Origin: Dehalobacter sp. CP
GTDB lineage: Bacteria > Bacillota_B > Desulfitobacteriia > Desulfitobacteriales > Syntrophobotulaceae
Assembly: GCA_009910795.1 (NCBI GenBank)
Contig: VMEE01000083.1
Span: 1 to 64,000 of the forward strand
Length of the DNA stretch: 64,000 bases
Direction: 5' to 3'
The position numbers and the translations under genes were made by a program. Below, piece by piece: positions 1-64,000 of the stretch (position 1 is its first letter; every line of letters begins with the position of its first letter). The notes under the pieces are model-generated. The model made no database searches. It was not told where the DNA came from and saw only the letters and a program-made list of their open reading frames with translations.

Positions 1-327
1 ACCGCTCTTGCCGGCTGTCCCATATCTTCTTTATATTCTAGATGTTGTTTTAAAGAGAAATATCCGATTAAGGCCCGTTTACTAAGTATATATATTTCAT
101 TTTAAGCCAGGTTTGTCAACAGACCCCCGGTTGCGAATTTGAACTGACGTTATGTCTTGGGAAAATAACTCATTTCTATACCGCTTTTTCCTGTACTTTA
201 TTGGCATCATATGGGATAAGCCTGACAATCGTGACAAAAAACAGCAGATGCCCCGCTTAAGAAAAAGGTGTTAACAAAATTTTACATATAACTATGTATT
301 TTAACTTAAATATGGTATATAATATAA
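1..327. other. Gene-free left edge with a minus-strand promoter-like site
   Basis: I see no gene here. On the minus strand a TTGACA box (119 to 114) stands 17 bases from AATATA (96 to 91), so transcription may run leftwards out of the window with a leader of about 85 bases. The gene it would serve lies outside. The right part carries the plus-strand promoter of the small RNA listed next. Confidence 0.35.
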
Positions 328-431
328 GCAAAGAGGAATCATGCAGCTACATGACTCCCCGCAACAGCCGCTTTAAGCGCGGTCGGCTAATGGACACGGA
401 TAGACCGTTTTCCATGTGAGTGGGCGGTCTA
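328..431 (+). ncRNA. Candidate antisense RNA opposing the holin-like toxin gene
   Basis: An extended -10 box (TGG at 313-315 followed by TATATA; TATAAT reads at 318-323) precedes a stretch with three potential hairpins: one around GGAATCATG/CATGACTCC, one around AGCCG/CGGCT, and a last one with arms AGACCG (402-407) and CGGTCT (425-430) followed by ATTTCCGTTT. There is no convincing open frame. The last hairpin covers the stop codon of the convergent toxin ORF (429-512, minus), so the two transcripts would overlap at their 3' ends. That is the arrangement known for TxpA/RatA and Fst-type type I toxin-antitoxin pairs. The RNA itself is inferred. Confidence 0.45.
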
Positions 432-512
432 TTTCCGTTTATTGAATGAAAGTATTAAAACCACCAATGTTCCAAAGGATATCATCAGTGCTAGTGTTTG
501 ATATACTTCCAT
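429..512 (-). CDS. Putative holin-like type I toxin (27 aa)
   Basis: This is a 27-residue peptide starting MEVYQTLALMISFGTLVV and ending in the basic tail SFNKRK. It has one hydrophobic helix (about residues 5-22), which fits the putative holin-like toxin family (Hol_Tox, related to TxpA/BsrG). Such peptides insert in the membrane when over-produced. I chose the ATG at 512 because GGAGGTGAT lies 5-8 bases upstream; a longer reading from 731 is possible but has no ribosome site. The ribosome site is buried in an inverted repeat (513-536: GGCAT-cac-CTCCGGAG-gga-ATGCC), as in type I toxins whose translation is held off by mRNA folding. A TATAAT box lies at 573-568 on the minus strand. Function is by family resemblance only. 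Confidence 0.65.
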   Translation of the reverse strand: MEVYQTLALMISFGTLVVLILSFNKRK

Positions 513-604
513 GGCATCACCTCCGGAGGGAATGCCGACCGCCCTGCACGCCATCTGTTGCAGAGCAATTATAACATATATTGCCAAAATAAACCATATA
601 ATAC

Positions 605-646
605 AAAAAAGATGCTGCGCATTAATGACTTGCAGCATCTTTTTGC
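605..646. terminator. Bidirectional terminator hairpin
   Basis: Arms AAAAAGATGCTGC (606-618) and GCAGCATCTTTTT (632-644) form a 13-bp stem with a 13-base loop. An A-run on the left and a T-run on the right let it work in both directions. The intron stub that follows starts 6 bases after the stem. Confidence 0.8.
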
Positions 647-649
647 TAT

Positions 650-744
650 GTGCCCGGCATGGGCGAAGTCTAACGGGTGAAAGTCCACGCCCGGCAGCGG
701 GAAAATGATAGTCAAAGCCAAGCGCGTCCATCGCAAGTAGAACG
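650..744 (+). mobile_element. Group II intron 5' fragment (domain I stub)
   Basis: The stretch beginning GTGCCCGGCATGGG, followed by ACGGGTGAAAGTCC, GGCAGCG-GAAAATGATAGTCAAAG and GTCCATCG, resembles the 5' end of bacterial group II introns as I remember them: a GTGYG-type start, then the GGTGAAAGTCC and TAGTCAAAGGCAAG stretches of domain I. Only about 95 bases remain. No reverse transcriptase, domain V or domain VI follows, because the sequence runs directly into the decayed gene at 746. Its position immediately downstream of a terminator hairpin matches the insertion habit of class C group II introns. It is a dead stub. Confidence 0.65.
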
Positions 745-745
745 A

Positions 746-1115
746 TTAATGGCTCTGCCTAGGCATATTTTGTTGGGATTGTCCAGACTGTTGACCCTAT
801 TGCTGGTTAGAAATCATGTTTTGGCTCTGTTGGATGTAATTGAGCCTGGGTTTGATCAATAAGATTGCTCATTTGTTCAAGAACTTGATGTGCTTGGATC
901 TGTTGGTTGGCCTGCGATAAAGCATTCATTGCATTCTGAATAGCTTGACGCAACTGTTGATCGGCCTGTTGTTTCTGCTGCTGGGTTTGATTTCAGAAGT
1001 TCTGAATTTGCTGCTGCAATTGACTCGTAGCCTGCTGGCTTTGCTGAATGATTTGATTATTAAGAGTACCTTGTCCGCCGATGTTACTAAATGAGAACTG
1101 TTTCAGCTGATTCAT
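746..1115 (-). pseudogene. Decayed Gln-rich small protein gene
   Basis: Read on the minus strand from the ATG at 1115, the product starts MNQLKQFSFSNIGGQGTLNN and becomes very Gln-rich with a coiled-coil look. An in-frame TGA at 995-993 (codon 41) interrupts it. The frame then continues to 807, and a Gln-rich reading resumes in another frame (QSQNMISNQQ, a TAG, then GQQSGQSQQNMPRQSH) to a TAA at 748-746. The gene has therefore taken at least two nonsense changes and one frameshift. The original product would have been about 120 residues; I do not recognise a named family. The end of the gene touches the intron stub at 744. Confidence 0.6.
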
Positions 1116-1295
1116 CGTATTTTACATTTCTGTTATTTGACTTTAATTTGAATAGACATATTTTTTACATGATGATAAAGATTTATGTAAAATCAATTAA
1201 GGTAAATTACTACATGATAAAAATGAATAACATCGATAAAAAAGAAGATAATACGATATAACAGCTGAATAATTGTTTATCAGGAGGAATTTAAC

Positions 1296-1565
1296 ATGAG
1301 TATTATTGGCTGGATCATACTAGGAGGTCTTGCAGGATGGGCAGCAAGCATGATTACGGGAAATGATGCCAGAATGGGCGTTGGCTTAAATATCATTGTA
1401 GGAATAATTGGAGGCTTTCTAGGCGGATGGATCGTCAACCTTTTTGGCGGAATAGGGATAAGCGGATTTAATATATGGAGTTTCGTTGTGGCATTAGTCG
1501 GGGCAATCATTCTTCTGCTCATTGTCAATGCTTTTGCCGGAAAGAAAAGGTACAGCCATACCTAG
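1296..1565 (+). CDS. GlsB/YeaQ/YmgE-type small membrane protein
   Basis: This 89-residue protein is almost entirely hydrophobic, with three membrane segments (about residues 2-20, 29-52, 58-82) rich in Gly: LGGLAGWAASMITG, then GIIGGFLGGW, then VALVGAIILLLIV. This is the transglycosylase-associated / GlsB-YeaQ-YmgE stress membrane family. The biochemical role of the family is not established; members are induced by general stress. The ATG at 1296 follows AGGAGGAATTTAAC closely. It stands alone with its own terminator at 1632-1665. Confidence 0.85.
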   Translation: MSIIGWIILGGLAGWAASMITGNDARMGVGLNIIVGIIGGFLGGWIVNLFGGIGISGFNIWSFVVALVGAIILLLIVNAFAGKKRYSHT

Positions 1566-1631
1566 TTGTTACTTAAGTTCTAAGAAGATCTGGTAAAACA
1601 ATTTATTACCTTTTATTTGGAATCTAAAAAT

Positions 1632-1668
1632 GCCTTCCCCGCAAAATAAAATTGCGGAGGAAGGCTTT
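1632..1668 (+). terminator. Terminator after the GlsB-like gene
   Basis: GCCTTCCCCGCAA (1632-1644) pairs with TTGCGG-A-GGAAGGC (ending 1665), 13 bp with one bulged A, followed by TTTAATAA. Confidence 0.7.
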
Positions 1669-1845
1669 AATAATGCCCATGGATTCATTTCTTACCACAC
1701 CTTTTAGGTCTGGTTTAGCATTAGAATTATTTATAAAACCCTAAGGAAATGATGGAAAACTATAATGTTATGCGTCTTTTTTAACGGACTGTCTTAAGAA
1801 CGCATATAATATGCTGGAAATATCAGGCAAGGAGGAGATATAAAA

Positions 1846-1914
1846 ATGTTTTTCTTTCCGTTTTTTACAGGCCTTGCGCTTGGGAGATTATGGAATCGCA
1901 GTTATTGGTATTAA
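1846..1914 (+). CDS. Putative 22-residue hydrophobic peptide
   Basis: An ATG at 1846 follows GGAGGAGATATAAAA (1831-1845) and opens a 22-codon frame, MFFFPFFTGLALGRLWNRSY then WY and TAA. Upstream lies a promoter-like pair TTAACG (1781-1786) and TATAAT (1805-1810) with an 18-base spacer. The peptide is aromatic and hydrophobic with a short basic centre. I do not recognise a family. The well-placed ribosome site and promoter argue for expression, but the frame is too short to be sure. Confidence 0.45.
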   Translation: MFFFPFFTGLALGRLWNRSYWY

Positions 1915-1991
1915 TCTTATCTTTTGTCGCAGATTAAGAACGGTTATTCTTTAGGTCGGGAATCTTCACTATCAAATAATTTCCAAATGAA

Positions 1992-2019
1992 AAGAAACCT
2001 TACACGTGTAAGGTTTCTT
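1992..2019. terminator. Palindromic terminator between convergent transcripts
   Basis: AAGAAACCTTACAC and GTGTAAGGTTTCTT form an uninterrupted 28-base palindrome, 14 bp as a cruciform. It lies between the small ORF at 1846 and the convergent aminotransferase gene and can serve both. Confidence 0.6.
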
Positions 2020-2054
2020 CGATCAGCGAATCAAATAGGTAATGTCACTCTGGT

Positions 2055-3218
2055 TCAACATATTCTTTTCTTAACAAACCGGGCCATTCTGGTCAATGCT
2101 TCCTGCAGCTGCTGCGTTGAGTAGGCGTAGGAACAGCGGACATGTCCTTCACCGGCCGGACCAAAAGCTGTACCCGGAACGACGGCGACCTTCTCTTCCT
2201 TCAGCAGTTGTTCGGCAAACTCTTCAGAATTCAGTCCGGTAGCCGTGATGTCGGGGAAGACATAGAAAGCCCCCAATGGTTCAAAGCAGGTCAGCCCCAT
2301 TTCCCTTAAGCCGTGGACCATAATCCGGCGGCGGCGGTCATATTCCATCACCATCTCCTGTTTGGCCGTTTCTCCGGATTTCAGCCCTTCCAGTGCGGCG
2401 ACCTGCGCCATGATCGGGGCGCACATGATAGTATACTGATGGATTTTCAGCATGGCCTGAATCAGGTCAGGGTGCCCGGCTACGTAGCCGATCCGCCAGC
2501 CAGTCATCGCATAAGCCTTGGAGAAGCCGCTGACATGAAGCGTGCGGTTCCACATATAAGGCAACGATGCAAACGGCGTATGCTCTCCACCGTAGTTTAG
2601 ATCTGAATAAATTTCGTCGGAAATGACGATGAGATCGTTTTCGGATGCAAACCGGGCAATCGGCAGCAAATCCTCTCTGGTCATGACTGCGCCGGTAGGG
2701 TTATTTGGATAAGACAGAACCAAAATCTTGCAGTTTGGCGTATAAGCCATCTGAAGGTCTTCGACCTGCAGGCGGAAATCGTGTTCTGCACTTGTTTTAA
2801 CATAATGAACCTCTGCGCCGGAGATTTCCGCACAGGCAGCATAGGCCACAAAAGAGGGATCAGGGATCAGCACGCCGTCACCCGGCACGATCAGCGCGCG
2901 CATCGCCAGATCGATCGCTTCGCTGGCGCCGACGGTGATCAGGATTTCCTCGTCGGGATTATAGTCTAAGCCTTGGTGTTTAGCCATATATTTGGATAAT
3001 TCCCTGCGAAGTTCGATCAGACCTGCGTTGCTGGTATACATGGTCTGGCCTTGCTCCAGGGAAAAAATAGCAGCTTCCGTCATGACCCAGGGAGTTGCAA
3101 AGTCCGGTTCGCCGACGCCGAGGGAGATTACACCGTCCACGGTAGCGGCCAGGTCAAAAAACTTTCGTATTCCTGATGGCTTCAGATTTAAAGCCAGTGG
3201 TGATAAGTATTGCTTCAT
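2055..3218 (-). CDS. PLP-dependent class I/II aminotransferase
   Basis: This 387-residue fold-type I aminotransferase is close in length and motifs to aspartate/aromatic aminotransferases of Firmicutes. Visible motifs are YPNNPTG (about 170-176), the DEIY that contacts the pyridine nitrogen (about 201-204) and the PLP lysine in SGFSKAYAMTGWRIGY (Lys near 234). The N-terminus and GVGEPDF loop are typical of the subfamily that trims alanine, aspartate or aromatic amino acids; the exact substrate cannot be read. Its ATG overlaps the TGA of the Lrp-type gene upstream (ATGA), so the two are translationally coupled, and that regulator probably senses an amino acid related to this enzyme. Confidence 0.85.
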   Translation of the reverse strand: MKQYLSPLALNLKPSGIRKFFDLAATVDGVISLGVGEPDFATPWVMTEAAIFSLEQGQTMYTSNAGLIELRRELSKYMAKHQGLDYNPDEEILITVGASEAIDLAMRALIVPGDGVLIPDPSFVAYAACAEISGAEVHYVKTSAEHDFRLQVEDLQMAYTPNCKILVLSYPNNPTGAVMTREDLLPIARFASENDLIVISDEIYSDLNYGGEHTPFASLPYMWNRTLHVSGFSKAYAMTGWRIGYVAGHPDLIQAMLKIHQYTIMCAPIMAQVAALEGLKSGETAKQEMVMEYDRRRRIMVHGLREMGLTCFEPLGAFYVFPDITATGLNSEEFAEQLLKEEKVAVVPGTAFGPAGEGHVRCSYAYSTQQLQEALTRMARFVKKRIC

Positions 3219-3712
3219 GGCGTTATCATGAGACGCTGCGGTCTCTCTTCCTCTCCGTGAAATTCTATGCCATCCTGCTTATACCTGCGCAGAATGAAGC
3301 GGGTTGAAGTTGACTGGATTACATCCAGGGGAGACAATTTATCGGAAACAAACTGGGCGATTTCATGCATGTTACGGCCCTCGATAATGATACAAAGGTC
3401 AAAATCCCCAGACATCAGATAAACGGATTTAATCTCACTGAACTTTTGGAACCGCTGGGCAATTTTATCGTAGCCATTGCCGCGCTGGGGCAGGACTTTG
3501 ACATCAATTAATGCAGTAACCCTATCTTCTTCCAGTTGGTCGTAATTGATAAGGATACCGTATTTGGCGATGACCTTATCATCTTCCCACTGTTTAATTT
3601 TCTTTTTAATATAATCCGCTGTCAGGCCGGTCTGAATTGCTAAATCTTCCACAGTCAGACGGCAGTCCTGGGACAGGATATGAAGGAGGCGCCGATCATC
3701 TTCGGATAACAT
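3215..3712 (-). CDS. Lrp/AsnC-family transcriptional regulator
   Basis: The 165-residue protein has an N-terminal winged helix (LLHILSQDCRLTVEDLAIQTGLTADYIKKKI, about 8-40) and a C-terminal RAM/ACT-like effector domain (ALIDVKVLPQRG onward). That is the standard Lrp/AsnC layout. The start at 3712 follows AAAGGAG with good spacing; a start at 3793 would add 27 hydrophobic residues without a ribosome site. It is the first gene of a two-gene minus-strand unit with the aminotransferase, so autoregulation with an amino acid ligand is a reasonable inference. Confidence 0.85.
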   Translation of the reverse strand: MLSEDDRRLLHILSQDCRLTVEDLAIQTGLTADYIKKKIKQWEDDKVIAKYGILINYDQLEEDRVTALIDVKVLPQRGNGYDKIAQRFQKFSEIKSVYLMSGDFDLCIIIEGRNMHEIAQFVSDKLSPLDVIQSTSTRFILRRYKQDGIEFHGEEERPQRLMITP

Positions 3713-4000
3713 TCTCGAAAACTCCTTTCTGCGCTTTTGAATTAATATTATTAAATTATAATAGCATAAGAAGACAGCAGATAACAACCTCATCCTATGA
3801 TTTTCCCAATTATTTTACCTCTTTTTTGTAAGATATGTTAAAATATAGCTGTATTCCACGAGACAAATCATAGAAGTGCACTTCGGACAATACATGAAGT
3901 TATGGAAGCAGACCAAGGAAATCTTTTGAGGTAGACTCAACAACAAGAAGGGAAATTTGTCCATATCTGATTTCTGTCAGAGTCACAGGAGGGACTGCCA

Positions 4001-4450
4001 ATGCAGTGGTGTGATCAGTTTAATGTAAATCACGAACCATCTTTTGAAGACATTAAGCAATTTATTGGTAAAGGTGAACCGCTTTGGTCGGAGCTGCTTT
4101 CCTATATTGAAAGAGCCTACCAGGTGAAGCCCAAAACGACTTATAGCAAATGTTCCGGCCAGCCAGGCTGGAATGTTAAATATCAAAAGGGCAGTAAATC
4201 ATTATGTACGCTTTATCCGATGGAGGGGTATTTTATTGCGCTAGTCGTGGTAGGAAACAAAGAGGAGGAAGAGACAGAGATGGCGTTGGGTACATTTACA
4301 CCATTCGTGCAAGGCCTGTATCTCAAAACAGCTTTTTCCTGTGGCGGACGTTGGTTAATGATCAAAGTAGATGACAGGTCAGTCCTTGATGATGTAAAGA
4401 GCCTAATTGCCATAAGGGTAAGGCCAAAAGGTGAAAAGGGAGCTCAATGA
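4001..4450 (+). CDS. DUF3788-family protein
   Basis: This 149-residue soluble protein matches what I know of DUF3788: an N-terminal LWSELLSYIERAYQ helix, then KCSGQPGWNVKYQKGSKSLCTLYPMEGYFIALVVVG, and a C-terminal GGRWLMIKVDDRSVLDDVKSLIAIR. The family is thought to have a YdhG/SufE-like small alpha/beta fold and has no proven function. The last codon and stop overlap the start of the secreted hydrolase gene by four bases (ATGA), so they are co-translated. The ribosome site is AGGAGGG at 3987. Confidence 0.7.
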   Translation: MQWCDQFNVNHEPSFEDIKQFIGKGEPLWSELLSYIERAYQVKPKTTYSKCSGQPGWNVKYQKGSKSLCTLYPMEGYFIALVVVGNKEEEETEMALGTFTPFVQGLYLKTAFSCGGRWLMIKVDDRSVLDDVKSLIAIRVRPKGEKGAQ

Positions 4451-5433
4451 AAAAGCAAAAAAGATTACTTCTAACGATTCTTTGCCTAATTGTACTAGTT
4501 TTACTTGGTTACAGCTCACTGAACGGCAGCTCAGCAACTTTTTCGGATCAGTCGCGGCAGACAGCGACTGCGGTCAAAGATCAAAAAGGTACGCTGTCGT
4601 CAAATCCGAATTCCTCCAATACCGGCTCAGATGCGGATATTGCTTCAGTCTCAGGCACCCTTCAAGTCCATTTCATTGATGTCGGGCAGGCGGATTGCAT
4701 TCTAATCAAAGCCCCTTCGGGGAAAACTATGCTGATCGATGCAGGGAATAATGAAGATGCAGAAGCGGTTACCTCGTACATAGAAAAACAAAAAATAAGT
4801 AAACTGGATATTGTCGTTGGCACCCATCCCCATGAGGACCATATCGGGGGTCTTGATGCCGTAATCGATACCTTTAAAATCGGGCAAATCATCATGCCGG
4901 GCAAAACACATACGACTGAAACGTTCAAGGATGTACTTAGCGCGGTAAAAAATAAAGGCCTCAAAATAACACCGGCGAAAACAGGTGTTAAGCTGGACTT
5001 AGGGGACGGCGTGACTGCCGTTGTACTCGCTCCGAACGGTTCAGATTATGAGGATCTGAACAATTACAGTGCTGTGATCAGGATAGCATTCGGCAGCACT
5101 TCTTTTTTATTTACCGGTGATGCCGGAGAAGTGTCAGAGTCGGAAATGCTGCGGAATGTGAGCACGTATGATCTGAGGTCGACGGTCCTAAAAGTTGGTC
5201 ATCATGGCAGCAGCGACGCAACATCCGAGTCCTTTCTGGATCTGGTAGACCCTGAATATGCAATGATTTGCGTCGGGAAAGAAAATGATTATGATCATCC
5301 TGCACAGGATACACTGGATAAGCTAAAGAATAGGGGAGTCAAGGTATTCAGGACGGATCTGGATGGGACGATTGTTGCGGTATCCGACGGATCAGAAGTG
5401 ACATTTCATACGCTGGAGATTACATCAAAATAA
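4447..5433 (+). CDS. Secreted ComEC/Rec2-like metallo-beta-lactamase-fold hydrolase
   Basis: The 328-residue protein starts with a signal peptide or anchor (MKKQKRLLLTILCLIVLVLLG), then a Ser/Thr-rich linker to about 70, then a metallo-beta-lactamase domain. Visible motifs are VHFIDVGQADCILI, the metal-binding THPHEDHIGG, FLFTGDAG and VGHHGSSDATS. These are the motifs of the ComEC C-terminal nuclease-like domain. Here the domain is free-standing, without the ComEC channel, so it probably acts outside the membrane on DNA or another phosphoester. This is inferred; the substrate is unknown. It is coupled to DUF3788 upstream and followed at 41 bases by DUF3006. Confidence 0.8.
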   Translation: MKKQKRLLLTILCLIVLVLLGYSSLNGSSATFSDQSRQTATAVKDQKGTLSSNPNSSNTGSDADIASVSGTLQVHFIDVGQADCILIKAPSGKTMLIDAGNNEDAEAVTSYIEKQKISKLDIVVGTHPHEDHIGGLDAVIDTFKIGQIIMPGKTHTTETFKDVLSAVKNKGLKITPAKTGVKLDLGDGVTAVVLAPNGSDYEDLNNYSAVIRIAFGSTSFLFTGDAGEVSESEMLRNVSTYDLRSTVLKVGHHGSSDATSESFLDLVDPEYAMICVGKENDYDHPAQDTLDKLKNRGVKVFRTDLDGTIVAVSDGSEVTFHTLEITSK

Positions 5434-5474
5434 TGGAACTGATGGGTTAATTATTCCAAAAAGGTGGCATCAAA

Positions 5475-5687
5475 ATGAAGGGTGTTATTGATCGTTTCGA
5501 AGGCAGCGTCGCCGTGGTGGAGTTTGACGGCAACAACAGAAAGAATATTAACTTCACTGATCTTCCTGCGGGGATTAAGGAAGGCGATGTCGTCGTATTT
5601 AATGATGGTAAATGGCAGCTTGATCAGAATCAAACAGCCAGACTGAAAGCGGAAATTGATATACTGGCCCGTGATGTGTTTGAGTAG
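5475..5687 (+). CDS. DUF3006-family small protein
   Basis: The 70-residue protein (MKGVIDRFEGSVAVVEFDGN, then DLPAGIKEGDVVVFNDGKW) has the short beta-barrel pattern of DUF3006. In Firmicutes this family commonly follows a ComEC-like metallo-hydrolase gene, as here, so a joint function is plausible, but none is known. It starts 41 bases after the hydrolase, with AAAGGTGGCATCAAA as ribosome site. Confidence 0.75.
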   Translation: MKGVIDRFEGSVAVVEFDGNNRKNINFTDLPAGIKEGDVVVFNDGKWQLDQNQTARLKAEIDILARDVFE

Positions 5688-5719
5688 TTGTCTGGTTGTT
5701 GTCTAATCGTTGTCTAATC
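5687..5719 (+). repeat. Three tandem 11-base repeats
   Basis: Three copies of GTTGTCTRRTY stand head to tail directly after the stop of the DUF3006 gene (5687-5697, 5698-5708, 5709-5719; the last two are identical). The motif frays into GTTGTTGG. A separate inverted repeat, GAAATCCT (5747-5754) / AGGATTTC (5771-5778), follows. Confidence 0.7.
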
Positions 5720-5833
5720 GTTGTTGGAATAATGGTTAAAAAACAGGAAATCCTACATTCTTGACTGGACAGGATTTCGAAAAAGCGTTAAATTGATAGT
5801 TGATTATTTTGGGGTTAACCTTTAGGAGGAAGA

Positions 5834-6427
5834 ATGAACAAAGTATTCGCCGCAATAGACATCGCAGCAAATGCCCATAAGAATCAGTTCAGGAAAGGGA
5901 CCAATACGCCCTATATTACACACCCGTATGCAGTTGGAATGATCCTGCAGAAAGAAGGATGTGCGGAAGACATTGTTGTTGCTGGGATCCTGCATGATAC
6001 CGTTGAGGATACCATTATTAATTCGGAATATCTCCGTAATAAATTTGGCAACAAGGTTGCCCTGATCGTAGAAGGGTGTTCGGAGCCGGACAAATCGCTA
6101 CCGTGGGAAGAACGCAAAGAACATACCATTGAATACCTGAAAACGGCGATACCGGTGATCAAGGCCGTAGCCTGCGCCGACAAGCTGCATAATGTTCTGA
6201 CGATGCTGGAAGACTATCAAAAAGAAGGAGAGAAGCTTTGGACGCGGTTTAACCGAGGCAGGGAGAAGCAGGAATGGTATTACCGTAATCTCGTGCAAAG
6301 CTTTATGCATCCTCCTGTGGATGATGATTTTAAAAAGCTTTATCTTACCTTTGCGAAAGCCGTCAGCGATCTTTTCGATCCCAAACCGGACAAGCAGGAA
6401 GAGGATCAGACTTTTTCTATCAGCTGA
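5834..6427 (+). CDS. HD-domain phosphohydrolase (SpoT/RelA hydrolase-like)
   Basis: The 197-residue protein is an all-helical HD domain: ITHPYAVGMIL carries the first His, AGILHDTVED the His-Asp pair, and ADKLHNVLTML the last Asp. The ILHDTVED and ADKLHN spacing is that of the hydrolase half of RelA/SpoT, but there is no synthetase or TGS domain. It may be a small alarmone hydrolase (Mesh1-like) or another nucleotide phosphohydrolase. The ATG at 5834 follows AGGAGGA. It stands alone and has a strong terminator. Confidence 0.75.
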   Translation: MNKVFAAIDIAANAHKNQFRKGTNTPYITHPYAVGMILQKEGCAEDIVVAGILHDTVEDTIINSEYLRNKFGNKVALIVEGCSEPDKSLPWEERKEHTIEYLKTAIPVIKAVACADKLHNVLTMLEDYQKEGEKLWTRFNRGREKQEWYYRNLVQSFMHPPVDDDFKKLYLTFAKAVSDLFDPKPDKQEEDQTFSIS

Positions 6428-6530
6428 AAAAGACGAGATGCCTATTTTTTATTATTAGAATGATATCTTTTATTTGAACAAGATTAGTATTCAAACAAGA
6501 AGCGTATCAAAAAGAGTATTGGACCCAGAT

Positions 6531-6580
6531 AAAAACCCGAAGTTCAAGGAGTTATGATTCCTTGGCCTTCGGGCTTTCTA
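6531..6580 (+). terminator. Terminator hairpin
   Basis: CCCGAAG-tt-CAAGG (6536-6549) pairs with CCTTG-gc-CTTCGGG (6560-6573), with AAAAA before and CTTTCT after. It lies between the HD gene and the convergent aconitase gene. Confidence 0.75.
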
Positions 6581-6712
6581 TCGCATGCAATAAGATCACT
6601 TTACAGTGTCATGGCTAATTTTCCCCCTGCTTTCTCTTCCTGAGCAGCATCTTTTGGCCATGCTAGGATTCAGAGCTCTACAAGCAGGATAGTTTTTCTT
6701 AGATAAAAAAAC

Positions 6713-8635
6713 TTATTTGCCGGCTTCTTTGGTATAATTCAGCAAGCCTCCGGCTAGGATGATTCCAATCTGGCGTTCAGTCAGGTTATGGCTGACCCTG
6801 ATGGAAGCATTTTTTCCGCTTAACAAGATATCAAATTCTTCGGAGTTTGATAGGGCTTCAGTCAGATTTGTAAAGATAAGCTTGCTGTAGTCCTTGATCA
6901 GATCGTAGTCGCTTTCGTTGACAAAAGTAAGCGGCAGGATGCCGAAATTAATCAAATTAGCTTTATGAATCCGGGCAAAGCTTTTGGCCAGGACAACTCT
7001 GACACCGAGGTACATCGGAACCAGTGCGGCATGTTCGCGGCTGGAGCCCTGACCGTAGTTCTGTCCGGCCACGATGATGCTTTGACCGAGCTGCCTGGCC
7101 CTGGCAGAGAACTCGGCATCAATCTTGCTGTAAACATATTCAGAAAGAGCAGGAATATTGGATCTGAGCGGCAGGATTTTGGCACCTGCAGGCATGATAT
7201 CGTCTGTGGTAATATTGTCCTTGAGCTTGATGACGACGGGAAGCTCCAGATCTGGCGTAAGCTTCGGAGCAATCGGCAGCGGTTTGATATTTGGACCACG
7301 CACGATGGCGGTGTCCGGAGAACCGGGCGGAATAATCAGCGAATCATCGACCCGAAAATTTTCCGGCATGGGAATCTCAGCAGCAGGGCCCAGCGTGCGG
7401 GGATTGGTAAAGTAACCTGTCAGCGCACTGGCAGCAGCGACTTCCGGGCTGACCAGATATACGCCGGCGTCGGCAGTTCCGCTGCGCCCTTCAAAGTTGC
7501 GGTTAAAGGTCCTTAAGGAGACGGCGCCGGAGGAAGGGGACTGGCCCATGCCGATGCAGGGCCCGCAGGCGGATTCCAATATTCTGGCTCCGGAATCAAG
7601 CAGATCGGTCAGCGCGCCGTTATTGGCCAGCATGGTCAGAACTTGACGGGAGCCGGGAGCGATCACCAGGCTGACGCTCGGATCGACCACTTTGCCTTTT
7701 AAGATGGCGGCGGCGGTCATCAGATCGCGGTAGGAAGAATTCGTACAGCTGCCGATCGCTACCTGGTTGACTCTGATATTCGTTAACGTACTTACGGCAG
7801 CGACGTTGTCAGGCATATGCGGCTGAGCTGCAAGCGGTTCCAAGGCAGAAAGGTCGATAAAGATTTCCTCATCGTATACTGCATCGGCGTCGGCTTCAAG
7901 CGGAATCCAGTCGTTTTCGCGGCCCTGGGCTTTCAGGAAGATCCGGGTCTGTTCATCGCTCGGGAAGACAGAGGTCGTTGCACCGAGTTCGGCACCCATG
8001 TTGGTGATGGTAGCTCTTTCGGGGACACTTAACATAGAGACGCCAGGACCGGCATATTCAAAGATCTTGCCGACACCGCCTTTGACGGACAGGCGGCGCA
8101 GGACTTCCAGAATGACATCTTTGGCGGACACCCACGGAGCTAATTTCCCGGTTAGATTGATTTTGACAACTTTCGGGTCAGGCAGATAGAATTCGCCGCC
8201 GCCCATGGCTACGGCAACATCGAGGCCGCCGGCACCCATGGCCAGCATGCCGATTCCGCCGCCGGTAGGGGTGTGACTATCCGAGCCTAACAGGGTTTTA
8301 CCAGGTTTTCCGAAACGCTCAAGATGGACCTGGTGGCAGATCCCGTTGCCGGGACGCGAAAAATAAACCCCGAAGCGGGAAGCGCAGCTTTGGAGAAAAG
8401 CATGGTCGTCAGCATTTTCAAAACCCGTCTGCAGTGTGTTGTGATCGATGTAGCTGACAGATAATTCTGTTTTGACTCTTGGAATGCCAACGGCTTCAAA
8501 CTGAAGATAAGCCATAGTTCCTGTGGCATCCTGTGTTAAAGTCTGATCTATCTTGATGCCGATTTCTCCTCCGGCCCCAAGTTCACCGGAGATGAGATGG
8601 GCGGATAATATTTTTTGTGTTAAGTTTTGTTTCAT
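6713..8635 (-). CDS. acnA: Aconitate hydratase
   Basis: The 640-residue aconitase interconverts citrate and isocitrate through a [4Fe-4S] cluster. Visible are GSDSHTPTGGGIGMLAMGAGG, the cluster cysteines in IGSCTNSSYRD and SACGPCIGMGQSP, and the C-terminal swivel domain with QNYGQGSSREHAAL. The compact length of about 640 residues is that of the mitochondrial-like form found in many Clostridia, not the 890-residue bacterial AcnA. The start at 8635 follows AAAGGGGTAAGAAAT; a start at 8668 would add an unsupported 11 residues. It is monocistronic. With korDABC (20.7 kb) it points to an incomplete or reversible TCA branch toward 2-oxoglutarate. Confidence 0.92.
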   Translation of the reverse strand: MKQNLTQKILSAHLISGELGAGGEIGIKIDQTLTQDATGTMAYLQFEAVGIPRVKTELSVSYIDHNTLQTGFENADDHAFLQSCASRFGVYFSRPGNGICHQVHLERFGKPGKTLLGSDSHTPTGGGIGMLAMGAGGLDVAVAMGGGEFYLPDPKVVKINLTGKLAPWVSAKDVILEVLRRLSVKGGVGKIFEYAGPGVSMLSVPERATITNMGAELGATTSVFPSDEQTRIFLKAQGRENDWIPLEADADAVYDEEIFIDLSALEPLAAQPHMPDNVAAVSTLTNIRVNQVAIGSCTNSSYRDLMTAAAILKGKVVDPSVSLVIAPGSRQVLTMLANNGALTDLLDSGARILESACGPCIGMGQSPSSGAVSLRTFNRNFEGRSGTADAGVYLVSPEVAAASALTGYFTNPRTLGPAAEIPMPENFRVDDSLIIPPGSPDTAIVRGPNIKPLPIAPKLTPDLELPVVIKLKDNITTDDIMPAGAKILPLRSNIPALSEYVYSKIDAEFSARARQLGQSIIVAGQNYGQGSSREHAALVPMYLGVRVVLAKSFARIHKANLINFGILPLTFVNESDYDLIKDYSKLIFTNLTEALSNSEEFDILLSGKNASIRVSHNLTERQIGIILAGGLLNYTKEAGK

Positions 8636-8859
8636 ATTTCTTACCCCTTTATTTAATTTATGATCCAACTTTATAATATAACAGAATGAGCCTGATTCAT
8701 CCAGTATAACAAAAAAGTATACATAATATAGCAGATTTTTTTAAGGTATGGGTAGATTTTTTGCAGTGTGAATATTTCAACGTTCATTTTTCGTTGTTTT
8801 CGGGTTATAATATAGCTGTTGTGTTTACTACTTAGATTTAAGAGCAGTTTTTGGAGAAA

Positions 8860-9339
8860 ATGATGATGACAGACAGCAGGTTAAACATCGTACTAGTTGA
8901 ACCCGAGATACCTCCCAATACAGGAAATATTGCCAGATTGTGCGCAGCTGTTCAGGCCGACCTGCATTTAGTGAAGCCGCTCGGCTTCAGTATTGACGAC
9001 AAGCATTTAAAAAGAGCAGGACTCGATTACTGGCATCTCTTAAAGGTACATGTTTATGAAAATTTTAACGATTTTGAAACCCAGAACGCTGAAGGTCAGT
9101 TTTTTCTGGCCACGACCAAAGCGTCTAAGTTCTATACAAATGTGGAGTTTCCAGACCGCTGCTATCTGCTTTTTGGACGGGAAACGAAGGGGCTGGCGCC
9201 GGAAATCCTACAGCGCTATCCTGACCGGCAGATCCGCCTGCCGATGAGAAAGGATGCGAGGTCCTTAAATCTGTCCAATTCAGTCGCGGTGATTGCGTAT
9301 GAGGTCCTGCGTCAATGGGGTTTCCCAGGCCAAGTGTGA
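8860..9339 (+). CDS. trmL: tRNA (cytidine/uridine-34-2'-O)-methyltransferase TrmL
   Basis: The roughly 159-residue protein is a SPOUT-fold methyltransferase that methylates the ribose at the wobble base of leucine tRNAs. Motifs are LVEPEIPPNTGNIARLCAA at the N-terminus, LLFGRETKGL in the middle and the knot region RLPMRKDARSLNLSNSVAVIAYE. Three ATGs stand in a row (8860, 8863, 8866) behind TTGGAGAAA, so the exact start is uncertain by two residues. A promoter-like TTCATT-17-TATAAT pair lies upstream, about 8785-8815. Confidence 0.88.
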   Translation: MMMTDSRLNIVLVEPEIPPNTGNIARLCAAVQADLHLVKPLGFSIDDKHLKRAGLDYWHLLKVHVYENFNDFETQNAEGQFFLATTKASKFYTNVEFPDRCYLLFGRETKGLAPEILQRYPDRQIRLPMRKDARSLNLSNSVAVIAYEVLRQWGFPGQV

Positions 9340-9341
9340 CG

Positions 9342-9454
9342 GCCACGGATGGCTTAATGTCGTGATGCCATGGATGGCAAGGAACGACAAGGCCACGGAC
9401 GACGGCACACGATGTGCCTAGTGTCGAATGCGTCAGGATGACAAAGCATTCGAC
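9342..9454. repeat. Folded intergenic repeat element, copy A
   Basis: Between trmL and tagO lie nested hairpins: TGTCG (9358-9362)/CGACA (9385-9389) enclosing the palindrome TGCCATGGATGGCA (9366-9379), then GGCACA-cga-TGTGCC (9404-9418), then GTCGAATGC (9423-9431)/GCATTCGAC (9446-9454). The phrase GGCCACGGA occurs twice (from 9341 and 9391). The stem-ATGGAT-stem pattern recurs in the elements at 38.4 and 43.6-43.9 kb. Confidence 0.55.
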
Positions 9455-9501
9455 GGGCCTAATGTCGCGGTGCCATTTAACTCACGATATCCGGAGGTAG
9501 T

Positions 9502-10692
9502 ATGCTTTCTTATTTATCAACATTTTTGCTGGCAGTTCTATTTGCTTTGATTTTAACACCCGTCTCCATTATCCTGGCCAGAGAATGGGGTGTGATGGAT
9601 TATCCGGGCGAGCGGAGAATACATAAAGCCCCGATTCCGCGTCTCGGCGGCGCTGCGATTTATCTGGCTTTTTGGCTGGCTGTTTTTCTGACGGTAGCCG
9701 TGAATAAAATGCTGATCGGACTTTTCCTCGGCAGCACAATTATTTTTGCGGTCGGCATCTATGATGATGTAAAAGGAATGCGGCCTCTGATCAAACTGCT
9801 CTGGCAGATCCTAGCAGCGGTAATACTGATTTTTTTCGGCATGGCGGTCCCGCATATCACGCTGCCTCTATATGGTGTTGTCCAACTTGGCTTGATTGGC
9901 AACATTTTTGCCGTGCTATGGATTGTCGGTTTGGTCAATGCTGTGAATATATCCGACGGTATGGATGGCCTCGCTTCGGGTATTTGCTTTATTGCGGCGA
10001 TCACATTGTTCTGGTCCGCAACGATCCGTTCAGCCTATCCGGGGGCCGATCTTCTGATGCTGGCCCTGAGCGGCGTAACGCTGGGCTTTTTGTTCTATAA
10101 CTTTAATCCTGCTAAAATCATTATGGGTGATTCCGGGAGCATGTTTCTCGGCTATATGATCGGAGCAGTCTCTATTTGGGGTTTGCTGAAAACCGCTACG
10201 GTACTCGGTTTGGTTTTCCCGTTGCTGGTGCTCGGCATGCCTTTGATGGACATGCTGTTTGCGATCATCCGGAGGAAATGGAAAGGACATTCGATCGTCC
10301 GGGCAGACAGGGGACACCTTCATCACCGTTTGCTTGATACTGGCCTGAACCAGCGCCAGGCAGTGTTTGTTCTATATGGAATCAGCCTTTGTTTCGGGCT
10401 GGCGGCAATTTTCTCCGCCTATGGACACTGGTACATCGCGGCGATTCTGGTGGTCATTGACCTCGGCATTATTTTGCGGATTATGTTCAGAAAGTTTCGT
10501 CTGCATAACTGGTACACGGTGACAAGACCGGTTTCTGCAGACATGGAAGATAAGATGGACGTGGAGAAGGATGACGCGGGAATGCAGCAAAAAACGGAAG
10601 AGCAGAGTCAGGCAGAAACGCAGAATCCAGAAGAGCAGAATCAAGAAGAGCAGAATCAAGAAGCAAAGATCAGAATGAGGAATAAAGTATGA
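9502..10692 (+). CDS. tagO: Undecaprenyl-phosphate GlcNAc-1-phosphate transferase (TagO/WecA type)
   Basis: The 396-residue polytopic membrane protein moves a sugar-1-phosphate (usually GlcNAc or MurNAc-type) onto undecaprenyl phosphate, the first step of teichoic acid or other cell-wall glycopolymer synthesis. About ten membrane segments are visible. The family motifs are present: VGIYDDVKGMRP (Asp pair), NISDGMDGLASG, NPAKIIMGDSGSMFLG and the cytoplasmic RADRGHLHHRLLDTG. The C-terminus carries a Gln/Glu-rich tail (repeats of EEQNQ) absent from most relatives. The start is ATG at 9502 after GGAGGTAGT. The stop overlaps the next gene by four bases. Confidence 0.85.
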   Translation: MLSYLSTFLLAVLFALILTPVSIILAREWGVMDYPGERRIHKAPIPRLGGAAIYLAFWLAVFLTVAVNKMLIGLFLGSTIIFAVGIYDDVKGMRPLIKLLWQILAAVILIFFGMAVPHITLPLYGVVQLGLIGNIFAVLWIVGLVNAVNISDGMDGLASGICFIAAITLFWSATIRSAYPGADLLMLALSGVTLGFLFYNFNPAKIIMGDSGSMFLGYMIGAVSIWGLLKTATVLGLVFPLLVLGMPLMDMLFAIIRRKWKGHSIVRADRGHLHHRLLDTGLNQRQAVFVLYGISLCFGLAAIFSAYGHWYIAAILVVIDLGIILRIMFRKFRLHNWYTVTRPVSADMEDKMDVEKDDAGMQQKTEEQSQAETQNPEEQNQEEQNQEAKIRMRNKV

Positions 10693-11384
10693 ATATTATC
10701 TTTCACGGCCATGCCTGTTTTGAAATCCAGTCTGACGCAGGTCGGCTGATGATAGATCCATATTTGCGGAAGAATCCGAAAGCAGAGGTCAAACCGCCTG
10801 ATTTTAAAACGCTTGATGCAATTTTAGTCACCCATGGTCATGACGATCATTTGGGAGATGCGGTCGAACTGGCCAGGCTGACCGGGGCAGTCCTGATCTC
10901 GAATTTCGAATTATGCCGGTATGCGGAGACCTTTGGGGTGAGGGTTTATTCCATGCATATCGGGGGTAAGCACGTCTTTCCGTTTGGAACTGTAAAGCTG
11001 ACTCAGGCCGTTCATGGTTCCGGGATCGAGCAGGCTGACGGAACCTGTCTGTATGGTGGTTTGGCCTGCGGTTTTCTGCTTCAGCTCGAAGGCAAGCAGC
11101 TTTACCATGCCGGGGATACCGGTTTGTTCGGGGATATGAAGCTTATTGGCAGCCTGACGGAAATCGATCTGGCTATGCTGCCGATCGGGGATAATTTTGT
11201 GATGGGGCCGGAAGATGCGGCCGAAGCAGCTCGGATGCTCCAGGCCAAAGTCGTGGTTCCGATGCATTACAATACATTTGAGGAAGAACAGCAGGATGCC
11301 AAGGCCTTTCTCGCGCTGCTAAGCAGAAAAGCACCGGAGAGCAAGGGAATGATTCTTGAGCCGGGACAGTATATGAAGTTGTAG
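10689..11384 (+). CDS. UPF0173 metal-dependent hydrolase (UlaG-like)
   Basis: The 231-residue protein is a single metallo-beta-lactamase domain of the UPF0173 type: FHGHACFEI, VTHGHDDHLGDAVE (metal ligands), HAGDTGLFGDMKLI and VVPMHYNTFEEE. The substrate is unknown in this family. It is translationally coupled to tagO (ATGA overlap), which suggests co-expression with cell-wall polymer synthesis but no specific link. It is followed by a strong terminator hairpin at 11506. Confidence 0.85.
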   Translation: MNIIFHGHACFEIQSDAGRLMIDPYLRKNPKAEVKPPDFKTLDAILVTHGHDDHLGDAVELARLTGAVLISNFELCRYAETFGVRVYSMHIGGKHVFPFGTVKLTQAVHGSGIEQADGTCLYGGLACGFLLQLEGKQLYHAGDTGLFGDMKLIGSLTEIDLAMLPIGDNFVMGPEDAAEAARMLQAKVVVPMHYNTFEEEQQDAKAFLALLSRKAPESKGMILEPGQYMKL

Positions 11385-11505
11385 AATCTAAAGGGCATTA
11401 ATGCAGCGCAGAATCATATCAAGAAAGCTGGAAGACAAAGCAAATTTATGATATAAAAACCGATATTGATCATAAGATTAGACAGATAGATATGTTTCAA
11501 AGAAA

Positions 11506-11533
11506 ATCCTGTAACCCTTACAGGATATTTTTT
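11506..11533. terminator. Terminator hairpin
   Basis: ATCCTGTAA-ccc-TTACAGGAT (11506-11526), 9 bp with a 3-base loop, is followed by ATTTTTTG and preceded by AAA. Confidence 0.8.
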
Positions 11534-11575
11534 GCTTTTCAGGGCAAAAATAGACTGTAAGGAGATGAAAACAGA

Positions 11576-11710
11576 ATGAGAACCAAAGATTGCGCGAAAG
11601 AATGCATTTATGCTGTGGACGGCGTCTGCCGTCTGGAAAACAACCATGGGCTGAAGACCCCCGAATGCCCCAACCGGGACGGTTCACTGGCCGCAGTCTC
11701 CATACTCTGA
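11576..11710 (+). CDS. Small Cys-containing protein (44 aa)
   Basis: An ATG at 11576 with TAAGGAGATG upstream opens 44 codons, beginning MRTKDCAKECIYAVDGVCRL and ending AAVSIL. Four cysteines (near 6, 10, 18 and 31) suggest a metal site or disulfides. I do not recognise a named family, but the arrangement C-x3-C-x7-C-x12-C and the position before a spore-protein gene (17 bases to its ATG) suggest co-expression in sporulation. It is too short for most gene finders. Confidence 0.6.
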   Translation: MRTKDCAKECIYAVDGVCRLENNHGLKTPECPNRDGSLAAVSIL

Positions 11711-11726
11711 ACAGGAGCGTTAAAGC

Positions 11727-11945
11727 ATGAGAGAAAACATCACCAAGAAAAACACAGGCAATACGAAAAAAAAGGATAACAGGAAGAAGAGACCAGACTT
11801 CATTGAGGAAATGAAAATGGAGATTGCTTCGGAACTTGGCATCATCCAGCAGGTCCAAAACGAGGGCTGGGATTCCCTGTCTCCGAGAATTTCCGGAAAA
11901 ATAGGCGGAAAGTTGTCTCAAAGATTAAAACGGATCAATAAATAA
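11727..11945 (+). CDS. Alpha/beta-type small acid-soluble spore protein, divergent
   Basis: The 72-residue protein has a Lys/Arg-rich N-terminal extension (about 1-25), then EEMKMEIASELGI, which matches the GPR protease cleavage region of alpha/beta SASPs (E-IASE). It continues with W(D)SLSPRISGKIGGKLSQRLKR, corresponding to the DNA-binding half (L-T-R-NG-VGG-MV). SASPs coat and protect spore DNA. The basic extension and degenerate second half make it closer to the SspF/H-like minor forms. The start follows ACAGGAGCG. Confidence 0.7.
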   Translation: MRENITKKNTGNTKKKDNRKKRPDFIEEMKMEIASELGIIQQVQNEGWDSLSPRISGKIGGKLSQRLKRINK

Positions 11946-11975
11946 AAACTACTATATAACAACAATTAGTTCAAA

Positions 11976-12022
11976 GCCTCACCATGTGATATAATTAATG
12001 AAAAAAACAGGTGAGGCGTTTT
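11976..12022 (+). promoter_or_regulatory. Terminator-like inverted repeat enclosing an extended -10 promoter
   Basis: GCCTCACC (11976-11983) and GGTGAGGC (12010-12017) followed by GTTTTTA form a stem that would stop readthrough from the spore gene. Its 26-base loop contains TGATATAAT (11987-11995), an extended -10 element. Its right arm contains the GGTGAGG ribosome site of the next gene. Transcripts that start inside the loop lack the left arm, so their ribosome site is free; readthrough transcripts would have it paired. Confidence 0.5.
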
Positions 12023-12025
12023 TAT

Positions 12026-13333
12026 TTGACAAAGACAAAGCATCAGCAGATTCTTAATTTTATTGAGGATCTCGACATAGGGAGCAAGGTATCAGTCCGG
12101 TTTATTGCCAAAGAGCTTGATGTCAGCGAAGGGACTGCTTACCGCGCAATTAAAGAAGCGGAGAACAAAGGGTTTGTCCGTTCGATCCCGAAGGTTGGGA
12201 CGCTGCGGATTGAAGGCGTCAAAGAAAAACAGATTGAAGATCTTACGCTTCAGGAAGTGGCCCAAATCGTGGAAGGGCTTGTCATCTGCGGAGAGAAAAG
12301 GCTGACGGAATGTCCGAATAAGTTTATTATTGCGGCGATGGAACTGAAAGATTTAGCGCGTTATCTGGAAGAAGGCGCGCTCTGTATCGTCGGCAACAGG
12401 ACAGATGCCCAGCTCCTTGCCTTGAAAAATAATGTTCCTTTGCTTATTTCCGGAGGCCCGGGACCTACGGAAGAGGTCGTGGCGCTGGCCAAGAGCCTGA
12501 ATTCAGTGATTATCATTTCCCCGTATGACACCTTCGTAGTTACGACGATGATCAACCGGGCGCTTTTTGACAGGCTCATCGGCAAGGAACTATTGCTCAT
12601 TGAAGATATCATGGTTAAGGATGCGAAGGTTCTGGAAGACAGTGCGACGATCGGAGACTGGTATAAGCTTTCGCAGAAGACCGGACACAGCCGCTTCCCG
12701 GTCATCGATAACCAGCACAACCTGCTCGGTATTGTGACCGCGGTCGATGTCGCCGGCGAAGGCGTCGAGGTCAAGATCACCAAAGTCATGAACAGGAATC
12801 CGCTGACCGTCGGAAGAGACGATCCGGTTACCCATATCTCTCGCAAAATGGTCTGGGAGGGCTGGGAGATTGCGCCCGTACTTGAAAACGGCAAGCTGAT
12901 CGGAATCATAAGCTTGCAGGATGTACTCGAGGCTTTTCAGCAGATCCAAAAGCAGCCTCAGTTCGGCGAGACCGTGGATAATCTGGTTTTAAGCGGCTTT
13001 GGTTATGTGGAAGAGTCTGAATACCTGACCATTCGGGGCGAAATCACGCAGTTTATGGTGAATGAATTTGGTTCAGCCAGCTGCGGTGTTCTGGTAACCC
13101 TGATGAATACGGCGGGTTACATTGCGCTCCGAAAAAAATACCGCTTGGATGCGATCACAGAAAATTTCAGCTTTTATCAGTTCCATCCGGTTCCGGCCGG
13201 AACAGTCGTCAGCATTTCGGCCAGACTGTTGCTCGTAACAAAAAAGAACTGCAATATTGAGATTGAAGTTTTCAACGATAACGGAGTCCTGGCTAAAGGG
13301 ATGATGACAGCCCGGATGGGGGATAAAAGATAG
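12026..13333 (+). CDS. ytoI: YtoI-like regulator: HTH, DRTGG, twin CBS, hot-dog domains
   Basis: The 435-residue multidomain protein starts with a winged helix (KHQQILNFIEDLDIGSKVSVRFIAKEL...GTAYRAIKEAENKGFV, about 4-60) and a DRTGG domain (about 80-190). A CBS pair follows (VKDAKVLEDSATIGDWYKLSQKTGHSRFPVID and MNRNPLTVGRDDPVTHISRKM). A C-terminal hot-dog thioesterase-like domain (FGSASCGVLVTLMNTAGYIAL) ends it. This is the order of Bacillus YtoI. CBS domains usually bind adenosyl nucleotides, and the hot-dog part an acyl-CoA, so it may read energy or acyl-CoA state; this is inference. I chose the TTG at 12026, 9 bases after GGTGAGG, rather than the GTG inside the ribosome site. dnaE follows after 3 bases. 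Confidence 0.85.
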   Translation: MTKTKHQQILNFIEDLDIGSKVSVRFIAKELDVSEGTAYRAIKEAENKGFVRSIPKVGTLRIEGVKEKQIEDLTLQEVAQIVEGLVICGEKRLTECPNKFIIAAMELKDLARYLEEGALCIVGNRTDAQLLALKNNVPLLISGGPGPTEEVVALAKSLNSVIIISPYDTFVVTTMINRALFDRLIGKELLLIEDIMVKDAKVLEDSATIGDWYKLSQKTGHSRFPVIDNQHNLLGIVTAVDVAGEGVEVKITKVMNRNPLTVGRDDPVTHISRKMVWEGWEIAPVLENGKLIGIISLQDVLEAFQQIQKQPQFGETVDNLVLSGFGYVEESEYLTIRGEITQFMVNEFGSASCGVLVTLMNTAGYIALRKKYRLDAITENFSFYQFHPVPAGTVVSISARLLLVTKKNCNIEIEVFNDNGVLAKGMMTARMGDKR

Positions 13334-13336
13334 GCT

Positions 13337-16300
13337 ATGTTCACACATCTTCATGTTCATACCGAATACAGCCTTCTGGACGGCGCGGCCAGAATCAATG
13401 ACCTTGTGCATTCCGCTGCCGAGCTGGAAATGCCGGCGCTCGCGATCACTGATCACGGCGTGATGTACGGCGTGCTGGATTTTTATAAAGCCTGCGGCAA
13501 ACAGGGAATTAAGCCTATCATCGGCTGTGAGATCTATATGGCTCCGGGAAAAAGAACGGAACGGGTTCTCGGCAAAGATGACAAGAACTATCATCTGGTC
13601 CTTCTTGCCGAAACGAACGAGGGCTATCAGAACCTGGTGAAAATTGTCTCGCAGGCCAACGTGGACGGCTTTTATTACAAACCCAGGGCCGACAAGGAGC
13701 TTTTACAGCAGCACAGTAAAGGTTTAATTGCACTGAGCGCCTGTCTGGGCGGAGAGATCCCGGAGTACCTGATGCAGGACAATCCGGCCAGAGCCAGAGC
13801 GGCGGCGATGGAGTATCTTGATATTTTTGGTCCAGAACACTTTTATCTGGAGCTGCAGGATCATGGCATCACCGATCAGAGAAAAGTTAATGCCGGCCTC
13901 TGGGACCTGCACCGGGAGACGCGGATTCCGCTGCTCGCGACCAACGATGTCCATTATATCCGGAAAGAAGATGCGTCGGTTCAGGATATCCTGCTGTGCA
14001 TCCAGACCGGAAAGACGCTGGCCGACAGCTCCAGGATGAGCTTTGAGGGCAGCGAGTATTATCTGAAAAGCAAGCAGGAGATGAATTTGCTTTTTGGGGA
14101 GACGCCCGAGGTTTTACGCCAGACGAATGAGATTGCGGAGCGCTGCAACGTCAGCTTTTCGTTTGGCCAGCATTATCTGCCGGTGTACGAGGTTCCGGAG
14201 GGCTGCACCTTGGACGAGTACCTGCGGGAATTATGCTGGAAGGCGTTCCCGGTGTTCTACCCCGATGCAACGCCGGAACAGCGGGAGCGGCTGGAATATG
14301 AGCTTGGGATTATTACCCAGACTGGTTTTTCCGGGTATTTTCTGATTGTGTCCGATTTCTGCCGGTATGCCCGGGAGCATGATGTTGCGGTCGGTCCGGG
14401 GCGTGGTTCGGCAGCTGCGAGCATGGTTGCGTACTTGCTCGGCATCACCTCCGTGGAGCCGTTGCGCCATGATCTTCTTTTTGAACGTTTTTTAAATCCG
14501 GAAAGGATTTCGATGCCGGATATTGACATCGACTTTGACCCGGAAGGCCGGGAAAAAGTCATCAAATATGTGACGGAAAAGTATGGGGAAGAGAAAGTCT
14601 GCCAGATTATTACGTTTGGTACCATGGGCGCCAAGGGCGTGCTGAGGGATGTCGGAAGAGTCCTGAATATACCGCTCAGCAAAGTCGATAAAGTTGCCAA
14701 AGCTGTTCCATTCGAACTGGGCATGACGCTGGAAAGGGCGCTGACCGTTTCTCCGGAGCTGCAGAAAATGGTTAGGGAAGAAGAGGAAATCAAAAGGCTC
14801 TATGAGATTTCAAAATCGCTGGAGGGGATGCCGAGGCATGCTTCCACGCATGCTGCCGGCGTCGTGATTGCCAGGGATGAATTGACCAGTTACCTTCCGC
14901 TTCAGAAAACTTCCGACGGGCTGCTGATGACCCAGTTCCCGATGAAATTGGTCGAGGAGATCGGACTGCTGAAAATGGATTTCCTGGGCTTGCGGAACCT
15001 GACGATTCTGACCAAAGCCCAGGCGAATATTGGGAAAACCCGCGGTATCCGGCTTGATCTGAATCATTTGCCGCTGGATGACCAAGCGACCTATCAACTG
15101 CTTTCCGAAGGGAACAGCACAGGCGTATTTCAGCTGGAAAGCGGCGGCATGCGGGCTATCTTAAAAGATTTGAAGCCCAGTTGTTTTGAAGATATTATTG
15201 CTGTGCTCGCTCTGTACCGTCCTGGTCCGATGGAACAGATTCCGGAGTTCGTGCGCCGAAAGCATGGCGGGCAGATCAAGGTCCTGCATCAGAAAATGGA
15301 AGAAATTTTAAGACCGACGTACGGGATTATCGTCTATCAGGAACAGGTCATGCAGATTGCCCAGAATCTTGGCGGATACTCTCTTGGACGAGCAGATCTT
15401 CTGCGCAGGGCCATGGGGAAAAAAGACAAGAAAATCATGGCCGAAGAAAGGCAGAACTTTATCTATGGCCTGCAGGACAGCGGCGGCGAATGGATTGTGC
15501 CGGGAGCGCTCCGTCTGGGTATAGGTGAAAAGGAAGCCGAAGAGATTTTTGATTTGATGGCCAAATTTGCCGAGTACGGATTCAATAAGGGCCACGCTAC
15601 GGCTTATGCGATGATCTCTTACCAGACAGCCTATCTAAAAGCGAATTATCCGCTGGAATACACCGCGGCGCTGTTGAGTTCCGTGATCGGCGCATCAGAT
15701 AAAGTCACTTTTTATATTCAGGAGGCCAGGAGCAGCGGCATTGAGATTCTGCCGCCCGATGTCCAGTACAGTTACCGGGATTTTACCATTGAACACGGAG
15801 CGATACGTTTTGGACTCGAGGCGATCCGCAATGTCGGGACACAGGTGGTTGACAGGATCATCGCCGAAAGAGAGAACGGCCCGTTTACCTCATTTTATGA
15901 TTTTATTGTACGCATGGATGCTAAAGTTCTGAACAAACGAACCCTGGAAAGTCTGATTAAGGCCGGCGCATTTCAGTCACTGTGCAGCCGCGCTCAGGCT
16001 ATGAAAGTCCTGGATCAGGCCCTGGAGCTGGCCCAGAACCGGCAAAAGGACAGCGAATCCGGCCAGATGTCTTTGTTTGATCTCGATCAGGACCTCGATG
16101 GAGGGCTGGTTATGCCTGAAATACCGGAATTCAGCGAGAACGAGATCCTGAAGATGGAGAGGGAGTATATCGGTATATATCTCACAGCCCATCCGCTTTA
16201 TTCCGTGAATGACCTGCTCAGGAAAATCACGAGTTCAGAAATTGCGGCTTGTCTCGAAAGTACGGAAGAAAAAAAGGTCATTCTAGGTGGGATAATAAAT

Positions 16301-16750
16301 TCTTATCGGCAAACAATAACGAAAAAAGGGGAAATGATGGCTACCTTCTTACTGGAGGATCTGACCGGAACGATTGAGGTTCTGGTATTTCCCAGATTGT
16401 TTCCGGAAGTTGTCAGGATGGACAACGACCATATTGTGGTTGTTCACGGTCGTTATTATGTGAATGAAGATGAAAAGAAAATATTTGCTGAAAAAGTTCT
16501 GCCGATCGAGGAATGTAGCGTCAAACCGGATAAATTGTTTCTGAAGATTCCAAGCAATCAGGATACGGAGCTGACCGATAAGATCCTGGCGGTTCTTGGG
16601 GCATTTCGCGGAACGCATCCTGTCTATTTCTTTTGCCAGGATAATAAGAAGACCTTTGAGATAAGTCCAAATTATTTTGTCAGGCCATCTGAAGAGCTTG
16701 ACAGGGCGCTTATTGCGCTTTTGGGAAATGATCAGGTAAGATGGCAATAA
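13337..16750 (+). CDS. dnaE: DNA polymerase III alpha subunit
   Basis: The 1137-residue replicative polymerase is of the DnaE (not PolC) type. It has the N-terminal PHP domain (FTHLHVHTEYSLLDGAARI), the palm with the catalytic aspartates in MPDIDIDFDPEGREKVI (about 393-408), the GPGRGSAAASMVAYLLGI motif, the fingers and beta-binding region, and a C-terminal OB fold (KGEMMATFLLEDLTGTIEVLVF, near 1000). Clostridia usually carry this as well as PolC, where it extends primers or acts in lagging-strand synthesis. The length is normal. It follows the YtoI-like gene almost directly and is probably read from the same promoter. Confidence 0.95.
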   Translation: MFTHLHVHTEYSLLDGAARINDLVHSAAELEMPALAITDHGVMYGVLDFYKACGKQGIKPIIGCEIYMAPGKRTERVLGKDDKNYHLVLLAETNEGYQNLVKIVSQANVDGFYYKPRADKELLQQHSKGLIALSACLGGEIPEYLMQDNPARARAAAMEYLDIFGPEHFYLELQDHGITDQRKVNAGLWDLHRETRIPLLATNDVHYIRKEDASVQDILLCIQTGKTLADSSRMSFEGSEYYLKSKQEMNLLFGETPEVLRQTNEIAERCNVSFSFGQHYLPVYEVPEGCTLDEYLRELCWKAFPVFYPDATPEQRERLEYELGIITQTGFSGYFLIVSDFCRYAREHDVAVGPGRGSAAASMVAYLLGITSVEPLRHDLLFERFLNPERISMPDIDIDFDPEGREKVIKYVTEKYGEEKVCQIITFGTMGAKGVLRDVGRVLNIPLSKVDKVAKAVPFELGMTLERALTVSPELQKMVREEEEIKRLYEISKSLEGMPRHASTHAAGVVIARDELTSYLPLQKTSDGLLMTQFPMKLVEEIGLLKMDFLGLRNLTILTKAQANIGKTRGIRLDLNHLPLDDQATYQLLSEGNSTGVFQLESGGMRAILKDLKPSCFEDIIAVLALYRPGPMEQIPEFVRRKHGGQIKVLHQKMEEILRPTYGIIVYQEQVMQIAQNLGGYSLGRADLLRRAMGKKDKKIMAEERQNFIYGLQDSGGEWIVPGALRLGIGEKEAEEIFDLMAKFAEYGFNKGHATAYAMISYQTAYLKANYPLEYTAALLSSVIGASDKVTFYIQEARSSGIEILPPDVQYSYRDFTIEHGAIRFGLEAIRNVGTQVVDRIIAERENGPFTSFYDFIVRMDAKVLNKRTLESLIKAGAFQSLCSRAQAMKVLDQALELAQNRQKDSESGQMSLFDLDQDLDGGLVMPEIPEFSENEILKMEREYIGIYLTAHPLYSVNDLLRKITSSEIAACLESTEEKKVILGGIINSYRQTITKKGEMMATFLLEDLTGTIEVLVFPRLFPEVVRMDNDHIVVVHGRYYVNEDEKKIFAEKVLPIEECSVKPDKLFLKIPSNQDTELTDKILAVLGAFRGTHPVYFFCQDNKKTFEISPNYFVRPSEELDRALIALLGNDQVRWQ

Positions 16751-16848
16751 AAATTTGTTGGAAGAGGCAGGATATTGCCGCTTTGGGGCGAATCCCATAA
16801 ATAGATTTTATGACACTAAGATATTTTCTAGACTGAAGGAGATTTTTT

Positions 16849-17334
16849 GTGCGAACTGCAATATACCCGGGGACATTCGATCCAGTAACCAATGGACACC
16901 TTGACATCCTGCATAGAGCCATTTATCTTTTTGACCGTGTCATTGTGGCAGTAGCTTCCGAAAGTAACAAACAGACGCTTTTTTCCTTGGAAGAAAGACA
17001 GAAACTGTTGAGATGCGAAACCAGCGATATGGAAAATGTTGAAGTCAAGTCTTTTGGCGGTCTGACTGTGGATTTTGCGCGTGAATGCGGAGCTATTGCG
17101 CTGATCAGAGGTTTGCGGGCCATGACTGATTTCGAATACGAATTTCAGCTGGCTTTGATGAATAAAAAGCTGGCTCCCGACATCGAGACCGTCTTTTTAA
17201 TGACAAAAAGCGAGTATTCGTTCATCAGTTCCAGCTCGATCAAATCGGCGGCAAGTCTGCAAGGAGATGTTTCAGGATTAGTTCCGCCGAATGTGGAGAA
17301 AGCAATGATTCAAAAGTATAATAAGATGGTCTAA
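16849..17334 (+). CDS. coaD: Phosphopantetheine adenylyltransferase
   Basis: The 161-residue enzyme transfers AMP from ATP to 4'-phosphopantetheine to make dephospho-CoA. Nucleotidyltransferase motifs are YPGTFDPVTNGHLDIL (HxGH-type site), AIALIRGLRAMTDFEYEFQ and the ISSSSIK signature. The start is GTG at 16849 behind GAAGGAGATTTTTT; the next ATG would remove the catalytic loop. It is 98 bases after dnaE. The following step enzyme, coaE, is encoded at 33.2 kb. Confidence 0.95.
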   Translation: MRTAIYPGTFDPVTNGHLDILHRAIYLFDRVIVAVASESNKQTLFSLEERQKLLRCETSDMENVEVKSFGGLTVDFARECGAIALIRGLRAMTDFEYEFQLALMNKKLAPDIETVFLMTKSEYSFISSSSIKSAASLQGDVSGLVPPNVEKAMIQKYNKMV

Positions 17335-17355
17335 ACGCTTATTGGAGGATAGAAT

Positions 17356-17553
17356 ATGTGGACAGTCATTTATATAGCACCAAATAAAGCAGTTGCTGAA
17401 AAATATCAAAAAGCATTTGCAGACGAAGGTATTTTAGTCCAGCTAAAAGCAGTTGGTTCACAGGAATCCACCGACGTAAGCGTCGAAATACTCGTGCCGG
17501 AATCGGAGGCTGAGGAAGCCAACGAGATTCTGACCGGTATTATGCGTTCATAA
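17356..17553 (+). CDS. Small ferredoxin-fold protein, DUF2007-like
   Basis: The 65-residue protein (MWTVIYIAPNKAVAEKYQKA, a Val-rich middle, then LVPESEAEEANEIL) has the beta-alpha-beta pattern of small putative signal-transducing proteins (DUF2007-like). Clostridial relatives next to coaD are often labelled glutamate decarboxylase; nothing in 65 residues supports such an activity. It follows coaD by 21 bases, with GGAGGATAGAAT as ribosome site. Confidence 0.6.
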   Translation: MWTVIYIAPNKAVAEKYQKAFADEGILVQLKAVGSQESTDVSVEILVPESEAEEANEILTGIMRS

Positions 17554-17662
17554 TCCAAGTTGTCTTTATCGGAGTGAAAAATAATATGAAAATAGCCGTA
17601 AAAAAGTGGCAATGTACTTGCGTTTTTGACGCTGATACTATAAAATAGCAAAAGTAAGGCGT

Positions 17663-17749
17663 GCCGAAGTGGCGGAATTGGCAGACGCGTCGGTCTCAAA
17701 AACCGATATCTGTGAGGATGTGCCGGTTCGACCCCGGCCTTCGGCACCA
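17663..17749 (+). tRNA. tRNA-Leu (CAA)
   Basis: The acceptor arms GCCGAAG (17663-17669) and CTTCGGC (17739-17745) are followed by discriminator A and an encoded CCA. The D-arm begins GGCGGAATTGGCAGACGCG. The anticodon stem TCGGT/ACCGA holds the loop CTCAAAA, giving anticodon CAA. A long variable arm (ATCTGTGAGGAT region) is class II, and the T-loop is GGTTCGACCCC. The gene is 87 bases including CCA and reads UUG codons. Confidence 0.95.
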
Positions 17750-17810
17750 AGTAATTTAAAGGCTTAAAATATAGAAGAACTATGAATGGTGAAAGATATA
17801 CGAACATCGA

Positions 17811-17843
17811 AGCCCCGAGGGAGTAAGATCCTTCGGGGCTTTC
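17811..17843. terminator. Terminator after tRNA-Leu
   Basis: AGCCCCGAGGg (17811-17821) pairs with CCTTCGGGGCT (17829-17839), 11 bp with one G-U pair, followed by TTCG. It also faces the end of the minus-strand spore-protein gene. Confidence 0.75.
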
Positions 17844-17862
17844 GCTGTCATGGCTGGATGAT

Positions 17863-18012
17863 TTAGATTTTACCGTTAATGTATTCAAAGGTTTTCTTAA
17901 CCATGCTACCTCCAACAGAGCCGTTTTGTCTTGCGGAGGTGTCTGGACCTAAGTTAACATTAAGCTCGCTGGCAACGCTTTGTTTGTTAACCGGCAGTTT
18001 ATACTTAGCCAT
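17863..18012 (-). CDS. Alpha/beta-type small acid-soluble spore protein (49 aa)
   Basis: The frame is 49 codons, starting MAKYKLPVNKQSVASELNVN and ending FEYINGKI. It contains SVASEL (protease region) and SARQNGSVGGSMVKK, the conserved DNA-binding segment of alpha/beta SASPs. It is shorter than the usual 60-70 residues, and the normally acidic residue before the cleavage site is replaced. The ATG at 18012 follows AGGAGGGATATCTA. A sigma-G-like promoter is possible on the minus strand (GTATT at 18070-18066, GATACTA at 18050-18044). It protects DNA in the dormant spore. Confidence 0.85.
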   Translation of the reverse strand: MAKYKLPVNKQSVASELNVNLGPDTSARQNGSVGGSMVKKTFEYINGKI

Positions 18013-18317
18013 TAGATATCCCTCCTTTTTGTTTATTTATCTGTAGTATCTGCATATAGGAATAAAATACACAGGTAGTTTATTTTAATTCAGTAAGTTT
18101 TTAACATTTAGACCAGGGATTGTTCTCGGTTTGTTGTTTTGTTTGGCTGCATCCCATGAGCGGGATTGCCAGAAAGAAGCTTATTATTTTTTGCAAGCCT
18201 TATATACAATAAATGTATATACCTGTATAAAATCAGGATTTTAGCCAAATTTTGAGTTTTGGGGCAGGAAATGAAATCTTCATAGCGAAGTAATAAAACC
18301 GGAAAGGGGGGATTGAA
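18013..18317. other. Divergent promoter region
   Basis: This is AT-rich sequence between the minus-strand spore gene and the plus-strand gene at 18318. Apart from the sigma-G-like boxes noted for the spore gene, I see the partial palindrome TATATACAATAAATGTATATA near 18201. No gene is supported. Confidence 0.4.
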
Positions 18318-18620
18318 ATGGAAAACCAATTTGCTGAACTGTATCATGACTTTGAGATGTATCAACACTGCCAGCTTATCTTTTCAGAACAGGCTCCGGA
18401 TGGCATAAAAATCCAGCAAATCTCTTATGATACATTTAAACCGATTAAAGATGATAACGGGATATTATACTTCCCAATGAACGAACTCGGTTTCGGGTAT
18501 TTTATAACCAATAATTTTAATATTGTGAAAATGCCTTCCAAGCAGAAAAAAGTAATGTATAGGATTGAAAAAGATGGAGAAGAATACTTTTCCATTTATT
18601 TATTTGGTCCAAAGAAGTAA
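18318..18620 (+). CDS. Hypothetical protein (100 aa)
   Basis: The 100-residue soluble protein (MENQFAELYHDFEMYQHCQL, then KDDNGILYFPMNELGFGYFI) has no signal or membrane segment. It is mixed alpha/beta and somewhat aromatic, and I do not recognise it. The ATG follows AAAGGGGGGATTGAA closely, so expression is likely. It is alone between the spore gene and a hairpin-rich spacer. Confidence 0.6.
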   Translation: MENQFAELYHDFEMYQHCQLIFSEQAPDGIKIQQISYDTFKPIKDDNGILYFPMNELGFGYFITNNFNIVKMPSKQKKVMYRIEKDGEEYFSIYLFGPKK

Positions 18621-18986
18621 TTGCGTGCCTTTCCGTAACCCTCACAATTACTAATTACTTTAAGTTTTTTGAGTTCTATTGCCATAAAGAATTTAGAAAA
18701 CTGCAAGTAAGTTGGCAGGTTTTACATTGTTCCAGTGTAAAACGGTTACATACTAAAAGGTAGAACAAATTTGCAATCGACAATTCACGAATACGGGTGT
18801 TTATGATTCGGATCTGAGTCTAAACACCCGTATTTGCTGTTCATCGGACAATGGTGTATTGAGAGACGATGGATGTAATCAAATGGTTCTTATGGTATTC
18901 TTAACATAGATGCCGGTATAAGGTTAGAGATCGGTGCAATACGCTTCAGGTTTGCTCTGGCAGTAAGCGCTGAGAGGAGTGTTTTT
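18621..18986. other. Gene-free spacer with two hairpins
   Basis: The spacer has a small hairpin TTTTACA/TGTAAAA (18720-18742) and a strong 14-bp one with arms AATACGGGTGTTTA (18790-18803) and TAAACACCCGTATT (18821-18834). Neither has a proper T-run, so the second is either a weak terminator or a structural site. The rest holds no supported gene. Confidence 0.6.
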
Positions 18987-19937
18987 TTGTTCGGGCTAAA
19001 ATTTTTATCAAAAAAAGTTTTAGGAGTCAGCATTGCCTGTCTTGTTGTGTTTGTGATGATCATTTCAACTGTTACGGCTCTATGGTCAGAAGATGAGCCT
19101 GCCTTCCAGACTGTCTCAGTGACAGAAATGGCAGATAAGGTGAAGAATATCAAAAAACAAGGCGGGACGATTGAATTCAGTCAAGACGAGATCAACAGCG
19201 CAATGGCTTTTTATTGCGAAAAGAAACTGCAGTCTGTCCCGTATCTTACAGGGCTTACTTCCAAGCTTGGGAAAAACAGGATTGAGATATTTGTTGGGGG
19301 AACAATCGGGCAGAAAATCAAATTTCAGCTATATTCAGAGGGGTATCTGTTTTACAGCGACGGGAGCATAGTCTATATACCGGAGAATTTTAAAATAGGC
19401 AAAATATTACTGCCGAAAGGCTTGGTCCTCAATAAGCTCAGCAAGATCAGGGCGATAGCTGATAAAGGAATTACCCTTGAAGGCGACACCCTTGTTTTAA
19501 CAAATGATTTTTTTCCTTTTGAGATCATAGCCTTTTCAGTAAAACCTGACAAGATGACATTCGAAGTGAAGAAAGACGAAAAAGTTTCGAGCAGCGAAAG
19601 TGCTGCCGGAGGCGCAAATTCAACTGGCCAAGGAGGAAGCGGTTCTCAAATTAATTCTGAAGCGACAAAAGTGCTGCTGCGTACTGTTTACAGCCAGTTA
19701 GGGATCGTCTATGCAAATGTAAAAACAGTGCAGGAAAAACAAATTGTCGGATTCATGATGACGGTTGTCAATAATCTGATCCAAAATCCTTCCTCGCCTT
19801 ATCGCGATCAAGCCGGCAGGGTCATCGCAGAATACAACAAGCTTACCGCGGAAGAAAAAAGTGATCTAAAGCTTGCGATGCTGACCTATATGGACACGGA
19901 TATCGCTTTGAAATTAAAGGATCTATTTGGATTATGA
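18987..19937 (+). CDS. Membrane-anchored extracytoplasmic protein, unknown
   Basis: The 316-residue protein has an N-terminal anchor (SKKVLGVSIACLVVFVMIISTVTAL, about 8-32). Then comes a beta-rich domain that opens with a helix (TIEFSQDEINSAMAFYCEKKLQ) and continues with LTGLTSKLGKNRIEIFVGGTIG and IVYIPENFKIGKILLPKGLVL. This resembles the YpmS/DUF2140 type of lipid-binding-like extracytoplasmic domain. A Ser/Gly-rich linker (about 205-225) leads to a helical tail. The start is TTG at 18987, 7 bases after GAGAGGAG. Localisation is clear, function unknown. Confidence 0.6.
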   Translation: MFGLKFLSKKVLGVSIACLVVFVMIISTVTALWSEDEPAFQTVSVTEMADKVKNIKKQGGTIEFSQDEINSAMAFYCEKKLQSVPYLTGLTSKLGKNRIEIFVGGTIGQKIKFQLYSEGYLFYSDGSIVYIPENFKIGKILLPKGLVLNKLSKIRAIADKGITLEGDTLVLTNDFFPFEIIAFSVKPDKMTFEVKKDEKVSSSESAAGGANSTGQGGSGSQINSEATKVLLRTVYSQLGIVYANVKTVQEKQIVGFMMTVVNNLIQNPSSPYRDQAGRVIAEYNKLTAEEKSDLKLAMLTYMDTDIALKLKDLFGL

Positions 19938-20078
19938 AAAACAACGAAGTAAGCATTAAATAAGCCGAAAATTGGCCGAAAATTGAGTATTAAATATGTA
20001 TTGAAGTTGATATCAAACGTGAATTTGTGGTATTATTAATTTTAATTGTCTTAGTATTCTTACTTTAGGAGGTCTCGT

Positions 20079-20744
20079 GTGCAGAGTGCAAGGGTTACCA
20101 TTTTTGCCGGTCACTATGGCAGCGGCAAGACGAGTGTTGCTGTAAACTACGCTTTGTGGCTGAAAAAAAGTCATCAGAAAGTCACCATTGCCGATCTGGA
20201 TATTGTTAACCCTTATTTCAGAACGAAAGATAGCGCGCAGATGCTGAAACGGTCAGGGATTAAGCTGATTTCCTCGGATTATGCGAATTCGAATGTTGAT
20301 ATTCCTGCTGTTCCGGGAGAAATCAATGCGGTATTTGACGAACGCGACGCCTATGCGGTGATCGATGTCGGCGGAGACGACAGAGGCGCCTATGCTCTCG
20401 GCCGCTATTACGAACAGCTTCACCGTACAGATGCTGCTGCCTGTATTGTTGTAAATATGTACCGGCCTTTAAGCCGCGATGCCGAAGCGACGATTAAAAT
20501 TAAATACGAAATTGAAGCCGCAGCGCGAATCAAATTTTCCGGAATTATTAATAATTCCAACCTGGGTAATGCTACTACCGCCTCTGATGTCATGAATTCG
20601 CTTCCTTACGCAGAGCAAATCTCTGCAAGGACGGGACTGCCGATTGTGATGACAACCGTGCAGAGAAGTCTGGCAGCGGAACTGGCAAGTAATATTCAAA
20701 ATATATTTCCAATAGATTTGGAGGAGTATGAATGGCAAAAGTGA
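20079..20744 (+). CDS. P-loop ATPase (MinD/ParA-like or CooC-like)
   Basis: The 221-residue protein has a classic P-loop near the N-terminus (FAGHYGSGKTSVAVNYA), then IADLDIVNPYFRTKD and AVIDVGGDDRGAYALGRYYEQ, which corresponds to Walker B / switch. It lacks the deviant KGGxGK lysine of true MinD. Nothing DNA-binding is visible. It overlaps korD by 13 bases, and the ribosome site of korD lies inside its last codons, so it belongs to the oxidoreductase operon. A role in assembling or activating the enzyme is a plausible inference. Start: GTG at 20079 after AGGAGGT. Confidence 0.7.
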   Translation: MQSARVTIFAGHYGSGKTSVAVNYALWLKKSHQKVTIADLDIVNPYFRTKDSAQMLKRSGIKLISSDYANSNVDIPAVPGEINAVFDERDAYAVIDVGGDDRGAYALGRYYEQLHRTDAAACIVVNMYRPLSRDAEATIKIKYEIEAAARIKFSGIINNSNLGNATTASDVMNSLPYAEQISARTGLPIVMTTVQRSLAAELASNIQNIFPIDLEEYEWQK

Positions 20745-20956
20745 CGAAACTAACAATCGAGGCAGACAGATGCAAAGGCTGCTCTCTTTGTGTAAATGCT
20801 TGTCCTAAGAAATTGCTCAGACTTTCGCCCGAAATCCTTAACAGCAAAGGATTTCATCCTGCGGAAATGACAGATCAGCAAGCGTGCACTGCCTGTGGAT
20901 TCTGCGCGATCATGTGTCCGGATGTTTGTATTCAGATTGAAAAAGAGGTGAATTAA
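20732..20956 (+). CDS. korD: 2-oxoacid:ferredoxin oxidoreductase delta subunit (2x[4Fe-4S])
   Basis: The 74-residue ferredoxin-type subunit has two cluster motifs, CKGCSLCVNACP and CTACGFCAIMCPDVC. It carries electrons from the catalytic subunits to free ferredoxin. It is the first catalytic-complex gene in the order delta-alpha-beta-gamma, with korA starting 5 bases after its stop. Four-subunit complexes with separate delta are typical of KOR and VOR enzymes in anaerobes. Confidence 0.85.
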   Translation: MAKVTKLTIEADRCKGCSLCVNACPKKLLRLSPEILNSKGFHPAEMTDQQACTACGFCAIMCPDVCIQIEKEVN

Positions 20957-20961
20957 AGAAA

Positions 20962-22026
20962 ATGGCGGAAAAAGTATTAATGAAGGGAAATGAAGCAATT
21001 GCTGAAGCCGCAATTATGGCCGGCTGCCGTCATTTCTTCGGTTATCCGATAACGCCTCAGACCGAGGTCGCAGCTTATATGGCTAAACGTATGCCGAAAA
21101 TCGGGGGAACCTATTTGCAGGCGGAAAGTGAAATTGCGGCCATCAACATGGTTTACGGAGCGTCCTCAGCGGGAGTCCGAGCGATGACGTCTTCATCGAG
21201 CCCGGGAATTTCCTTGAAAAGCGAAGGCTTATCCTATATGGCAGGAAGCGATCTGCCTGCAGTGCTGGTCAACATTCAGCGCGGCGGTCCTGGACTTGGC
21301 GGAATCCGTCCGTCCCAGTCCGACTATTTCCAGGCAACACGTTCTTCCGGTCACGGAGATTTTCATATGATTGTGCTCGCACCGAATAACGTTCAGGAAA
21401 TGTTCGACCTGACGATAGAAGCTTTTGAACTGGCTGACCAGTACCGGATGACCGCGATGATTTTAGGCGACGGGATGCTCGGACAGGTGATGGAGCCTGT
21501 GGACATCAGCCGCGGCGAAGCGGCGTCGAACGTTACCAAGGATTGGGCGCTGACTGGAACAAAAGGTCAGAGAAAAAGAAATGTCATTAATTCGCTTTAT
21601 CTCGAAGCCGAAGAGCTCGAGATGCTTAACTTGAAACGTTTTGAAAAATACGCGGAAGTTGAGAAAATTGCCAGAACGGACAATTACCTAACCGAGGATG
21701 CGGAAGTAATTATCGTTGCTTATGGTATCTGCGCCAGAATAGCCCGAAATGCGATTAACGAAGCCCGTAAAAAAGGCATAAAAGCAGGGTTGATTCGTCC
21801 GGTTACTTTATGGCCGTTCCCTAAAAACCAGCTAAAAGCCGCAGCGGAAAAAGCAAAGGCTTTTGTGGTGGTCGAAATGAGTATGGGTCAAATGATTCAG
21901 GACGTCGAACTGAGCATCCGCTGCAGCCGTCCGGTGCATCTCTGCAGCCGTACCGGCGGGATGGTTCCGACTCCAGAAGCTGTCTTGGAAGCCATAGAAA
22001 ACGCTGCGCAGGCGGAAAGGAGTTAA
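20962..22026 (+). CDS. korA: 2-oxoacid:ferredoxin oxidoreductase alpha subunit
   Basis: The 354-residue subunit contains the pyrimidine-domain partner of the thiamine diphosphate site: MKGNEAIAEAAIMAGCRHFFGYPITPQTEV, then TSSSSPGISLKSEGLSYMAGSDLPAVLVNIQRGGPGLGG. The length and GYPITPQ motif fit KorA/VorB rather than one-chain pyruvate oxidoreductases. It oxidises a 2-oxoacid (2-oxoglutarate or a branched-chain 2-oxoacid) to the acyl-CoA, reducing ferredoxin, or runs the reverse. The substrate cannot be fixed from sequence alone. Confidence 0.88.
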   Translation: MAEKVLMKGNEAIAEAAIMAGCRHFFGYPITPQTEVAAYMAKRMPKIGGTYLQAESEIAAINMVYGASSAGVRAMTSSSSPGISLKSEGLSYMAGSDLPAVLVNIQRGGPGLGGIRPSQSDYFQATRSSGHGDFHMIVLAPNNVQEMFDLTIEAFELADQYRMTAMILGDGMLGQVMEPVDISRGEAASNVTKDWALTGTKGQRKRNVINSLYLEAEELEMLNLKRFEKYAEVEKIARTDNYLTEDAEVIIVAYGICARIARNAINEARKKGIKAGLIRPVTLWPFPKNQLKAAAEKAKAFVVVEMSMGQMIQDVELSIRCSRPVHLCSRTGGMVPTPEAVLEAIENAAQAERS

Positions 22027-22772
22027 TGATGGAAATCGTTTTTCAAAGACCGAAAGCACTTTCAGATGTATCCAGTCATTATTGCCCCGGCTGTACCCAT
22101 GGGATTATTCACAGGCTGGTGGCAGAAGTTCTGGACGAACTTGATCTTACCGGAAAAACAGTCGGTGTCGCCCCTGTTGGCTGCGCTGTACTTGCTTATA
22201 ACTATTTTGAATGTGATATGGCGCAGGCAGCGCACGGCCGGGCTCCGGCAGTTGCGACAGGCCTTAAGCGCGCCAATCCGGCCAATATCGTATTTACGTA
22301 CCAGGGGGACGGAGACCTGGCAGCTATTGGGACGGCTGAGACCGTTCATGCAGCAGCCCGAGGTGAAAATATTACCATTATCTTCGTCAACAATGCCATT
22401 TACGGCATGACCGGCGGACAAATGGCCCCTACGACCATCCCTGGCCAGATCACGCAGACCTCTCCTTACGGAAGAGATCCAAAGTATGCAGGTTTCCCAT
22501 TGAAAATCTGCGAAACGCTTTCCACGATTGACGGGACGGCCTATGCGGAGCGGGTGTCCGTAGACAGTGTTAAAAATGTGATTAACGCCAAGAAGGCGAT
22601 CAAAAAGGCTTTTGAATACCAGAGCGCCGGGAAAGGCTTTACGATTGTCGAGGTTCTGTCGACCTGCTCGACCAACTGGGGGCTTGAGCCTGTTGAAGCG
22701 CTCACCTGGCTGCGCGAGAACCTGATTCCTTACTACCCGCTGGGTATCTATAAGGATAAGGAGGTTTTCTAA
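22026..22772 (+). CDS. korB: 2-oxoacid:ferredoxin oxidoreductase beta subunit
   Basis: The 248-residue thiamine diphosphate subunit shows YCPGCTHGIIHR, the TPP motif starting TYQGDGDLAAIGTAE and running to NNAIYGMTGGQMAPTT, and the C-terminal EVLSTCSTNWG. Start and stop interlock with its neighbours: the ATG overlaps the TAA of korA, and the TAA overlaps the ATG of korC. The order and spacing enforce equal synthesis of the subunits. Two in-frame ATGs (22026, 22029) are possible. Confidence 0.88.
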   Translation: MMEIVFQRPKALSDVSSHYCPGCTHGIIHRLVAEVLDELDLTGKTVGVAPVGCAVLAYNYFECDMAQAAHGRAPAVATGLKRANPANIVFTYQGDGDLAAIGTAETVHAAARGENITIIFVNNAIYGMTGGQMAPTTIPGQITQTSPYGRDPKYAGFPLKICETLSTIDGTAYAERVSVDSVKNVINAKKAIKKAFEYQSAGKGFTIVEVLSTCSTNWGLEPVEALTWLRENLIPYYPLGIYKDKEVF

Positions 22773-23311
22773 TGAGCACGACACTTGAACTTATGATTGC
22801 AGGTTTTGGCGGACAGGGTGTGCTGTTCGCCGGCAAAATTCTTGTCTATGCCGGGCTGCTCGCGGGCAAGGAAGTCAGCTGGCTTCCGTCCTACGGACCG
22901 GAAATGCGCGGCGGCACAGCCAATATCAACGTGATTGTCAGTGATACGCCGATCGGATCACCGATTATTACCTATCCCGGGATGTTGGTTGCGATGAACC
23001 AGCCGTCCCTCGAAAAATTTGAAATGGACGTCCAGAAAAACGGGACAATCATCGTGGATTCCTCCCTGATCCCGATTCAGGTACAGCGTCCCGATGTTCA
23101 GACCTTTTATATACCGGCCACGAGGCTGGCTGAAGATGCCGGTCTGAAAGGACTCGGGAATATGGTCATGGTTGGGAAAATTGCCAAGCAAGCCGGTATC
23201 TTTGATCTGGAGATGCTGAATAAAGCAGTATCCAAGTCGATTCCGGAGAGAAAGAAAGATCTTCTGGCATCCAATATCAAAGCGATAGAAATCGGGTATA
23301 AATTTAACTGA
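22772..23311 (+). CDS. korC: 2-oxoacid:ferredoxin oxidoreductase gamma subunit
   Basis: The 179-residue gamma subunit has the family pattern LMIAGFGGQGVLFAGKILVYAGL, LPSYGPEMRGGTANINVIVSD and LGNMVMVGKIAKQAGI. It contributes to CoA binding and holds the complex together. It is the last gene of the kor unit and is followed by four inverted repeats. The four kor genes with the upstream ATPase make one operon. Confidence 0.87.
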   Translation: MSTTLELMIAGFGGQGVLFAGKILVYAGLLAGKEVSWLPSYGPEMRGGTANINVIVSDTPIGSPIITYPGMLVAMNQPSLEKFEMDVQKNGTIIVDSSLIPIQVQRPDVQTFYIPATRLAEDAGLKGLGNMVMVGKIAKQAGIFDLEMLNKAVSKSIPERKKDLLASNIKAIEIGYKFN

Positions 23312-23326
23312 AGTCGTAGTGTCTTA

Positions 23327-23354
23327 ACTTAAGTCGTACCGTTTCGACTTAAGT
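23327..23354. repeat. Inverted repeat after korC
   Basis: ACTTAAGTCG (23327-23336) and CGACTTAAGT (23345-23354) form a perfect 10-bp stem with an 8-base loop. No T-run follows, so it is more likely a processing or structural site than a terminator. Confidence 0.6.
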
Positions 23355-23464
23355 ATTTCAAAAAAGTCTTGTAAAAGTATTGCCGTATTGTATTACAGCA
23401 TAGTATTATAATACTATTGAAACATAGTGTTATAGTATAGTAGTATGATTCGGCAATTATTTTA

Positions 23465-23556
23465 GTATAGCAGGAAGGCTCTAAGCGCTTTCTGCTATAC
23501 ATAAGTACAGCTAAGGCTGTAGCCTTAGCCAAGGCTTGGCTTCAGCCAAGTTTTAC
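23465..23556 (+). terminator. Three consecutive hairpins, the last a terminator
   Basis: In order: GTATAGCAG (23465-23473)/CTGCTATAC (23492-23500); GCTAAGGC-tgta-GCCTTAGC (23510-23529); CTTGGC-ttca-GCCAAG (23535-23550), followed by TTTTACTT. The last ends the kor operon. The first two add structure of unknown use. Confidence 0.7.
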
Positions 23557-23591
23557 TTAAAACAGGCAAATTATAAGGAGGTGCCATTAAC

Positions 23592-24143
23592 TTGACTGAT
23601 CAACTAAAGGACATGGGCGCACGTCTCTTGATGCTGCGCGAGTCAACGGGCTTCACGCCGGAAAAAATTGCTGAGATACTCGATGTTCCGGTTACGGATT
23701 ATCTTCAATATGAAGCAGGAGAAAAAGATTTTTCGTTTAGTTTTCTGTACAATGTTGCAGGTATTTTAGGGGTTGACGTACTGGATATCATCAGCGGCGA
23801 GTCACCGAAGCTATCCACCTGCTGCGTGGTCAGAGCCGGCGGCGGGTATGAGATCAACCGCCGAAAAGCTTACGATTACAAGCACTTGGCCTTCACCTTC
23901 CGCAATAAGAAAGCTGAACCGTTTATGGTGACAGTAGAACCGAACAATGCGATACCGGAACGTCATTCCCATGACGGGCAAGAATTCAATTACCTGGTTT
24001 CAGGATCCATGGACTTTTTTATCGGTGAGATGGTTTACGAACTCGGTGAGGGTGACAGCGTTTACTTCGATTCGTCCGTTCCCCACGCGATGAAGGCCCA
24101 TGGCGATGCTCCGGCAAAATTCCTGGCCATCGTCATGAAATAA
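23592..24143 (+). CDS. XRE-type HTH regulator with cupin domain
   Basis: The 183-residue protein has an N-terminal lambda-repressor-like HTH (ARLLMLRESTGFTPEKIAEILDV...YLQYEAGEKDFSFSFLYNVAGIL, about 8-62) and a C-terminal cupin (PNNAIPERHSHDGQEFNYLVSGSMDFFIG, then GDSVYFDSSVPHAM). The start is TTG at 23592, 8 bases after AAGGAGGTGCC. It precedes an acyl-CoA ligase by 14 bases. This XRE-cupin plus AMP-ligase pair is one I associate with Clostridia. The regulator probably senses a small carboxylate and controls the ligase, as inference. Confidence 0.82.
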   Translation: MTDQLKDMGARLLMLRESTGFTPEKIAEILDVPVTDYLQYEAGEKDFSFSFLYNVAGILGVDVLDIISGESPKLSTCCVVRAGGGYEINRRKAYDYKHLAFTFRNKKAEPFMVTVEPNNAIPERHSHDGQEFNYLVSGSMDFFIGEMVYELGEGDSVYFDSSVPHAMKAHGDAPAKFLAIVMK

Positions 24144-24157
24144 AGGAGGACGCGCAC

Positions 24158-25846
24158 ATGATCATGTATGAGAAGTATATTGGCAGACACCGGGACGACT
24201 ATGTCACGCTGGAAGATTTATATAAAAATTTTAAGGTGACCTGTCCGGATGATTTTAACTTTGCCTACGATGTCCTTGATAAACTGGCTGAGGAGAAACC
24301 CGATCAGCTGGCGATGCTCTGGGTAAGCAATAGCGGTGAAGAAAAAAGGATTACTTTTGCTGAAATGAAACGCTGGTCTGATAAGACGGCGAATTATTTT
24401 AAGTCACTTGGCATTAAAAAAGGAGATCTTGTCCTACTGGTTTTAAAAAGAAGCTATTTATTCTGGTATGCGATGATGGCTCTGCATAAAATTGGCGCAG
24501 TGGCTGTTCAGGCTACGAACCTGCTGACGGCGAAAGATTATATCTATCGCTGCCAGGCGGCAGGTATCAAGATGGCCGTGATTACCGCAGACGGTGATTG
24601 TACCCGGCATTTTGACGAGGCTGCTCCGGAATGTAAAACGGTTCAGATCAAAGCGGTTACCAAACATAAGGATGCAGGGGAAGGCTGGCTCGATTTTGAA
24701 GCCGGGATCGAAGCTGCGTCTGACCAATGGGAACGCCCTACCGGCGAAGAAGCGACCAAAGTCACGGATATGCTGATTATGGCCTTTTCCTCCGGAACGA
24801 CCGGCTACCCCAAGATGGTCTCCCATGACCATGCTTATCCTTTGGGACATACTATGACCGGCATTTTTTGGCACAGGGTAGAGCCTGGCGGCCTGCATTT
24901 CACAATTTCCGACACCGGTTGGCTGAAATCTCTCTGGGGCAAAATGTATGGCCAGTGGTTAGGTGAATCAGCGATATTCACGTATGACTTTGACACCTTT
25001 AACGGTGCGGATATTTTGCAGAAACTGGAGAAATACCAAATAACCACTTTCTGTGCACCGCCGACCATGTACCGCTTTATGCTGCGGGAAGATGTAAAGG
25101 GCTACAATCTGTCGGCGCTGAAACACTGCTGTACCGCAGGAGAGGCCCTAAATCCGGAAGTGTTCAATCAATGGCGGCAGGCTACCGGACTGCGTATCTT
25201 TGAAGGCTTTGGGCAGTCGGAAACAACCGTTTGCTGCTCAATCCTGTATCCATGGGTGCAGCCGCGACCGGGTTCGATGGGGATGCCCACACCGGGTTAT
25301 CAGATGGTGATTACGGATGAAGACGGCAAAGAGGTTGACCCTGGTGTGACCGGGGAAATCTGCATCAAAGCTCCGGATTACGCGACCAAGACGAAAGGTC
25401 TTTTTATGGGCTATTACCGGGACGAAGCGAATACGCAGCGTTCCTGGCATGACGGCCTGTATCATACCGGCGATCTGGCCTACCGTGATGAGCTTGGTTT
25501 CCTGTGGTATATCGGCAGGAATGACGACATTATTAAATCATCCGGTTACCGCATCGGGCCTTTCGAAGTCGAGTCGGCGCTCGCGGAGCATCCCGCTGTT
25601 CTGGAATCAGCGGTAACGGGTGTTCCGGATCCTATCAGAGGATTTAACGTCAAGGCGACGATCGTACTGAACAAAGGTTACGAACCTTCGGAAGACATGA
25701 TTAAAGAATTGCAGGATCATGTCAAAAAGGTAACCGCACCCTATAAATATCCGAGGGTCATTGAGTTTGTGACCGAGCTCCCCAAAACCATCAGCGGCAA
25801 AATCCGCAGGGTTGAAATCAGGGAAAAGGATTTGCGGTCCGAATAA
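24158..25846 (+). CDS. AMP-forming acyl-CoA synthetase
   Basis: The 562-residue ANL-superfamily ligase activates a carboxylic acid with ATP and joins it to CoA. The P-loop-like motif is MAFSSGTTGYPKMVSHDHAY. The adenine region is GEALNPEVF...FEGFGQSETT, the A8 hinge is YHTGDLAYRDELGFLWYIGRNDDIIKSSGYRIGPFEVESAL, and the catalytic lysine sits near the C-terminus in LPKTISGKIRRVEIR. The architecture is that of acetyl/medium-chain acyl-CoA synthetases of anaerobes. With the kor genes next door, one reading is that the acid/acyl-CoA/2-oxoacid couple is handled here: an acid is activated and reductively carboxylated, or the reverse. The substrate is not readable. Confidence 0.85.
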   Translation: MIMYEKYIGRHRDDYVTLEDLYKNFKVTCPDDFNFAYDVLDKLAEEKPDQLAMLWVSNSGEEKRITFAEMKRWSDKTANYFKSLGIKKGDLVLLVLKRSYLFWYAMMALHKIGAVAVQATNLLTAKDYIYRCQAAGIKMAVITADGDCTRHFDEAAPECKTVQIKAVTKHKDAGEGWLDFEAGIEAASDQWERPTGEEATKVTDMLIMAFSSGTTGYPKMVSHDHAYPLGHTMTGIFWHRVEPGGLHFTISDTGWLKSLWGKMYGQWLGESAIFTYDFDTFNGADILQKLEKYQITTFCAPPTMYRFMLREDVKGYNLSALKHCCTAGEALNPEVFNQWRQATGLRIFEGFGQSETTVCCSILYPWVQPRPGSMGMPTPGYQMVITDEDGKEVDPGVTGEICIKAPDYATKTKGLFMGYYRDEANTQRSWHDGLYHTGDLAYRDELGFLWYIGRNDDIIKSSGYRIGPFEVESALAEHPAVLESAVTGVPDPIRGFNVKATIVLNKGYEPSEDMIKELQDHVKKVTAPYKYPRVIEFVTELPKTISGKIRRVEIREKDLRSE

Positions 25847-25870
25847 ACGTACAGGATAATTGACATAAGA

Positions 25871-25906
25871 AAAGAGGATGCAACTTTGCTGTATCCTCTT
25901 TCTATT
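25871..25906. terminator. Terminator hairpin
   Basis: AAAGAGGAT (25871-25879) pairs with ATCCTCTTT (25893-25901), followed by CTATTT. It ends the acyl-CoA ligase transcript. Confidence 0.75.
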
Positions 25907-26088
25907 TCCACTATATGCCCGATCCTATATATCTCGGCTGATTACGCTAAGTTATTGTAGATTTACATATCACTGTTTGTAACTATTGTATAAAAATAGG
26001 ACTAATGGCCTATATAATATTTGGCTCCGTTGTCATATCCTAAATTTAAATATAATGTTTAATAATGGAAGAGTGAAAGGAAAAGAAG

Positions 26089-26580
26089 ATGGAAGCTGTC
26101 GAATTTGGTAAAAAAACGGATAATGACGTGTACGTTGCCAAAGAATGCAAAATAACAGGAAAAATAAACTCCAGAACCAATGTGATAATTGACGGGGAGC
26201 TTGAAGGCACAATTGAAACAAAAGCAGATCTACTTGTGGGTCCGCATGGAAAAGTAGAAGCGGAAATTTTTGCTGTAAACGCCCGGATACAGGGAGAAGT
26301 ACATGGAAATATTACAGCTGAGAACTTATTGGTAATAGCTTCAACTGCCGTAGTCTATGGTGATATAAAAACAAAAGGGCTTCAGATTGAACAGGGCGCA
26401 AGGTTCATAGGGAAGAGTCAAAATCATGATCATCATGATCAGGCAGGTAGTATAACTGAACTAGAAACCAAGCCTGAGACTGAATATGAAAGTGAGCCTT
26501 CTGACAATCCTGAATTTTTACAAGGAAAGAAAAAGTCAAAACTTTCCTTTAAGCCTATTATCTATAATAGGATGCCTTAG
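26089..26580 (+). CDS. Bactofilin (polymer-forming cytoskeletal protein)
   Basis: The 163-residue protein has a central right-handed beta-helix made of short repeats (SRTNVIIDGELEGTIETKADLLVGPHGKVEAEIFAVNARIQGEVHGNITAENLLVIASTAVVYGDIKT). This is the bactofilin/DUF583 pattern. Bactofilins polymerise without nucleotide and often scaffold envelope enzymes. The C-terminal tail holds a His/Asp cluster (HDHHDQ) and a Glu/Pro-rich stretch. The family is involved in cell shape and, in some Firmicutes, sporulation or motility. It is monocistronic. Confidence 0.85.
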   Translation: MEAVEFGKKTDNDVYVAKECKITGKINSRTNVIIDGELEGTIETKADLLVGPHGKVEAEIFAVNARIQGEVHGNITAENLLVIASTAVVYGDIKTKGLQIEQGARFIGKSQNHDHHDQAGSITELETKPETEYESEPSDNPEFLQGKKKSKLSFKPIIYNRMP

Positions 26581-26885
26581 AGAGGTAGGAACTGTCTACC
26601 CACGGAGCTCAATGCCAGTATCCAGAAAGTCTCCGATACTTTTCAGAGAATAGCACGATGAATGATCGAAATCAATTGATATAGCGGACAAAGAAGTGTG
26701 GATGACTGAAATCAGCGGATATTAAACGGCTTGCAGTAATGCAGCCGTTTATTTTTCTGTGCTGTGTACTTGTTGTACTTGATTCCAGAAAAGGTTATGA
26801 TATAGAAAGGTATATTCAAAGGAATTGTTTGACGAATGATTCCGAGGGAGATTCTGAAGAAACGGTTCTTGAAAGGAGTATTACG
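26581..26885. other. Spacer between bactofilin and polA with terminator
   Basis: A terminator lies at 26724-26757: AAACGGCT-TGCA and TGC-AGCCGTTT arms (26724-26750) followed by ATTTTTCT. The reading frame of polA is open further upstream (to 26739), but that extension lacks a ribosome site and crosses the terminator. I see no other gene. Confidence 0.6.
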
Positions 26886-29654
26886 ATGCCCCGGATGCTG
26901 ATCTTAGACGGTAACAGTCTTATCAATAGAGCTTTCTATGCGCTTCCGCCGCTTACCTCCAACGAAGGTCTTCCGACGAACGCTGTGCACGGTTTTTTAA
27001 CCATGTTGTTCAGGCTCCAGAAAGAGCAGAAGCCTGATTATTGGGTCGTAGCTTTTGACAAGACGAAAGCAACGGTCCGCATTGAGCAGTTTGCAGGCTA
27101 CAAAGCTCACCGGAAAGAGACACCGGAGACTTTGCGGCCGCAGTTTAATTATCTTAAAGAAATTTTGCGGGTGATGGCCGTTCCGATTCTGGAACTGGAA
27201 GGTTACGAAGCGGATGATATCATAGCGACAGTAAACGATCTGGCGATCGCCCAGCAAATAGAAGTTTTAATCTTTACCGGAGACAGGGACGCTCTTCAGC
27301 TGATTTCGCCGCATAGCTCTGTGCTGCTGACAATGAAAGGGATTTCGGAAGTTGAGTGTTACAACGAACAACGGCTGGAAGAAAGATATCTGCTGAAGCC
27401 TGCCCAGATTATCGATCTGAAAGGCCTGATGGGGGACGTTTCGGACAATATCCCTGGGATTCCCGGTGTAGGGGAAAAGACCGCACTGAAACTGCTTCAC
27501 GAATACGGGTCCGTCGAAAATGTGCTGCAGAATAAGGATGAGGTCAAAGGCAATAAATTAAAGGAACTGCTGAATCAATACGCTGATCAGGCACTCTTAA
27601 GCAAAAAGCTCGCAGCAATGATTCACGATGTGCCGGTTACGTTTTCTCTTGACGACTTAAGATGGACGGAGCCGGACAAAGATGCCTGTAGAAGGATCCT
27701 CCATAGCTACAGCTTATATAAAGTCGCATCGCTGTTTGAACAGAGCCTCGCTGCGGTAACGAGTCCTGCGCAATTTGTCGAAAAAAGCAAGAAGCAAAAA
27801 GCATCAGGTAACAAAAATCAGGAAATAAAGACTCACGAGATAGCTGCTTCTAAACCGGATTTAATCAATAACCTATATGGAAATTTGAAAGATCAGAATA
27901 AAGGCGGCATGAGAGATACAGAGATCATTGATACTGTCCAGCAAGAAAAGAACATGGACGGAGAAGGCTGGCTGGAGCTGCTGAATACTTGGCTTGAGCA
28001 GAAACCGGTCCTCGCACTCAGTTATCGTTTTGAGGGCAGGAATATTCATCAGGGGCTCTGGACTGAAATGGGGATCTGTGATGAACATCATACGTATTCG
28101 CTGAACCGGTATGCTGCTGCTCCAAGTGTGCTGCGTCTCTGGGAAGAAATCCTGGCTGACGACGGTGTCCGCAAAGTGGTTGCAGACAGCAAGGGGCTAT
28201 ATTCACTGCTTCTGAATGAGAATAAGACATTCGCCGGCGTTGATTTGGATTTAAGCCTGGCCGCTTATTTGTTAAACCCGAACCGGTCCAATTACAGCGC
28301 TTCCGAATTGCTGGGGGATTATGTGACGGATCTGTTTTCGAATACGCCGGCACGGGAAGCAGCTCTGCTACGGAAACTTGCCGCTTCCTATATGGAAAAA
28401 CTGGCGGAAGACGATCTTGAAAAGCTCTTGCATGAGGTTGAAGAGCCTTTAAGCCTCATATTGGCCAGGATGGAAAAGACCGGAATTGCTCTGGACAAGG
28501 CGAAACTCCAGGAATATGGTCAGGAACTTGAGGTTAAGATCAGCCGATTAGAAAGCGAGATTTACAATCTGGCCGGTGAAAACTTTAATATCAATTCGCC
28601 GCAGCAGCTTGGCAGGATTCTATTTGAGAATTTAGGGCTTCCGCCACTCAAAAAAACCAAAACGGGTTATTCAACGGATGCGGAAACGCTGGAAGAATTG
28701 CGGACGGAGCACGCTGTCGTGGAGAAACTACTGGAATACCGGCAGCTGGTTAAACTGAATTCCACCTATGTCAAGGGCCTGCTGGCCCAGTGCTGTGACG
28801 GCAAAATTCATACCACGTTTCAGCAGACGGTTACAGCTACCGGCAGACTTTCCAGTACCGAACCGAATCTGCAAAATATTCCAATCCGTCTGGAAGAAGG
28901 CCGGAGACTTAGGAAGGTTTTCCAGGCAACTCAGGAAGACTGGCTTTTGTTATCCGCAGATTATTCTCAGATTGAATTAAGAATTCTGGCGCATTATTCG
29001 AAAGATCCGATACTTTGTGAGTCCTTCCTGATCGGGGAAGACGTGCACAGACGTACAGCTGCCGAGGTGTTTGACGTAGCGCTGAACGAAGTCAATTCAG
29101 ATATGCGGCGCAAGGCCAAAGCGGTTAACTTTGGTTTAATGTATGGTCTGACGGACTTTGGACTGGCCAGGGATCTGGCTATTTCCAGAAAAGAGGCAAA
29201 ATACTATATCAGTCAGTATTTTGAAAGATACAGCGGTGTTCACCGTTATCTTGAGGAGGCCGTCGCTGAAGCCAAAGAAAAGGGAGAGGTTCGTACGCTG
29301 CTGAACCGGCTGCGGAAAATCCCCGAATTGTCTCATCCAAACAGAATGACGCGGCAGTTTGGCGAACGGATTGCCAAGAATACCCCGATCCAGGGAACCG
29401 CGGCTGATATGATGAAAATTGCGATGATCAAAGTAGCTGAAGCACTTCAGGGCCTGCAGGCAGAAATTTTGCTTCAGGTTCACGACGAACTGGTAGTCCA
29501 GGTCGAACCGTCAGCGCTTCCCAAGGTCGCAGCAATTGTCAAAAAAGAGATGGAACAGGCTTTCCCGATTTCTGTTCCATTGCTGGTAGACTGCAAAGTC
29601 GGAAGCAACTGGTATGATATGGTCCCTTATCAGGTGAGTGCGCTGTTGTTTTAG
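26886..29654 (+). CDS. polA: DNA polymerase I
   Basis: The 922-residue repair and Okazaki-fragment polymerase starts with the 5' nuclease domain (MPRMLILDGNSLINRAFYAL, YEADDIIATVNDLA, GDVSDNIPGIPGVGEKTA). A central 3'-5' exonuclease-like domain (about 330-540) looks degenerate, without the clear DxE pairs. The C-terminal family A polymerase has SADYSQIELRILAHYS, RRKAKAVNFGLMYG and LLQVHDELVVQV. The start is ATG at 26886 behind GAAAGGAGTATTACG. mutM follows after 12 bases, a usual Clostridial pairing for base-excision repair. Confidence 0.93.
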   Translation: MPRMLILDGNSLINRAFYALPPLTSNEGLPTNAVHGFLTMLFRLQKEQKPDYWVVAFDKTKATVRIEQFAGYKAHRKETPETLRPQFNYLKEILRVMAVPILELEGYEADDIIATVNDLAIAQQIEVLIFTGDRDALQLISPHSSVLLTMKGISEVECYNEQRLEERYLLKPAQIIDLKGLMGDVSDNIPGIPGVGEKTALKLLHEYGSVENVLQNKDEVKGNKLKELLNQYADQALLSKKLAAMIHDVPVTFSLDDLRWTEPDKDACRRILHSYSLYKVASLFEQSLAAVTSPAQFVEKSKKQKASGNKNQEIKTHEIAASKPDLINNLYGNLKDQNKGGMRDTEIIDTVQQEKNMDGEGWLELLNTWLEQKPVLALSYRFEGRNIHQGLWTEMGICDEHHTYSLNRYAAAPSVLRLWEEILADDGVRKVVADSKGLYSLLLNENKTFAGVDLDLSLAAYLLNPNRSNYSASELLGDYVTDLFSNTPAREAALLRKLAASYMEKLAEDDLEKLLHEVEEPLSLILARMEKTGIALDKAKLQEYGQELEVKISRLESEIYNLAGENFNINSPQQLGRILFENLGLPPLKKTKTGYSTDAETLEELRTEHAVVEKLLEYRQLVKLNSTYVKGLLAQCCDGKIHTTFQQTVTATGRLSSTEPNLQNIPIRLEEGRRLRKVFQATQEDWLLLSADYSQIELRILAHYSKDPILCESFLIGEDVHRRTAAEVFDVALNEVNSDMRRKAKAVNFGLMYGLTDFGLARDLAISRKEAKYYISQYFERYSGVHRYLEEAVAEAKEKGEVRTLLNRLRKIPELSHPNRMTRQFGERIAKNTPIQGTAADMMKIAMIKVAEALQGLQAEILLQVHDELVVQVEPSALPKVAAIVKKEMEQAFPISVPLLVDCKVGSNWYDMVPYQVSALLF

Positions 29655-29666
29655 GAGGTCGATCCG

Positions 29667-30488
29667 ATGCCTGAACTTCCCGAGGTAGAAAGTATCCGGC
29701 TGTCCCTGGCTGCAAGGATTCTGGGAAAGACAATTGAAGATGTCGAAGTCCGATGGCCTCCGGCAGCAGTTTCTCTGGTGGATGAGGATTTCAGCGCTTT
29801 GGTCAGGAACCGGACGATTGAAAGCCTTGACAGACGCGGCAAGTATCTGCTCGTGAACCTGAGTCACGGCCTTACGATGATCATTCATTTCAGGATGACC
29901 GGACGTTTGATCTATTATCCTGAGCAGCACGAGCCGGATAAACATACGCATGTCCTGTTTAGGCTCGATCAGGGGGAACTTCATTACTCCGATATCCGGA
30001 AATTCGGCAGAATACAGCTGGTGTCTTTTCAAATGGCCTTTAAGGCTGCCTGTTTGGCTAAACTTGGGCCGGAACCGCTGGACGAGTCATTTGCATTTGA
30101 TCAGCTCGGGATGCGTCTCGCCAGGAAAAAGAGTACGATCAAAGCTGCGCTGCTGGATCAGACCGTCGTAGCCGGCATCGGAAATATTTATGCGGACGAG
30201 GCCCTGTTCCGCGCAGGTATTTTGCCGGATAGGAATACGGCTTCGTTAAAGGTGTCGGAGATTATGCTGCTTTACGATGCGATCTGTGAGGTTCTGCAGG
30301 AAGGAATCACGGCTGGCGGAACATCATTTCGTGATTATCGTGACGCAGACGGCAAGAAGGGTGCATTTCAGGAAAATTTGATGGTCTACGGACGCAGCGG
30401 TCAGGAGTGTAAATATTGCGGAGGTCAATTGGCTAAAATCAAAGTAGTCGGAAGGACAACGGTGTATTGTCCAAACTGCCAGAGATAG
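29667..30488 (+). CDS. mutM: Formamidopyrimidine-DNA glycosylase
   Basis: The 273-residue DNA repair glycosylase/AP lyase removes oxidised purines. It starts with the catalytic MPELPEVE (Pro after Met removal), has the H2TH region with AGIGNIYADEALFRAGI, and ends in a zinc finger CKYCGGQLAKIKVVGRTTVYCPNCQR. The length is normal and all key residues are present. It sits directly behind polA. Confidence 0.95.
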   Translation: MPELPEVESIRLSLAARILGKTIEDVEVRWPPAAVSLVDEDFSALVRNRTIESLDRRGKYLLVNLSHGLTMIIHFRMTGRLIYYPEQHEPDKHTHVLFRLDQGELHYSDIRKFGRIQLVSFQMAFKAACLAKLGPEPLDESFAFDQLGMRLARKKSTIKAALLDQTVVAGIGNIYADEALFRAGILPDRNTASLKVSEIMLLYDAICEVLQEGITAGGTSFRDYRDADGKKGAFQENLMVYGRSGQECKYCGGQLAKIKVVGRTTVYCPNCQR

Positions 30489-30561
30489 ATGAAATTTGTT
30501 TTGAAGAAACATAACTTTTAATGCAGGAAGAAAGAATCCAGGAGGAGTATTTCACAGAAGG

Positions 30562-32436
30562 ATGAGCATACTTTATTGCAATGGACTTGAAATTGAAGTA
30601 GCAGGGAGCACCCTGCTGGATCATATAACGCTGCGTTTGGAAAAGGGTCAAAAAGCCGGCCTGGTCGGAGCCAATGGGGCAGGTAAAACAACACTGATCA
30701 GGGCTGTCATGGGAGAAATTGCTCATGAAAACGGAGATATCAACTGGCAGGGTACTGTCGGCTATCTGCCGCAGACAGCGGCAGCCACAGCAGAACACGG
30801 TACAGTATTTGAACAAATGCTGACGGAACGCCGGGATATTCTTGATCTGCGGGACAGCCTCAGATCCTTGGAAAATAAAATGGCGGAACAGGCCGACGAG
30901 AAAACGCTCGAAAGGTACAGTCTGCTTACGGAACAATATGAAAGGGCGGGTGGTTATGCGCTCGAAGCCAGGATCCGCAAGATCCTGACCGGACTCGGGA
31001 TGGACCGGCATCAGACGACTGAAGCTAATCATTTAAGCGGTGGTCAGAAAACTCGTCTGGCGCTTGGCAAGCTTCTGCTGCGTGATCCGGACGTTCTGAT
31101 TCTTGACGAGCCTACGAACCATCTCGATATTGAGGCACTGGAATGGCTCGAAAATTACCTGGGAGATTATGTTGGAGCTGTGCTTGTCGTTTCCCATGAC
31201 AGGTACTTCCTGGACAGAGTCGTGGACAGCACCTTCCTGATTGAGGATGGGTTCCTGAAAGCTTACAACGGCAATTATTCGGAATTTGAACTGCAGCGGA
31301 ATATTGAAAGAATATCGCTGACCAGAGAAGCGGAACGGATCAATAAAAAAATTGCGGACCTGGAGGAGTATATCCGGCGTCATGGTGCCGGAATCAAAGC
31401 TAAACAAGCCCGGGGCAGAGAATCCATGCTGAAAAGAATTACGCCGGTGAATGCGCCGAAAGATTCGAAAAAACTCAGCATAAGCCTCCAGGCCAAAACC
31501 CGCTCAGGTGACCGGGTTCTCGAGATAGACGATCTGGCCGTTAAGTACGGGCAGAAGACCATATTCGAACATGTAGGTTTGGAATTGCGCCGGGGTGATA
31601 AGATTGCCCTGCTCGGCAGAAACGGGATTGGAAAGACGACGCTGTTGAGAGCTGTTACAGGACAAATTCCGTATAACGGTACGATCCGGACCGGGGCGAA
31701 TGTCTCCGTCAGCTACTATTCCCAGGAGCATGAGAATATTGGATTAAGGGAAATTGTCATGGACGAGATCCGTTATTCTTCAACGCTTGACGATCCGGAA
31801 ATACGCAATGTTTTAGCCCGTTTTGGCTTCCGGGGAGAGGATGTATTTAAACCTGTTGCTGGTTTAAGCGGGGGAGAGAAAAGCAGGCTGGCACTTTGCA
31901 AACTTTTTCTGAATCAGGGAAACCTGCTTTTGCTTGATGAGCCGACCAACCATCTCGATATGGAGACGAGAGAAGTCCTGGAGGAAGTGTTGCAGGATTA
32001 CAACGGGACAATTTTGACCGTATCCCATGACCGGTACTTTCTGAACCGAATCGTGAATAAGATTGCTTTGCTTACAGTGAATGGTCTGAAGGTATTTGAG
32101 GGAGACTACACGGCCTATCGTGAGATGAGCGAGAAGAGTGAAGAGGAAGAAACAAAATCTGCTCAAGCCGCTCAAGATCAGACCTGTAAAAATGAAGAGG
32201 CTCAAAAAGCCAGAGATTACAGGGAAGAGTCCAAGAATACCAAACGGATAGAAAAAAAGATCAAGCAAATCGAGGAAAAAATTGCGGATACAGAATTATT
32301 GCTTCAAGAAATTGAGGATAAGCTCGATGCCGCAGCCAGTGATTATGAACTGACATTGTCACTTCACCGGTCGTATGAGAAAGTGCAGGCAGAGCTCGAT
32401 CATCTGATGGAGGAGTGGCTGGCTTACCAGGATTAG
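30562..32436 (+). CDS. ABC-F family ATPase (Uup/YdiF type)
   Basis: The 624-residue soluble protein has two ABC ATPase domains: GANGAGKTTLI and GRNGIGKTTLL for Walker A, LSGGQKTRLALGK and LSGGEKSRLALCK signatures, and LILDEPTNHLDIEALE / LLLDEPTNHLDMETRE for Walker B. A linker rich in charged residues lies between, and a coiled coil follows at the C-terminus (SKNTKRIEKKIKQIEEKIADTELLLQEIEDKL). There are no membrane segments. ABC-F proteins act on ribosomes (translation factors or drug protection); the coiled coil is Uup-like. No antibiotic-specific loop is recognisable. The ATG lies 8 bases after an imperfect site at CACAGAAGG, with GGAGGA further upstream. Confidence 0.88.
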   Translation: MSILYCNGLEIEVAGSTLLDHITLRLEKGQKAGLVGANGAGKTTLIRAVMGEIAHENGDINWQGTVGYLPQTAAATAEHGTVFEQMLTERRDILDLRDSLRSLENKMAEQADEKTLERYSLLTEQYERAGGYALEARIRKILTGLGMDRHQTTEANHLSGGQKTRLALGKLLLRDPDVLILDEPTNHLDIEALEWLENYLGDYVGAVLVVSHDRYFLDRVVDSTFLIEDGFLKAYNGNYSEFELQRNIERISLTREAERINKKIADLEEYIRRHGAGIKAKQARGRESMLKRITPVNAPKDSKKLSISLQAKTRSGDRVLEIDDLAVKYGQKTIFEHVGLELRRGDKIALLGRNGIGKTTLLRAVTGQIPYNGTIRTGANVSVSYYSQEHENIGLREIVMDEIRYSSTLDDPEIRNVLARFGFRGEDVFKPVAGLSGGEKSRLALCKLFLNQGNLLLLDEPTNHLDMETREVLEEVLQDYNGTILTVSHDRYFLNRIVNKIALLTVNGLKVFEGDYTAYREMSEKSEEEETKSAQAAQDQTCKNEEAQKARDYREESKNTKRIEKKIKQIEEKIADTELLLQEIEDKLDAAASDYELTLSLHRSYEKVQAELDHLMEEWLAYQD

Positions 32437-32544
32437 TACGGAAAAACTGACAGACCGACGACCACAGATGAGCCGGCGCGGCACACCAAAACGAGGTTAC
32501 AGCCATATATTATCCCGAAGGAAATACTTAAGGGGTAAAAGAAT

Positions 32545-33207
32545 ATGGGAATGGCAATGATCCTTGCTTTGGCTTTGAGTCTTGACGGTTTTGGGGTAGG
32601 GATGGCCTACGGTCTGAAGAGGATTCGGATACCGCTCAGTTCCATGATGATTATTGGTTTTTGTACGGCACTCGCCATGACAGTCTCGATGTACTGCGGA
32701 CATCTGATCACGTCTCAGCTTACGGTGATCCATCCAGGTATTCTGGGAGCAGTCGTTCTTATTGCAATCGGCTTGTATCAATTGATTCAAACTTTGAGAA
32801 ACAGAGCGGAACTGCCTGAAGCTGTCCCGGTAATGGTAGCTTCAGCCGGGCAGAGAGATGACAATCCGTATCGTACTTTGTTCAGTATTAATTTGAATTT
32901 CTTCGGTCTGGTCATTCAGGTTTTGCAGACCCCGGATGCGGCAGACATTGACGGCTCCGGAGTCATTACGCTGAATGAAAGTCTGCTTCTCGGCGTGGCA
33001 TTGTCCCTGGATGCGTTTGCTTCGGGTGTAGCCGCTGCGCTCACAGGAATTTTCTGGTATGTCATCGGGATGGTGACGCTGATGCAGGTTCTGATGATCT
33101 TTACCGGTCAGGTATTGACAGGCAGACTTCCGGCGGGCGTGCTGGCGAGAGTCAGGTATCTGCCGGGGATCGTCCTGATACTCATCGGGTCATTAAAAAT
33201 AATTTGA
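32545..33207 (+). CDS. ytaF: Sporulation membrane protein YtaF (MntP-like)
   Basis: The 220-residue protein has six membrane segments. The N-terminal LALALSLDGFGVGMAYGLKRI is repeated at the second half as LLGVALSLDAFASGVAAAL, the duplicated motif of the MntP/YtaF fold. It is required for normal sporulation in Bacillus; cation transport is suspected from homology to MntP. It stands directly before coaE, as in Bacillus and many Clostridia (mutM-ytaF-coaE). Confidence 0.88.
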   Translation: MGMAMILALALSLDGFGVGMAYGLKRIRIPLSSMMIIGFCTALAMTVSMYCGHLITSQLTVIHPGILGAVVLIAIGLYQLIQTLRNRAELPEAVPVMVASAGQRDDNPYRTLFSINLNFFGLVIQVLQTPDAADIDGSGVITLNESLLLGVALSLDAFASGVAAALTGIFWYVIGMVTLMQVLMIFTGQVLTGRLPAGVLARVRYLPGIVLILIGSLKII

Positions 33208-33215
33208 GGTTAAAC

Positions 33216-33800
33216 ATGATCAAAATTGGACTTACAGGAGGAATAGCAAGCGGCAAGACGCGTGTTGCCAGCTGGTTTGCGCAGAAGGGCATCCCGGTTT
33301 TTAACGCGGATGACGCAGTTCATAGGTTGTATGACGGGCCGTTGATCCCTTTGATCGGCAAAGAGTTTGGATCTGAATGCGTCCGAGATGGAAAGATTGA
33401 CCGGGCGGAGCTGGGCAAAATCATATTTGCCGATCCTGAGGCCAGGCAAAGGCTTGAGGAACTTGTTCATCCTTTGATCCGGCAGCAGATGCAGGATCAA
33501 TGCCTGAAGGCAGAAATCCAAAGTGAAAAGCTGATTATCCTGGATATTCCGCTGCTTCTGGAAACGGGATGGGGGGAATTTGTCGACGAGGTTTGGGTCG
33601 TTTATGTCCCTGCTGAAATACAAATCACCAGGCTGATGGAACGAAGTGGCTTGACCAGGGAAGAGGCCGAGCGGCGGCTTGCTGCGCAAATGCCGCTTGA
33701 GGACAAAAAAGGGAAAGCCGACCGGGTTATCGATAATTCCAGGGACTGGGGAGAAACTGAAAAACAACTTGAAACGATCTGGAAAGAACTGTTTTCTTGA
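33216..33800 (+). CDS. coaE: Dephospho-CoA kinase
   Basis: The 194-residue kinase phosphorylates dephospho-CoA to CoA, the last step of the pathway. The P-loop GLTGGIASGKTRVA and the CoA-domain DIPLLLETGWGEFVDEVWVVY are visible, followed by the LID region LMERSGLTREEAERRLAAQMP. I use the ATG at 33216, 6 bases after GAGG; a TTG at 33204 is in frame but lies on the stop of ytaF. Confidence 0.93.
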   Translation: MIKIGLTGGIASGKTRVASWFAQKGIPVFNADDAVHRLYDGPLIPLIGKEFGSECVRDGKIDRAELGKIIFADPEARQRLEELVHPLIRQQMQDQCLKAEIQSEKLIILDIPLLLETGWGEFVDEVWVVYVPAEIQITRLMERSGLTREEAERRLAAQMPLEDKKGKADRVIDNSRDWGETEKQLETIWKELFS

Positions 33801-33955
33801 AATCTCCATTCCATAGATTTATCTGTAATTCAAGGTCTCGGCTTGCATTGAATCAGCTTTGTCGTATATAATGTTTCAGAATTAAATCATATCTTTGCTC
33901 AGATCAACATACTGATAATCAAAAGGTTAGAATATTGAAATAGGATGGATGCATT

Positions 33956-34540
33956 TTGTTTATCGCAAAGAAGAAAATTGTTAAGACCATAACAATTATT
34001 TTTTTATTATTTATGATCCTGGCTGTATACCAGTCAAACTTTGTCGGCAGAATGATGTATCCTTTTCCATACAAACAGACGGTTGAAAAATATGCCGCCC
34101 AGTATGGTACGGATCCTTTGCTGGTGATTGCCGTAATCAGGGAGGAGAGCAGGTTCATCACCAAATCGAAATCATCCAAAGGGGCGGTCGGATTGATGCA
34201 GCTGATGCCAGGGACAGCTAAAGAGGTAGCTGTCTGGCTGAAAGAGGATTACGCGAAGGCTGATTTACTTGATCCCGAAACCAATATTCGTTACGGCACC
34301 TGGTATCTTGCTTCTTTGAGCAAGGAGTTTTCCGGCAATACGGTTCTTACCCTGGCAGCTTATAACGCCGGGATCGGCAGGGTGCAAAGCTGGCTGGATG
34401 ATTGGCCGAAAGACCCGAATGCGTACCGTATGGAGGAAATTCCAATTACAGAGACCAGGGAATATGTCGAGAAAGTTTACAAAAGTTATGAAAAATATTT
34501 GGCCCTTTATGCTACTCAACGTTCTGGAGGGCGTGAATAA
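33956..34540 (+). CDS. Membrane-anchored lytic transglycosylase
   Basis: The 194-residue protein has an N-terminal anchor (KKIVKTITIIFLLFMILAVYQSN) and an SLT domain: LVIAVIREESRFITKSKSSKGAVGLMQLMPGTA with the catalytic Glu in REESRF, and LTLAAYNAGIGRVQSWL. It cleaves peptidoglycan between MurNAc and GlcNAc. The small size is that of the YjbJ/CwlQ-like group associated with sporulation or cell-wall turnover. The start codon is TTG (33956) with a moderate site AGGATGG. Confidence 0.85.
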   Translation: MFIAKKKIVKTITIIFLLFMILAVYQSNFVGRMMYPFPYKQTVEKYAAQYGTDPLLVIAVIREESRFITKSKSSKGAVGLMQLMPGTAKEVAVWLKEDYAKADLLDPETNIRYGTWYLASLSKEFSGNTVLTLAAYNAGIGRVQSWLDDWPKDPNAYRMEEIPITETREYVEKVYKSYEKYLALYATQRSGGRE

Positions 34541-34744
34541 ATGCTTTTAATTTAGCAATCGTAAGCTGTCTGTCATTTTTGCCTTTTTGTTTGACTGCAA
34601 TACTGCGGAGAGAGTCCCAAAAGGCCGAAGAGCGGTTAGGGTATATGACGTAAGCCCCAAGTAAAAAAATACTGCCAATAGTATAAAACGATTAACAGTA
34701 TCTTATCGGTTCATTTACTCTTGTTTAGGAGTTACCCCAAAAAA

Positions 34745-35644
34745 TCAAATTTCGGTCAGCACAGCTCCCTCAGAATCAATATCCAGGGTCAGGGTTGCAG
34801 AAGGCAAACCATTTTCTTGGAGTACACGCTTCATCGTCAGGGCTATCTGATCTTCTTTTCCATAGGGGCAAAAAGCAATCAAAGTCGGCCCTGAACCACT
34901 CAGAGCTGCGCCGTACGCGTCAGCACGGACAGCAGATTCTAAGGCTTGGGGCATACCAGGGATCAAAGAAGCCCGCTGATTTTGGTGGATCCTGTCCCGA
35001 GTGGCAATTGCCAATAAATCGTATTCCTCATTAATAAACGCATCAACTAAAAGGCCGACGCGAGAAGCGTTAAAGATCACATCAGCTCTGGGAACAGAAG
35101 CAGGCAGTATCCCGCGCGCTTTTTCAGTTTCAACGAGAATATCCGGAATCACGACCACCGCTTTAAATTTTGGAGACTTCGCCAGCGTCCTTGGTATAAG
35201 TTTGTCTTCATCCATAACTGTCAGGGTAATTCCGCCGCAAAGGGCAGGTGTGACATTATCCGGATGGCCTTCGATTTCAGAAGCAATTTCTAGCAATTGA
35301 AGCCGGTTTAAAGGGTTTCCGGCCACCGCGTTTGCAATGATCAGTCCGCCGACGACGGCAGTGGAACTGCTTCCCAGTCCGCGGGCAGGCGGAACATGGC
35401 TTTCTAGGGTGATTTTTAAGGGCTTCGGCTGGAAATCAATTTTCTGCCACAGCTTGCAGACTGTTTTCCATAAGAGGTTCGTTTCATCTGCAGGAATATT
35501 GCTCGTATAGGTGCCTTTAAGGATAATCTCCAGTTTTTCGCTTTCTTCAGCCTGGATATAGTTATATAGCCTTAAGGCCAGTCCCATGCAGTCAAAACCT
35601 GGTCCGAGATTTGCTGAAGTTGCTGGTACTTTTACTTGGAACAT
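34745..35644 (-). CDS. thrB: Homoserine kinase
   Basis: The 299-residue GHMP-fold kinase phosphorylates homoserine on the way to threonine. The N-terminus VKVPATSANLGPGFDCMGLAL, the ATP loop PPARGLGSSSTAVVGGL and the C-terminal AALSGSGPTLIAF are all typical. The start at 35644 follows GGAGGAAAAGA. It lies 179 bases downstream of hom, with a repeat fragment (35797-35820) between them. There is no thrC in the window. Confidence 0.92.
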   Translation of the reverse strand: MFQVKVPATSANLGPGFDCMGLALRLYNYIQAEESEKLEIILKGTYTSNIPADETNLLWKTVCKLWQKIDFQPKPLKITLESHVPPARGLGSSSTAVVGGLIIANAVAGNPLNRLQLLEIASEIEGHPDNVTPALCGGITLTVMDEDKLIPRTLAKSPKFKAVVVIPDILVETEKARGILPASVPRADVIFNASRVGLLVDAFINEEYDLLAIATRDRIHQNQRASLIPGMPQALESAVRADAYGAALSGSGPTLIAFCPYGKEDQIALTMKRVLQENGLPSATLTLDIDSEGAVLTEI

Positions 35645-35796
35645 TCTTTTCCTCCATTTTTTCGGCAGGTAATCCATGAATATGCCTATTTATTCGAATA
35701 AATTCTATAACAATTACTGAGGGAAGTAAACAGTCGGTACAACATTCTTAAATTCATTGCTCAATAATTTCATTCAAGCCTCAATACCCCATATTA

Positions 35797-35820
35797 GGTC
35801 TGGGTGCCACAAGTTCCAGC
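35797..35820 (+). repeat. Fragment of the folded repeat family
   Basis: GGTCTGGGTGCCACAAGTTC and the following CAGC match the left arm of the element at 38410-38432 with two differences. The right arm is missing. It lies in the hom-thrB spacer, ending just before the hom stop region. Confidence 0.5.
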
Positions 35821-35823
35821 CGG

Positions 35824-37113
35824 TCAAATTCCATTTGTCTCCAGCCGAATAACATTATAGATTTTATCCAGTTTGCTGTAGGAATTCAGGGACTGGATGG
35901 CCTGACGGAGCTGTCCTTCCCGGCAGGGGTGGGTCACCAGTGCGATTTCGGCGCTTTTATCCGGCCGCGGTTTCTGGATGATGGAATTAAAGCTGATGCC
36001 GGCTTCAGCAAAGAATAACGCCAGTGTTGCAAAGACTTTTGGTTCGTCTTTAACTTTAAGCCGGATGTAATAAGCGGTTGTAAAATCATCCGTTGAGATG
36101 ATCGGATAGTTGCGGTAACAGCCGCAATTCAGGAGTCCTTCGGATCCGGCGGACATATTGCGTACAATCTGGATAATGTCGGCTACAACGGAGCTGCCTG
36201 TCGGCAAAGCTCCGGCGCCTTTCCCATAAAACATGGTTTCTCCGACAGCATCACCGGTGACATAAATCGCGTTGTACACACCGCCGATATTGGCCAGCGG
36301 ATGTTTTTTGGAAATCAGGGCGGGATGTACCCTGACTTCGATCCTTTCTTCCTGGTTTTTGGCAATGGCCAGCAGCTTAATCACGCAGCCGAGTTCATCC
36401 GCATAGTGAATGTCTTCCGGAGAAATGTTGGAAATTCCTTCGGCATAAACATCGTTAAAGGTTACGCGTGTATTAAAAGCCAAGGAAGAAAGAATCGCAA
36501 GTTTGCGGGCGGCATCCAGCCCTTCCACGTCAGAGACCGGATCTGCTTCAGCATAGCCGAGCTCCTGGGCTTCTTTCAGGACATCAGCAAAATTGCGTCC
36601 CTGTTCGGTCATAGCAGATAAAATATAATTGGTCGTACCGTTAATAATCCCAAGCAGTGAGGAGATCCGGTTGGCAGTCAGGGATTGCCTTAAGGCAGCG
36701 ATAATCGGGATACCGCCAGCGACACTGGCTTCAAAATACAAATCTCGGCCGTTCTTTTTCGCAGCTTCAAGCAGTTCTTCTCCATTTTGAGCTAAAAGAT
36801 CTTTATTGGCGGTAACTACATTTTTGCCGTTTGCCATTGCAGTCAGGATAAGCGTGCGGGCCGGTTCGATACCGCCCATTACTTCGACAACAATGTCAAT
36901 TTCAGGATCATCCGTGATTTCCTTGGGATCGTCTGTCAAAATAATGCCGCGGCAATCCGGCCGAGGTTTATGGATATTATGGACTAAAGCCTTTTTTATA
37001 GTTATACTAGCGTTGGTACGGGTACTGATGTCATACCGGTTATTTTCCAGTATGGCAGCTGTACCTGATCCGACAGTTCCAAAACCCAGTAAACCAATTA
37101 CAATTTTCTTCAT
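35824..37113 (-). CDS. hom: Homoserine dehydrogenase
   Basis: The 429-residue enzyme reduces aspartate semialdehyde to homoserine. N-terminal NAD(P) fold: IGLLGFGTVGSGTAAIL. Catalytic domain: VEVMGGIEPARTLI, YFEASVAGGIPIIAALRQSLTANRI and GINGTTNYIL. A C-terminal ACT domain (YIRLKVKDEPKVFATLALFFAEAGISFNSII, about 350-425) makes it subject to amino acid feedback. The start follows GGAGGAAATATT. It is the first gene of hom-thrB. Confidence 0.93.
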   Translation of the reverse strand: MKKIVIGLLGFGTVGSGTAAILENNRYDISTRTNASITIKKALVHNIHKPRPDCRGIILTDDPKEITDDPEIDIVVEVMGGIEPARTLILTAMANGKNVVTANKDLLAQNGEELLEAAKKNGRDLYFEASVAGGIPIIAALRQSLTANRISSLLGIINGTTNYILSAMTEQGRNFADVLKEAQELGYAEADPVSDVEGLDAARKLAILSSLAFNTRVTFNDVYAEGISNISPEDIHYADELGCVIKLLAIAKNQEERIEVRVHPALISKKHPLANIGGVYNAIYVTGDAVGETMFYGKGAGALPTGSSVVADIIQIVRNMSAGSEGLLNCGCYRNYPIISTDDFTTAYYIRLKVKDEPKVFATLALFFAEAGISFNSIIQKPRPDKSAEIALVTHPCREGQLRQAIQSLNSYSKLDKIYNVIRLETNGI

Positions 37114-37499
37114 AATATTTCCTCCCTATCCCTTCTGAATGAACAAGTGTTTCTGTACAGTGGACATTATACCAAGCTATCCTGGAATTGGCAAGGATAT
37201 TTTTGATCGGTCCACTGCAGGATGAAAAGTATACTCCAAATATATTGACACAGTTAACTGTATCATATACACTTAGATAAAATAATTATATGTGCTATAA
37301 CACAGCGTTAACGAGATAATGATGGTTCAGAAAGTCTGTAGAGTTTTTCTTATTCTCATATATGAATATGCACGTTAGGAAGTGTAGCAATTAGACTCCC
37401 TGTTTTTTTTTATTAAGGTATATTTTACATGTTGATTGTGTTTCGTTACAATATAGATAGTGTTGAAATCAAAATTGAGTTTCGGAAAGGAGTATTCAC
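37114..37499. promoter_or_regulatory. Divergent control region of hom and ilvE
   Basis: The plus-strand promoter of the ilv-leu operon is probably TTTACA (37424-37429) - 17 bases - TACAAT (37447-37452). Start would be near 37460 with a leader of only about 40 bases, so there is no room for a T-box or leader-peptide attenuator after it. I looked for a T-box core and found none. A T-run after GACTCCCTG (near 37402-37412) may end an upstream transcript. Confidence 0.5.
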
Positions 37500-38366
37500 A
37501 TGATTATCTATTGCGATGGTAAATTTGTTGACAGCCAGGAGGCGAAAATTTCTGTATTTGATCATGGCTTTCTTTATGGAGACGGTGTATTTGAAGGGAT
37601 CCGGGCCTATAATAGCCGGGTATTCAAATTAAAGGAACATATCGACAGACTGTATGAGTCAGCCAATGCGATCCTGTTAAACGTTGAGGTAAGCCGTCGG
37701 GAAATGATGGATATCGTTGTGGAAACTGTAAGAAAAAACAATCTTACAGATGCTTATATCCGCCTGATTATTTCCAGAGGGGTCGGAGATATGGGTTTAG
37801 ACCCAAGGAAATGCCCTAAATCGGAAATTATTTGTATTGCCGGCAATATTTCATTGTATCCGCAGAGCATGTACGAAAATGGGATGGAGATCATTACGGC
37901 TGCCACCCGCCGGAACAGTTCGGATGCGTTAAGCCCGAGAATCAAATCCCTGAACTATTTAAACAATATTATGGCTAAGATTGAAGCCAACAGGGCAGGT
38001 CTGATGGAAGCATTGATGTTGAATCAGGAAGGGTATGTCAGTGAAGCCACCGGCGACAACATTTTCATTATCAAAGACGGAGTTATAACCACACCTCCAG
38101 TTTATGCCGGGATTTTAAAAGGCGTCACCCGTGATTCGGTCATCGATTTAGCCCGCCAGGAAGGGATCCCCGTTCAAGAAGAACTGTTTCATCTGATTGA
38201 TGTTTACAGTGCCGATGAGTGCTTCCTGACCGGTACGGCAGCTGAGCTGATTCCGATTATTATGCTGGATTCCAGAAAGATCGGCGACGGTAAACCAGGA
38301 CCCGTATTTAAAAAGCTGCTGGCTAAATTCCACGAATATGTCAAGACAGAGGGAGAGCCTATCTAG
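37500..38366 (+). CDS. ilvE: Branched-chain amino acid aminotransferase
   Basis: The 288-residue fold-type IV PLP enzyme performs the last step of Val, Leu and Ile synthesis. Start motif MIIYCDGKFVDSQEAKISVFDHGFLYGDGVFEGI; PLP lysine in SLNYLNNIMAKIEA (near 155-160 by family pattern); EATGDNIFII near the cofactor phosphate. The Tyr/Arg pattern in YGDGVFEGIRAY fits the D/L-branched class. It begins the ilv-leu operon. Confidence 0.9.
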   Translation: MIIYCDGKFVDSQEAKISVFDHGFLYGDGVFEGIRAYNSRVFKLKEHIDRLYESANAILLNVEVSRREMMDIVVETVRKNNLTDAYIRLIISRGVGDMGLDPRKCPKSEIICIAGNISLYPQSMYENGMEIITAATRRNSSDALSPRIKSLNYLNNIMAKIEANRAGLMEALMLNQEGYVSEATGDNIFIIKDGVITTPPVYAGILKGVTRDSVIDLARQEGIPVQEELFHLIDVYSADECFLTGTAAELIPIIMLDSRKIGDGKPGPVFKKLLAKFHEYVKTEGEPI

Positions 38367-38408
38367 TAACTGTTCTCTAAATAACTAGAAATTTAAACCT
38401 TCATAGCT

Positions 38409-38520
38409 GGGTCTGTGTGCCACAGTTCCAGCGTAAGCGGAGCATGGATGCGGAGCGCGGCAGAAAGCGCCATGGAGGGCGCTATCTGCCGAGACCGGAA
38501 TGTGGCGCGCAGACCAGACC
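38409..38520. repeat. Folded repeat element, copy B (ilvE-ilvD spacer)
   Basis: The outer arms GGTCTGTGTGCCACAGTTCC (from 38410) and GGAATGTGGCGCGCAGACC (to about 38515) pair with few mismatches. Inside are the core AAGCGGAGCATGGATGCG then GAGCGCGGC, and a hairpin GGCAG-aa-AGCGCC-atggag-GGCGCT-at-CTGCC (38459-38490). No promoter or T-run is seen. See the finding on the repeat family. Confidence 0.65.
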
Positions 38521-38595
38521 CAAATGATTATATTAATAGATTGAAAACAAACAATAGATTAAAGACAAAAAAATTTCAGGAAAGGAAGCGATCCC

Positions 38596-40293
38596 ATGAA
38601 CAGTGATGCAGTAAAAGTTGGAATTGACAGGGCACCTCACCGCTCTCTATTTAAAGCTCTTGGACTTACCGACCGGGAAATCAATAAACCCTTGATCGGT
38701 ATCGTCAACTCCTTTAATGAATTTGTGCCCGGGCATATGCATCTGCGTCAAATTGCCGAAGCAGTCAAAACCGGAGTCAGAGAAAATGGCGGTACGCCGC
38801 TCGAATTTTCGACGATTGGTGTCTGTGACGGCATTGCCATGGGACACGTCGGGATGCATTTTTCCCTCGCGAGCAGGGAGCTGATTACCGACTCCATTGA
38901 GATCATGGCCAGAGCACATGCTGTCGATGCCCTGGTATTTATTCCAAGCTGTGACAAAATTGTCCCTGGAATGCTGATGGCTGCAATGCGGCTGAATCTG
39001 CCGTCCATCGTCGTGAGCGGTGGACCGATGCTACCGGGTCGTCACGAGGGGAAAAATGTTGATTTTATCACCGTCTACGAAGGCGTCGGTAAAGTCTACA
39101 GCGGCCAGGAAAGCCAGGAGTGGCTTCAGGGACTCGAACAGAATGCGTGCCCGACCTGCGGTTCCTGCGCCGGGATGTTTACGGCAAACTCCATGAACTG
39201 CCTGACAGAGGTCATCGGCATGGCTCTGCCCGGCAATGGTACGATACCGGCTGTCTATTCCGAGAGAATACGCTTGGCCAAAGAAACCGGCTATCAGGTT
39301 ATGAACCTGCTGCGGGACAATATTCGGCCACGTGATATCGTAACGAGCATTTCAATCAGGAACAGCATTGCCGCCGATATGGCGTTAGGGTGTTCAACCA
39401 ATACCATCCTTCATCTGCCTGCGATTGCGTTTGAAGGAGAAATCGAATTTGATTTGGCCGAGATCAATGCAATCAGTGACCGGACCCCTCAGATCTGTAA
39501 ACTGAGTCCGGCGGTGAACGGGCATTATCTCGTCGAAGTCAATGAAGCAGGCGGGATCAGTGCCGTTTTGAAGAGCTTGCTGGATGCCGGTTTGATCGAT
39601 GGTTCCGGCATGACGGTTTCCGGCAGTACCATGGCGGAAAGGCTAAGCAGCGCGGCTGTCAAAAATCCGGGTGTGATCCGGCCGCTGACTGATCCGTATT
39701 CCGCCAAAGGCGGACTCTGTGTCCTGTTTGGCAACCTGGCACCGGAAGGAGCCGTGATCAAAGTAGGGGCTCTGGCGAACAGGGATATTGTCTTCGAGGG
39801 CGCGGCCAAGGTCTACGACGGAGAAGACCTGGCAGCGGAAGCGATCCGCAGCGGCGTGATTAAAGAGGGCGATGTCGTGATTATTCGTTATGAAGGACCG
39901 AAAGGCGGACCGGGTATGCGAGAGATGCTCGGGCCAACCGCAACGCTGGCAGGGATGGGGCTTGATTCTTCTGTGGCGTTGCTTACCGACGGACGTTTTT
40001 CCGGAGGCAGCCGGGGACTTTCGATCGGGCATATCTCTCCTGAAGCAGCGCTCGGTGGGGAGATTGCGTTTGTCGGAAACGGCGATATGATTCGGATTGA
40101 TTTAGAAAAACGGACCATCGACTGGCTTCTGCCCGAATCTGAAAAAGCAGAAAGAAGAAACAGCTTTGACCCGGAAAAAGGGTTGGAGAAAGTGTATAAA
40201 GTAGCAGGCCGGACAGGATATCTGGGACGTTACGTCCAATTTGCCCAGTCGGCCAATAAAGGAGCAGCTTTCCGGACACTCAAGGAGGAATGA
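38596..40293 (+). CDS. ilvD: Dihydroxy-acid dehydratase
   Basis: The 565-residue iron-sulfur dehydratase makes 2-oxoisovalerate and its isoleucine counterpart. The cluster ligands are in IPSCDKIVPGML and ACPTCGSCAGMFTANSMNCL. It also has LPGNGTIPAVYSERI and the C-terminal TDGRFSGGSRGLSIGHISPEAA. The length is normal. It is followed after 4 bases by ilvB. Confidence 0.95.
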   Translation: MNSDAVKVGIDRAPHRSLFKALGLTDREINKPLIGIVNSFNEFVPGHMHLRQIAEAVKTGVRENGGTPLEFSTIGVCDGIAMGHVGMHFSLASRELITDSIEIMARAHAVDALVFIPSCDKIVPGMLMAAMRLNLPSIVVSGGPMLPGRHEGKNVDFITVYEGVGKVYSGQESQEWLQGLEQNACPTCGSCAGMFTANSMNCLTEVIGMALPGNGTIPAVYSERIRLAKETGYQVMNLLRDNIRPRDIVTSISIRNSIAADMALGCSTNTILHLPAIAFEGEIEFDLAEINAISDRTPQICKLSPAVNGHYLVEVNEAGGISAVLKSLLDAGLIDGSGMTVSGSTMAERLSSAAVKNPGVIRPLTDPYSAKGGLCVLFGNLAPEGAVIKVGALANRDIVFEGAAKVYDGEDLAAEAIRSGVIKEGDVVIIRYEGPKGGPGMREMLGPTATLAGMGLDSSVALLTDGRFSGGSRGLSIGHISPEAALGGEIAFVGNGDMIRIDLEKRTIDWLLPESEKAERRNSFDPEKGLEKVYKVAGRTGYLGRYVQFAQSANKGAAFRTLKEE

Positions 40294-40297
40294 ATGA

Positions 40298-42049
40298 ATG
40301 GATAAGTCCAAAGAAGACGCCTTAATAGCCAGAGACCCTGAAATTACCTGGGAAGACGAAGAAAGTCTTGCTTTGGATAATTATAATGGCGCCAAAGCGC
40401 TGCTCAATGTACTGGACCAGGAAGGGGTAGAGCTGATATTCGGGTATCCCGGCGGATCTTTGCTCGCACTGTATGATGCGCTTCTGGACAGCTCGATCCG
40501 TCATATCCTGCCGAGACATGAGCAGAGTGCTGTTCATGCGGCCGATGCCTACGCGCGGGTCAGCGGCAAGGTTGGTGTCTGTCTGGCCACCTCAGGTCCG
40601 GGAGCCGCCAATATGGTTACAGGAATTGCGAATGCGTATATGGATTCCATTCCGCTTGTGATTTTAACCGGTCAGGTATCGACCCAGCTGTTAGGGACGG
40701 ATTCTTTTCAGGAAGTAGACATTACGGGAATCACGATGCCGATCACGAAGCATTCCTATCTGGTCAAAGATGCCAGAGACATTCCGCGTATCGTAAAAGA
40801 AGCGTTTTACATTGCCAGTACAGGACGTCCGGGTCCGGTCCTGATCGATCTGCCGAAGAATATTATGGCAGCAGAGGTCACTGAGCCTTATCCGTCCAAA
40901 GTAGCGCTGAAAAGCTATAAATTCTTCACTAAAGGAAACTCCGGTCAGATTTCTGAAGCAGCTAAAGCGCTGGCCCAAAGCAAAAAACCGATTGTTTATG
41001 CCGGGGGAGGCGTCATAACCTCCGGAGCCGGCAAGATTCTTCAGGAAATGCTCGAAAAAGCCAATCTTCCTGTGGTTACAACGCTGATGGGCATTGGCAG
41101 TGTCCCGTCCAAGCATCCGAATCATTTGGGGATGGTCGGAATGCATGGGACCATTACTGCCAATCTCGCCGTCGATGAGTGCGATCTACTGATTGCGATC
41201 GGTGTCCGCTTTGACGACAGGGTCACGAGCGGGCTGAAACACCGTTTTGCTACGAAGGCAAAAGTCATTCATATTGATATTGACCCTGCCGAGATTGGCA
41301 AAGTTATCCGTGCACATATACCGATTGTCGGAGATGCCAAACTTGTCCTGGAAGAGTTCCTTACCAAAATCAATCCGCCGGCCATTCAGGATTGGTGGAA
41401 CGAACTCAGGAGCTGGCAAAAGGAATACCCGTTAAGCTATGAGCAGGATGGCCGCCTGAATCCGCAGACGATTTTGGAAGCGATGGGAAAAATCAGCGGG
41501 GAAGAAGCGGTTGTGGTGACGGATGTCGGCCAGCACCAGATGTGGGCGGCTCAATTCTGTCCGGTTAATCAAGAAAGACATTTCATTACCAGTGCCGGTC
41601 TGGGCACGATGGGATTTGGTCTTCCGGCTGCAATCGGCGCCCAGTTTGCGAAACCGGACAGTCTGGTCTTTCTGGTTACCGGAGACGGTTCTTTACAAAT
41701 GAGCATCCATGAGCTCGCCACCGCGGTCCAATATCACCTTCCCATAAAAATAGTCCTGATGAATAACGGGGTTTTAGGCATGGTTAGGCAGATGCAAAAA
41801 ATGCTCTTTAACGAGCGTTTCAGCCAGATTCAGCTGGATGCCAATCCCGATTTTGTGAAACTTGCTGACGCCTATGGGATCAAAGGGTGCAGAGTCGAGC
41901 AGGCCGACCAGGTTGAAGACGCCTTGAAGGAAGCTGTCGCAACGCCCGGACCTTTTTTGCTGGATTTCACGATCTCACCGGATGAAGTTGTACTTCCTTT
42001 TGTCCCTGCCGGTCAGGGAATAACAGAGATACTGGAGGGGAAGGAATAA
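40298..42049 (+). CDS. ilvB: Acetolactate synthase large subunit
   Basis: The 583-residue thiamine diphosphate enzyme condenses pyruvate to acetolactate or acetohydroxybutyrate. GYPGGSLLALYDAL with the catalytic Glu region HEQSAVHAADAYAR; FAD-region GSVPSKHPNHLGMVGMHGT; TPP motif GDGSLQMSIHELATA...IVLMNN. An acidic N-terminal extension of about 25 residues precedes the catalytic fold. The stop overlaps the ilvN start (ATG at 42049). Confidence 0.95.
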   Translation: MDKSKEDALIARDPEITWEDEESLALDNYNGAKALLNVLDQEGVELIFGYPGGSLLALYDALLDSSIRHILPRHEQSAVHAADAYARVSGKVGVCLATSGPGAANMVTGIANAYMDSIPLVILTGQVSTQLLGTDSFQEVDITGITMPITKHSYLVKDARDIPRIVKEAFYIASTGRPGPVLIDLPKNIMAAEVTEPYPSKVALKSYKFFTKGNSGQISEAAKALAQSKKPIVYAGGGVITSGAGKILQEMLEKANLPVVTTLMGIGSVPSKHPNHLGMVGMHGTITANLAVDECDLLIAIGVRFDDRVTSGLKHRFATKAKVIHIDIDPAEIGKVIRAHIPIVGDAKLVLEEFLTKINPPAIQDWWNELRSWQKEYPLSYEQDGRLNPQTILEAMGKISGEEAVVVTDVGQHQMWAAQFCPVNQERHFITSAGLGTMGFGLPAAIGAQFAKPDSLVFLVTGDGSLQMSIHELATAVQYHLPIKIVLMNNGVLGMVRQMQKMLFNERFSQIQLDANPDFVKLADAYGIKGCRVEQADQVEDALKEAVATPGPFLLDFTISPDEVVLPFVPAGQGITEILEGKE

Positions 42050-42528
42050 TGCTGCATACACTCGCTGTAATGGTTGAAAATGATCCGGGGGTCCTGGCAC
42101 GGGTATCAGGCCTGTTTTCCCGGCGGGGCTACAATATCTACAGTCTGACGGTATGTCAGACTGAAAATCCTGACCTGTCCATGATGACGATCGTGGTCGA
42201 GGGTGACAGCCAGGTCATTGAGCAGGTCACTAAGCAGCTGCATAAACTGGTCGTCGTCCATAAGGTGACCAACCTGAGTCAGGAGTCCGTGGTGAACAGG
42301 GAGCTGGCCCTGGTCCGGGTCAAGGTTAAATCAGATACCCGGCTCGAAGTACTCCAGACGGTAGACATCTTCAGGGGCAGAGTCGTTGATATGGGCAAAA
42401 ATAACCTAACCATTGAGCTAACCGGTGATGAAGAAAAGATTGATGCGTTTGTCAGAACGATGCGATCTTACGGCATTCTCGAGCTTGTCAGAACCGGTAA
42501 AATTGCGATTGCCCGTTCCGATAATTAA
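42049..42528 (+). CDS. ilvN: Acetolactate synthase regulatory subunit
   Basis: The 159-residue small subunit opens with an ACT domain (LAVMVENDPGVLARVSGLFSRRGYNIYSLTV) that binds valine and conveys feedback, followed by the C-terminal activating domain. It is translationally coupled to ilvB (one-base overlap) for stoichiometry. The size is normal for the IlvH/N family. Confidence 0.93.
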   Translation: MLHTLAVMVENDPGVLARVSGLFSRRGYNIYSLTVCQTENPDLSMMTIVVEGDSQVIEQVTKQLHKLVVVHKVTNLSQESVVNRELALVRVKVKSDTRLEVLQTVDIFRGRVVDMGKNNLTIELTGDEEKIDAFVRTMRSYGILELVRTGKIAIARSDN

Positions 42529-42562
42529 AATGAAGAAATAATGAATAAGGAGAGTAAATAAC

Positions 42563-43558
42563 ATGGCTAAAATGTATTATGATCAAGATGCTGATATGGG
42601 ACTGCTGAAAGGAAAGACGATTGCGGTAATGGGGTGGGGAAGCCAGGGTCACGCCCAATCACAGAACCTTAACGATTCCGGTTTGAACGTGATTGTGGGC
42701 TTGCGTAAAAACAGCCCGAGATGGAAAGAAGCCGAAGAAGCCGGTTTGACGGTGATGACAGTCGCTGAAGCGGCAGCCAAAGCGGACCTGATTCAAATCC
42801 TTCTGCCTGATGAGACCCAGAGCAGGATTTACCGGGAAGAAATCGAGCCGTCACTTACCGCTGGAAAAGTACTTTGCTTTTCACACGGTTTTAACATTCA
42901 TTTCGGTCAGATCGTACCGCCGGCTGATGTCGATGTGATTATGATCGCTCCGAAGAGCCCGGGACATCTTGTCCGCCGAACCTACACTGAAGGTGCAGGA
43001 ACACCGGGACTGATCGCCGTCTATCAGGACGCTACCGGCAACGCTCACCAGATCGGTCTTGCTTATGCCAAAGGGATCGGCTGCACCCGTACAGGGCTGA
43101 TTGAAACTACGTTCGCTGAAGAGACCGAAACCGATTTATTCGGTGAACAGGCAGTACTTTGCGGCGGTGCGTCCGAATTGGTCCGCGCCGGTTTTGACAC
43201 ACTTGTAGAAGCCGGTTACCAGCCGGAAATCGCCTACTTTGAGTGTCTGCATGAACTGAAGTTAATTGTCGACCTGATGTACGAAGGCGGAATCAGCCGG
43301 ATGCGCTACTCCGTATCCGACACAGCCCAGTACGGGGACCTGATGGTCGGCAGACGGATCATTACGGAAGAGACCCGCAAGGAAATGAAGAAAGTTCTTT
43401 CTGAAATCCAAAACGGAGAGTTTGCCCGCAAATGGCTCTCCGAAAATCAGGTTGGCCGTCCGGTATTCAATGCCATGACCCGCAGGGATGCCGAACACAA
43501 AATTGAAAAAGTGGGCCAGGAGCTTCGTTCCATGATGCCTTGGCTGAAGAAGAGATAA
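42563..43558 (+). CDS. ilvC: Ketol-acid reductoisomerase (class I)
   Basis: The 331-residue enzyme isomerises and reduces acetolactate. Rossmann motif [20 protein letters not shown]; cofactor loop [17 protein letters not shown]; metal and substrate residues in [28 protein letters not shown] and the all-helical C-terminal [19 protein letters not shown]. The short class I form is usual in Firmicutes. It starts after AAGGAGAGTAAATAAC. Confidence 0.95.
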
Positions 43559-43570
43559 CCTCAACTCTCA

Positions 43571-43706
43571 ATACCAATATTTGGGGTATGTCTGTGGGCT
43601 ACAATACCGCTTTTCGACCGTTGTGCCATCCGTGGCACAAAAGGCCGCGCTCCGCATCGTGCTCCGCTCACAGCGGAACTGTAGCCCCCAGACTAATCTT
43701 TGGTAT
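43571..43706. repeat. Folded repeat element, copy C (inverted orientation)
   Basis: Outer arms ATACCAA (43571-43577)/TTGGTAT (43700-43706) and TCTGTGGGCTACA (43591-43603)/TGTAGCCCCCAGA (43680-43692). Inner hairpin TTGTGCC-atccgt-GGCACAA (43621-43640). On the minus strand the core reads AGCGGAGCACGATGCGGAGC, the same as in copies B and D. It lies just after ilvC, in the 405-base gap before leuA. Confidence 0.65.
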
Positions 43707-43772
43707 GAATACTTGCATGTTGATTCCAAAGTGTATTTTTCAGAATAATTTAACGAATATCTCCAGAGATCA

Positions 43773-43877
43773 GTCTCCGTAATATATAGGCAGCGACAAG
43801 CGGAGCAAGGATGCGAAGCGCGGCTTTTTGCACCAAGGAAGGTGCAATAGCCGAAAGCGGCTATATATTACGGAGAC
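43773..43877. repeat. Folded repeat element, copy D
   Basis: A perfect 17-bp outer inverted repeat, GTCTCCGTAATATATAG (43773-43789) and CTATATATTACGGAGAC (43861-43877), encloses the core AAGCGGAGCAAGGATGCG and a hairpin TTGCACC-aaggaa-GGTGCAA (43828-43847) inside CGGCT/AGCCG. It lies 86 bases before leuA. The rest of the 43559-43963 gap shows only copy C and the ribosome site of leuA. Confidence 0.7.
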
Positions 43878-43963
43878 CTACCCGGATAATCAAATTAATT
43901 TTATGAACGAATTTAGAAATTAATTTACTGGATATCTTAAAGGAGCGCAGGGGGTGAAGGACA

Positions 43964-45499
43964 GTGAGACGCATTGAATTTTTTGACACAACGCTGCGGG
44001 ACGGGGAGCAGTCTCCCGGGGTTGCGCTGAATATGGAAGAGAAGCTGCAGATTGCCCGTCAGCTGGAAAAACTAGGTGTGGATATCATTGAAGCCGGTTT
44101 TCCGATTACTTCTCCGGGCGATTTTCAGGCAGTGTCCCTGATCGCTGAAAAAATCAGAAATACGACCATTGCTGCGCTTGCCAGGGCAGAAGTCAAGGAT
44201 ATTGAAAGGGCCTGGGAGGCGATCCATATCGCGGAAAGCCCGCGAATTCATACATTTATTGCGACATCTCCGATTCATATGCAGTATAAACTCAGAAAAA
44301 CACCGGATGAGGTGTTGGAACGAGCTGTCTATGGGGTCAGACTGGCAAAATCCAAAGTTAGTGATGTCGAATTCAGTGCTGAAGATGCTTCGCGCAGCGA
44401 TGTGGATTTTCTGGCCAAGGTATTCTCACTGGTCATTAAGGCCGGAGCTACTGTGATCAACATCCCGGATACCGTCGGGTATGCGATGCCCGCAGAATTT
44501 GCTCAGTTCGTCAAGGCGATCATGGACAAAACGGAGGGCATTGAAAAAGTCAAAGTAAGCGTCCACTGCCACAATGATCTCGGACTGGCCGTGGCGAATT
44601 CCCTGGCAGCAGTCAAGGCAGGCATTCATCAGATTGAATGTGCGGTCAACGGCCTCGGAGAACGAGCTGGGAATGCTGCGCTGGAAGAATTGGCCATGGC
44701 GCTGCACACCCGGAAAGACCTTTATGAGGTCGAGACAGGTATTGTCACCCGGGAGATTTCCCGGACCAGCAGTCTGGTCAGCAGACTGTCCGGTATGAGG
44801 GTCCAGCCGAATAAAGCGATCGTCGGCAAAAACGCTTTTGCGCACGAATCAGGCATTCATCAGGACGGAGTCCTGAAAGAACGCAGTACGTATGAAATTA
44901 TGTCCCCGGATGCCATCGGACTCGATATGAATACGATTGTCCTCGGCAAACATTCCGGGAGGCATGCAGTTAAACAGTCTCTGGACGACCTGAGCATTGA
45001 AGTCAGTGAAGAACGCTTCGAGAAGCTTTTTGAAGACTTCAAAATCCTTGCTGAGAAGAAAAAGATTATCACGGAAGCTGATCTTTATGCGCTTGCTGAA
45101 ACGCAGGAGGCAGAGGAAACGCTGGCCTTAAATTACTGGCAGATTCTAAGCGGAAACAACCTGAAGCCTACGGCAACGATTGGCTTAGAGCTGAAAGATG
45201 GGAAAGAGCATCATAATGAGCTGGTGAAAGCGGCTTATGGTGACGGTCCTGTAGCGGCTGCCTATAAGGCGATCGACAAAATTGTCGGGATTGAAGGAAA
45301 ACTGCAGAATTTCTCGTTACAGGCGATTGACGTCGGCGAGGATTCTCAGGGTGAAGTAACCGTAACAGTTTCGTTCGGTGATCACACTGTTGCTGGCCGG
45401 GGAGTCAGTCCGGATATTATCGAGGCCAGTGTCAAAGCGTATGTCCAGGCTGTCAACAGGGCACTCAGCAAAGGCTGGATCAGCCTGAAGCAAAGATGA
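43964..45499 (+). CDS. leuA: 2-isopropylmalate synthase
   Basis: The 511-residue enzyme condenses acetyl-CoA and 2-oxoisovalerate. The HMGL-like barrel starts [23 protein letters not shown], with the [22 protein letters not shown] metal site. A linker leads to the LeuA regulatory domain (about 390-511), the site of leucine feedback. The start is GTG at 43964 after GGGGGTGAAGG. Length is normal for the long form. Confidence 0.93.
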
Positions 45500-45546
45500 T
45501 AACTGGAGACAAAACAGGCTGTGATGATGCATGATTGAGGATACTT

Positions 45547-45592
45547 ATTATCTCATCTCGCACGTACTGAATGTTCACGCAGATGAGATAAT
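45547..45592. repeat. 12-bp inverted repeat between leuA and leuC
   Basis: ATTATCTCATCT (45547-45558) and AGATGAGATAAT (45581-45592) form a perfect stem with a 22-base loop. There is no T-run after it. It could be a processing site, an mRNA stabiliser or a partial stop separating leuA from leuCDB. Confidence 0.65.
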
Positions 45593-45635
45593 ATTATAAT
45601 GAACAGGAGCATAGGCAAAAAGGAGGTTGTTGCCC

Positions 45636-46910
45636 ATGGGTATGACGATAAGCGAAAAAATTTTGGCAGCCCATGCCGGAGTAGATAAAGTTGTTCCCGG
45701 AGAAATCATCAATGCCATATTGGATATAGTCTTATCCAATGACGTTACGGCTCCGGTGGCGATCAAAGAGTTTGAAAAGTTAGGAATTGAAAAGGTATTT
45801 GACAGGGAAAAAATTGCGCTGGTACCCGATCATTTCACACCGAACAAAGATATAGCCTCCGCGGAACAATGCAAAACTGTCAGGGAATTTGCCCGGAAAC
45901 ATGAGATTAAACATTACTGGGATACCGGAAGAGTCGGTATCGAGCACTGTCTGCTCCCGGAACAGGGCGTGGTTCTACCCGGTGACCTAATTATCGGCGC
46001 CGACTCCCACACCTGCACATATGGCGCACTCGGCGCTTTTGCGACCGGCGTCGGCAGTACGGATTGCGCGGCTGGGATGGCCACAGGTGAGGCTTGGTTC
46101 AGAGTACCCGAAACTTTAAAATTTGTTTTTCACGGCACGAAGTTTCAGCCCTATGTCGGCGGCAAAGACCTGATCCTATATATCATCGGCAAAATCGGCG
46201 TTGACGGTGCCCGCTACAAAGCGATGGAATTTGCCGGAAACGGCATCAAAGCACTCTCTATGGACAACAGGCTGACGATGTGCAATATGGCGATCGAGGC
46301 CGGCGGCAAGGCCGGAATCATTGAACCGGACGAGATTACGCTGGAGTACGTTAAAGCAAGGGCAAAAAGAGATTATAAAGTCTATCAAAGCGACCCGGAT
46401 GCCGTGTATGAGAAGGTTTATGAATTTAACACGGAAGATATTCCGCTGCAGATCGCTTTCCCGCATCTTCCGGAGAACACAAAATCGGTAGATGAAGCGC
46501 GCGGCATAAAAATAGATCAGGTTGTCATCGGCTCGTGTACGAACGGACGTCTTGAGGATCTCGAAATCACGGCTAAGATTCTGAAAGGAAAGAAGATCCA
46601 TCCGAATATCCGCTGCCTGATATTCCCCGGGACACAGGATATCCTGCTCGAAGCGATGAGCCGCGGCTGGATTCAGACCATGATTGAAGCCGGAGCAGCA
46701 GTCAGTACGCCGACCTGCGGGCCATGTCTGGGCGGTCATATGGGAATCCTGGCCAAAGGTGAACGGTCGCTGTCCACCACAAACAGGAATTTCGTTGGCC
46801 GGATGGGCCATCCCGAAAGCGAGGTCTATCTGTGCAATCCGGCGGTGGCTGCGGCTTCAGCTATATGCGGACAAATCGCACATCCGAGGGAGGTTGTTGA
46901 CAATGGGTAA
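45636..46910 (+). CDS. leuC: 3-isopropylmalate dehydratase large subunit (HacA/LeuC2 type)
   Basis: The roughly 424-residue aconitase-family subunit carries the [4Fe-4S] ligands in [14 protein letters not shown] and [12 protein letters not shown], with [23 protein letters not shown]. Its length and these motifs belong to the shorter archaeal-type LeuC rather than the 466-residue enterobacterial form. The start at 45636 is 9 bases after AGGAGG. The stop overlaps leuD by 8 bases. Confidence 0.92.
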
Positions 46911-47391
46911 AGCTTGGAAATTCGGCCATGATATTGACACGGATGTCATCATCCCGGCCCGCTATTTAAACCGCTTCGAACCTGAACATCTCGCCGCCCA
47001 CTGTATGGAAGATGCGGATGCAACGTTCGCTGCCAACGTTAAGCCAGGCGATATGATGATCGGCGGCAAAAACTTTGGCTGCGGATCTTCGCGCGAACAT
47101 GCTCCGCTGGCGATTAAAGCGGCCGGTGTCAAGGCCGTCATCGCAGAATCCTATGCACGGATATTTTACCGGAATGCGCTGAACATCGGGATGCCGATTC
47201 TGGAGTGTCCGGAAGCTGTCAAAGGCATTGAGTCCGGTGACGAGATTGAGGTCGATCTTCAGAACAGCACGATTCAAAACGTCAGCAAGGGAACAAGTTT
47301 TCAGGCCACTCCTTTTCCGCCATTTATGCAGGAATTGATCAAAGCCGGTGGGCTGGTTCCGTACGTAAAGGAGAAAAGAAAGTATGCCTAA
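46903..47391 (+). CDS. leuD: 3-isopropylmalate dehydratase small subunit
   Basis: The 162-residue swivel-domain subunit starts [20 protein letters not shown] and has the flexible loop [15 protein letters not shown] and [14 protein letters not shown]. This short form pairs with archaeal-type LeuC. The start sits behind GGGAGGTTGTTGACA within the end of leuC; the frame is open upstream but the longer reading is only leuC in another frame. Confidence 0.93.
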
Positions 47392-48442
47392 AATTGCCGT
47401 ATTACCCGGTGACGGGATTGGAAGAGAGATCATCCCTGAAGCGCTGAAAGTGCTTCAGGCAGTATTAAAAGACTGCCCGGTCAAGTTCGAATTCGACAGT
47501 TATCTGATCGGCGGAGCCGCAATCGATGAAGTCGGCAAAGCACTGCCTGCCGAAACACTGGATGCCTGCAAGAAGGCTGATGCAGTGCTTTTAGGCGCGA
47601 TCGGCGGACCCAAATGGGATACGCTGCCGGCGAAGGAAAGACCTGAGCTCGGCGCGCTTTTGCCGATCAGAAAAGAACTCGGTCTTTTCGCGAATATCCG
47701 TCCGGTCAAGATGATTCCTTCGCTCATTTCAGCTTCCACCTTACGGGAAGAAGTCGTCAAGAATGTGGATATGGTTGTGATCCGCGAACTTACCGGCGGG
47801 ATCTATTTTGGAGAAAAGGGAAGAAACGAGAGTCCCAGGGCGGCCTATGACGTCCTTCTCTATAATGAGGAAGAAGTCCGCCGGATCATTGAACTTGGTT
47901 TTGAAACTGCGAGAGGCAGAAGGAAAAAGCTTTGTTCGGTCGATAAGGCTAACGTGCTCGAGTCGTCTCGTTTCTGGCGGGAGATTGCTGAAGAAGTGGC
48001 CAAGGAATACCCGGATATCGAACTGACCCATATGTATGTTGATAATGCTGCGATGCAGCTCGTGCGTTATCCGGAACAGTTCGACGTGATCGTCACAGAG
48101 AATATGTTCGGAGATATCCTGACCGACCTGGCTTCGATGCTCGGTGGTTCGATCGGTATGCTTGCTTCAGCCAGCCTGAGCGGCAAAAAAGGACTGTATG
48201 AGCCAGCTCATGGCTCCGCACCGGACATTGCCGGCCAGAATAAAGCCAATCCGCTGGCGACGATCCTTTCGGCAGCCATGATGCTGCGCTATACGTTTGA
48301 CCTAAACGAAGAAGCCGGTAGAATAGAGAATGCTGTGGCCAAAGTTCTGGATCAGGGCTATCGGACAGCCGACCTGGCCAAACCCGGCGATAAAGTGCTT
48401 GGGACCAAAGAAATGGGTGACGCAGTGGTAGCTGCGCTGTAA
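47384..48442 (+). CDS. leuB: 3-isopropylmalate dehydrogenase
   Basis: The 352-residue NAD-dependent oxidative decarboxylase has [18 protein letters not shown], the substrate loop [14 protein letters not shown], the [35 protein letters not shown] metal site, and [25 protein letters not shown]. Its start overlaps leuD by 8 bases. It is the last gene of the operon and is followed by a terminator. Confidence 0.95.
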
Positions 48443-48463
48443 GGCTTAACGATGATTAAGAAT

Positions 48464-48506
48464 AAGACCGCTATGATCGTTGAAATCATTGCGGTCTTTG
48501 ATTTTC
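48464..48506 (+). terminator. Terminator of the ilv-leu operon
   Basis: AAGACCGC (48464-48471) pairs with GCGGTCTT (48491-48498), followed by TGATTTTCTTTT. An inner ATGAT/ATCAT pair extends the stem. Confidence 0.75.
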
Positions 48507-48535
48507 TTTTGTGTCATCCGCGACAAAAGGTCGTG
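48507..48535 (+). repeat. Fragment of the folded repeat family
   Basis: The stretch TTTTGTGTCATCCGCGACAA then AAGGTCGTG parallels 43620-43648 of copy C (TTGTGCCATCCGTGGCACAA then AAGGCCGCG). Only the small hairpin with an ATCCGC loop remains. Confidence 0.45.
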
Positions 48536-48578
48536 TAATTTGAAAATTTCAAAGCAAATAAGGTTCTATAATGTAATG

Positions 48579-48630
48579 TTGACAACATAATCATTTTATA
48601 GTAGCATGCATATAGTGTATATACACTATA
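48579..48630 (+). promoter_or_regulatory. Promoter and perfect 20-bp operator palindrome of marR
   Basis: A TTGACA box (48579-48584) lies just upstream of TATAGTGTATATACACTATA (48611-48630), a perfect palindrome. The palindrome overlaps the expected start of transcription, as MarR operators commonly do. A near copy (GTGTATATACACTATA, 49092-49107) precedes the next gene. Together they imply autoregulation and control of the QueG-like gene by the MarR protein. Confidence 0.75.
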
Positions 48631-48647
48631 TAGAGGTGACTTACTAT

Positions 48648-49079
48648 ATGAAGAACAATGAAAAGAAGTCGTCAATCTGTAATTGTCTGAATTTACGTAG
48701 GGCTGCTTCGACGATTACAAAAATATATGATGAAAAGCTGAGCCCAAGCGGATTGACAGTCAGCCAGTATTCAATTTTGAAGCATCTAAAGTTTTTTGGT
48801 CCCATCAGTGTCAGTGATCTGGCTATAAAAATCAGGTTGGACAGGACGACTTTAGTCCGTAGCTTTAAACCTCTGGAAGCTGCATCCTTAATTATTGATG
48901 TTTCTCAAAAAGGCACCCGAAACCGTCAGCTTCAATTAACCCAAAAAGGAATTGAGAAATACATTGAGGCGGAATACCTGTGGAACGATGCGCAGAATTT
49001 TATTGAACAGGAACTCGGAAAAGAAAATATTGAAAAATTAACATCTCTCCTTTCCGTGATTGAGAGGTTGGGGTCTTAA
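48648..49079 (+). CDS. MarR-family transcriptional regulator
   Basis: The 143-residue winged-helix regulator starts MKNNEKKSSICNCLNLRRAA. The HTH is LTVSQYSILKHLKFFGPISVSDLAIKIRLDRTTLVRSFKPLEAASLI, followed by the wing QKGTRNRQLQLTQKGIEKY. I use the ATG at 48648 behind AGAGGTGAC; an upstream ATG at 48606 would place the operator palindrome inside the gene. MarR proteins bind palindromes as dimers and release DNA on binding small aromatic or phenolic ligands, which suits a neighbouring demethylation locus. Confidence 0.85.
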   Translation: MKNNEKKSSICNCLNLRRAASTITKIYDEKLSPSGLTVSQYSILKHLKFFGPISVSDLAIKIRLDRTTLVRSFKPLEAASLIIDVSQKGTRNRQLQLTQKGIEKYIEAEYLWNDAQNFIEQELGKENIEKLTSLLSVIERLGS

Positions 49080-49090
49080 TTTACCCTATT

Positions 49091-49108
49091 CGTGTATATA
49101 CACTATAT
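49091..49108 (+). promoter_or_regulatory. Second MarR operator
   Basis: CGTGTATATACACTATAT repeats 16 bases of the marR operator (GTGTATATACACTATA). It lies between the marR stop (49079) and the AAAGGAGAG ribosome site of the QueG-like gene, so the regulator probably controls an internal promoter or blocks elongation here. Confidence 0.7.
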
Positions 49109-49129
49109 TTATAAAGGAGAGCACAAATC

Positions 49130-50158
49130 ATGCGTATAGAGAATTTGATTCAGGATAAGGCTTATGAATTCGGTTATGAAAAGTGTGGGATTGTCCGTAT
49201 TCAGGATTTAGAAGGTTATGATAAATGTCTAAGGGAACGTATCGATAAAGTCCCCATCTCAAAGATGTTCTATCAGAGCCAAAGCCGTTTGACGAACCTG
49301 CAAGGGCGGTACCCCTGGGCAAAATCTGTTATCGTCGTTGTTTCTCATTTCGGACATTATAAAGCACCTGGGCAGTTAAAAGGTCATATCGGTAAACACT
49401 ATCTATTTGACGGACGTGTCAATACGGAATCTAAGGAATTCAAGAGAAGTGTTCTGATGGAACAATTTCTGCAAGATCTGGGACTTAAAACAGCCTCAAA
49501 CCGAAATTTTGGCATCGTCGGATTGCGCTGGGCGGCCATGAGGGCCGGGCTTGGAATCATACGCAAAAATAATTTCTTTTATACGGAATCCGGCTCCTGG
49601 GTGGAACTAGAAGCGTGGATTACCGACAGGGATATGGAACTGGTTGAATCAACCAATTTACCGATTTGTCCTGAAGGCTGCTCTAATTGTATCAAAGCCT
49701 GCCCCACCTGTTCTCTTTCATCGCCTTATACAATGAATCCACTCAGCTGTGTCTCCTTTCTTACTACTTTTGGCGGCCGTGATTTGGCAAACGATCCTCT
49801 CGGCAAGAGTTTTGGAACCTGGATCTACGGGTGCGATGCCTGTCAGGACGTATGCCCGATGAACAGCGGCAAATGGACGGAGGAGGACGAATTCCCCGGT
49901 GTTTTAGAAATATCGCTTAGTCTCACACCAGAAAACATGATGAAAATGGAAGAAGAATTTTATAAGCATAACATACAGCCAAAATTCTTTTACCTTTCTC
50001 CGGATGAATTATGGAAATGGAAAGTAAACGTATTGAATTTCATGCAAAATAATTATCAGGAAAGCTACAAGCAATATATCTTGGAGGCATGCAATAATGA
50101 AAATGAAAAGATTCGCGATATAGCACAGACGATCTACAAAGATGTCTTCAACAGATAA
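49130..50158 (+). CDS. QueG-like cobalamin/iron-sulfur reductase
   Basis: The 342-residue protein resembles epoxyqueuosine reductase QueG: an N-terminal domain with VIVVVSHFGHYKAPG and GIVGLRWAAMRAGLGIIRKNNFFYTESGSWVELEAWITD, then two [4Fe-4S] motifs (CPEGCSNCIKACP and GCDACQDVCPMN) and a HEAT-like tail. QueG uses cobalamin, so this paralog may too. It is under a MarR operator and next to a corrinoid carrier and methyltransferase, not among tRNA genes. I infer a role in handling or reductively reactivating the corrinoid rather than in queuosine synthesis. True queG remains the alternative. Confidence 0.7.
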   Translation: MRIENLIQDKAYEFGYEKCGIVRIQDLEGYDKCLRERIDKVPISKMFYQSQSRLTNLQGRYPWAKSVIVVVSHFGHYKAPGQLKGHIGKHYLFDGRVNTESKEFKRSVLMEQFLQDLGLKTASNRNFGIVGLRWAAMRAGLGIIRKNNFFYTESGSWVELEAWITDRDMELVESTNLPICPEGCSNCIKACPTCSLSSPYTMNPLSCVSFLTTFGGRDLANDPLGKSFGTWIYGCDACQDVCPMNSGKWTEEDEFPGVLEISLSLTPENMMKMEEEFYKHNIQPKFFYLSPDELWKWKVNVLNFMQNNYQESYKQYILEACNNENEKIRDIAQTIYKDVFNR

Positions 50159-50485
50159 TTGATTAAAACGGGCTTACCCGAAGCAAGGGATCATCTTTTT
50201 TCATCAAGCATAGGTAGAAGAGTCTTCCAGAATTATTTTGGGAGGCTCTTTTTCTAATATACAATTGCAAGTTTTGCAGAGACCAAAGGGGTTAATTTGT
50301 TTTCGATTTTTGGCTGATAATTTGAAAATTAAAAAAAGATTAAAATCTTTTTCACGTGATAAGAAATGCGGACTTTTCTTTTGATATATTTACTTGTATA
50401 GACAACGAATTGGAAGCTATCATTCCAGGCTAAAAACTGTAAACGCAACGGTATCAAAGAAAAATTTTAAGGAGGATGATTGAAA
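50159..50485. other. Spacer with terminator before the corrinoid genes
   Basis: A terminator AGAGTCTTCC (50219-50228)/GGGAGGCTCT (50240-50249) with T-run ends the QueG-like transcript. The remaining 230 bases are AT-rich. I looked for a cobalamin riboswitch and for another copy of the MarR palindrome and found neither. The corrinoid genes therefore have a separate, unidentified promoter. Confidence 0.6.
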
Positions 50486-51124
50486 GTGGTGGATTTGAAA
50501 ATCCTGACTCAAGCAATGTCCGATTTGGACGAAGACGTGTTAAACAAGGCTATTGATGAAGCGCTAAGCAAAGACGACAATGCCGCAGAAGTTCAAGAAG
50601 TTGTTAAAGGCTGTCAGCAAGGTATGACGCTCGTAGGTGAACGCTATGATTCGGGCGAGTACTTTATCGGGGACTTGGTCTTTGCAGGGGAAGTGTTGCA
50701 AAACGTCATGGACAAGCTCAAACCGGTTTTAAGTGCAGAATCCTCAGCAAAAGGCGGAAGAATTGTCCTGGCAACAGTTTTCGGAGATCTTCATGACATA
50801 GGCAAAAATATTTTCAGATCCATGGTTGAAGCCGCAGGTTTCGAGGTCATCGACCTGGGGATTAACGTCCCGGTTAACCAGATTGTTGAAAAAGTTAAAG
50901 AGGTTAACCCTGAAATTGTCGGATTAAGCGGCGTACTGACTTTGGCGCTGGATAGTATGAAAGAAACGGTTGATGCGCTTGCTGAAGCAGGCCTTAGAAA
51001 TTCAGTCAAGGTGATTATCGGCGGAGTACCTGTTAATGAGAATGTATGTAAAAGCATAGGTGCGGATGCCTTTTCGACAAACGCAGCTGAAGGTGTAAAA
51101 ATATGCCAAAGATGGGTGGGGTGA
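50486..51124 (+). CDS. Corrinoid carrier protein of a methyltransferase system
   Basis: The roughly 212-residue protein has an N-terminal helical cap (LKILTQAMSDLDEDVLNKAIDEAL, GERYDSGEYFIGDLVFAGEVLQNVM) and a Rossmann B12 domain with the base-off signature TVFGDLHDIGKNIFRSMVEAAGF (DxHxxG), then LSGVLTLALDSMKETV and VIIGGVPVNENV. These features define MtaC/MtbC/OdmA-type corrinoid proteins that carry a methyl group between two methyltransferases. The GTG at 50486 is 10 bases after GGAGG; TTG 50480 is an alternative. The next gene starts 3 bases on. Confidence 0.88.
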   Translation: MVDLKILTQAMSDLDEDVLNKAIDEALSKDDNAAEVQEVVKGCQQGMTLVGERYDSGEYFIGDLVFAGEVLQNVMDKLKPVLSAESSAKGGRIVLATVFGDLHDIGKNIFRSMVEAAGFEVIDLGINVPVNQIVEKVKEVNPEIVGLSGVLTLALDSMKETVDALAEAGLRNSVKVIIGGVPVNENVCKSIGADAFSTNAAEGVKICQRWVG

Positions 51125-51127
51125 TCA

Positions 51128-52300
51128 ATGAGTGAAGTTATAAATCTGTATCAAAAACGTATAGAAAGAGTTTATAAGACCATTAATCTGGAACAACCGG
51201 ATCGTGTTCCGATCTCTTCCGCTCTTGGAACATGGTCTTCCTACTATGCAGGGTACACTGACTCCGAATCCAACTGGGATTTGGATAAATGCAGTAAGTC
51301 TCTTCTAAAGGTAGTTAACGACATCCCGATGGACGTCTTGCACATGTTTTACGCCAGGCCCGGTGGCATGTATCAGGCTTTAGGCAGTAAATCTTTTCAT
51401 TATTTAAATGAGAGCAACATTGTTCAATATTCAGATGAGAATGCGGAAGTAATGAGTACCGAAGAATATCCTGAATTTATTAAAGACCCATTTAGGTTCA
51501 TGGTTGAAAAAGTTTTACCGCGGAAATATTCGGAATTAGCTAAAGACACACCTGCAAAGGATTTAGCACTGGCAAAAGGCGCTATGCAATTTGGTATGTA
51601 TGGAGCGAAAAAGGGTGCTGCAGAGGCTAATCTAATAACCCAGTATGGAATACCTATGCTATTTGATGGTTTGGCAATAATGCCATTAGATTGGATTGCC
51701 GATTTCTTCCGGGGTATTAAAGGCGCATTTATGGATATGCGTCGTCGACCTGAAGAATTGCTAGAGGCTGCTCAAGCACTCACTCCGTTAGTAATAAGGT
51801 TTGGAATGGGCCAGATGTTTTCAACACCACCGAAAGCAAACCCCAAAATCATCCTACTCCCTTTACATTTACCTCCTATGCTTAAAACAGCAGATTTTGA
51901 TAAATTTTACTGGCCTATGTTTAAAACGATTGTTGAGGCCTTCGTTGCTAATGGAGTAATTCCAATGCCATTCTATGAAGGAGATTGGTCACGATACTAT
52001 GATCATCTTCAAGAACTACCTGCAAAAAAAACACTGGGATGGTTCGAACACGGAGATCCTAAAGAACTTAAACAAAAGCTTGGAAATACCATGTGTATAC
52101 TAGGGCTTTTTCCGGTAACGTTGTTACAATATGGTACGAAGGAAGAATGTATTACTAAAGCGAAAGAATTATTGGATGATCTGGCTCCTGGCGGAGGATA
52201 TATTTTCTCTACAGATAAGGAACTTCTTTCGGCGGCTGACGGCAAGGCGGAAAACATTATTGCAGTAAACAAGTTTGTCATGGAGTACGGCATTTATTAA
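51128..52300 (+). CDS. Uroporphyrinogen decarboxylase-fold methyltransferase
   Basis: The 390-residue protein begins with the family opening ERVYKTINLEQPDRVPISSALGTW and ends with DDLAPGGGYIFSTDKELLSAADGKAENIIAVNKFVMEYG. This is the UroD/MtaA superfamily. It is longer than UroD itself (about 350), lies next to a corrinoid protein, and lacks an obvious MtaA-type HxC zinc motif. I see it as the substrate:corrinoid methyltransferase (O-demethylase-like, such as veratrol/vanillate enzymes of Desulfitobacterium). The methyl donor cannot be told. Codon and base use drift to AT-rich in the second half. Confidence 0.8.
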   Translation: MSEVINLYQKRIERVYKTINLEQPDRVPISSALGTWSSYYAGYTDSESNWDLDKCSKSLLKVVNDIPMDVLHMFYARPGGMYQALGSKSFHYLNESNIVQYSDENAEVMSTEEYPEFIKDPFRFMVEKVLPRKYSELAKDTPAKDLALAKGAMQFGMYGAKKGAAEANLITQYGIPMLFDGLAIMPLDWIADFFRGIKGAFMDMRRRPEELLEAAQALTPLVIRFGMGQMFSTPPKANPKIILLPLHLPPMLKTADFDKFYWPMFKTIVEAFVANGVIPMPFYEGDWSRYYDHLQELPAKKTLGWFEHGDPKELKQKLGNTMCILGLFPVTLLQYGTKEECITKAKELLDDLAPGGGYIFSTDKELLSAADGKAENIIAVNKFVMEYGIY

Positions 52301-52335
52301 GGAGTATGGTATTTATTAATAGGAGGTGTTTTAGG

Positions 52336-52482
52336 GTGGAAGAACAAAAATTGTTGATCTCTTGGAGTGATATCGTTATACAGCATCCGGAGCTCGCAGA
52401 TAAAGATCCTGCGATGGGTATGAATTGGGATATCGGGCAGGAAATGATTTTTGCCTATGTAACTTTCCTGGCGCTCTTTTAA
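52336..52482 (+). CDS. Small protein (48 aa) ending the corrinoid operon
   Basis: A GTG at 52336 behind AGGAGGTGTTTTAGG opens 48 codons, MEEQKLLISWSDIVIQHPEL to a hydrophobic end (EMIFAYVTFLALF). It may be a genuine small partner or the first part of a truncated membrane protein; I do not recognise it. A perfect terminator follows 30 bases later, so the operon ends here. Confidence 0.5.
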   Translation: MEEQKLLISWSDIVIQHPELADKDPAMGMNWDIGQEMIFAYVTFLALF

Positions 52483-52512
52483 AACAAAGAGAATAAGGAA
52501 GACTAATTTAAA

Positions 52513-52550
52513 GAGACCGTAACGATGTTGATCGTTACGGTCTCTAGATT
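52513..52550. terminator. Strong terminator, perfect 14-bp stem
   Basis: GAGACCGTAACGAT (52513-52526), loop GTTG, ATCGTTACGGTCTC (52531-52544), then TAGATTTTG. It closes the corrinoid operon and also faces the minus-strand toxin remnant. Confidence 0.85.
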
Positions 52551-52632
52551 TTGGGAACTAAAACGCCTTAAAGCCATTGCCAATTGCTTCACTTTGTGAG
52601 AAGTAAAGATTTAGTTAAGCTTTTTATTGGCC

Positions 52633-52821
52633 TTATAAGGTCCTCATTTTTCCTTTTTGGCTGCTGACGTTAATTATACCAAGCGAGCTCAATTTCTGGA
52701 CTTTAACGAGAACTTCAAGACGTTCGATGTTTAGGATTATTACTGGCTGAGGGAGGAATTGAGAAGCATCTTCTTCAAGAGGAAACTTTGCAAACCAGAC
52801 ATCAACATTATTAATAGTCAT
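52633..52821 (-). pseudogene. Truncated PemK/MazF-type toxin
   Basis: The 62-codon frame starts MTINNVDVWFAKFPLEEDAS and continues QFLPQPVIILN, the N-terminal strand and loop of PemK/MazF-like ribonuclease toxins. After about residue 38 it loses the family sequence (VQKLSSLGIINVSSQKGKMRTL) and stops. The normal length is about 110-120, so the catalytic core is incomplete. Its ATG overlaps the end of the antitoxin frame, the usual operon order. Confidence 0.6.
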
Positions 52822-53043
52822 TATTTTTAAGGTCTTTGTACATCTCATCCCATTCTGTCTTGGTAAGCCAGGTATCATCTTTTGGGATTACAGTAAGACC
52901 GGATTTATTAATTCTGGTATTAGATTTGGCAATCTTATCAATAACATCTTTATTTTTGATTATGAAGTCAGTAAAGACTGTGTCCTTTTTTTTTGAGGTA
53001 TTGGCATATTATCCATCTCCTCACGATTATACTTCTTATCCAT
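52811..53043 (-). pseudogene. Antitoxin gene frameshifted in a poly-A run
   Basis: From the ATG at 53043 the frame reads MDKKYNREEMDNMPIPQKKR and then stops at LLTS. If one base is added in the run of nine A (52985-52993 region), it continues as KKKDTVFTDFIIKNKDVIDK and on to EWDEMYKDLKNNDY with a TAA at 52811. That fits a small antitoxin of about 77 residues whose end overlaps the toxin start by 11 bases. The shift may be real decay, a slippage-correctable site or a read error. Confidence 0.55.
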
Positions 53044-53231
53044 ATCATACCATCCCTAACAAGTTATTTTCAAAAAATATTATGTCCATTTTTTAGAATA
53101 TAGAAGGTTATTGTCGGATGTGCATGGAATTAATTGTAATTCTCTGGAGACGGACACTACACATAACACGGGATTTACGCAACTTTATTAATATGAATGT
53201 GTTATAACGCTATGTAAATCCCTGAATGTTA
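53044..53231. other. Spacer with a long-loop inverted repeat before the intron
   Basis: GGGATTTAC (53171-53179) and GTAAATCCC (53213-53221) form a 9-bp stem with a 33-base loop, ending 10 bases before the intron 5' end. No gene is seen. Confidence 0.5.
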
Positions 53232-53527
53232 GTGCGCCAAGCAAAGCTTGGTACTTCTTGCAAGGTGAGAGTCCTTGCTGGGCAAGGTCTAGCCAACCAC
53301 CCATATCGCGTGTTGTGCCAAAACTGGCAGCAACAGCAAGGTGAAGCGTACACAGAGAACCATATAGGCTACAGGGAGAACCGTAACTCCTGAAGTGTCA
53401 GAAGCAACTTAGATTTGAGTTTTGAGCTGGATTACGGAAGCGAATACTCTTGAAGAGCCCGGTGCGATAATTCCGCACGCCGGGATTCTGTGCGGGGGTG
53501 TCGGGTAACCGGCATCTCTACCGTGAC
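53232..53527 (+). mobile_element. Compact ORF-less group II intron with intact domain V
   Basis: The 5' end GTGCGCC, followed by GCAAGGTGAGAGTCCTTGC (domain I), and a perfect domain V at 53455-53488 (starts GAGCCCGGTGCG, ends CGCCGGGATTC; 34 bases, AGC triad and two-base bulge kept) are visible. A short domain VI (GTCGGGTAACCGGCAT) and a plausible 3' end CTCTACCGTGAC complete it. Only about 223 bases separate the 5' end from domain V and there is no reverse transcriptase, so much of domains I-IV and the ORF are gone. It lies just upstream of the epimerase ribosome site. If it still folds, splicing would need a protein from elsewhere; the deletions make that doubtful. Confidence 0.75.
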
Positions 53528-53551
53528 GATGACATTCCGGAGGTATGAAAT

Positions 53552-54475
53552 ATGAATGTTTTGATTATTGGTGGAACAGGTTTTTTAGGAAGGAACTTAA
53601 CCAAGGAGTTAATGTCTAGTGGTTATAAAGTATCTGTTATAACAAGAAATCGGCAATTCACAGCAGACAAAGTTGAAAATAATGTTGATCTAATAGAGTG
53701 GGATAATATTTCTCCGCTATCTTCAATTTATGATTTTAAGGAATTTGATGTAGTTATTAATTTTGCAGGAGAATCAATCGGTAACCATCGTTGGTCCAAT
53801 TTAGTTAAGCAAGAGATATTGAATAGTAGGATAAATACTACTCGTTCCATTGTTAACGCTATAAACGATGGGACTATGAATCCAAAAGTTCTAATAAACG
53901 CTTCAGCTGTAGGATACTATGGGCCTCGTCAGGATGATAAGATAGCCGAGAGTGAAGGTCCTGGACAGGATTTTCTTGCGGAAGTTTGCAAGAAATGGGA
54001 AGATGAAGCTTACAAGGTCCAAAATGAATTTACACGAGTCGTTACTATTCGTATTGGGGTAGTATTGGGTAGCCAAGGTGCTCTTACAAGAATGGTTATA
54101 CCCTTTAAATATTACATCGGTGGTCCATTAGGTAAAGGAAATCAGTGGCTTCCGTGGATTTACATTCAAGATCTAATTAGGATGTTTAGATTTATAATCG
54201 AACATGATGAGGTTACTGGTCCTGTAAATGGAACAGCACCAGAACCAGTAAGAATGAAAGGCTTTTCAAAGATTTTAGGAGAAGTCTTAAAGAGACCATC
54301 ATGGTTTCCAGTTCCCGAATTTGTATTGAAAATCGCATTAGGCCAAATGTCTGAAATGTTATTACATGGTCAAAGGGCTATTCCCCAAAAAATTAGTGAT
54401 ATTGGTTTCGAGTTTAAATTTCCTGATTTAAGGTCTGCTCTAGAGGATGCTTTGAGGAACCGGAACGTTGTCTAA
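53552..54475 (+). CDS. TIGR01777-family NAD-dependent epimerase/dehydratase
   Basis: The 307-residue extended short-chain dehydrogenase starts MNVLIIGGTGFLGRNLTKEL (nucleotide loop GGTGFLG), with VVINFAGESIGNHRWS, the NASAVGYYG catalytic Tyr region and the C-terminal DUF1731 part (KGFSKILGEVLKRPSWFPVPEFVLKIALGQMSEMLLHGQRAIPQK). Family members resemble YfcH; their substrate is unknown. The gene is clearly more AT-rich than the core genes around, suggesting transfer. The group II intron ends 10-12 bases before its ribosome site (CCGGAGG). Confidence 0.85.
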   Translation: MNVLIIGGTGFLGRNLTKELMSSGYKVSVITRNRQFTADKVENNVDLIEWDNISPLSSIYDFKEFDVVINFAGESIGNHRWSNLVKQEILNSRINTTRSIVNAINDGTMNPKVLINASAVGYYGPRQDDKIAESEGPGQDFLAEVCKKWEDEAYKVQNEFTRVVTIRIGVVLGSQGALTRMVIPFKYYIGGPLGKGNQWLPWIYIQDLIRMFRFIIEHDEVTGPVNGTAPEPVRMKGFSKILGEVLKRPSWFPVPEFVLKIALGQMSEMLLHGQRAIPQKISDIGFEFKFPDLRSALEDALRNRNVV

Positions 54476-54704
54476 CACGGCATTACCTCAACTTTGCCAA
54501 TATGCATGCGGTTGGGACGCTGCGGGAATGCCTGAACGGTATCTACAATCCTAGTATATTTGTTTTTTATCTGGGCTATATGAATGATTTTGTTAATTAC
54601 TGCACAATGAATGCTTGCCCGGCGGAAATGCAAAACGTTAGATGTAATCCCATGCGAGTTGCCTCCGCGACATCGTGTCGCTAAGAAAATCTATGGAGGA
54701 TAAA

Positions 54705-55556
54705 ATGATTTCAATCAATTTCGAGAAGTGTAAACATTGTACTGTTTGTATCAATCGTTTTAAAGGTTATTGCATCAGTAATGAGAACGGTAATCCTAAA
54801 ATTGATTATATGATATGTAACCAATGTCAAAAGTGTATTGCTATTTGTCCTCATCAGGCAATATTGATGAATGGCAAACAACCGATAAAGATTGAGAAAC
54901 CTCTTAGAATTGTTGCAGATGATTTAAAAGAATTTTTAAAACGAAGGAGATCTATAAAAAAATTTAAAGATTGCAAAATACCCAGAGAAGTTTTATTGGA
55001 AATAGCTTCTGTTGCAAAGTATGCTCCTAATCAGAATAAGAATATTGAAATAATTATTATTGATGATCTTGAATTAATTAATAAAATTGACAGATCAGCA
55101 TTGAAATTTGTTTTGCGATTATATAATATATTTTTTTCTATGAAATTCCTGACCAGCTTTATTCAATTGTTTTCAGACTCTTTGCCGACTATAAAAAAGA
55201 AAATGGAATTTGATTTACATATTAATAAACATGTTGTTAAAGAAAATACACAGGGATTGTACTTATTAATTGGGAATCCTAAGGTTCCTGTTACTGAGAG
55301 TAGTGCTCAATATCTATTATCAACGATGATCATATATGCAGAGGCCTTGGGAATCGGTAGTTGCTTAATGGATTCCCTCAAATTATCAATAAATAGAGCC
55401 CTGGCTATAAAAAATGCATTAAGAATTCCAAAAGGCAACAAAGTTCTTGGGGTACTTGCCGTAGGGTATTCAAATGAATGTATAGTTAATATTCCACAAG
55501 GATATGAGATTAATACTAGTTGGAACAGGAAAAATACCGAAACTATTGTAGAATAA
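54705..55556 (+). CDS. Ferredoxin-nitroreductase fusion protein
   Basis: The 283-residue protein has an N-terminal pair of [4Fe-4S] motifs, the first altered (CKHCTVCINRFKGYC), the second canonical (CNQCQKCIAICP). A nitroreductase fold follows, with RRSIKKFKDCKIPREVLLEIASVAKYAPNQ and the FMN-contacting YAEALGIGSCLM. Such fusions reduce nitro, quinone or enone groups using ferredoxin-level electrons. The ATG at 54705 follows ATGGAGGATAAA; a GTG at 54675 has no site. AT-rich like its upstream neighbour. The 54476-54704 spacer holds nothing I can support. Confidence 0.82.
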   Translation: MISINFEKCKHCTVCINRFKGYCISNENGNPKIDYMICNQCQKCIAICPHQAILMNGKQPIKIEKPLRIVADDLKEFLKRRRSIKKFKDCKIPREVLLEIASVAKYAPNQNKNIEIIIIDDLELINKIDRSALKFVLRLYNIFFSMKFLTSFIQLFSDSLPTIKKKMEFDLHINKHVVKENTQGLYLLIGNPKVPVTESSAQYLLSTMIIYAEALGIGSCLMDSLKLSINRALAIKNALRIPKGNKVLGVLAVGYSNECIVNIPQGYEINTSWNRKNTETIVE

Positions 55557-55698
55557 TACATAATATTTTGGTTTTTGCCCGTGCAAATTACCATCATTTA
55601 CGGAAGCTGCCAGCGCAAAACTAATATAGACATATGTGCCTTAATTATCTCAAACTAACCTTCCTCTTTCCTTTCAGAGAAACATAATAAAAATAAAA

Positions 55699-55736
55699 AA
55701 CGAGCTCCTTAATTTTTAATCAGGAACTCGTTTTCA
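55699..55736. terminator. Terminator hairpin
   Basis: AACGAG-c-TCCT (from 55699) pairs with AGGA-a-CTCGTT (to 55732), followed by TTCACT and preceded by AAAA; usable in both directions between the nitroreductase and the minus-strand small ORF. Confidence 0.7.
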
Positions 55737-55790
55737 CTCACTTAAGGTTTGGCTATATGAAATTAGCATCATTTTTCATCACGCCCCTTT

Positions 55791-55895
55791 TTAGGAGATT
55801 TTTTTGAGGACATTCTTTGACTCAGAAGCTTTTAAAGATTCAAGCCCAACTGAAGCGAGAATTTCTTCAATTATATTAATTTCTTTCTTGCTCAA
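55791..55895 (-). CDS. Small peptide gene (34 aa)
   Basis: On the minus strand AGGAGGTGTGCAT precedes a TTG at 55895 that opens 34 codons: MSKKEINIIEEILASVGLES then LKASESKNVLKKIS. The peptide is an amphipathic helix with a central IIEEILASVGLESLK. The strong ribosome site is the main evidence. I do not recognise it; a precursor peptide, small regulator or toxin-like peptide are all possible. The region right of it (55896-56165) shows no supported gene. Confidence 0.5.
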   Translation of the reverse strand: MSKKEINIIEEILASVGLESLKASESKNVLKKIS

Positions 55896-56165
55896 ATGCA
55901 CACCTCCTTTCATAAATCCTAATGATACCATAGAATATAAAATTTGACAAGGTAAATTTATTTACCAGACCTTTATTTGCCAGAGAAGTTAAATGAGCGT
56001 TAAATGAAATTGATCGCAAGGGCCGCGCCGTCCTGGAGCAAAAAAAGTGACCTCCAGCTCCCCAATTTTGGAAGGCGATTTTGATAGGTTTATACTCAAG
56101 CCTTCACCATCTGAAGCCCGTCTACGTATGCTGTAATTAAAGCTACCAAAAAGGCGGGAATCAAA

Positions 56166-56954
56166 ATGAATGAACCAATCACTGAACGTACGCCACTTGT
56201 CATCGCGGCTGAGATTAATAGGATCAAACAACAGACTAGTAAAATCATGCTTACCAATGCCATTGAAGTCGGCAGGCGCCTGAAGGAGGCCAAAGCCCTG
56301 CTTCCGCATGGAGAATGGGGAACATGGCTGGTCGAATCGGTGAGCTATTCCCAGCGCACAGCCAACAGACTAATGCAGCTCTTTGAAGAATATGGAGATA
56401 AACTGTTCGCTTCCGCCGATGACGGGGGGAACTTAAATTCGTCAGCGCTGACGAATTTAACCTACTATCAGGCCCTCCTTCTTCTGGGGATTCCGGAAGA
56501 CGAGCGGGAGAAATTTATCCTGCAGCATGATGTTAAAGATATGACCACCCGGGAGCTGGATCAGGCTCTCAAACAACGGAACCAAACCACTCCGGAGAAA
56601 GAGCAGGCTCAAGTCACGCCCATACCAAATAATCCTCAGGAAATCAAAATAGAATATATAACCGTCAAAAAAACCGACAAACCAAAAAGTGGGCCAACAA
56701 CTGCAGCCCCCTCAACCTTTACCACGAAGTATGAAGAAAAATGCGCCGCTTGCTGCAAAACTATCGCCGATACATTCTACGAACTGCTGACAGCGCTTGG
56801 CCAACTGGCCAGACTTGATCCGGCGGTGAAGGAAAAATGCAGTAAAGACGCGAGCCGGCTTGCAGAAAATATGGTCGAAAGGCTTAAAGAGTGGCCACCT
56901 GTTATCAAGACGAATATGAAGGTTGAGACGTACGCCATCCATGAAAGGTGGTAG
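56166..56954 (+). CDS. DUF3102-family protein
   Basis: The 262-residue protein opens with DUF3102: TPLVIAAEINRIKQQTSKIMLTNAIEVGRRLKEAKALLPHGEWGTWLVESVSYSQRTANRLMQLFEEYGD, followed by the HTH-like ALTNLTYYQALLLLGIPEDEREKFI (about 100-125). A Pro/Thr-rich linker and a C-terminal helical domain with AACCKTIADTFYELLTALGQL follow. DUF3102 proteins are frequent in phages, plasmids and integrative elements and may act in DNA binding or partition. No integrase is nearby, so it is probably residual cargo. Confidence 0.75.
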   Translation: MNEPITERTPLVIAAEINRIKQQTSKIMLTNAIEVGRRLKEAKALLPHGEWGTWLVESVSYSQRTANRLMQLFEEYGDKLFASADDGGNLNSSALTNLTYYQALLLLGIPEDEREKFILQHDVKDMTTRELDQALKQRNQTTPEKEQAQVTPIPNNPQEIKIEYITVKKTDKPKSGPTTAAPSTFTTKYEEKCAACCKTIADTFYELLTALGQLARLDPAVKEKCSKDASRLAENMVERLKEWPPVIKTNMKVETYAIHERW

Positions 56955-57032
56955 AATCGCCAACACCTTTATCCGGGAGTCGGCTTTGGCTTGCTTCATC
57001 ACCGGATAGGCATTACCGGACCGTAACGAAAT

Positions 57033-57072
57033 AACAGCTGGAACACCTTTGATTGTGTTCCGGCTGTTTCCA
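57033..57072. terminator. Terminator hairpin
   Basis: AACAGCTGGAACAC (57033-57046) pairs over 14 bp (one T-G) with GTGTTCCGGCTGTT (57055-57068), followed by TCC. Confidence 0.7.
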
Positions 57073-57167
57073 TATACCAATATTTATGATTATTAGTAGG
57101 AAATGATTCAGATATGTCGAAATAATAAATCGGATAAAGGGAGGTATTTATTATAGCTTATAAAAAA

Positions 57168-57653
57168 GTGAAAAAAGAATTAATTAGCTTATGTATTGGA
57201 GAAATAGTGGCTTCTCTTACATTTATACTTGCACTTATTTCGGTTAAGAATAATACAAACGTGAATATAGATGTGGTTATTATGTACCCTTTCTGTGTAT
57301 TATTATTTATTTTATTTCAAGGAAGTTATTATTGGTTTTATCGCTTGAAAATGATAACAGGCAAAAAGGTAAATAAAAACGGATTCAGAAGAACATATAG
57401 GCTTCTAAAAATTATTGATTTAATTCTTATTCTATTGTATCCAGTGATAATCATTTTGGGATTCGCTTATGACGATGTAGTATTCACAAAATTCTCAACA
57501 TTGATAGGGATATTTATTTATCTTTTTGGTATCGCAGAAATTATAAATTATTTTTATGTAAGATTGTCATATAGTAAAGCCAAAGATATAGTAGCTTTAT
57601 TAAAGTTAAAGAATTTAAAGAAATCAAGCCTTAATAGCGAATTAAATAAGTAA
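57168..57653 (+). CDS. Hypothetical membrane protein (161 aa)
   Basis: The 161-residue protein has four membrane segments (about 10-27, 36-54, 82-102, 108-132) and a basic loop and tail. I do not recognise it. It is very AT-rich. The ribosome site GGGAGG (57139-57144) is too far from the first GTG (57168), and the codons in between read ATT-ATA-GCT-TAT-AAA-AAA in frame. Translation from ATT (57150) or ATA (57153) would fit the spacing, so either a rare start is used or the ATG was lost. Confidence 0.55.
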   Translation: MKKELISLCIGEIVASLTFILALISVKNNTNVNIDVVIMYPFCVLLFILFQGSYYWFYRLKMITGKKVNKNGFRRTYRLLKIIDLILILLYPVIIILGFAYDDVVFTKFSTLIGIFIYLFGIAEIINYFYVRLSYSKAKDIVALLKLKNLKKSSLNSELNK

Positions 57654-57720
57654 AAACGTCCCCGTCTTGTATCTAATTCACTCGTAAGTAAGGATACACT
57701 ATTATTTCTATACAACACTA

Positions 57721-58008
57721 CTGAATATCGGTACTTCAGTTGAACAACAATTAAATGAAGTTGGCATAAGAACAATTAAACAATTGCTTGAAGCTGGTAG
57801 TAAGCAAGCTTGGCTGAGAATAAAAGAAATGGATGACTCTGCATGTATAAATAGGTTATATGCTTTAGAAGGAGCAATACAGGGAATTAGATGGCATGAT
57901 CTTTCAGAAGCTGTGAAAGGTGAGTTAAAGGAGTTTTATAACCTAAGGTTGACAGACAGCCTGTACAAGTGCCAAAATAGACCAGGTAAGAAAAAAGGGA
58001 ATACATAG
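57721..58008 (+). pseudogene. TfoX C-terminal domain fragment without start
   Basis: From 57721 the frame reads LNIGTSVEQQLNEVGIRTIK and continues LEAGSKQAWLRIKEMDDSACINRLYALEGAIQGIRWHDLSEAVK, the helix-hairpin-helix-like TfoX_C domain known from TfoX/Sxy DNA-transformation proteins. The frame is open only back to 57688 and has no ATG, GTG or TTG before 57784, which lies inside the domain, and no ribosome site. The N-terminal half or start is missing, so I call it a remnant. A rare start would be the alternative. A DLP-like reading past 57990 ends in a basic tail. Confidence 0.65.
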
Positions 58009-58034
58009 ATCAAAATGAAAGATAAGGAGACCGT

Positions 58035-58880
58035 ATGGCAACAATTCAATTCATCATTCAATCCATCATTCTGGGCATCGTAGAAGGGATCACGGAGTTC
58101 CTGCCGGTCTCATCGACGGGCCATTTAATTATTTTTCAAAATCTCATCGGGTTTCAGGCGACCAATCCGCATTATGTAGAGATGTATACCTATGTGATCC
58201 AGCTTGGAGCGATTTTGGCGGTCATTGTACTCTATTGGAAGAAGATCAAACAGACGCTGGTGGATTTCTTCCCGTCAAGAGTCGGCTATCAGGAATCCGG
58301 ATTAAAATTCTGGCTGATGATTGTGCTGGCGTGTATTCCAGGTGCTACGATTGGAATTTTATTTGACGATACCGCGGAAAAATACCTGTTTTCCCCGATT
58401 CCTGTGGCGATAACACTTTTCCTCGGCGCAATCTTGATGATCTACGCCGAGAATAGGCTTAGAAAAAATGCACCGGTCGGACGGGACTTGAATGTTTCCC
58501 CAAGACAGGCGGTTCTGATCGGATTATTTCAATGTTTGGCGGTTATTCCGGGGATGTCCCGTTCAGCATCGACGATTATCGGCGGGTGGGTAGCCGGGCT
58601 GCCGACGGTGGCCGCCACGGAATTTTCGTTCTTCCTGGCGATTCCGGTGATGATTGGGATGAGCCTGCTGAAGGTTGTTAAAATTGGCGGTCTGGCTATT
58701 CTCACTTCGCAGGAAATCTTGTCTTTGGCTGTCGGCTTCATTGTATCCTTCCTGGTTGCAGTCATCGTTATCCAGAAATTCATTTCGTATTTACAAAGAA
58801 AACCGATGCGGATTTTTGCGATCTACAGAATGATATTTGCCGCGTTCGTGCTGGCAGCCGGGGTAGCTGGTTTATTCTAA
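58035..58880 (+). CDS. uppP: Undecaprenyl-diphosphatase
   Basis: The 281-residue polytopic enzyme recycles undecaprenyl diphosphate to the monophosphate for cell-wall synthesis and gives bacitracin tolerance. Motif 1 is LGIVEGITEFLPVSSTGHLIIF, motif 2 is LAVIPGMSRSASTIIGGWVAGL. Eight membrane segments are visible. The start is ATG at 58035 behind AAGGAGACCGT. GC returns to the core level here, marking the right edge of the accessory stretch. Confidence 0.93.
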   Translation: MATIQFIIQSIILGIVEGITEFLPVSSTGHLIIFQNLIGFQATNPHYVEMYTYVIQLGAILAVIVLYWKKIKQTLVDFFPSRVGYQESGLKFWLMIVLACIPGATIGILFDDTAEKYLFSPIPVAITLFLGAILMIYAENRLRKNAPVGRDLNVSPRQAVLIGLFQCLAVIPGMSRSASTIIGGWVAGLPTVAATEFSFFLAIPVMIGMSLLKVVKIGGLAILTSQEILSLAVGFIVSFLVAVIVIQKFISYLQRKPMRIFAIYRMIFAAFVLAAGVAGLF

Positions 58881-58974
58881 ATCAGCTCGTTTTATCCGAA
58901 TACCAGTCCTGAAGTTTATCAGACTTTCAAACATTCAGCCAGCCTTTTGGGACATTCGTCATCGAATATTCAGG

Positions 58975-59003
58975 TTGTTTCCGGATATTTTTTGTGCTAG
59001 AAT
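58975..59003 (+). promoter_or_regulatory. Promoter of the T-box-proCBA unit
   Basis: TTGTTT (58975-58980), 17 bases, TAGAAT (58998-59003) with the extended TGC just before. Transcription would start near 59010, right before stem I of the T-box. Confidence 0.65.
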
Positions 59004-59019
59004 AAATTACAATTGGAAA

Positions 59020-59265
59020 ATTAAAACTGATGATCAACCCAGTATGTTAACGGGTCATACAGAGAGGGGAACGATGTACACGTTTGTACAAAGCTGGAAG
59101 TTCTCTTGATAGTTAACAGAAACCCAGTTGTGAAGTGAGAATGAATAATCCTACGGCTGTCTCACCGTTATCTGAGCTTGAAGCGGCGTATTCGCAATTA
59201 AGGTGGTACCGCGGAAGATATACTTCTTTCGTCCTTAGATGGACAGAGAAGTATTTATTTTTTCT
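59020..59265 (+). promoter_or_regulatory. T-box riboswitch, apparent proline specifier
   Basis: The T-box core AAGGTGGTACCGCGG is at 59200-59214. Stem I is closed by CAAC (near 59033)/GTTG and GTTAAC (59045)/GTTAAC (59112), with AGTA on the left side of the specifier loop and GAA-A-CCC-A on the right (59119-59126). The codon CCC (59123-59125), followed by A, reads proline, which fits proC-proB-proA downstream. The terminator is ATACTTCT (59220-59227)/AGAAGTAT (59247-59254) plus a T-run. Uncharged tRNA-Pro would favour the antiterminator. Confidence 0.88.
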
Positions 59266-59339
59266 GCAGCAAGTTTTTTCGCTGAACAATTAATATTTAC
59301 TCGTAGACGGATTCGTAGATTCCGCTAACACCACAAATT

Positions 59340-59392
59340 TAGTCATCGTAATGGATGGCTAGCGTCAAGAGGAGCATGGATGCGAGCGATTA
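59340..59392 (+). repeat. Folded repeat family, partial copy E
   Basis: GCGTCAAGAGGAGCATGGAT followed by GCGAGCG corresponds to the core of copy D (GCGACAAGCGGAGCAAGGAT, GCGAAGCG). The outer arms are missing. It lies between the T-box terminator and proC, so it is part of the read-through leader. Confidence 0.5.
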
Positions 59393-59480
59393 TTTAATTT
59401 ACGAATCAGTCTACAAAATGATCAAAAATAGTTTGCAAAATATGATTGCAAAAATGATGAATAAGATGGGGTGTATTAAC

Positions 59481-60281
59481 ATGCAGACAATCGGATTTAT
59501 CGGAACAGGCAATCTGGCATCTTCCGTGATCAAGGGGTTATCCCGGCAGGATACGGACTTCCGGATTATGGCCTATGACGTATTTCAGGAGAAAGCGGAA
59601 CTCCTGGCCAAAACGTATGGTGTTGCGTATGCCTCTTTCGCCGAAACCATTCAGGGATCAGATGTTATATTTCTGGCGGTAAAGCCTAAAGATATCAAAG
59701 GTCTTCTTGACCAGCTTGCTCAGTTCAATCTTACAGGAAAACTTATTATTACGGTAGTGGCAGGAATAGGGCTGTCTGTTTACGAGCAGGCGCTTCCGGG
59801 CATTGCCGTGGTAAGGGTCATGCCCAACACGTCCAGTGCGGTTCTGCAGGCTGTATCCGGGTTGGCCAGAGGACGCTGTGTCACGGACGGACAGGCAAAA
59901 ACGGCTGAGGCTATCTTTGCTGTTTTGGGAAAATTCCTGTGGATTGACGACAGTAAAATGAATGCGCTGACTGCCGTCAGCGGCAGTGGCCCGGCCTATT
60001 TCTATTTCTTAACGGAACTGATGGCGCTGGCCGGTGAAAAGCTTGGCCTGACGAGAGACGAAGCTGAATTTCTGGCCGCAGAAACCATGGTCGGTGCAGG
60101 GAAAATGCTTGCGGAGAGCGGAAAAACTTCGCTGGAATTAAGAGAAGCTGTTACATCGCCGAACGGAACGACCTACGCGGCGCTGGAGAGCTTCCGGCAA
60201 GCCGGGCTGGCAGATATCGTCTATCAGGCTATGGAGGCCTGTGCCAAACGGGCTGAAGAGATGGAAGGAGAGTATGTTTGA
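59481..60281 (+). CDS. proC: Pyrroline-5-carboxylate reductase
   Basis: The 266-residue enzyme performs the last step of proline synthesis. MQTIGFIGTGNLASSVIKGL is the nucleotide-binding start; VIFLAVKPKDIKGLL, VRVMPNTSSAVLQAVSGLARG and the C-terminal signature AETMVGAGKMLAESGKTSLELREAVTSPNGTTYAAL follow. I start at 59481; the frame is open to 59355, but that part covers repeat copy E. proB begins directly after the stop. Confidence 0.92.
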   Translation: MQTIGFIGTGNLASSVIKGLSRQDTDFRIMAYDVFQEKAELLAKTYGVAYASFAETIQGSDVIFLAVKPKDIKGLLDQLAQFNLTGKLIITVVAGIGLSVYEQALPGIAVVRVMPNTSSAVLQAVSGLARGRCVTDGQAKTAEAIFAVLGKFLWIDDSKMNALTAVSGSGPAYFYFLTELMALAGEKLGLTRDEAEFLAAETMVGAGKMLAESGKTSLELREAVTSPNGTTYAALESFRQAGLADIVYQAMEACAKRAEEMEGEYV

Positions 60282-61397
60282 ATGAATACCCTGAAAAGGG
60301 CGGTTTTAAAAATAGGCAGTAACAGCTTAAGCCTTGCGGAAGGCGGCATTGATGAAACGGTCATCGATCAACTGGCCGGGGTCATTGCTGAGCTGAGAAA
60401 GCAGGGGACAGATTGCATCCTGGTTACCTCCGGCGCTGTTGCTGCCGGGATGGCCAAGATGAAGCTGAAGGAACGTCCAAAGGATATTGTCGGCAAGCAG
60501 GCCACAGCGGCTGTCGGGCAGGGAATATTGATCGAAAGGTATTCGTACTACTTTGACAAATATGGGATGAGCTGTGCCCAGATCCTTCTTTCCCGGATCG
60601 ACTTGGTTGAAGCTGAACATTACCAGAATGCCAAGAATACCTTGGAAAAGCTGCTGAACTTCGGAGTTGTTCCGATCATCAATGAAAACGATACCGTGGT
60701 CTTCGAAGAATTATGCTTCGGGGATAATGACAGGTTATCCGCGCTGGTGGCAGGAATGGTCAATGCAGATTTGCTGGTCCTGCTGACAGATGTCGACGGT
60801 TTGTTTACAGCCAATCCAGTGTATAACCGGGAGGCTGTACTGATTCCGAAAGTAGAGAATGTGGCAGAGGCAAAAAATCTGGCCGACGGCACAGGGTCTG
60901 CGGTTGGGACCGGAGGCATGGTCACCAAATTAAAGGCTGCTGAAATGGCAACCCGGTTCGGGACGCCGACCTTTCTGATGAATGCGTCAAGAATTGCCCA
61001 GATCAAAGACATTGCCGAAGGGAACTATCCGTTAGGGACCTATTTCCCGCCGTTGAAGCATAAGCTTAATGGAAAAAAACGCTGGATGGCTTATGCAGCG
61101 TTATCGATGGGCACGGTTATCATTGACGCTGGTGCCGAAAAGGCCCTGCTTCATGACGGCAAGAGCCTGCTCGCTTCCGGAGTAACCGGGATCGAAGGAT
61201 TTTGGGAGCGCAAAGATCTGATTAAAATAGTGAATAACCGCGGAGAAGAAATTGCCCGTGGTATTACAGAATTCAGCAGTGAAGAAACTGAAAAGGTCAA
61301 AGGATTCCACTCTGAGGAGATACGCAGGCTGATCCCGGAAATTAAAGCAGAGGAACTGGTTCACAGGGATAACCTGACGATTACGCAGGAATACTGA
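60282..61397 (+). CDS. proB: Glutamate 5-kinase with PUA domain
   Basis: The 371-residue kinase starts proline synthesis. Amino acid kinase domain: VLKIGSNSLSLAEGG, VTSGAVAAGMAKM, NENDTVVFEELCFGDNDRLSALVAGMV and GTGGMVTKLKAAEMATRFG. The C-terminal PUA domain (about 270-360: KALLHDGKSLLASGVTGIEGFWERKDLIKIVNNRGEEIARGI) is often linked to feedback. The order proC-proB-proA is complete here. Confidence 0.93.
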   Translation: MNTLKRAVLKIGSNSLSLAEGGIDETVIDQLAGVIAELRKQGTDCILVTSGAVAAGMAKMKLKERPKDIVGKQATAAVGQGILIERYSYYFDKYGMSCAQILLSRIDLVEAEHYQNAKNTLEKLLNFGVVPIINENDTVVFEELCFGDNDRLSALVAGMVNADLLVLLTDVDGLFTANPVYNREAVLIPKVENVAEAKNLADGTGSAVGTGGMVTKLKAAEMATRFGTPTFLMNASRIAQIKDIAEGNYPLGTYFPPLKHKLNGKKRWMAYAALSMGTVIIDAGAEKALLHDGKSLLASGVTGIEGFWERKDLIKIVNNRGEEIARGITEFSSEETEKVKGFHSEEIRRLIPEIKAEELVHRDNLTITQEY

Positions 61398-61533
61398 TCA
61401 AGAAAGTCAAATGATTCATTGGGCATCGGTAAAGGAAGTAATCTTGGATAGCAATGTAATGAAAGATATGAGATATTGAATAAAAGAGATATCGAATAGA
61501 ATGTACGGGAGATTGACAGGAGGTTGTTGAATC

Positions 61534-62787
61534 ATGGATTTTGCTGAAGACCTTATCATGATTGGCCAGCGGGCCAAAAATGCGGCACGCAAGCTGGCTT
61601 TCACCGGCACGGAAACAAAGAATAAAGCCTTACTCGCAATGGCCCAGGCGCTTCTTGATAACGAGGATGCAATTCTGGAAGCCAATGTGCTGGATGTTGC
61701 GGCAGCAGAGAAAAAAGGACTTAAAAAAAGCTTGATCAACCGTCTTCGTCTTAGCAGCGCCGGGATTTCAGATATCAGCAATGCGATCAAGGAAGTGGTC
61801 GGGCTGCCCGACCCTGTCGGCGGCGGAGAACTGTGGAAAAGGCCGAACGGTCTGGTTATTCAGAAGACGATGGTTCCGCTCGGTGTCGTGGCGATGATTT
61901 ATGAAGCCCGGCCAAATGTGACGGTGGACGCAGCGGCGCTGTGTTTAAAATCCGGCAATGCCTGCATCTTACGCGGAGGCTCGGAAGCGATTGAAAGCAA
62001 TAAAGTACTGGCCAGGGTGATCGCTGAAGCCGCTGAACAGAGTGGAATTCCGGAAGGTGCGATTCAGCTTATACCGAAGACGGATAGAGAGTATGCCCTG
62101 CAGCTGATGCGCATGAATAAATATATCGATGTGATCATTCCGCGGGGCGGGGCAGGACTGATTCACACAGTGGTTGAAAATTCCACCGTTCCGGTGATTG
62201 AGACGGGTACAGGGGTCTGTCATGCTTATGTTGATCTCGATGCTGATTATGAAAAGGCAGTATCGGTAGTCTTTAACGCCAAAACTCAGAAACCCGGCGT
62301 CTGCAATGCGCTGGAAACCTTGCTCGTTCATGAGGCGGTGGCGGAAGAGTACCTGCCGATGATTGGAAGAAAGTTTAAAGCGTACGGTGTTGAGATACGC
62401 GGCTGTGAAAGAGTCAGAAAGATTTTGGATTATGCTGTTCCGGCAACGGAAGAAGATTGGTCGACGGAGTACCTTGATTTGATCATCAGCGTTAAGGTCG
62501 TCAACAGTATTGACGAAGCGCTGGATCATATTTATACGTATAGCACGAAGCATTCTGAGACGATCATTACCGAAAACTACACGGCCTCTCAGCGTTTTTT
62601 AAATGAAATTGATGCGGCCGCGGTTTATGTCAATACTTCAACGCGTTTTACCGATGGCGGAAGGTTCGGCTTTGGTGCTGAAATTGGCATTAGCACGCAA
62701 AAGCTGCATGCCCGTGGTCCGATGGCTTTGCCGGAACTGACGACGATCAAATATATTGTTTATGGAAACGGCCATATTGTGGAATAG
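61534..62787 (+). CDS. proA: Glutamate-5-semialdehyde dehydrogenase
   Basis: The 417-residue aldehyde-dehydrogenase-fold reductase converts glutamyl phosphate to the semialdehyde. It shows VPLGVVAMIYEARPNVTVDAAALCLKSGNACILRGGSEA, IIPRGGAGLI, the catalytic Cys in TQKPGVCNALETLLVH, and VNTSTRFTDGGRFGFGAEIGISTQKLHARGP. It follows proB by 136 bases with its own AGGAGG site. No terminator is clear after it. Confidence 0.93.
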   Translation: MDFAEDLIMIGQRAKNAARKLAFTGTETKNKALLAMAQALLDNEDAILEANVLDVAAAEKKGLKKSLINRLRLSSAGISDISNAIKEVVGLPDPVGGGELWKRPNGLVIQKTMVPLGVVAMIYEARPNVTVDAAALCLKSGNACILRGGSEAIESNKVLARVIAEAAEQSGIPEGAIQLIPKTDREYALQLMRMNKYIDVIIPRGGAGLIHTVVENSTVPVIETGTGVCHAYVDLDADYEKAVSVVFNAKTQKPGVCNALETLLVHEAVAEEYLPMIGRKFKAYGVEIRGCERVRKILDYAVPATEEDWSTEYLDLIISVKVVNSIDEALDHIYTYSTKHSETIITENYTASQRFLNEIDAAAVYVNTSTRFTDGGRFGFGAEIGISTQKLHARGPMALPELTTIKYIVYGNGHIVE

Positions 62788-63368
62788 GCTTGATGCTGGA
62801 TTTGTGGCACGCATACCAAATAGGGAGTAATATAAATAGATGTTTTCAAGTTCTGGTATGAATGCTTATAGATTTCTTCGCGCATCTTTGTGTTGCGGTG
62901 AAATCTGGCGGGTGCTATAATTTTTCAAGAGATATTCTATATTCATTCTGGTGAATATTTAGGATTTCGAAGTAAATATTGAGGTTGTTTTTGATATATT
63001 CGTGTTATCGCTGTATACTTTTTACTCTGTACCGGACCGGCTTTGGGATATTTCTTTTTGCCCATTTTGATGATCCGTGCGTGAAAGGTATGAGACCTTG
63101 AACGATTCCTTTGGATGGTTAGCACAGTGTGTTAATACCATAGATAAGTTTCTATAAGGGGGCGATATTTTTTATTCTTTAGTTTGTGATCGTTAGTACT
63201 TGGAACAAATTTGAATGGATATATTAAAAGTTATACGTATATTTTGATATATCTAGACTGCCAAAGGCTCGACGCCAACCAAGTTTTCTTTAAAATGTAG
63301 GGAGGGATTCTTTTTTTTGGACACTGGTTGTGAATTTGAACACAAAAAGTTACCTAAGGAGGTAAAAA
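62788..63368. promoter_or_regulatory. Gene-free control region of the Hnd/Nuo-type operon
   Basis: No gene is supported in these 581 bases. Two plus-strand promoters are visible: TTGCGG (62893-62898) - 17 - TATAAT (62916-62921) with extended TGC, and TTGATA (62991-62996) - 17 - TATACT (63014-63019). Both would give long leaders (roughly 340-440 bases) before the first gene at 63369; I see no known riboswitch in them. Confidence 0.5.
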
Positions 63369-63878
63369 ATGAGCAACAAAGTTGAAAATTGTCAATGTTG
63401 CTGTAGCGAAGAAACCGACCAACAAAAATTGGACATGATTGCTGAAGTGATCGAAAAATACAAGAATAGAGAAGGAAGCCTGATTCAAGTTCTTCATATG
63501 GCGCAGAATATTTATGGATATTTGCCTCTGGAAATCCAGAGATTTATTGCAGAAAGTTTGAACAAGCCTTTGTCGGAGGTATCGGGTGTTGTTACTTTTT
63601 ACTCTTTCTTTTCGACCCAGCCCAGAGGAAAGCACATTATCCGTGTTTGCCTTGGTACGGCTTGCTACGTAAGGGGCGGCAAGAAAATTATCGATCGTCT
63701 GGAACAGATCCTGGACATAGAAGTTGGCGGAACAACGAAAGACAGGCTCTTCACTTTTGAGGTAGCCCGTTGTATCGGTGCCTGCGGACTGGCTCCAGCC
63801 ATGATGATTGACGATGTCGTGTATAAGCAGGTTAACCCGGATAAGCTTGATAGTATCCTGAATAAATATAGAAATTAG
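63369..63878 (+). CDS. NuoE/HndA-type [2Fe-2S] subunit
   Basis: The 169-residue thioredoxin-like ferredoxin of NADH dehydrogenase or NAD(P)-linked [FeFe] hydrogenase complexes has an N-terminal helical part (LIQVLHMAQNIYGYLPLEIQRFIAESLNKPLSEVSGVVTFYSFF) and the four cluster cysteines in VCLGTACYVRGG and ARCIGACGLAPAM. A CQCCC cluster at residues 8-12 is an unusual extension. The start follows TAAGGAGGTAAAAA. A NuoF-like gene comes next. Confidence 0.88.
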   Translation: MSNKVENCQCCCSEETDQQKLDMIAEVIEKYKNREGSLIQVLHMAQNIYGYLPLEIQRFIAESLNKPLSEVSGVVTFYSFFSTQPRGKHIIRVCLGTACYVRGGKKIIDRLEQILDIEVGGTTKDRLFTFEVARCIGACGLAPAMMIDDVVYKQVNPDKLDSILNKYRN

Positions 63879-63905
63879 GGTAGGGCTGGAGGTGAAATAA
63901 AGCGC

Positions 63906-64000
63906 ATGAAAGTCAATAGTGTTGCTGATTTGGATCAAATTAAAAAGGAATACAGTGAAAAACTGTCAAAGTATCATTATCAAATCCTTGTATGCGGAGG
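63906..64000 (+). CDS. Start of a NuoF/HndC-like gene (cut by the window edge)
   Basis: The ATG at 63906 behind GGAGGTGAAATAAAGCGC opens MKVNSVADLDQIKKEYSEKL and continues SKYHYQILVCGG to the edge. The final VCGG motif is the first [2Fe-2S]/thioredoxin-like part of HndC/HymB-type flavoprotein subunits, which have this N-terminal extension. Only 31 codons are visible, so the assignment rests mainly on position. Confidence 0.6.
   Translation, partial: MKVNSVADLDQIKKEYSEKLSKYHYQILVCG

Follow-up and report, generated by a model that had tools for sequence, protein, structure and literature searches.

The repeated folded intergenic elements of the window, by which we mean the whole 64,000-nucleotide stretch of Dehalobacter sp. 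CP DNA analyzed here, are real, and the evidence supports the complete copies of their family being MITEs (non-autonomous transposons). On balance, we favor the explanation that these MITEs insert at CTAG and carry a fold of the TwoAYGGAY type whose RNA would act as a CsrA decoy. Within the window, copies B, C, and D lie in the cluster ilvE-B-ilvD-ilvB-ilvN-ilvC-C/D-leuA, with C and D forming a divergent pair, and the piece at 59 kb precedes proC (Table 1).

Table 1. Copies and fragments of the family in the window
Feature	Position	Strand	Description
Copy B, type 1	38363-38521	+	Left terminal repeat, spacer, folded domain; R1 match
Copy B, left terminal repeat and CTAG	starts 38363	+	CTAG includes TAG stop of ilvE
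Copy B, folded domain	38409-38521	+	
Copy B, P2/P3 domain	38431-38497	+	P2 loop ATGGAT, P3 loop ATGGAG; R1 71.5 bits
Copy C, type 1	43571-43706	-	Between ilvC and leuA; R1 43609-43673, 72.5 bits
Copy D, type 2	43710-43890	+	R1 43794-43859, 83.9 bits; left end presumably at about 43710, right end uncertain
Copy D, folded domain	43773-43877	+	17-bp perfect arms
Truncated copy	35737-35820	+	Left end, spacer, 5' outer arm only; compared with L010 by eye
Decayed type-2 copy upstream of proC	~59302-59416	+	Traces of the two ends, 5' outer arm, AGAGGAGCATGGATGCGAGC left over from P2; inner hairpin gone
Stand-alone GGA-loop hairpin module	9342-9454	+	GCC-ACGGAT-GGC, GCC-ATGGAT-GGC, GTC-AGGAT-GAC
Possible P3-hairpin-like fragment	48505-48535	-	Weak resemblance, by eye only

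The sequences quoted in the original prediction were correct as given, and the pairing that it described for the outer arms of copy D is present over all 17 bases. The core that it took to be common to the three copies is AGCGGAGCANGGATGCG exactly in B and D, while in C it is GCACGATGCG, one base short. At up to three mismatches, AGCGGAGCANGGATGCG has four sites in the window, whereas 100 shuffles averaged 0.57 and never gave as many as four; besides B and D the sites are 59368 (one mismatch) and 47092 (three mismatches, within an ORF and probably there by chance), and C is missing because of its shorter core. Two of the four pieces listed as related belong to longer copies, 35797-35820 being the left arm of a truncated copy that can be recognized from about 35737 on, and 59340-59392 lying inside the decayed copy. 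The module at 9342-9454 is separate, resembling by eye the branched P3 of L004, L010, L015, and L018, and 48507-48535 bears only a weak resemblance. The right terminal repeat of copy B could not be recognized.

The family extends past the hairpins to terminal inverted repeats. Complete copies are about 200 to 320 bp long, run from CTAGTACAACGTTCT to AGAACGTTGTACTAG, and are inserted at CTAG; they thus combine the MITE features of inverted ends, a length below about 500 bp, and no transposase gene. At one site we also found a target duplication and the matching empty site: CTAG stands once in G002 and on both sides of the element in G001 (a duplication of CTAG or TA). The same insertion site in G003 holds the ends without the hairpin, and G004 and G005 are different at this place. 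Over 1.34 Mb of G004, we counted 16 end motifs with at most two mismatches (0.1 expected) and six inward-facing pairs 150 to 400 bp apart (0.05 expected), which span 199 to 324 bp and in five cases enclose a core. A left end lies upstream of 12 of the 32 G004 cores, compared with nine of 4000 random places. At up to four mismatches the end motif is only about twice as frequent as chance (61 versus 31.6; left ends 25 versus 23 in one shuffle), and only the closer matches carry weight. No full-length relative with the same ends, and no parent transposase, was identified in 1.34 of the 4.5 Mb of G004 or in the other loci examined; the ends of a DDE transposase adjoining L141 do not match, and any transposase class given to the family is presumptive. 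The original prediction had left a choice between a folded RNA and a self-folding mobile repeat, and the MITE ends together with the empty site support its mobile half.

Searches of related genomes, as had been proposed, gave 62, 73, and 87 members of the family in three genomes from the same genus as the window, and 52 in G019, an assembly that is 84% complete. In G001, the nearest genome compared, GGAGCANGGATGCG occurs at 15 sites with at most one mismatch, versus one for the reversed pattern. Our copy sample comprises 115 of the 267 matches in G001, G003, G004, and G016 and then 34 listed for G019; it leaves aside the matches in G014 and G063 and L048, which we dropped as chance. Counts of GCCANGGANGGC over 61 relatives were set aside as a census because the sites in G028 and G033 cluster on one strand and are probably coding, because several family-2 genomes exceed the control although those drawn have no R1 match, and because G030 (51 versus 1) gave none in the 200 kb sampled and G043 likewise none.

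On the GGA strand, the middle of the element forms a three-way junction of a variable outer stem, a hairpin P2 (GC-GNA-GCA-[NGGA]-TGC-GNA-GC), and a hairpin P3. We rejected a reading of the core as a mini-hairpin (GCGNAGC) because the changes GT..AC (L008, L014) and ACA..TGT (L053) fit P2. Covariation was measured in an alignment of 45 copies (A2: copy C and 44 of 61 candidates, the excluded ones being cut, having an inverted or branched P3, or in some cases being near-duplicates; a further alignment, A3, has 43 rows). In it 96.7% of cells are paired, compared with 85.3% after shuffling and at most 47.0% in slid controls, and there are 79 double-change cells versus 25.8 (0 of 500 shuffles). 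The 21 copies from Gracilibacter (20 from LH_M27, one from BRH_c7a) contain 20 pairs altered on both sides, compared with 6.8 after shuffling; the outer arm accounts for 14 of the 20. At the ilvC-leuA site the window, G001, G002, G003, and G005 all retain C and D, and the differences in outer arms and P3 are compensated; copy C is identical in G001 and has compensated differences in G002, G003, and G005, and P3 of copy D is wholesale different between the window and G001. The compensating stem changes noted originally are therefore statistically strong by the very test that had been suggested. They support the folded strand, which may act as RNA.

The loops resemble CsrA sites. In all 45 aligned copies the P3 loop consists of A(N)GGA and one further base; the six-base loop first described as fixed thus keeps its A(N)GGA, while its other letters vary and its length is five or six nucleotides. 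Nineteen of the 45 P3 loops are AGGAG, and many are not strictly AYGGAY. The P2 apex carries GGA in 43 copies (copy C has CGA instead) and P2 has a GNA/GNA internal loop in 44. The family thereby shows the paired A(N)GGA hairpin loops of CsrA-binding RNAs. GCC-N6-GGC 12-mers, counted over 457 kb, have A.GGA. as their most frequent loop class (27 of 166 per strand); among hexaloops with stems of at least six pairs it ranks first or joint first in G001, with 9, and lower in G004, with 3. Scans for perfect-stem hexaloops in the window and in 393 kb gave weak results because ATGGAT closes by an A-T pair.

Although the family was originally unrecognized, it is not wholly unknown: its closest known RNA is Rfam RF01731, TwoAYGGAY (PMC2864571), which the window copies match only weakly. 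Aligned over the full length on the right strand, B, C, and D score 20.9, 22.4, and 24.2 bits, below the gathering threshold of 43, with E values of 0.07 to 0.48 obtained only when they are searched singly. The relatives L065 and L038, likewise aligned full length on the right strand, reach 41.5 and 34.3 bits. When 14 sources were searched jointly, only L184, L065, and L038 matched at E ≤0.5; the other 11, including Dehalobacter-type and LH_M27 copies, did not. The single G001 match over threshold (C106, 45.4 bits, on a 4.5 kb contig) is classical-looking. Both families have a three-way junction with two AYGGAY-like, A(N)GGA-type terminal loops, G.A pairs, and more than one copy in a clostridial genome (for RF01731, as many as six scored in a single genome). 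The tandem G.A that PMC4333381 places in a stem of TwoAYGGAY has a counterpart in the GNA/GNA of P2, although in RF01731 it perhaps lies in another stem. The window family differs in its short P2 with GNA/GNA loops, its often five-nucleotide P3 loop, and the placement of the RNA inside a MITE; the part of the TwoAYGGAY literature consulted contains no description of it as a mobile element.

PMC4333381 proposes that TwoAYGGAY binds CsrA, a proposal that its authors call unvalidated. RF01731 is present in 50 of 398 phylum genomes, and csrA in 48 of these 50 versus 244 of the 348 others (Fisher p 1.4e-5; 239 of 348, p 6e-6, when only csrA matches above the Pfam cut-off count). This co-occurrence is corrected for kinship only by a genus-level count, on the assumption that G228 and G422 are not joined in their genera by another drawn genome with csrA, and it could track motility. 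All five genus genomes, a set apart from the window's own assembly, have csrA, and G063 has csrA with no fliW match. Neither csrA nor fliW was detected in the carrier G019 or in the RF01731-positive G228 (94% complete) and G422 (92%). In G001 csrA and fliW lie side by side, so one assembly gap could hide both, although these carriers may have lost csrA.

A less probable but serious alternative is that the element is a plain MITE whose hairpin matters as DNA only, kept by transposition and quasi-palindrome template switching, the RNA having no role and the loop being conserved through the youth of the copies or through recognition by a DNA-binding transposition factor. The MITE ends and empty site fit this, as do the G003 copy that keeps its ends without a hairpin, the wholesale change in P3 of copy D, such as template switching or conversion would make, and inverted inner modules (in 11 Gracilibacter/BRH copies P3 is partly inverted, so that the sense strand reads CCATCC, and so it is in a twelfth, which is cut by the locus end). 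Strand is also unbiased relative to genes: of 44 tandem contexts, the flanking genes run with the GGA strand in 24 and against it in 20 (among the best 54 of 57 R1 matches, some of them orthologues), and copy C opposes its operon, so read-through would give only about half of the copies in sense. Against a plain MITE, outer-arm mismatches on the GGA strand are 94 G.T versus 32 A.C in 99 copies (63/66 copies at first, with arm score ≥9, before the cut-off was relaxed), or 49 versus 20 when distinct (p 6e-4). Symmetric double-strand processes do not predict this one-strand bias, although a strand-specific single-stranded DNA step could; P3-stem mismatches are nearly symmetric (8 G.T, 5 A.C). Also against a plain MITE are the retention of A(N)GGA in a P3 loop of variable length and variable N positions, the occurrence of a similar junction in other families with unrelated outer sequences, and the association of RF01731 with csrA.

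The position of B, C, D, and the pre-proC piece beside ilv-leu and proC had suggested that amino acid operons are favored, and 44 of 50 intergenic copies lie between co-directional genes, versus about 60 to 63% of intergenic space. The suggestion fails on a larger sample: at 20 other copies, one flanking gene each (19 with a Pfam match), the genes are of mixed kinds, which with the even orientation makes a role as cis-acting leader or attenuator in such operons very improbable. Least probable of all is mobilization by a Y1 (RAYT) transposase in the manner of REP or REPIN elements, which numerous intergenic palindromes with a conserved one-strand motif would recall, since G001 (99% complete, the only genus genome searched) has no Y1_Tnp (PF01797) match and the copies instead have terminal inverted repeats with CTAG on both sides.

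Bacterial MITEs such as Correia elements, RUP, ERIC, and MITEAba12 are likewise short, non-coding, multi-copy, and mostly intergenic, with terminal inverted repeats and the target on both sides, whereas the window family adds a conserved junction like that of a known structured RNA and loops resembling protein sites. Pneumococcal BOX elements, modular intergenic repeats with RNA-like folds, are alike by description only. The CsrA-sequestering RNAs CsrB, CsrC, and RsmX/Y/Z carry several A(N)GGA hairpins per RNA and come from few sRNA genes per genome; here several such hairpins would also share one RNA, but each element has two main putative sites and a genome holds tens of elements.

Returning to the decoy explanation, MITEs that insert at CTAG would bring a TwoAYGGAY-type three-way junction on the GGA strand, which may be transcribed in places, by read-through or otherwise. 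The RNA would offer two GGA loops about 30 nucleotides apart to a CsrA dimer, and the dispersed copies in each genome might jointly act as a decoy, while at some sites the element could be a CsrA-dependent part of a transcript. Transcription of the GGA strand, CsrA binding, and an effect on expression are what we infer. The presence of csrA in nearly all RF01731 carriers and the strand asymmetry give independent support to the CsrA proposal for TwoAYGGAY, and the natural copies (up to 87 per genome), orthologous pairs, and empty site allow simple tests of TwoAYGGAY function. More tentatively, a TwoAYGGAY-type RNA that binds CsrA may have been captured by a MITE family and carried to tens of places in each genome, so that transposons would set the capacity of a dispersed, genome-encoded CsrA sponge and place CsrA sites in many transcripts, and TwoAYGGAY RNAs as a class may be mobile repeats and not sRNA genes of the ordinary kind. 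If true, this would connect the transposon load of a genome with a global regulator in bacteria other than Gammaproteobacteria.

The core, the conserved sequence shared by the copies, occurs four times in the window against a mean of 0.57 by chance, one of the four being a doubtful match with three mismatches. The positions originally assigned to copies B, C, and D and to the related pieces proved correct on re-inspection of the sequence, as did the perfect pairing of the D arms over 17 bp. B is inserted into a CTAG that contains the ilvE stop codon. Folded singly, nine copies mostly gave an outer stem (P1), two inner hairpins (P2 and P3) and, preceding P1', a junction resembling GAAAA, with P2 reading GC GNA GCA NGGA TGC GNA GC; in B, L003, L014, and L065 the P2 region paired differently in the minimum-energy fold. 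The original prediction held that the stems change in a compensated way, and the covariation test on 45 aligned copies bore this out: 96.7% of cells in the P2/P3 structure were paired versus 85.3% when shuffled, and double changes numbered 79 versus 25.8 in shuffles (0/500). Slid controls reached at most 47.0% paired, and RNAalifold predicted the same helices from this alignment, except for a few pairs. Covariation was thin in P2 (2 changed pairs, in 3 sequences); in P1, 14 of 20 pairs changed on both sides among 21 Gracilibacter copies. The P3 loop is A(N)GGA in 45/45 aligned copies, the P2 apex carries GGA in 43/45 (CGA in C and in L024, a copy in a relative), and the P2 internal loops are GNA/GNA in 44/45.

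Main and partial copies, related loci, and other matches
Feature	Location	Context
B	window 38409-38520	gene order ilvE, B, ilvD, ilvB, ilvN, ilvC, C/D, leuA
C (minus)	window 43571-43706	between ilvC and leuA
D	window 43773-43877	between ilvC and leuA
Partial copy	window, 35.8 kb	adjoins homoserine dehydrogenase gene
Partial copy	window, 59 kb	proC downstream
Divergent neighbours, left ends face to face	window C/D; G003:C1:725459-725752; others	
Copies with inverted P3 piece	L037, L039, L044, L045, L050, L051, L054, L064, L067, L069, L075 (L056 cut)	Gracilibacter
Group II intron D1-D4-6 match	window 53268-53382	above threshold
BsrG-like RNA match	window 336-560	above threshold
GCCATGGACGGC clusters	G033:C1:853749-907572; G028:C1:413556-449235	one strand, probably coding repeats

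At the ilvC-leuA site, C and D are both kept, with compensated differences, in the window and in four genomes of its genus (G001, G002, G003, and G005). C has the same sequence in the window and in G001, the closest relative genome compared (65% of sampled 31-mers in common; IlvC of G002-G005 is 90-99% identical), and P3 of D in the window differs from that of all four. The site holds a remnant in G004 and a D-like copy with a larger P3 in G016; inspection of G006 and G014 found no copy there.

Similarity among many copies reaches CTAGTACAACGTTCTCTAAAT to the left of the hairpin and ...TTTAGAGAACGTTGTACTAG to the right, and type-2 copies (D, L018, L065, L128, and the 59 kb remnant) have the related ends TACATCGATTCC.../...GAATCGATCTACTAG. 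Across 1.34 Mb of G004 we found six pairs of inward-facing ends spanning 199-324 bp, five with the core between them, versus 0.05 pairs expected in the first-order Markov sequences used as control; the end motif occurred 16 times versus 0.1 expected with at most two mismatches, and just twofold over chance with at most four (61 versus 31.6). Of the 32 cores in this stretch, 12 have a left end upstream, versus 9 of 4000 random places. L006, a copy in G001, has CTAG on either side, and the same flanks in G002 hold one CTAG and no element; its orthologue in G003 (L182) keeps the terminal repeats with the whole hairpin deleted, and the site differs in G004 and G005. Neither the 1.34 Mb of G004 nor the other loci examined yielded a transposase gene flanked by such ends; the CTAG/TA targeting is, we presume, reminiscent of IS630-like or IS5/IS701-like enzymes. 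Intergenic copies lie between co-directional genes in 44/50 cases, orthologues included (background of intergenic space, 63% by number and 60% by length), and four further copies lie within ORFs of 90 aa or more. Neighbouring copies less than 600 bp apart are divergent in 13/14 cases among the matches listed in G001, G003, G004, and G016, and in 2/2 among those listed in G019; nested insertion into the CTAG of a left end would account for abutting copies such as L018 but not for the orientation bias. We are confident that the repeats are both MITEs and under selection to fold.

Equal numbers of G.T and A.C mismatches are expected of a palindrome that is double-stranded. On the GGA strand, which folds with GGA loops, outer-arm mismatches were 63 G.T to 13 A.C (63 copies), 94 to 32 under looser criteria (99 copies), and 49 to 20 with each group, position, and type counted once (p 6e-4); P3 stems showed little asymmetry (8 to 5). 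The outer-arm excess therefore points to selection on folding of a single GGA strand, as RNA or as a strand-specific ssDNA intermediate. Among the results that count against RNA, the GGA strand is neutral with respect to flanking genes (24 same, 20 opposite), and 11 copies from Gracilibacter LH_M27/BRH_c7a carry an inverted piece within P3 (CTCCTTGCCATCCATGGC...GTCCATCCGTGGAC). A palindrome acting purely at the DNA level seems less likely, and we lean, by a narrow preference, toward the repeat's RNA working as a ligand of CsrA.

Rfam at curated thresholds gave no match at the repeat positions in the window. At a relaxed threshold, TwoAYGGAY (RF01731) matched D (24.2 bits), C (22.4), and B (20.9) over its full length on the correct strand, with E 0.07-0.48 for a few hundred bases searched and chance eukaryotic-family matches alongside. 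It scored 34.3 bits against an Oscillospiraceae copy and 41.5 against a Peptococcaceae type-2 copy (gathering 43), and at E ≤0.5 gave no match for 11/14 sources, other copies of the repeat family included. Because the architecture is alike and the scores form a graded series, we class the window repeats, as judged from sequence, as a TwoAYGGAY-like variant, not a family member. By eye, some TwoAYGGAY loci of the classical kind in other Clostridia (L142-L153) seem to carry extra inverted repeats beyond the Rfam model, and may therefore be mobile too.

Exact cores in named records come from MAGs of Gracilibacter sp. (LH_M27, BRH_c7a), Ca. Dichloromethanomonas elyunquensis, a Peptococcaceae, and an Oscillospiraceae, which account for 38/39 loci; the 39th, a Burkholderiales match, looks like chance. 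R1, a covariance model of the P2/P3 domain (43 sequences, 17 pairs), found 62 copies in G001, 73 in G003, 87 in G004, 45 in G016, 52 in G019, 26 in G063, and 8 in G014. Under stricter filters, and with no more than 13 candidates scored in any one genome, it matched 7 of 398 genomes drawn evenly from the phylum (at least 13 copies each in G001, G002, G003, and G005; a single weak match each in G318, G209, and G184); thus, this variant is confined to particular lineages. Within 393 kb of G001 (L016-L035), AACAT/ATGTT pentaloop hairpins (stems ≥6, n=47) are perhaps a separate repeat family.

Co-occurrence with csrA was scored across 398 genomes with completeness of 90% or more, with RF01731 matches taken at E ≤1e-3. 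RF01731 was present in 50 (34 above its cut-off), often in several copies (≤6 per genome scored), and csrA in 292 (287 above cut-off). We found csrA in 48/50 RF01731-positive versus 244/348 negative genomes (odds ratio 10.2, p 1.4e-5), in 239/348 negatives when only matches above cut-off are counted (p 6e-6), and by genus in about 38/40 versus 160/230 (p 2e-4). The two positives with no csrA match, G228 and G422, share a family with at least four csrA-carrying genomes of the draw, RF01731-positive G179 among them. G019, with its 52 copies of the variant, gave no csrA match either, and fliW searches of G228, G422, and G019 gave no match. Each of G001-G005 has one csrA; that of G001 encodes 86 aa and adjoins fliW.

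TwoAYGGAY was classed in 2010 as probably RNA and not cis-regulatory (PMC2864571). A match with the motif bound by CsrA was proposed in 2014, when one stem was noted to contain tandem G.A and validation was pending (PMC4333381). Among open-licence PMC papers, CsrA with 'miniature inverted-repeat' returned the Rfam 12 paper only, and none joined Dehalobacter with that term. The CsrA hypothesis for TwoAYGGAY is thus an earlier proposal; what is new here is a MITE joined to a TwoAYGGAY-type RNA, together with the csrA co-occurrence test.
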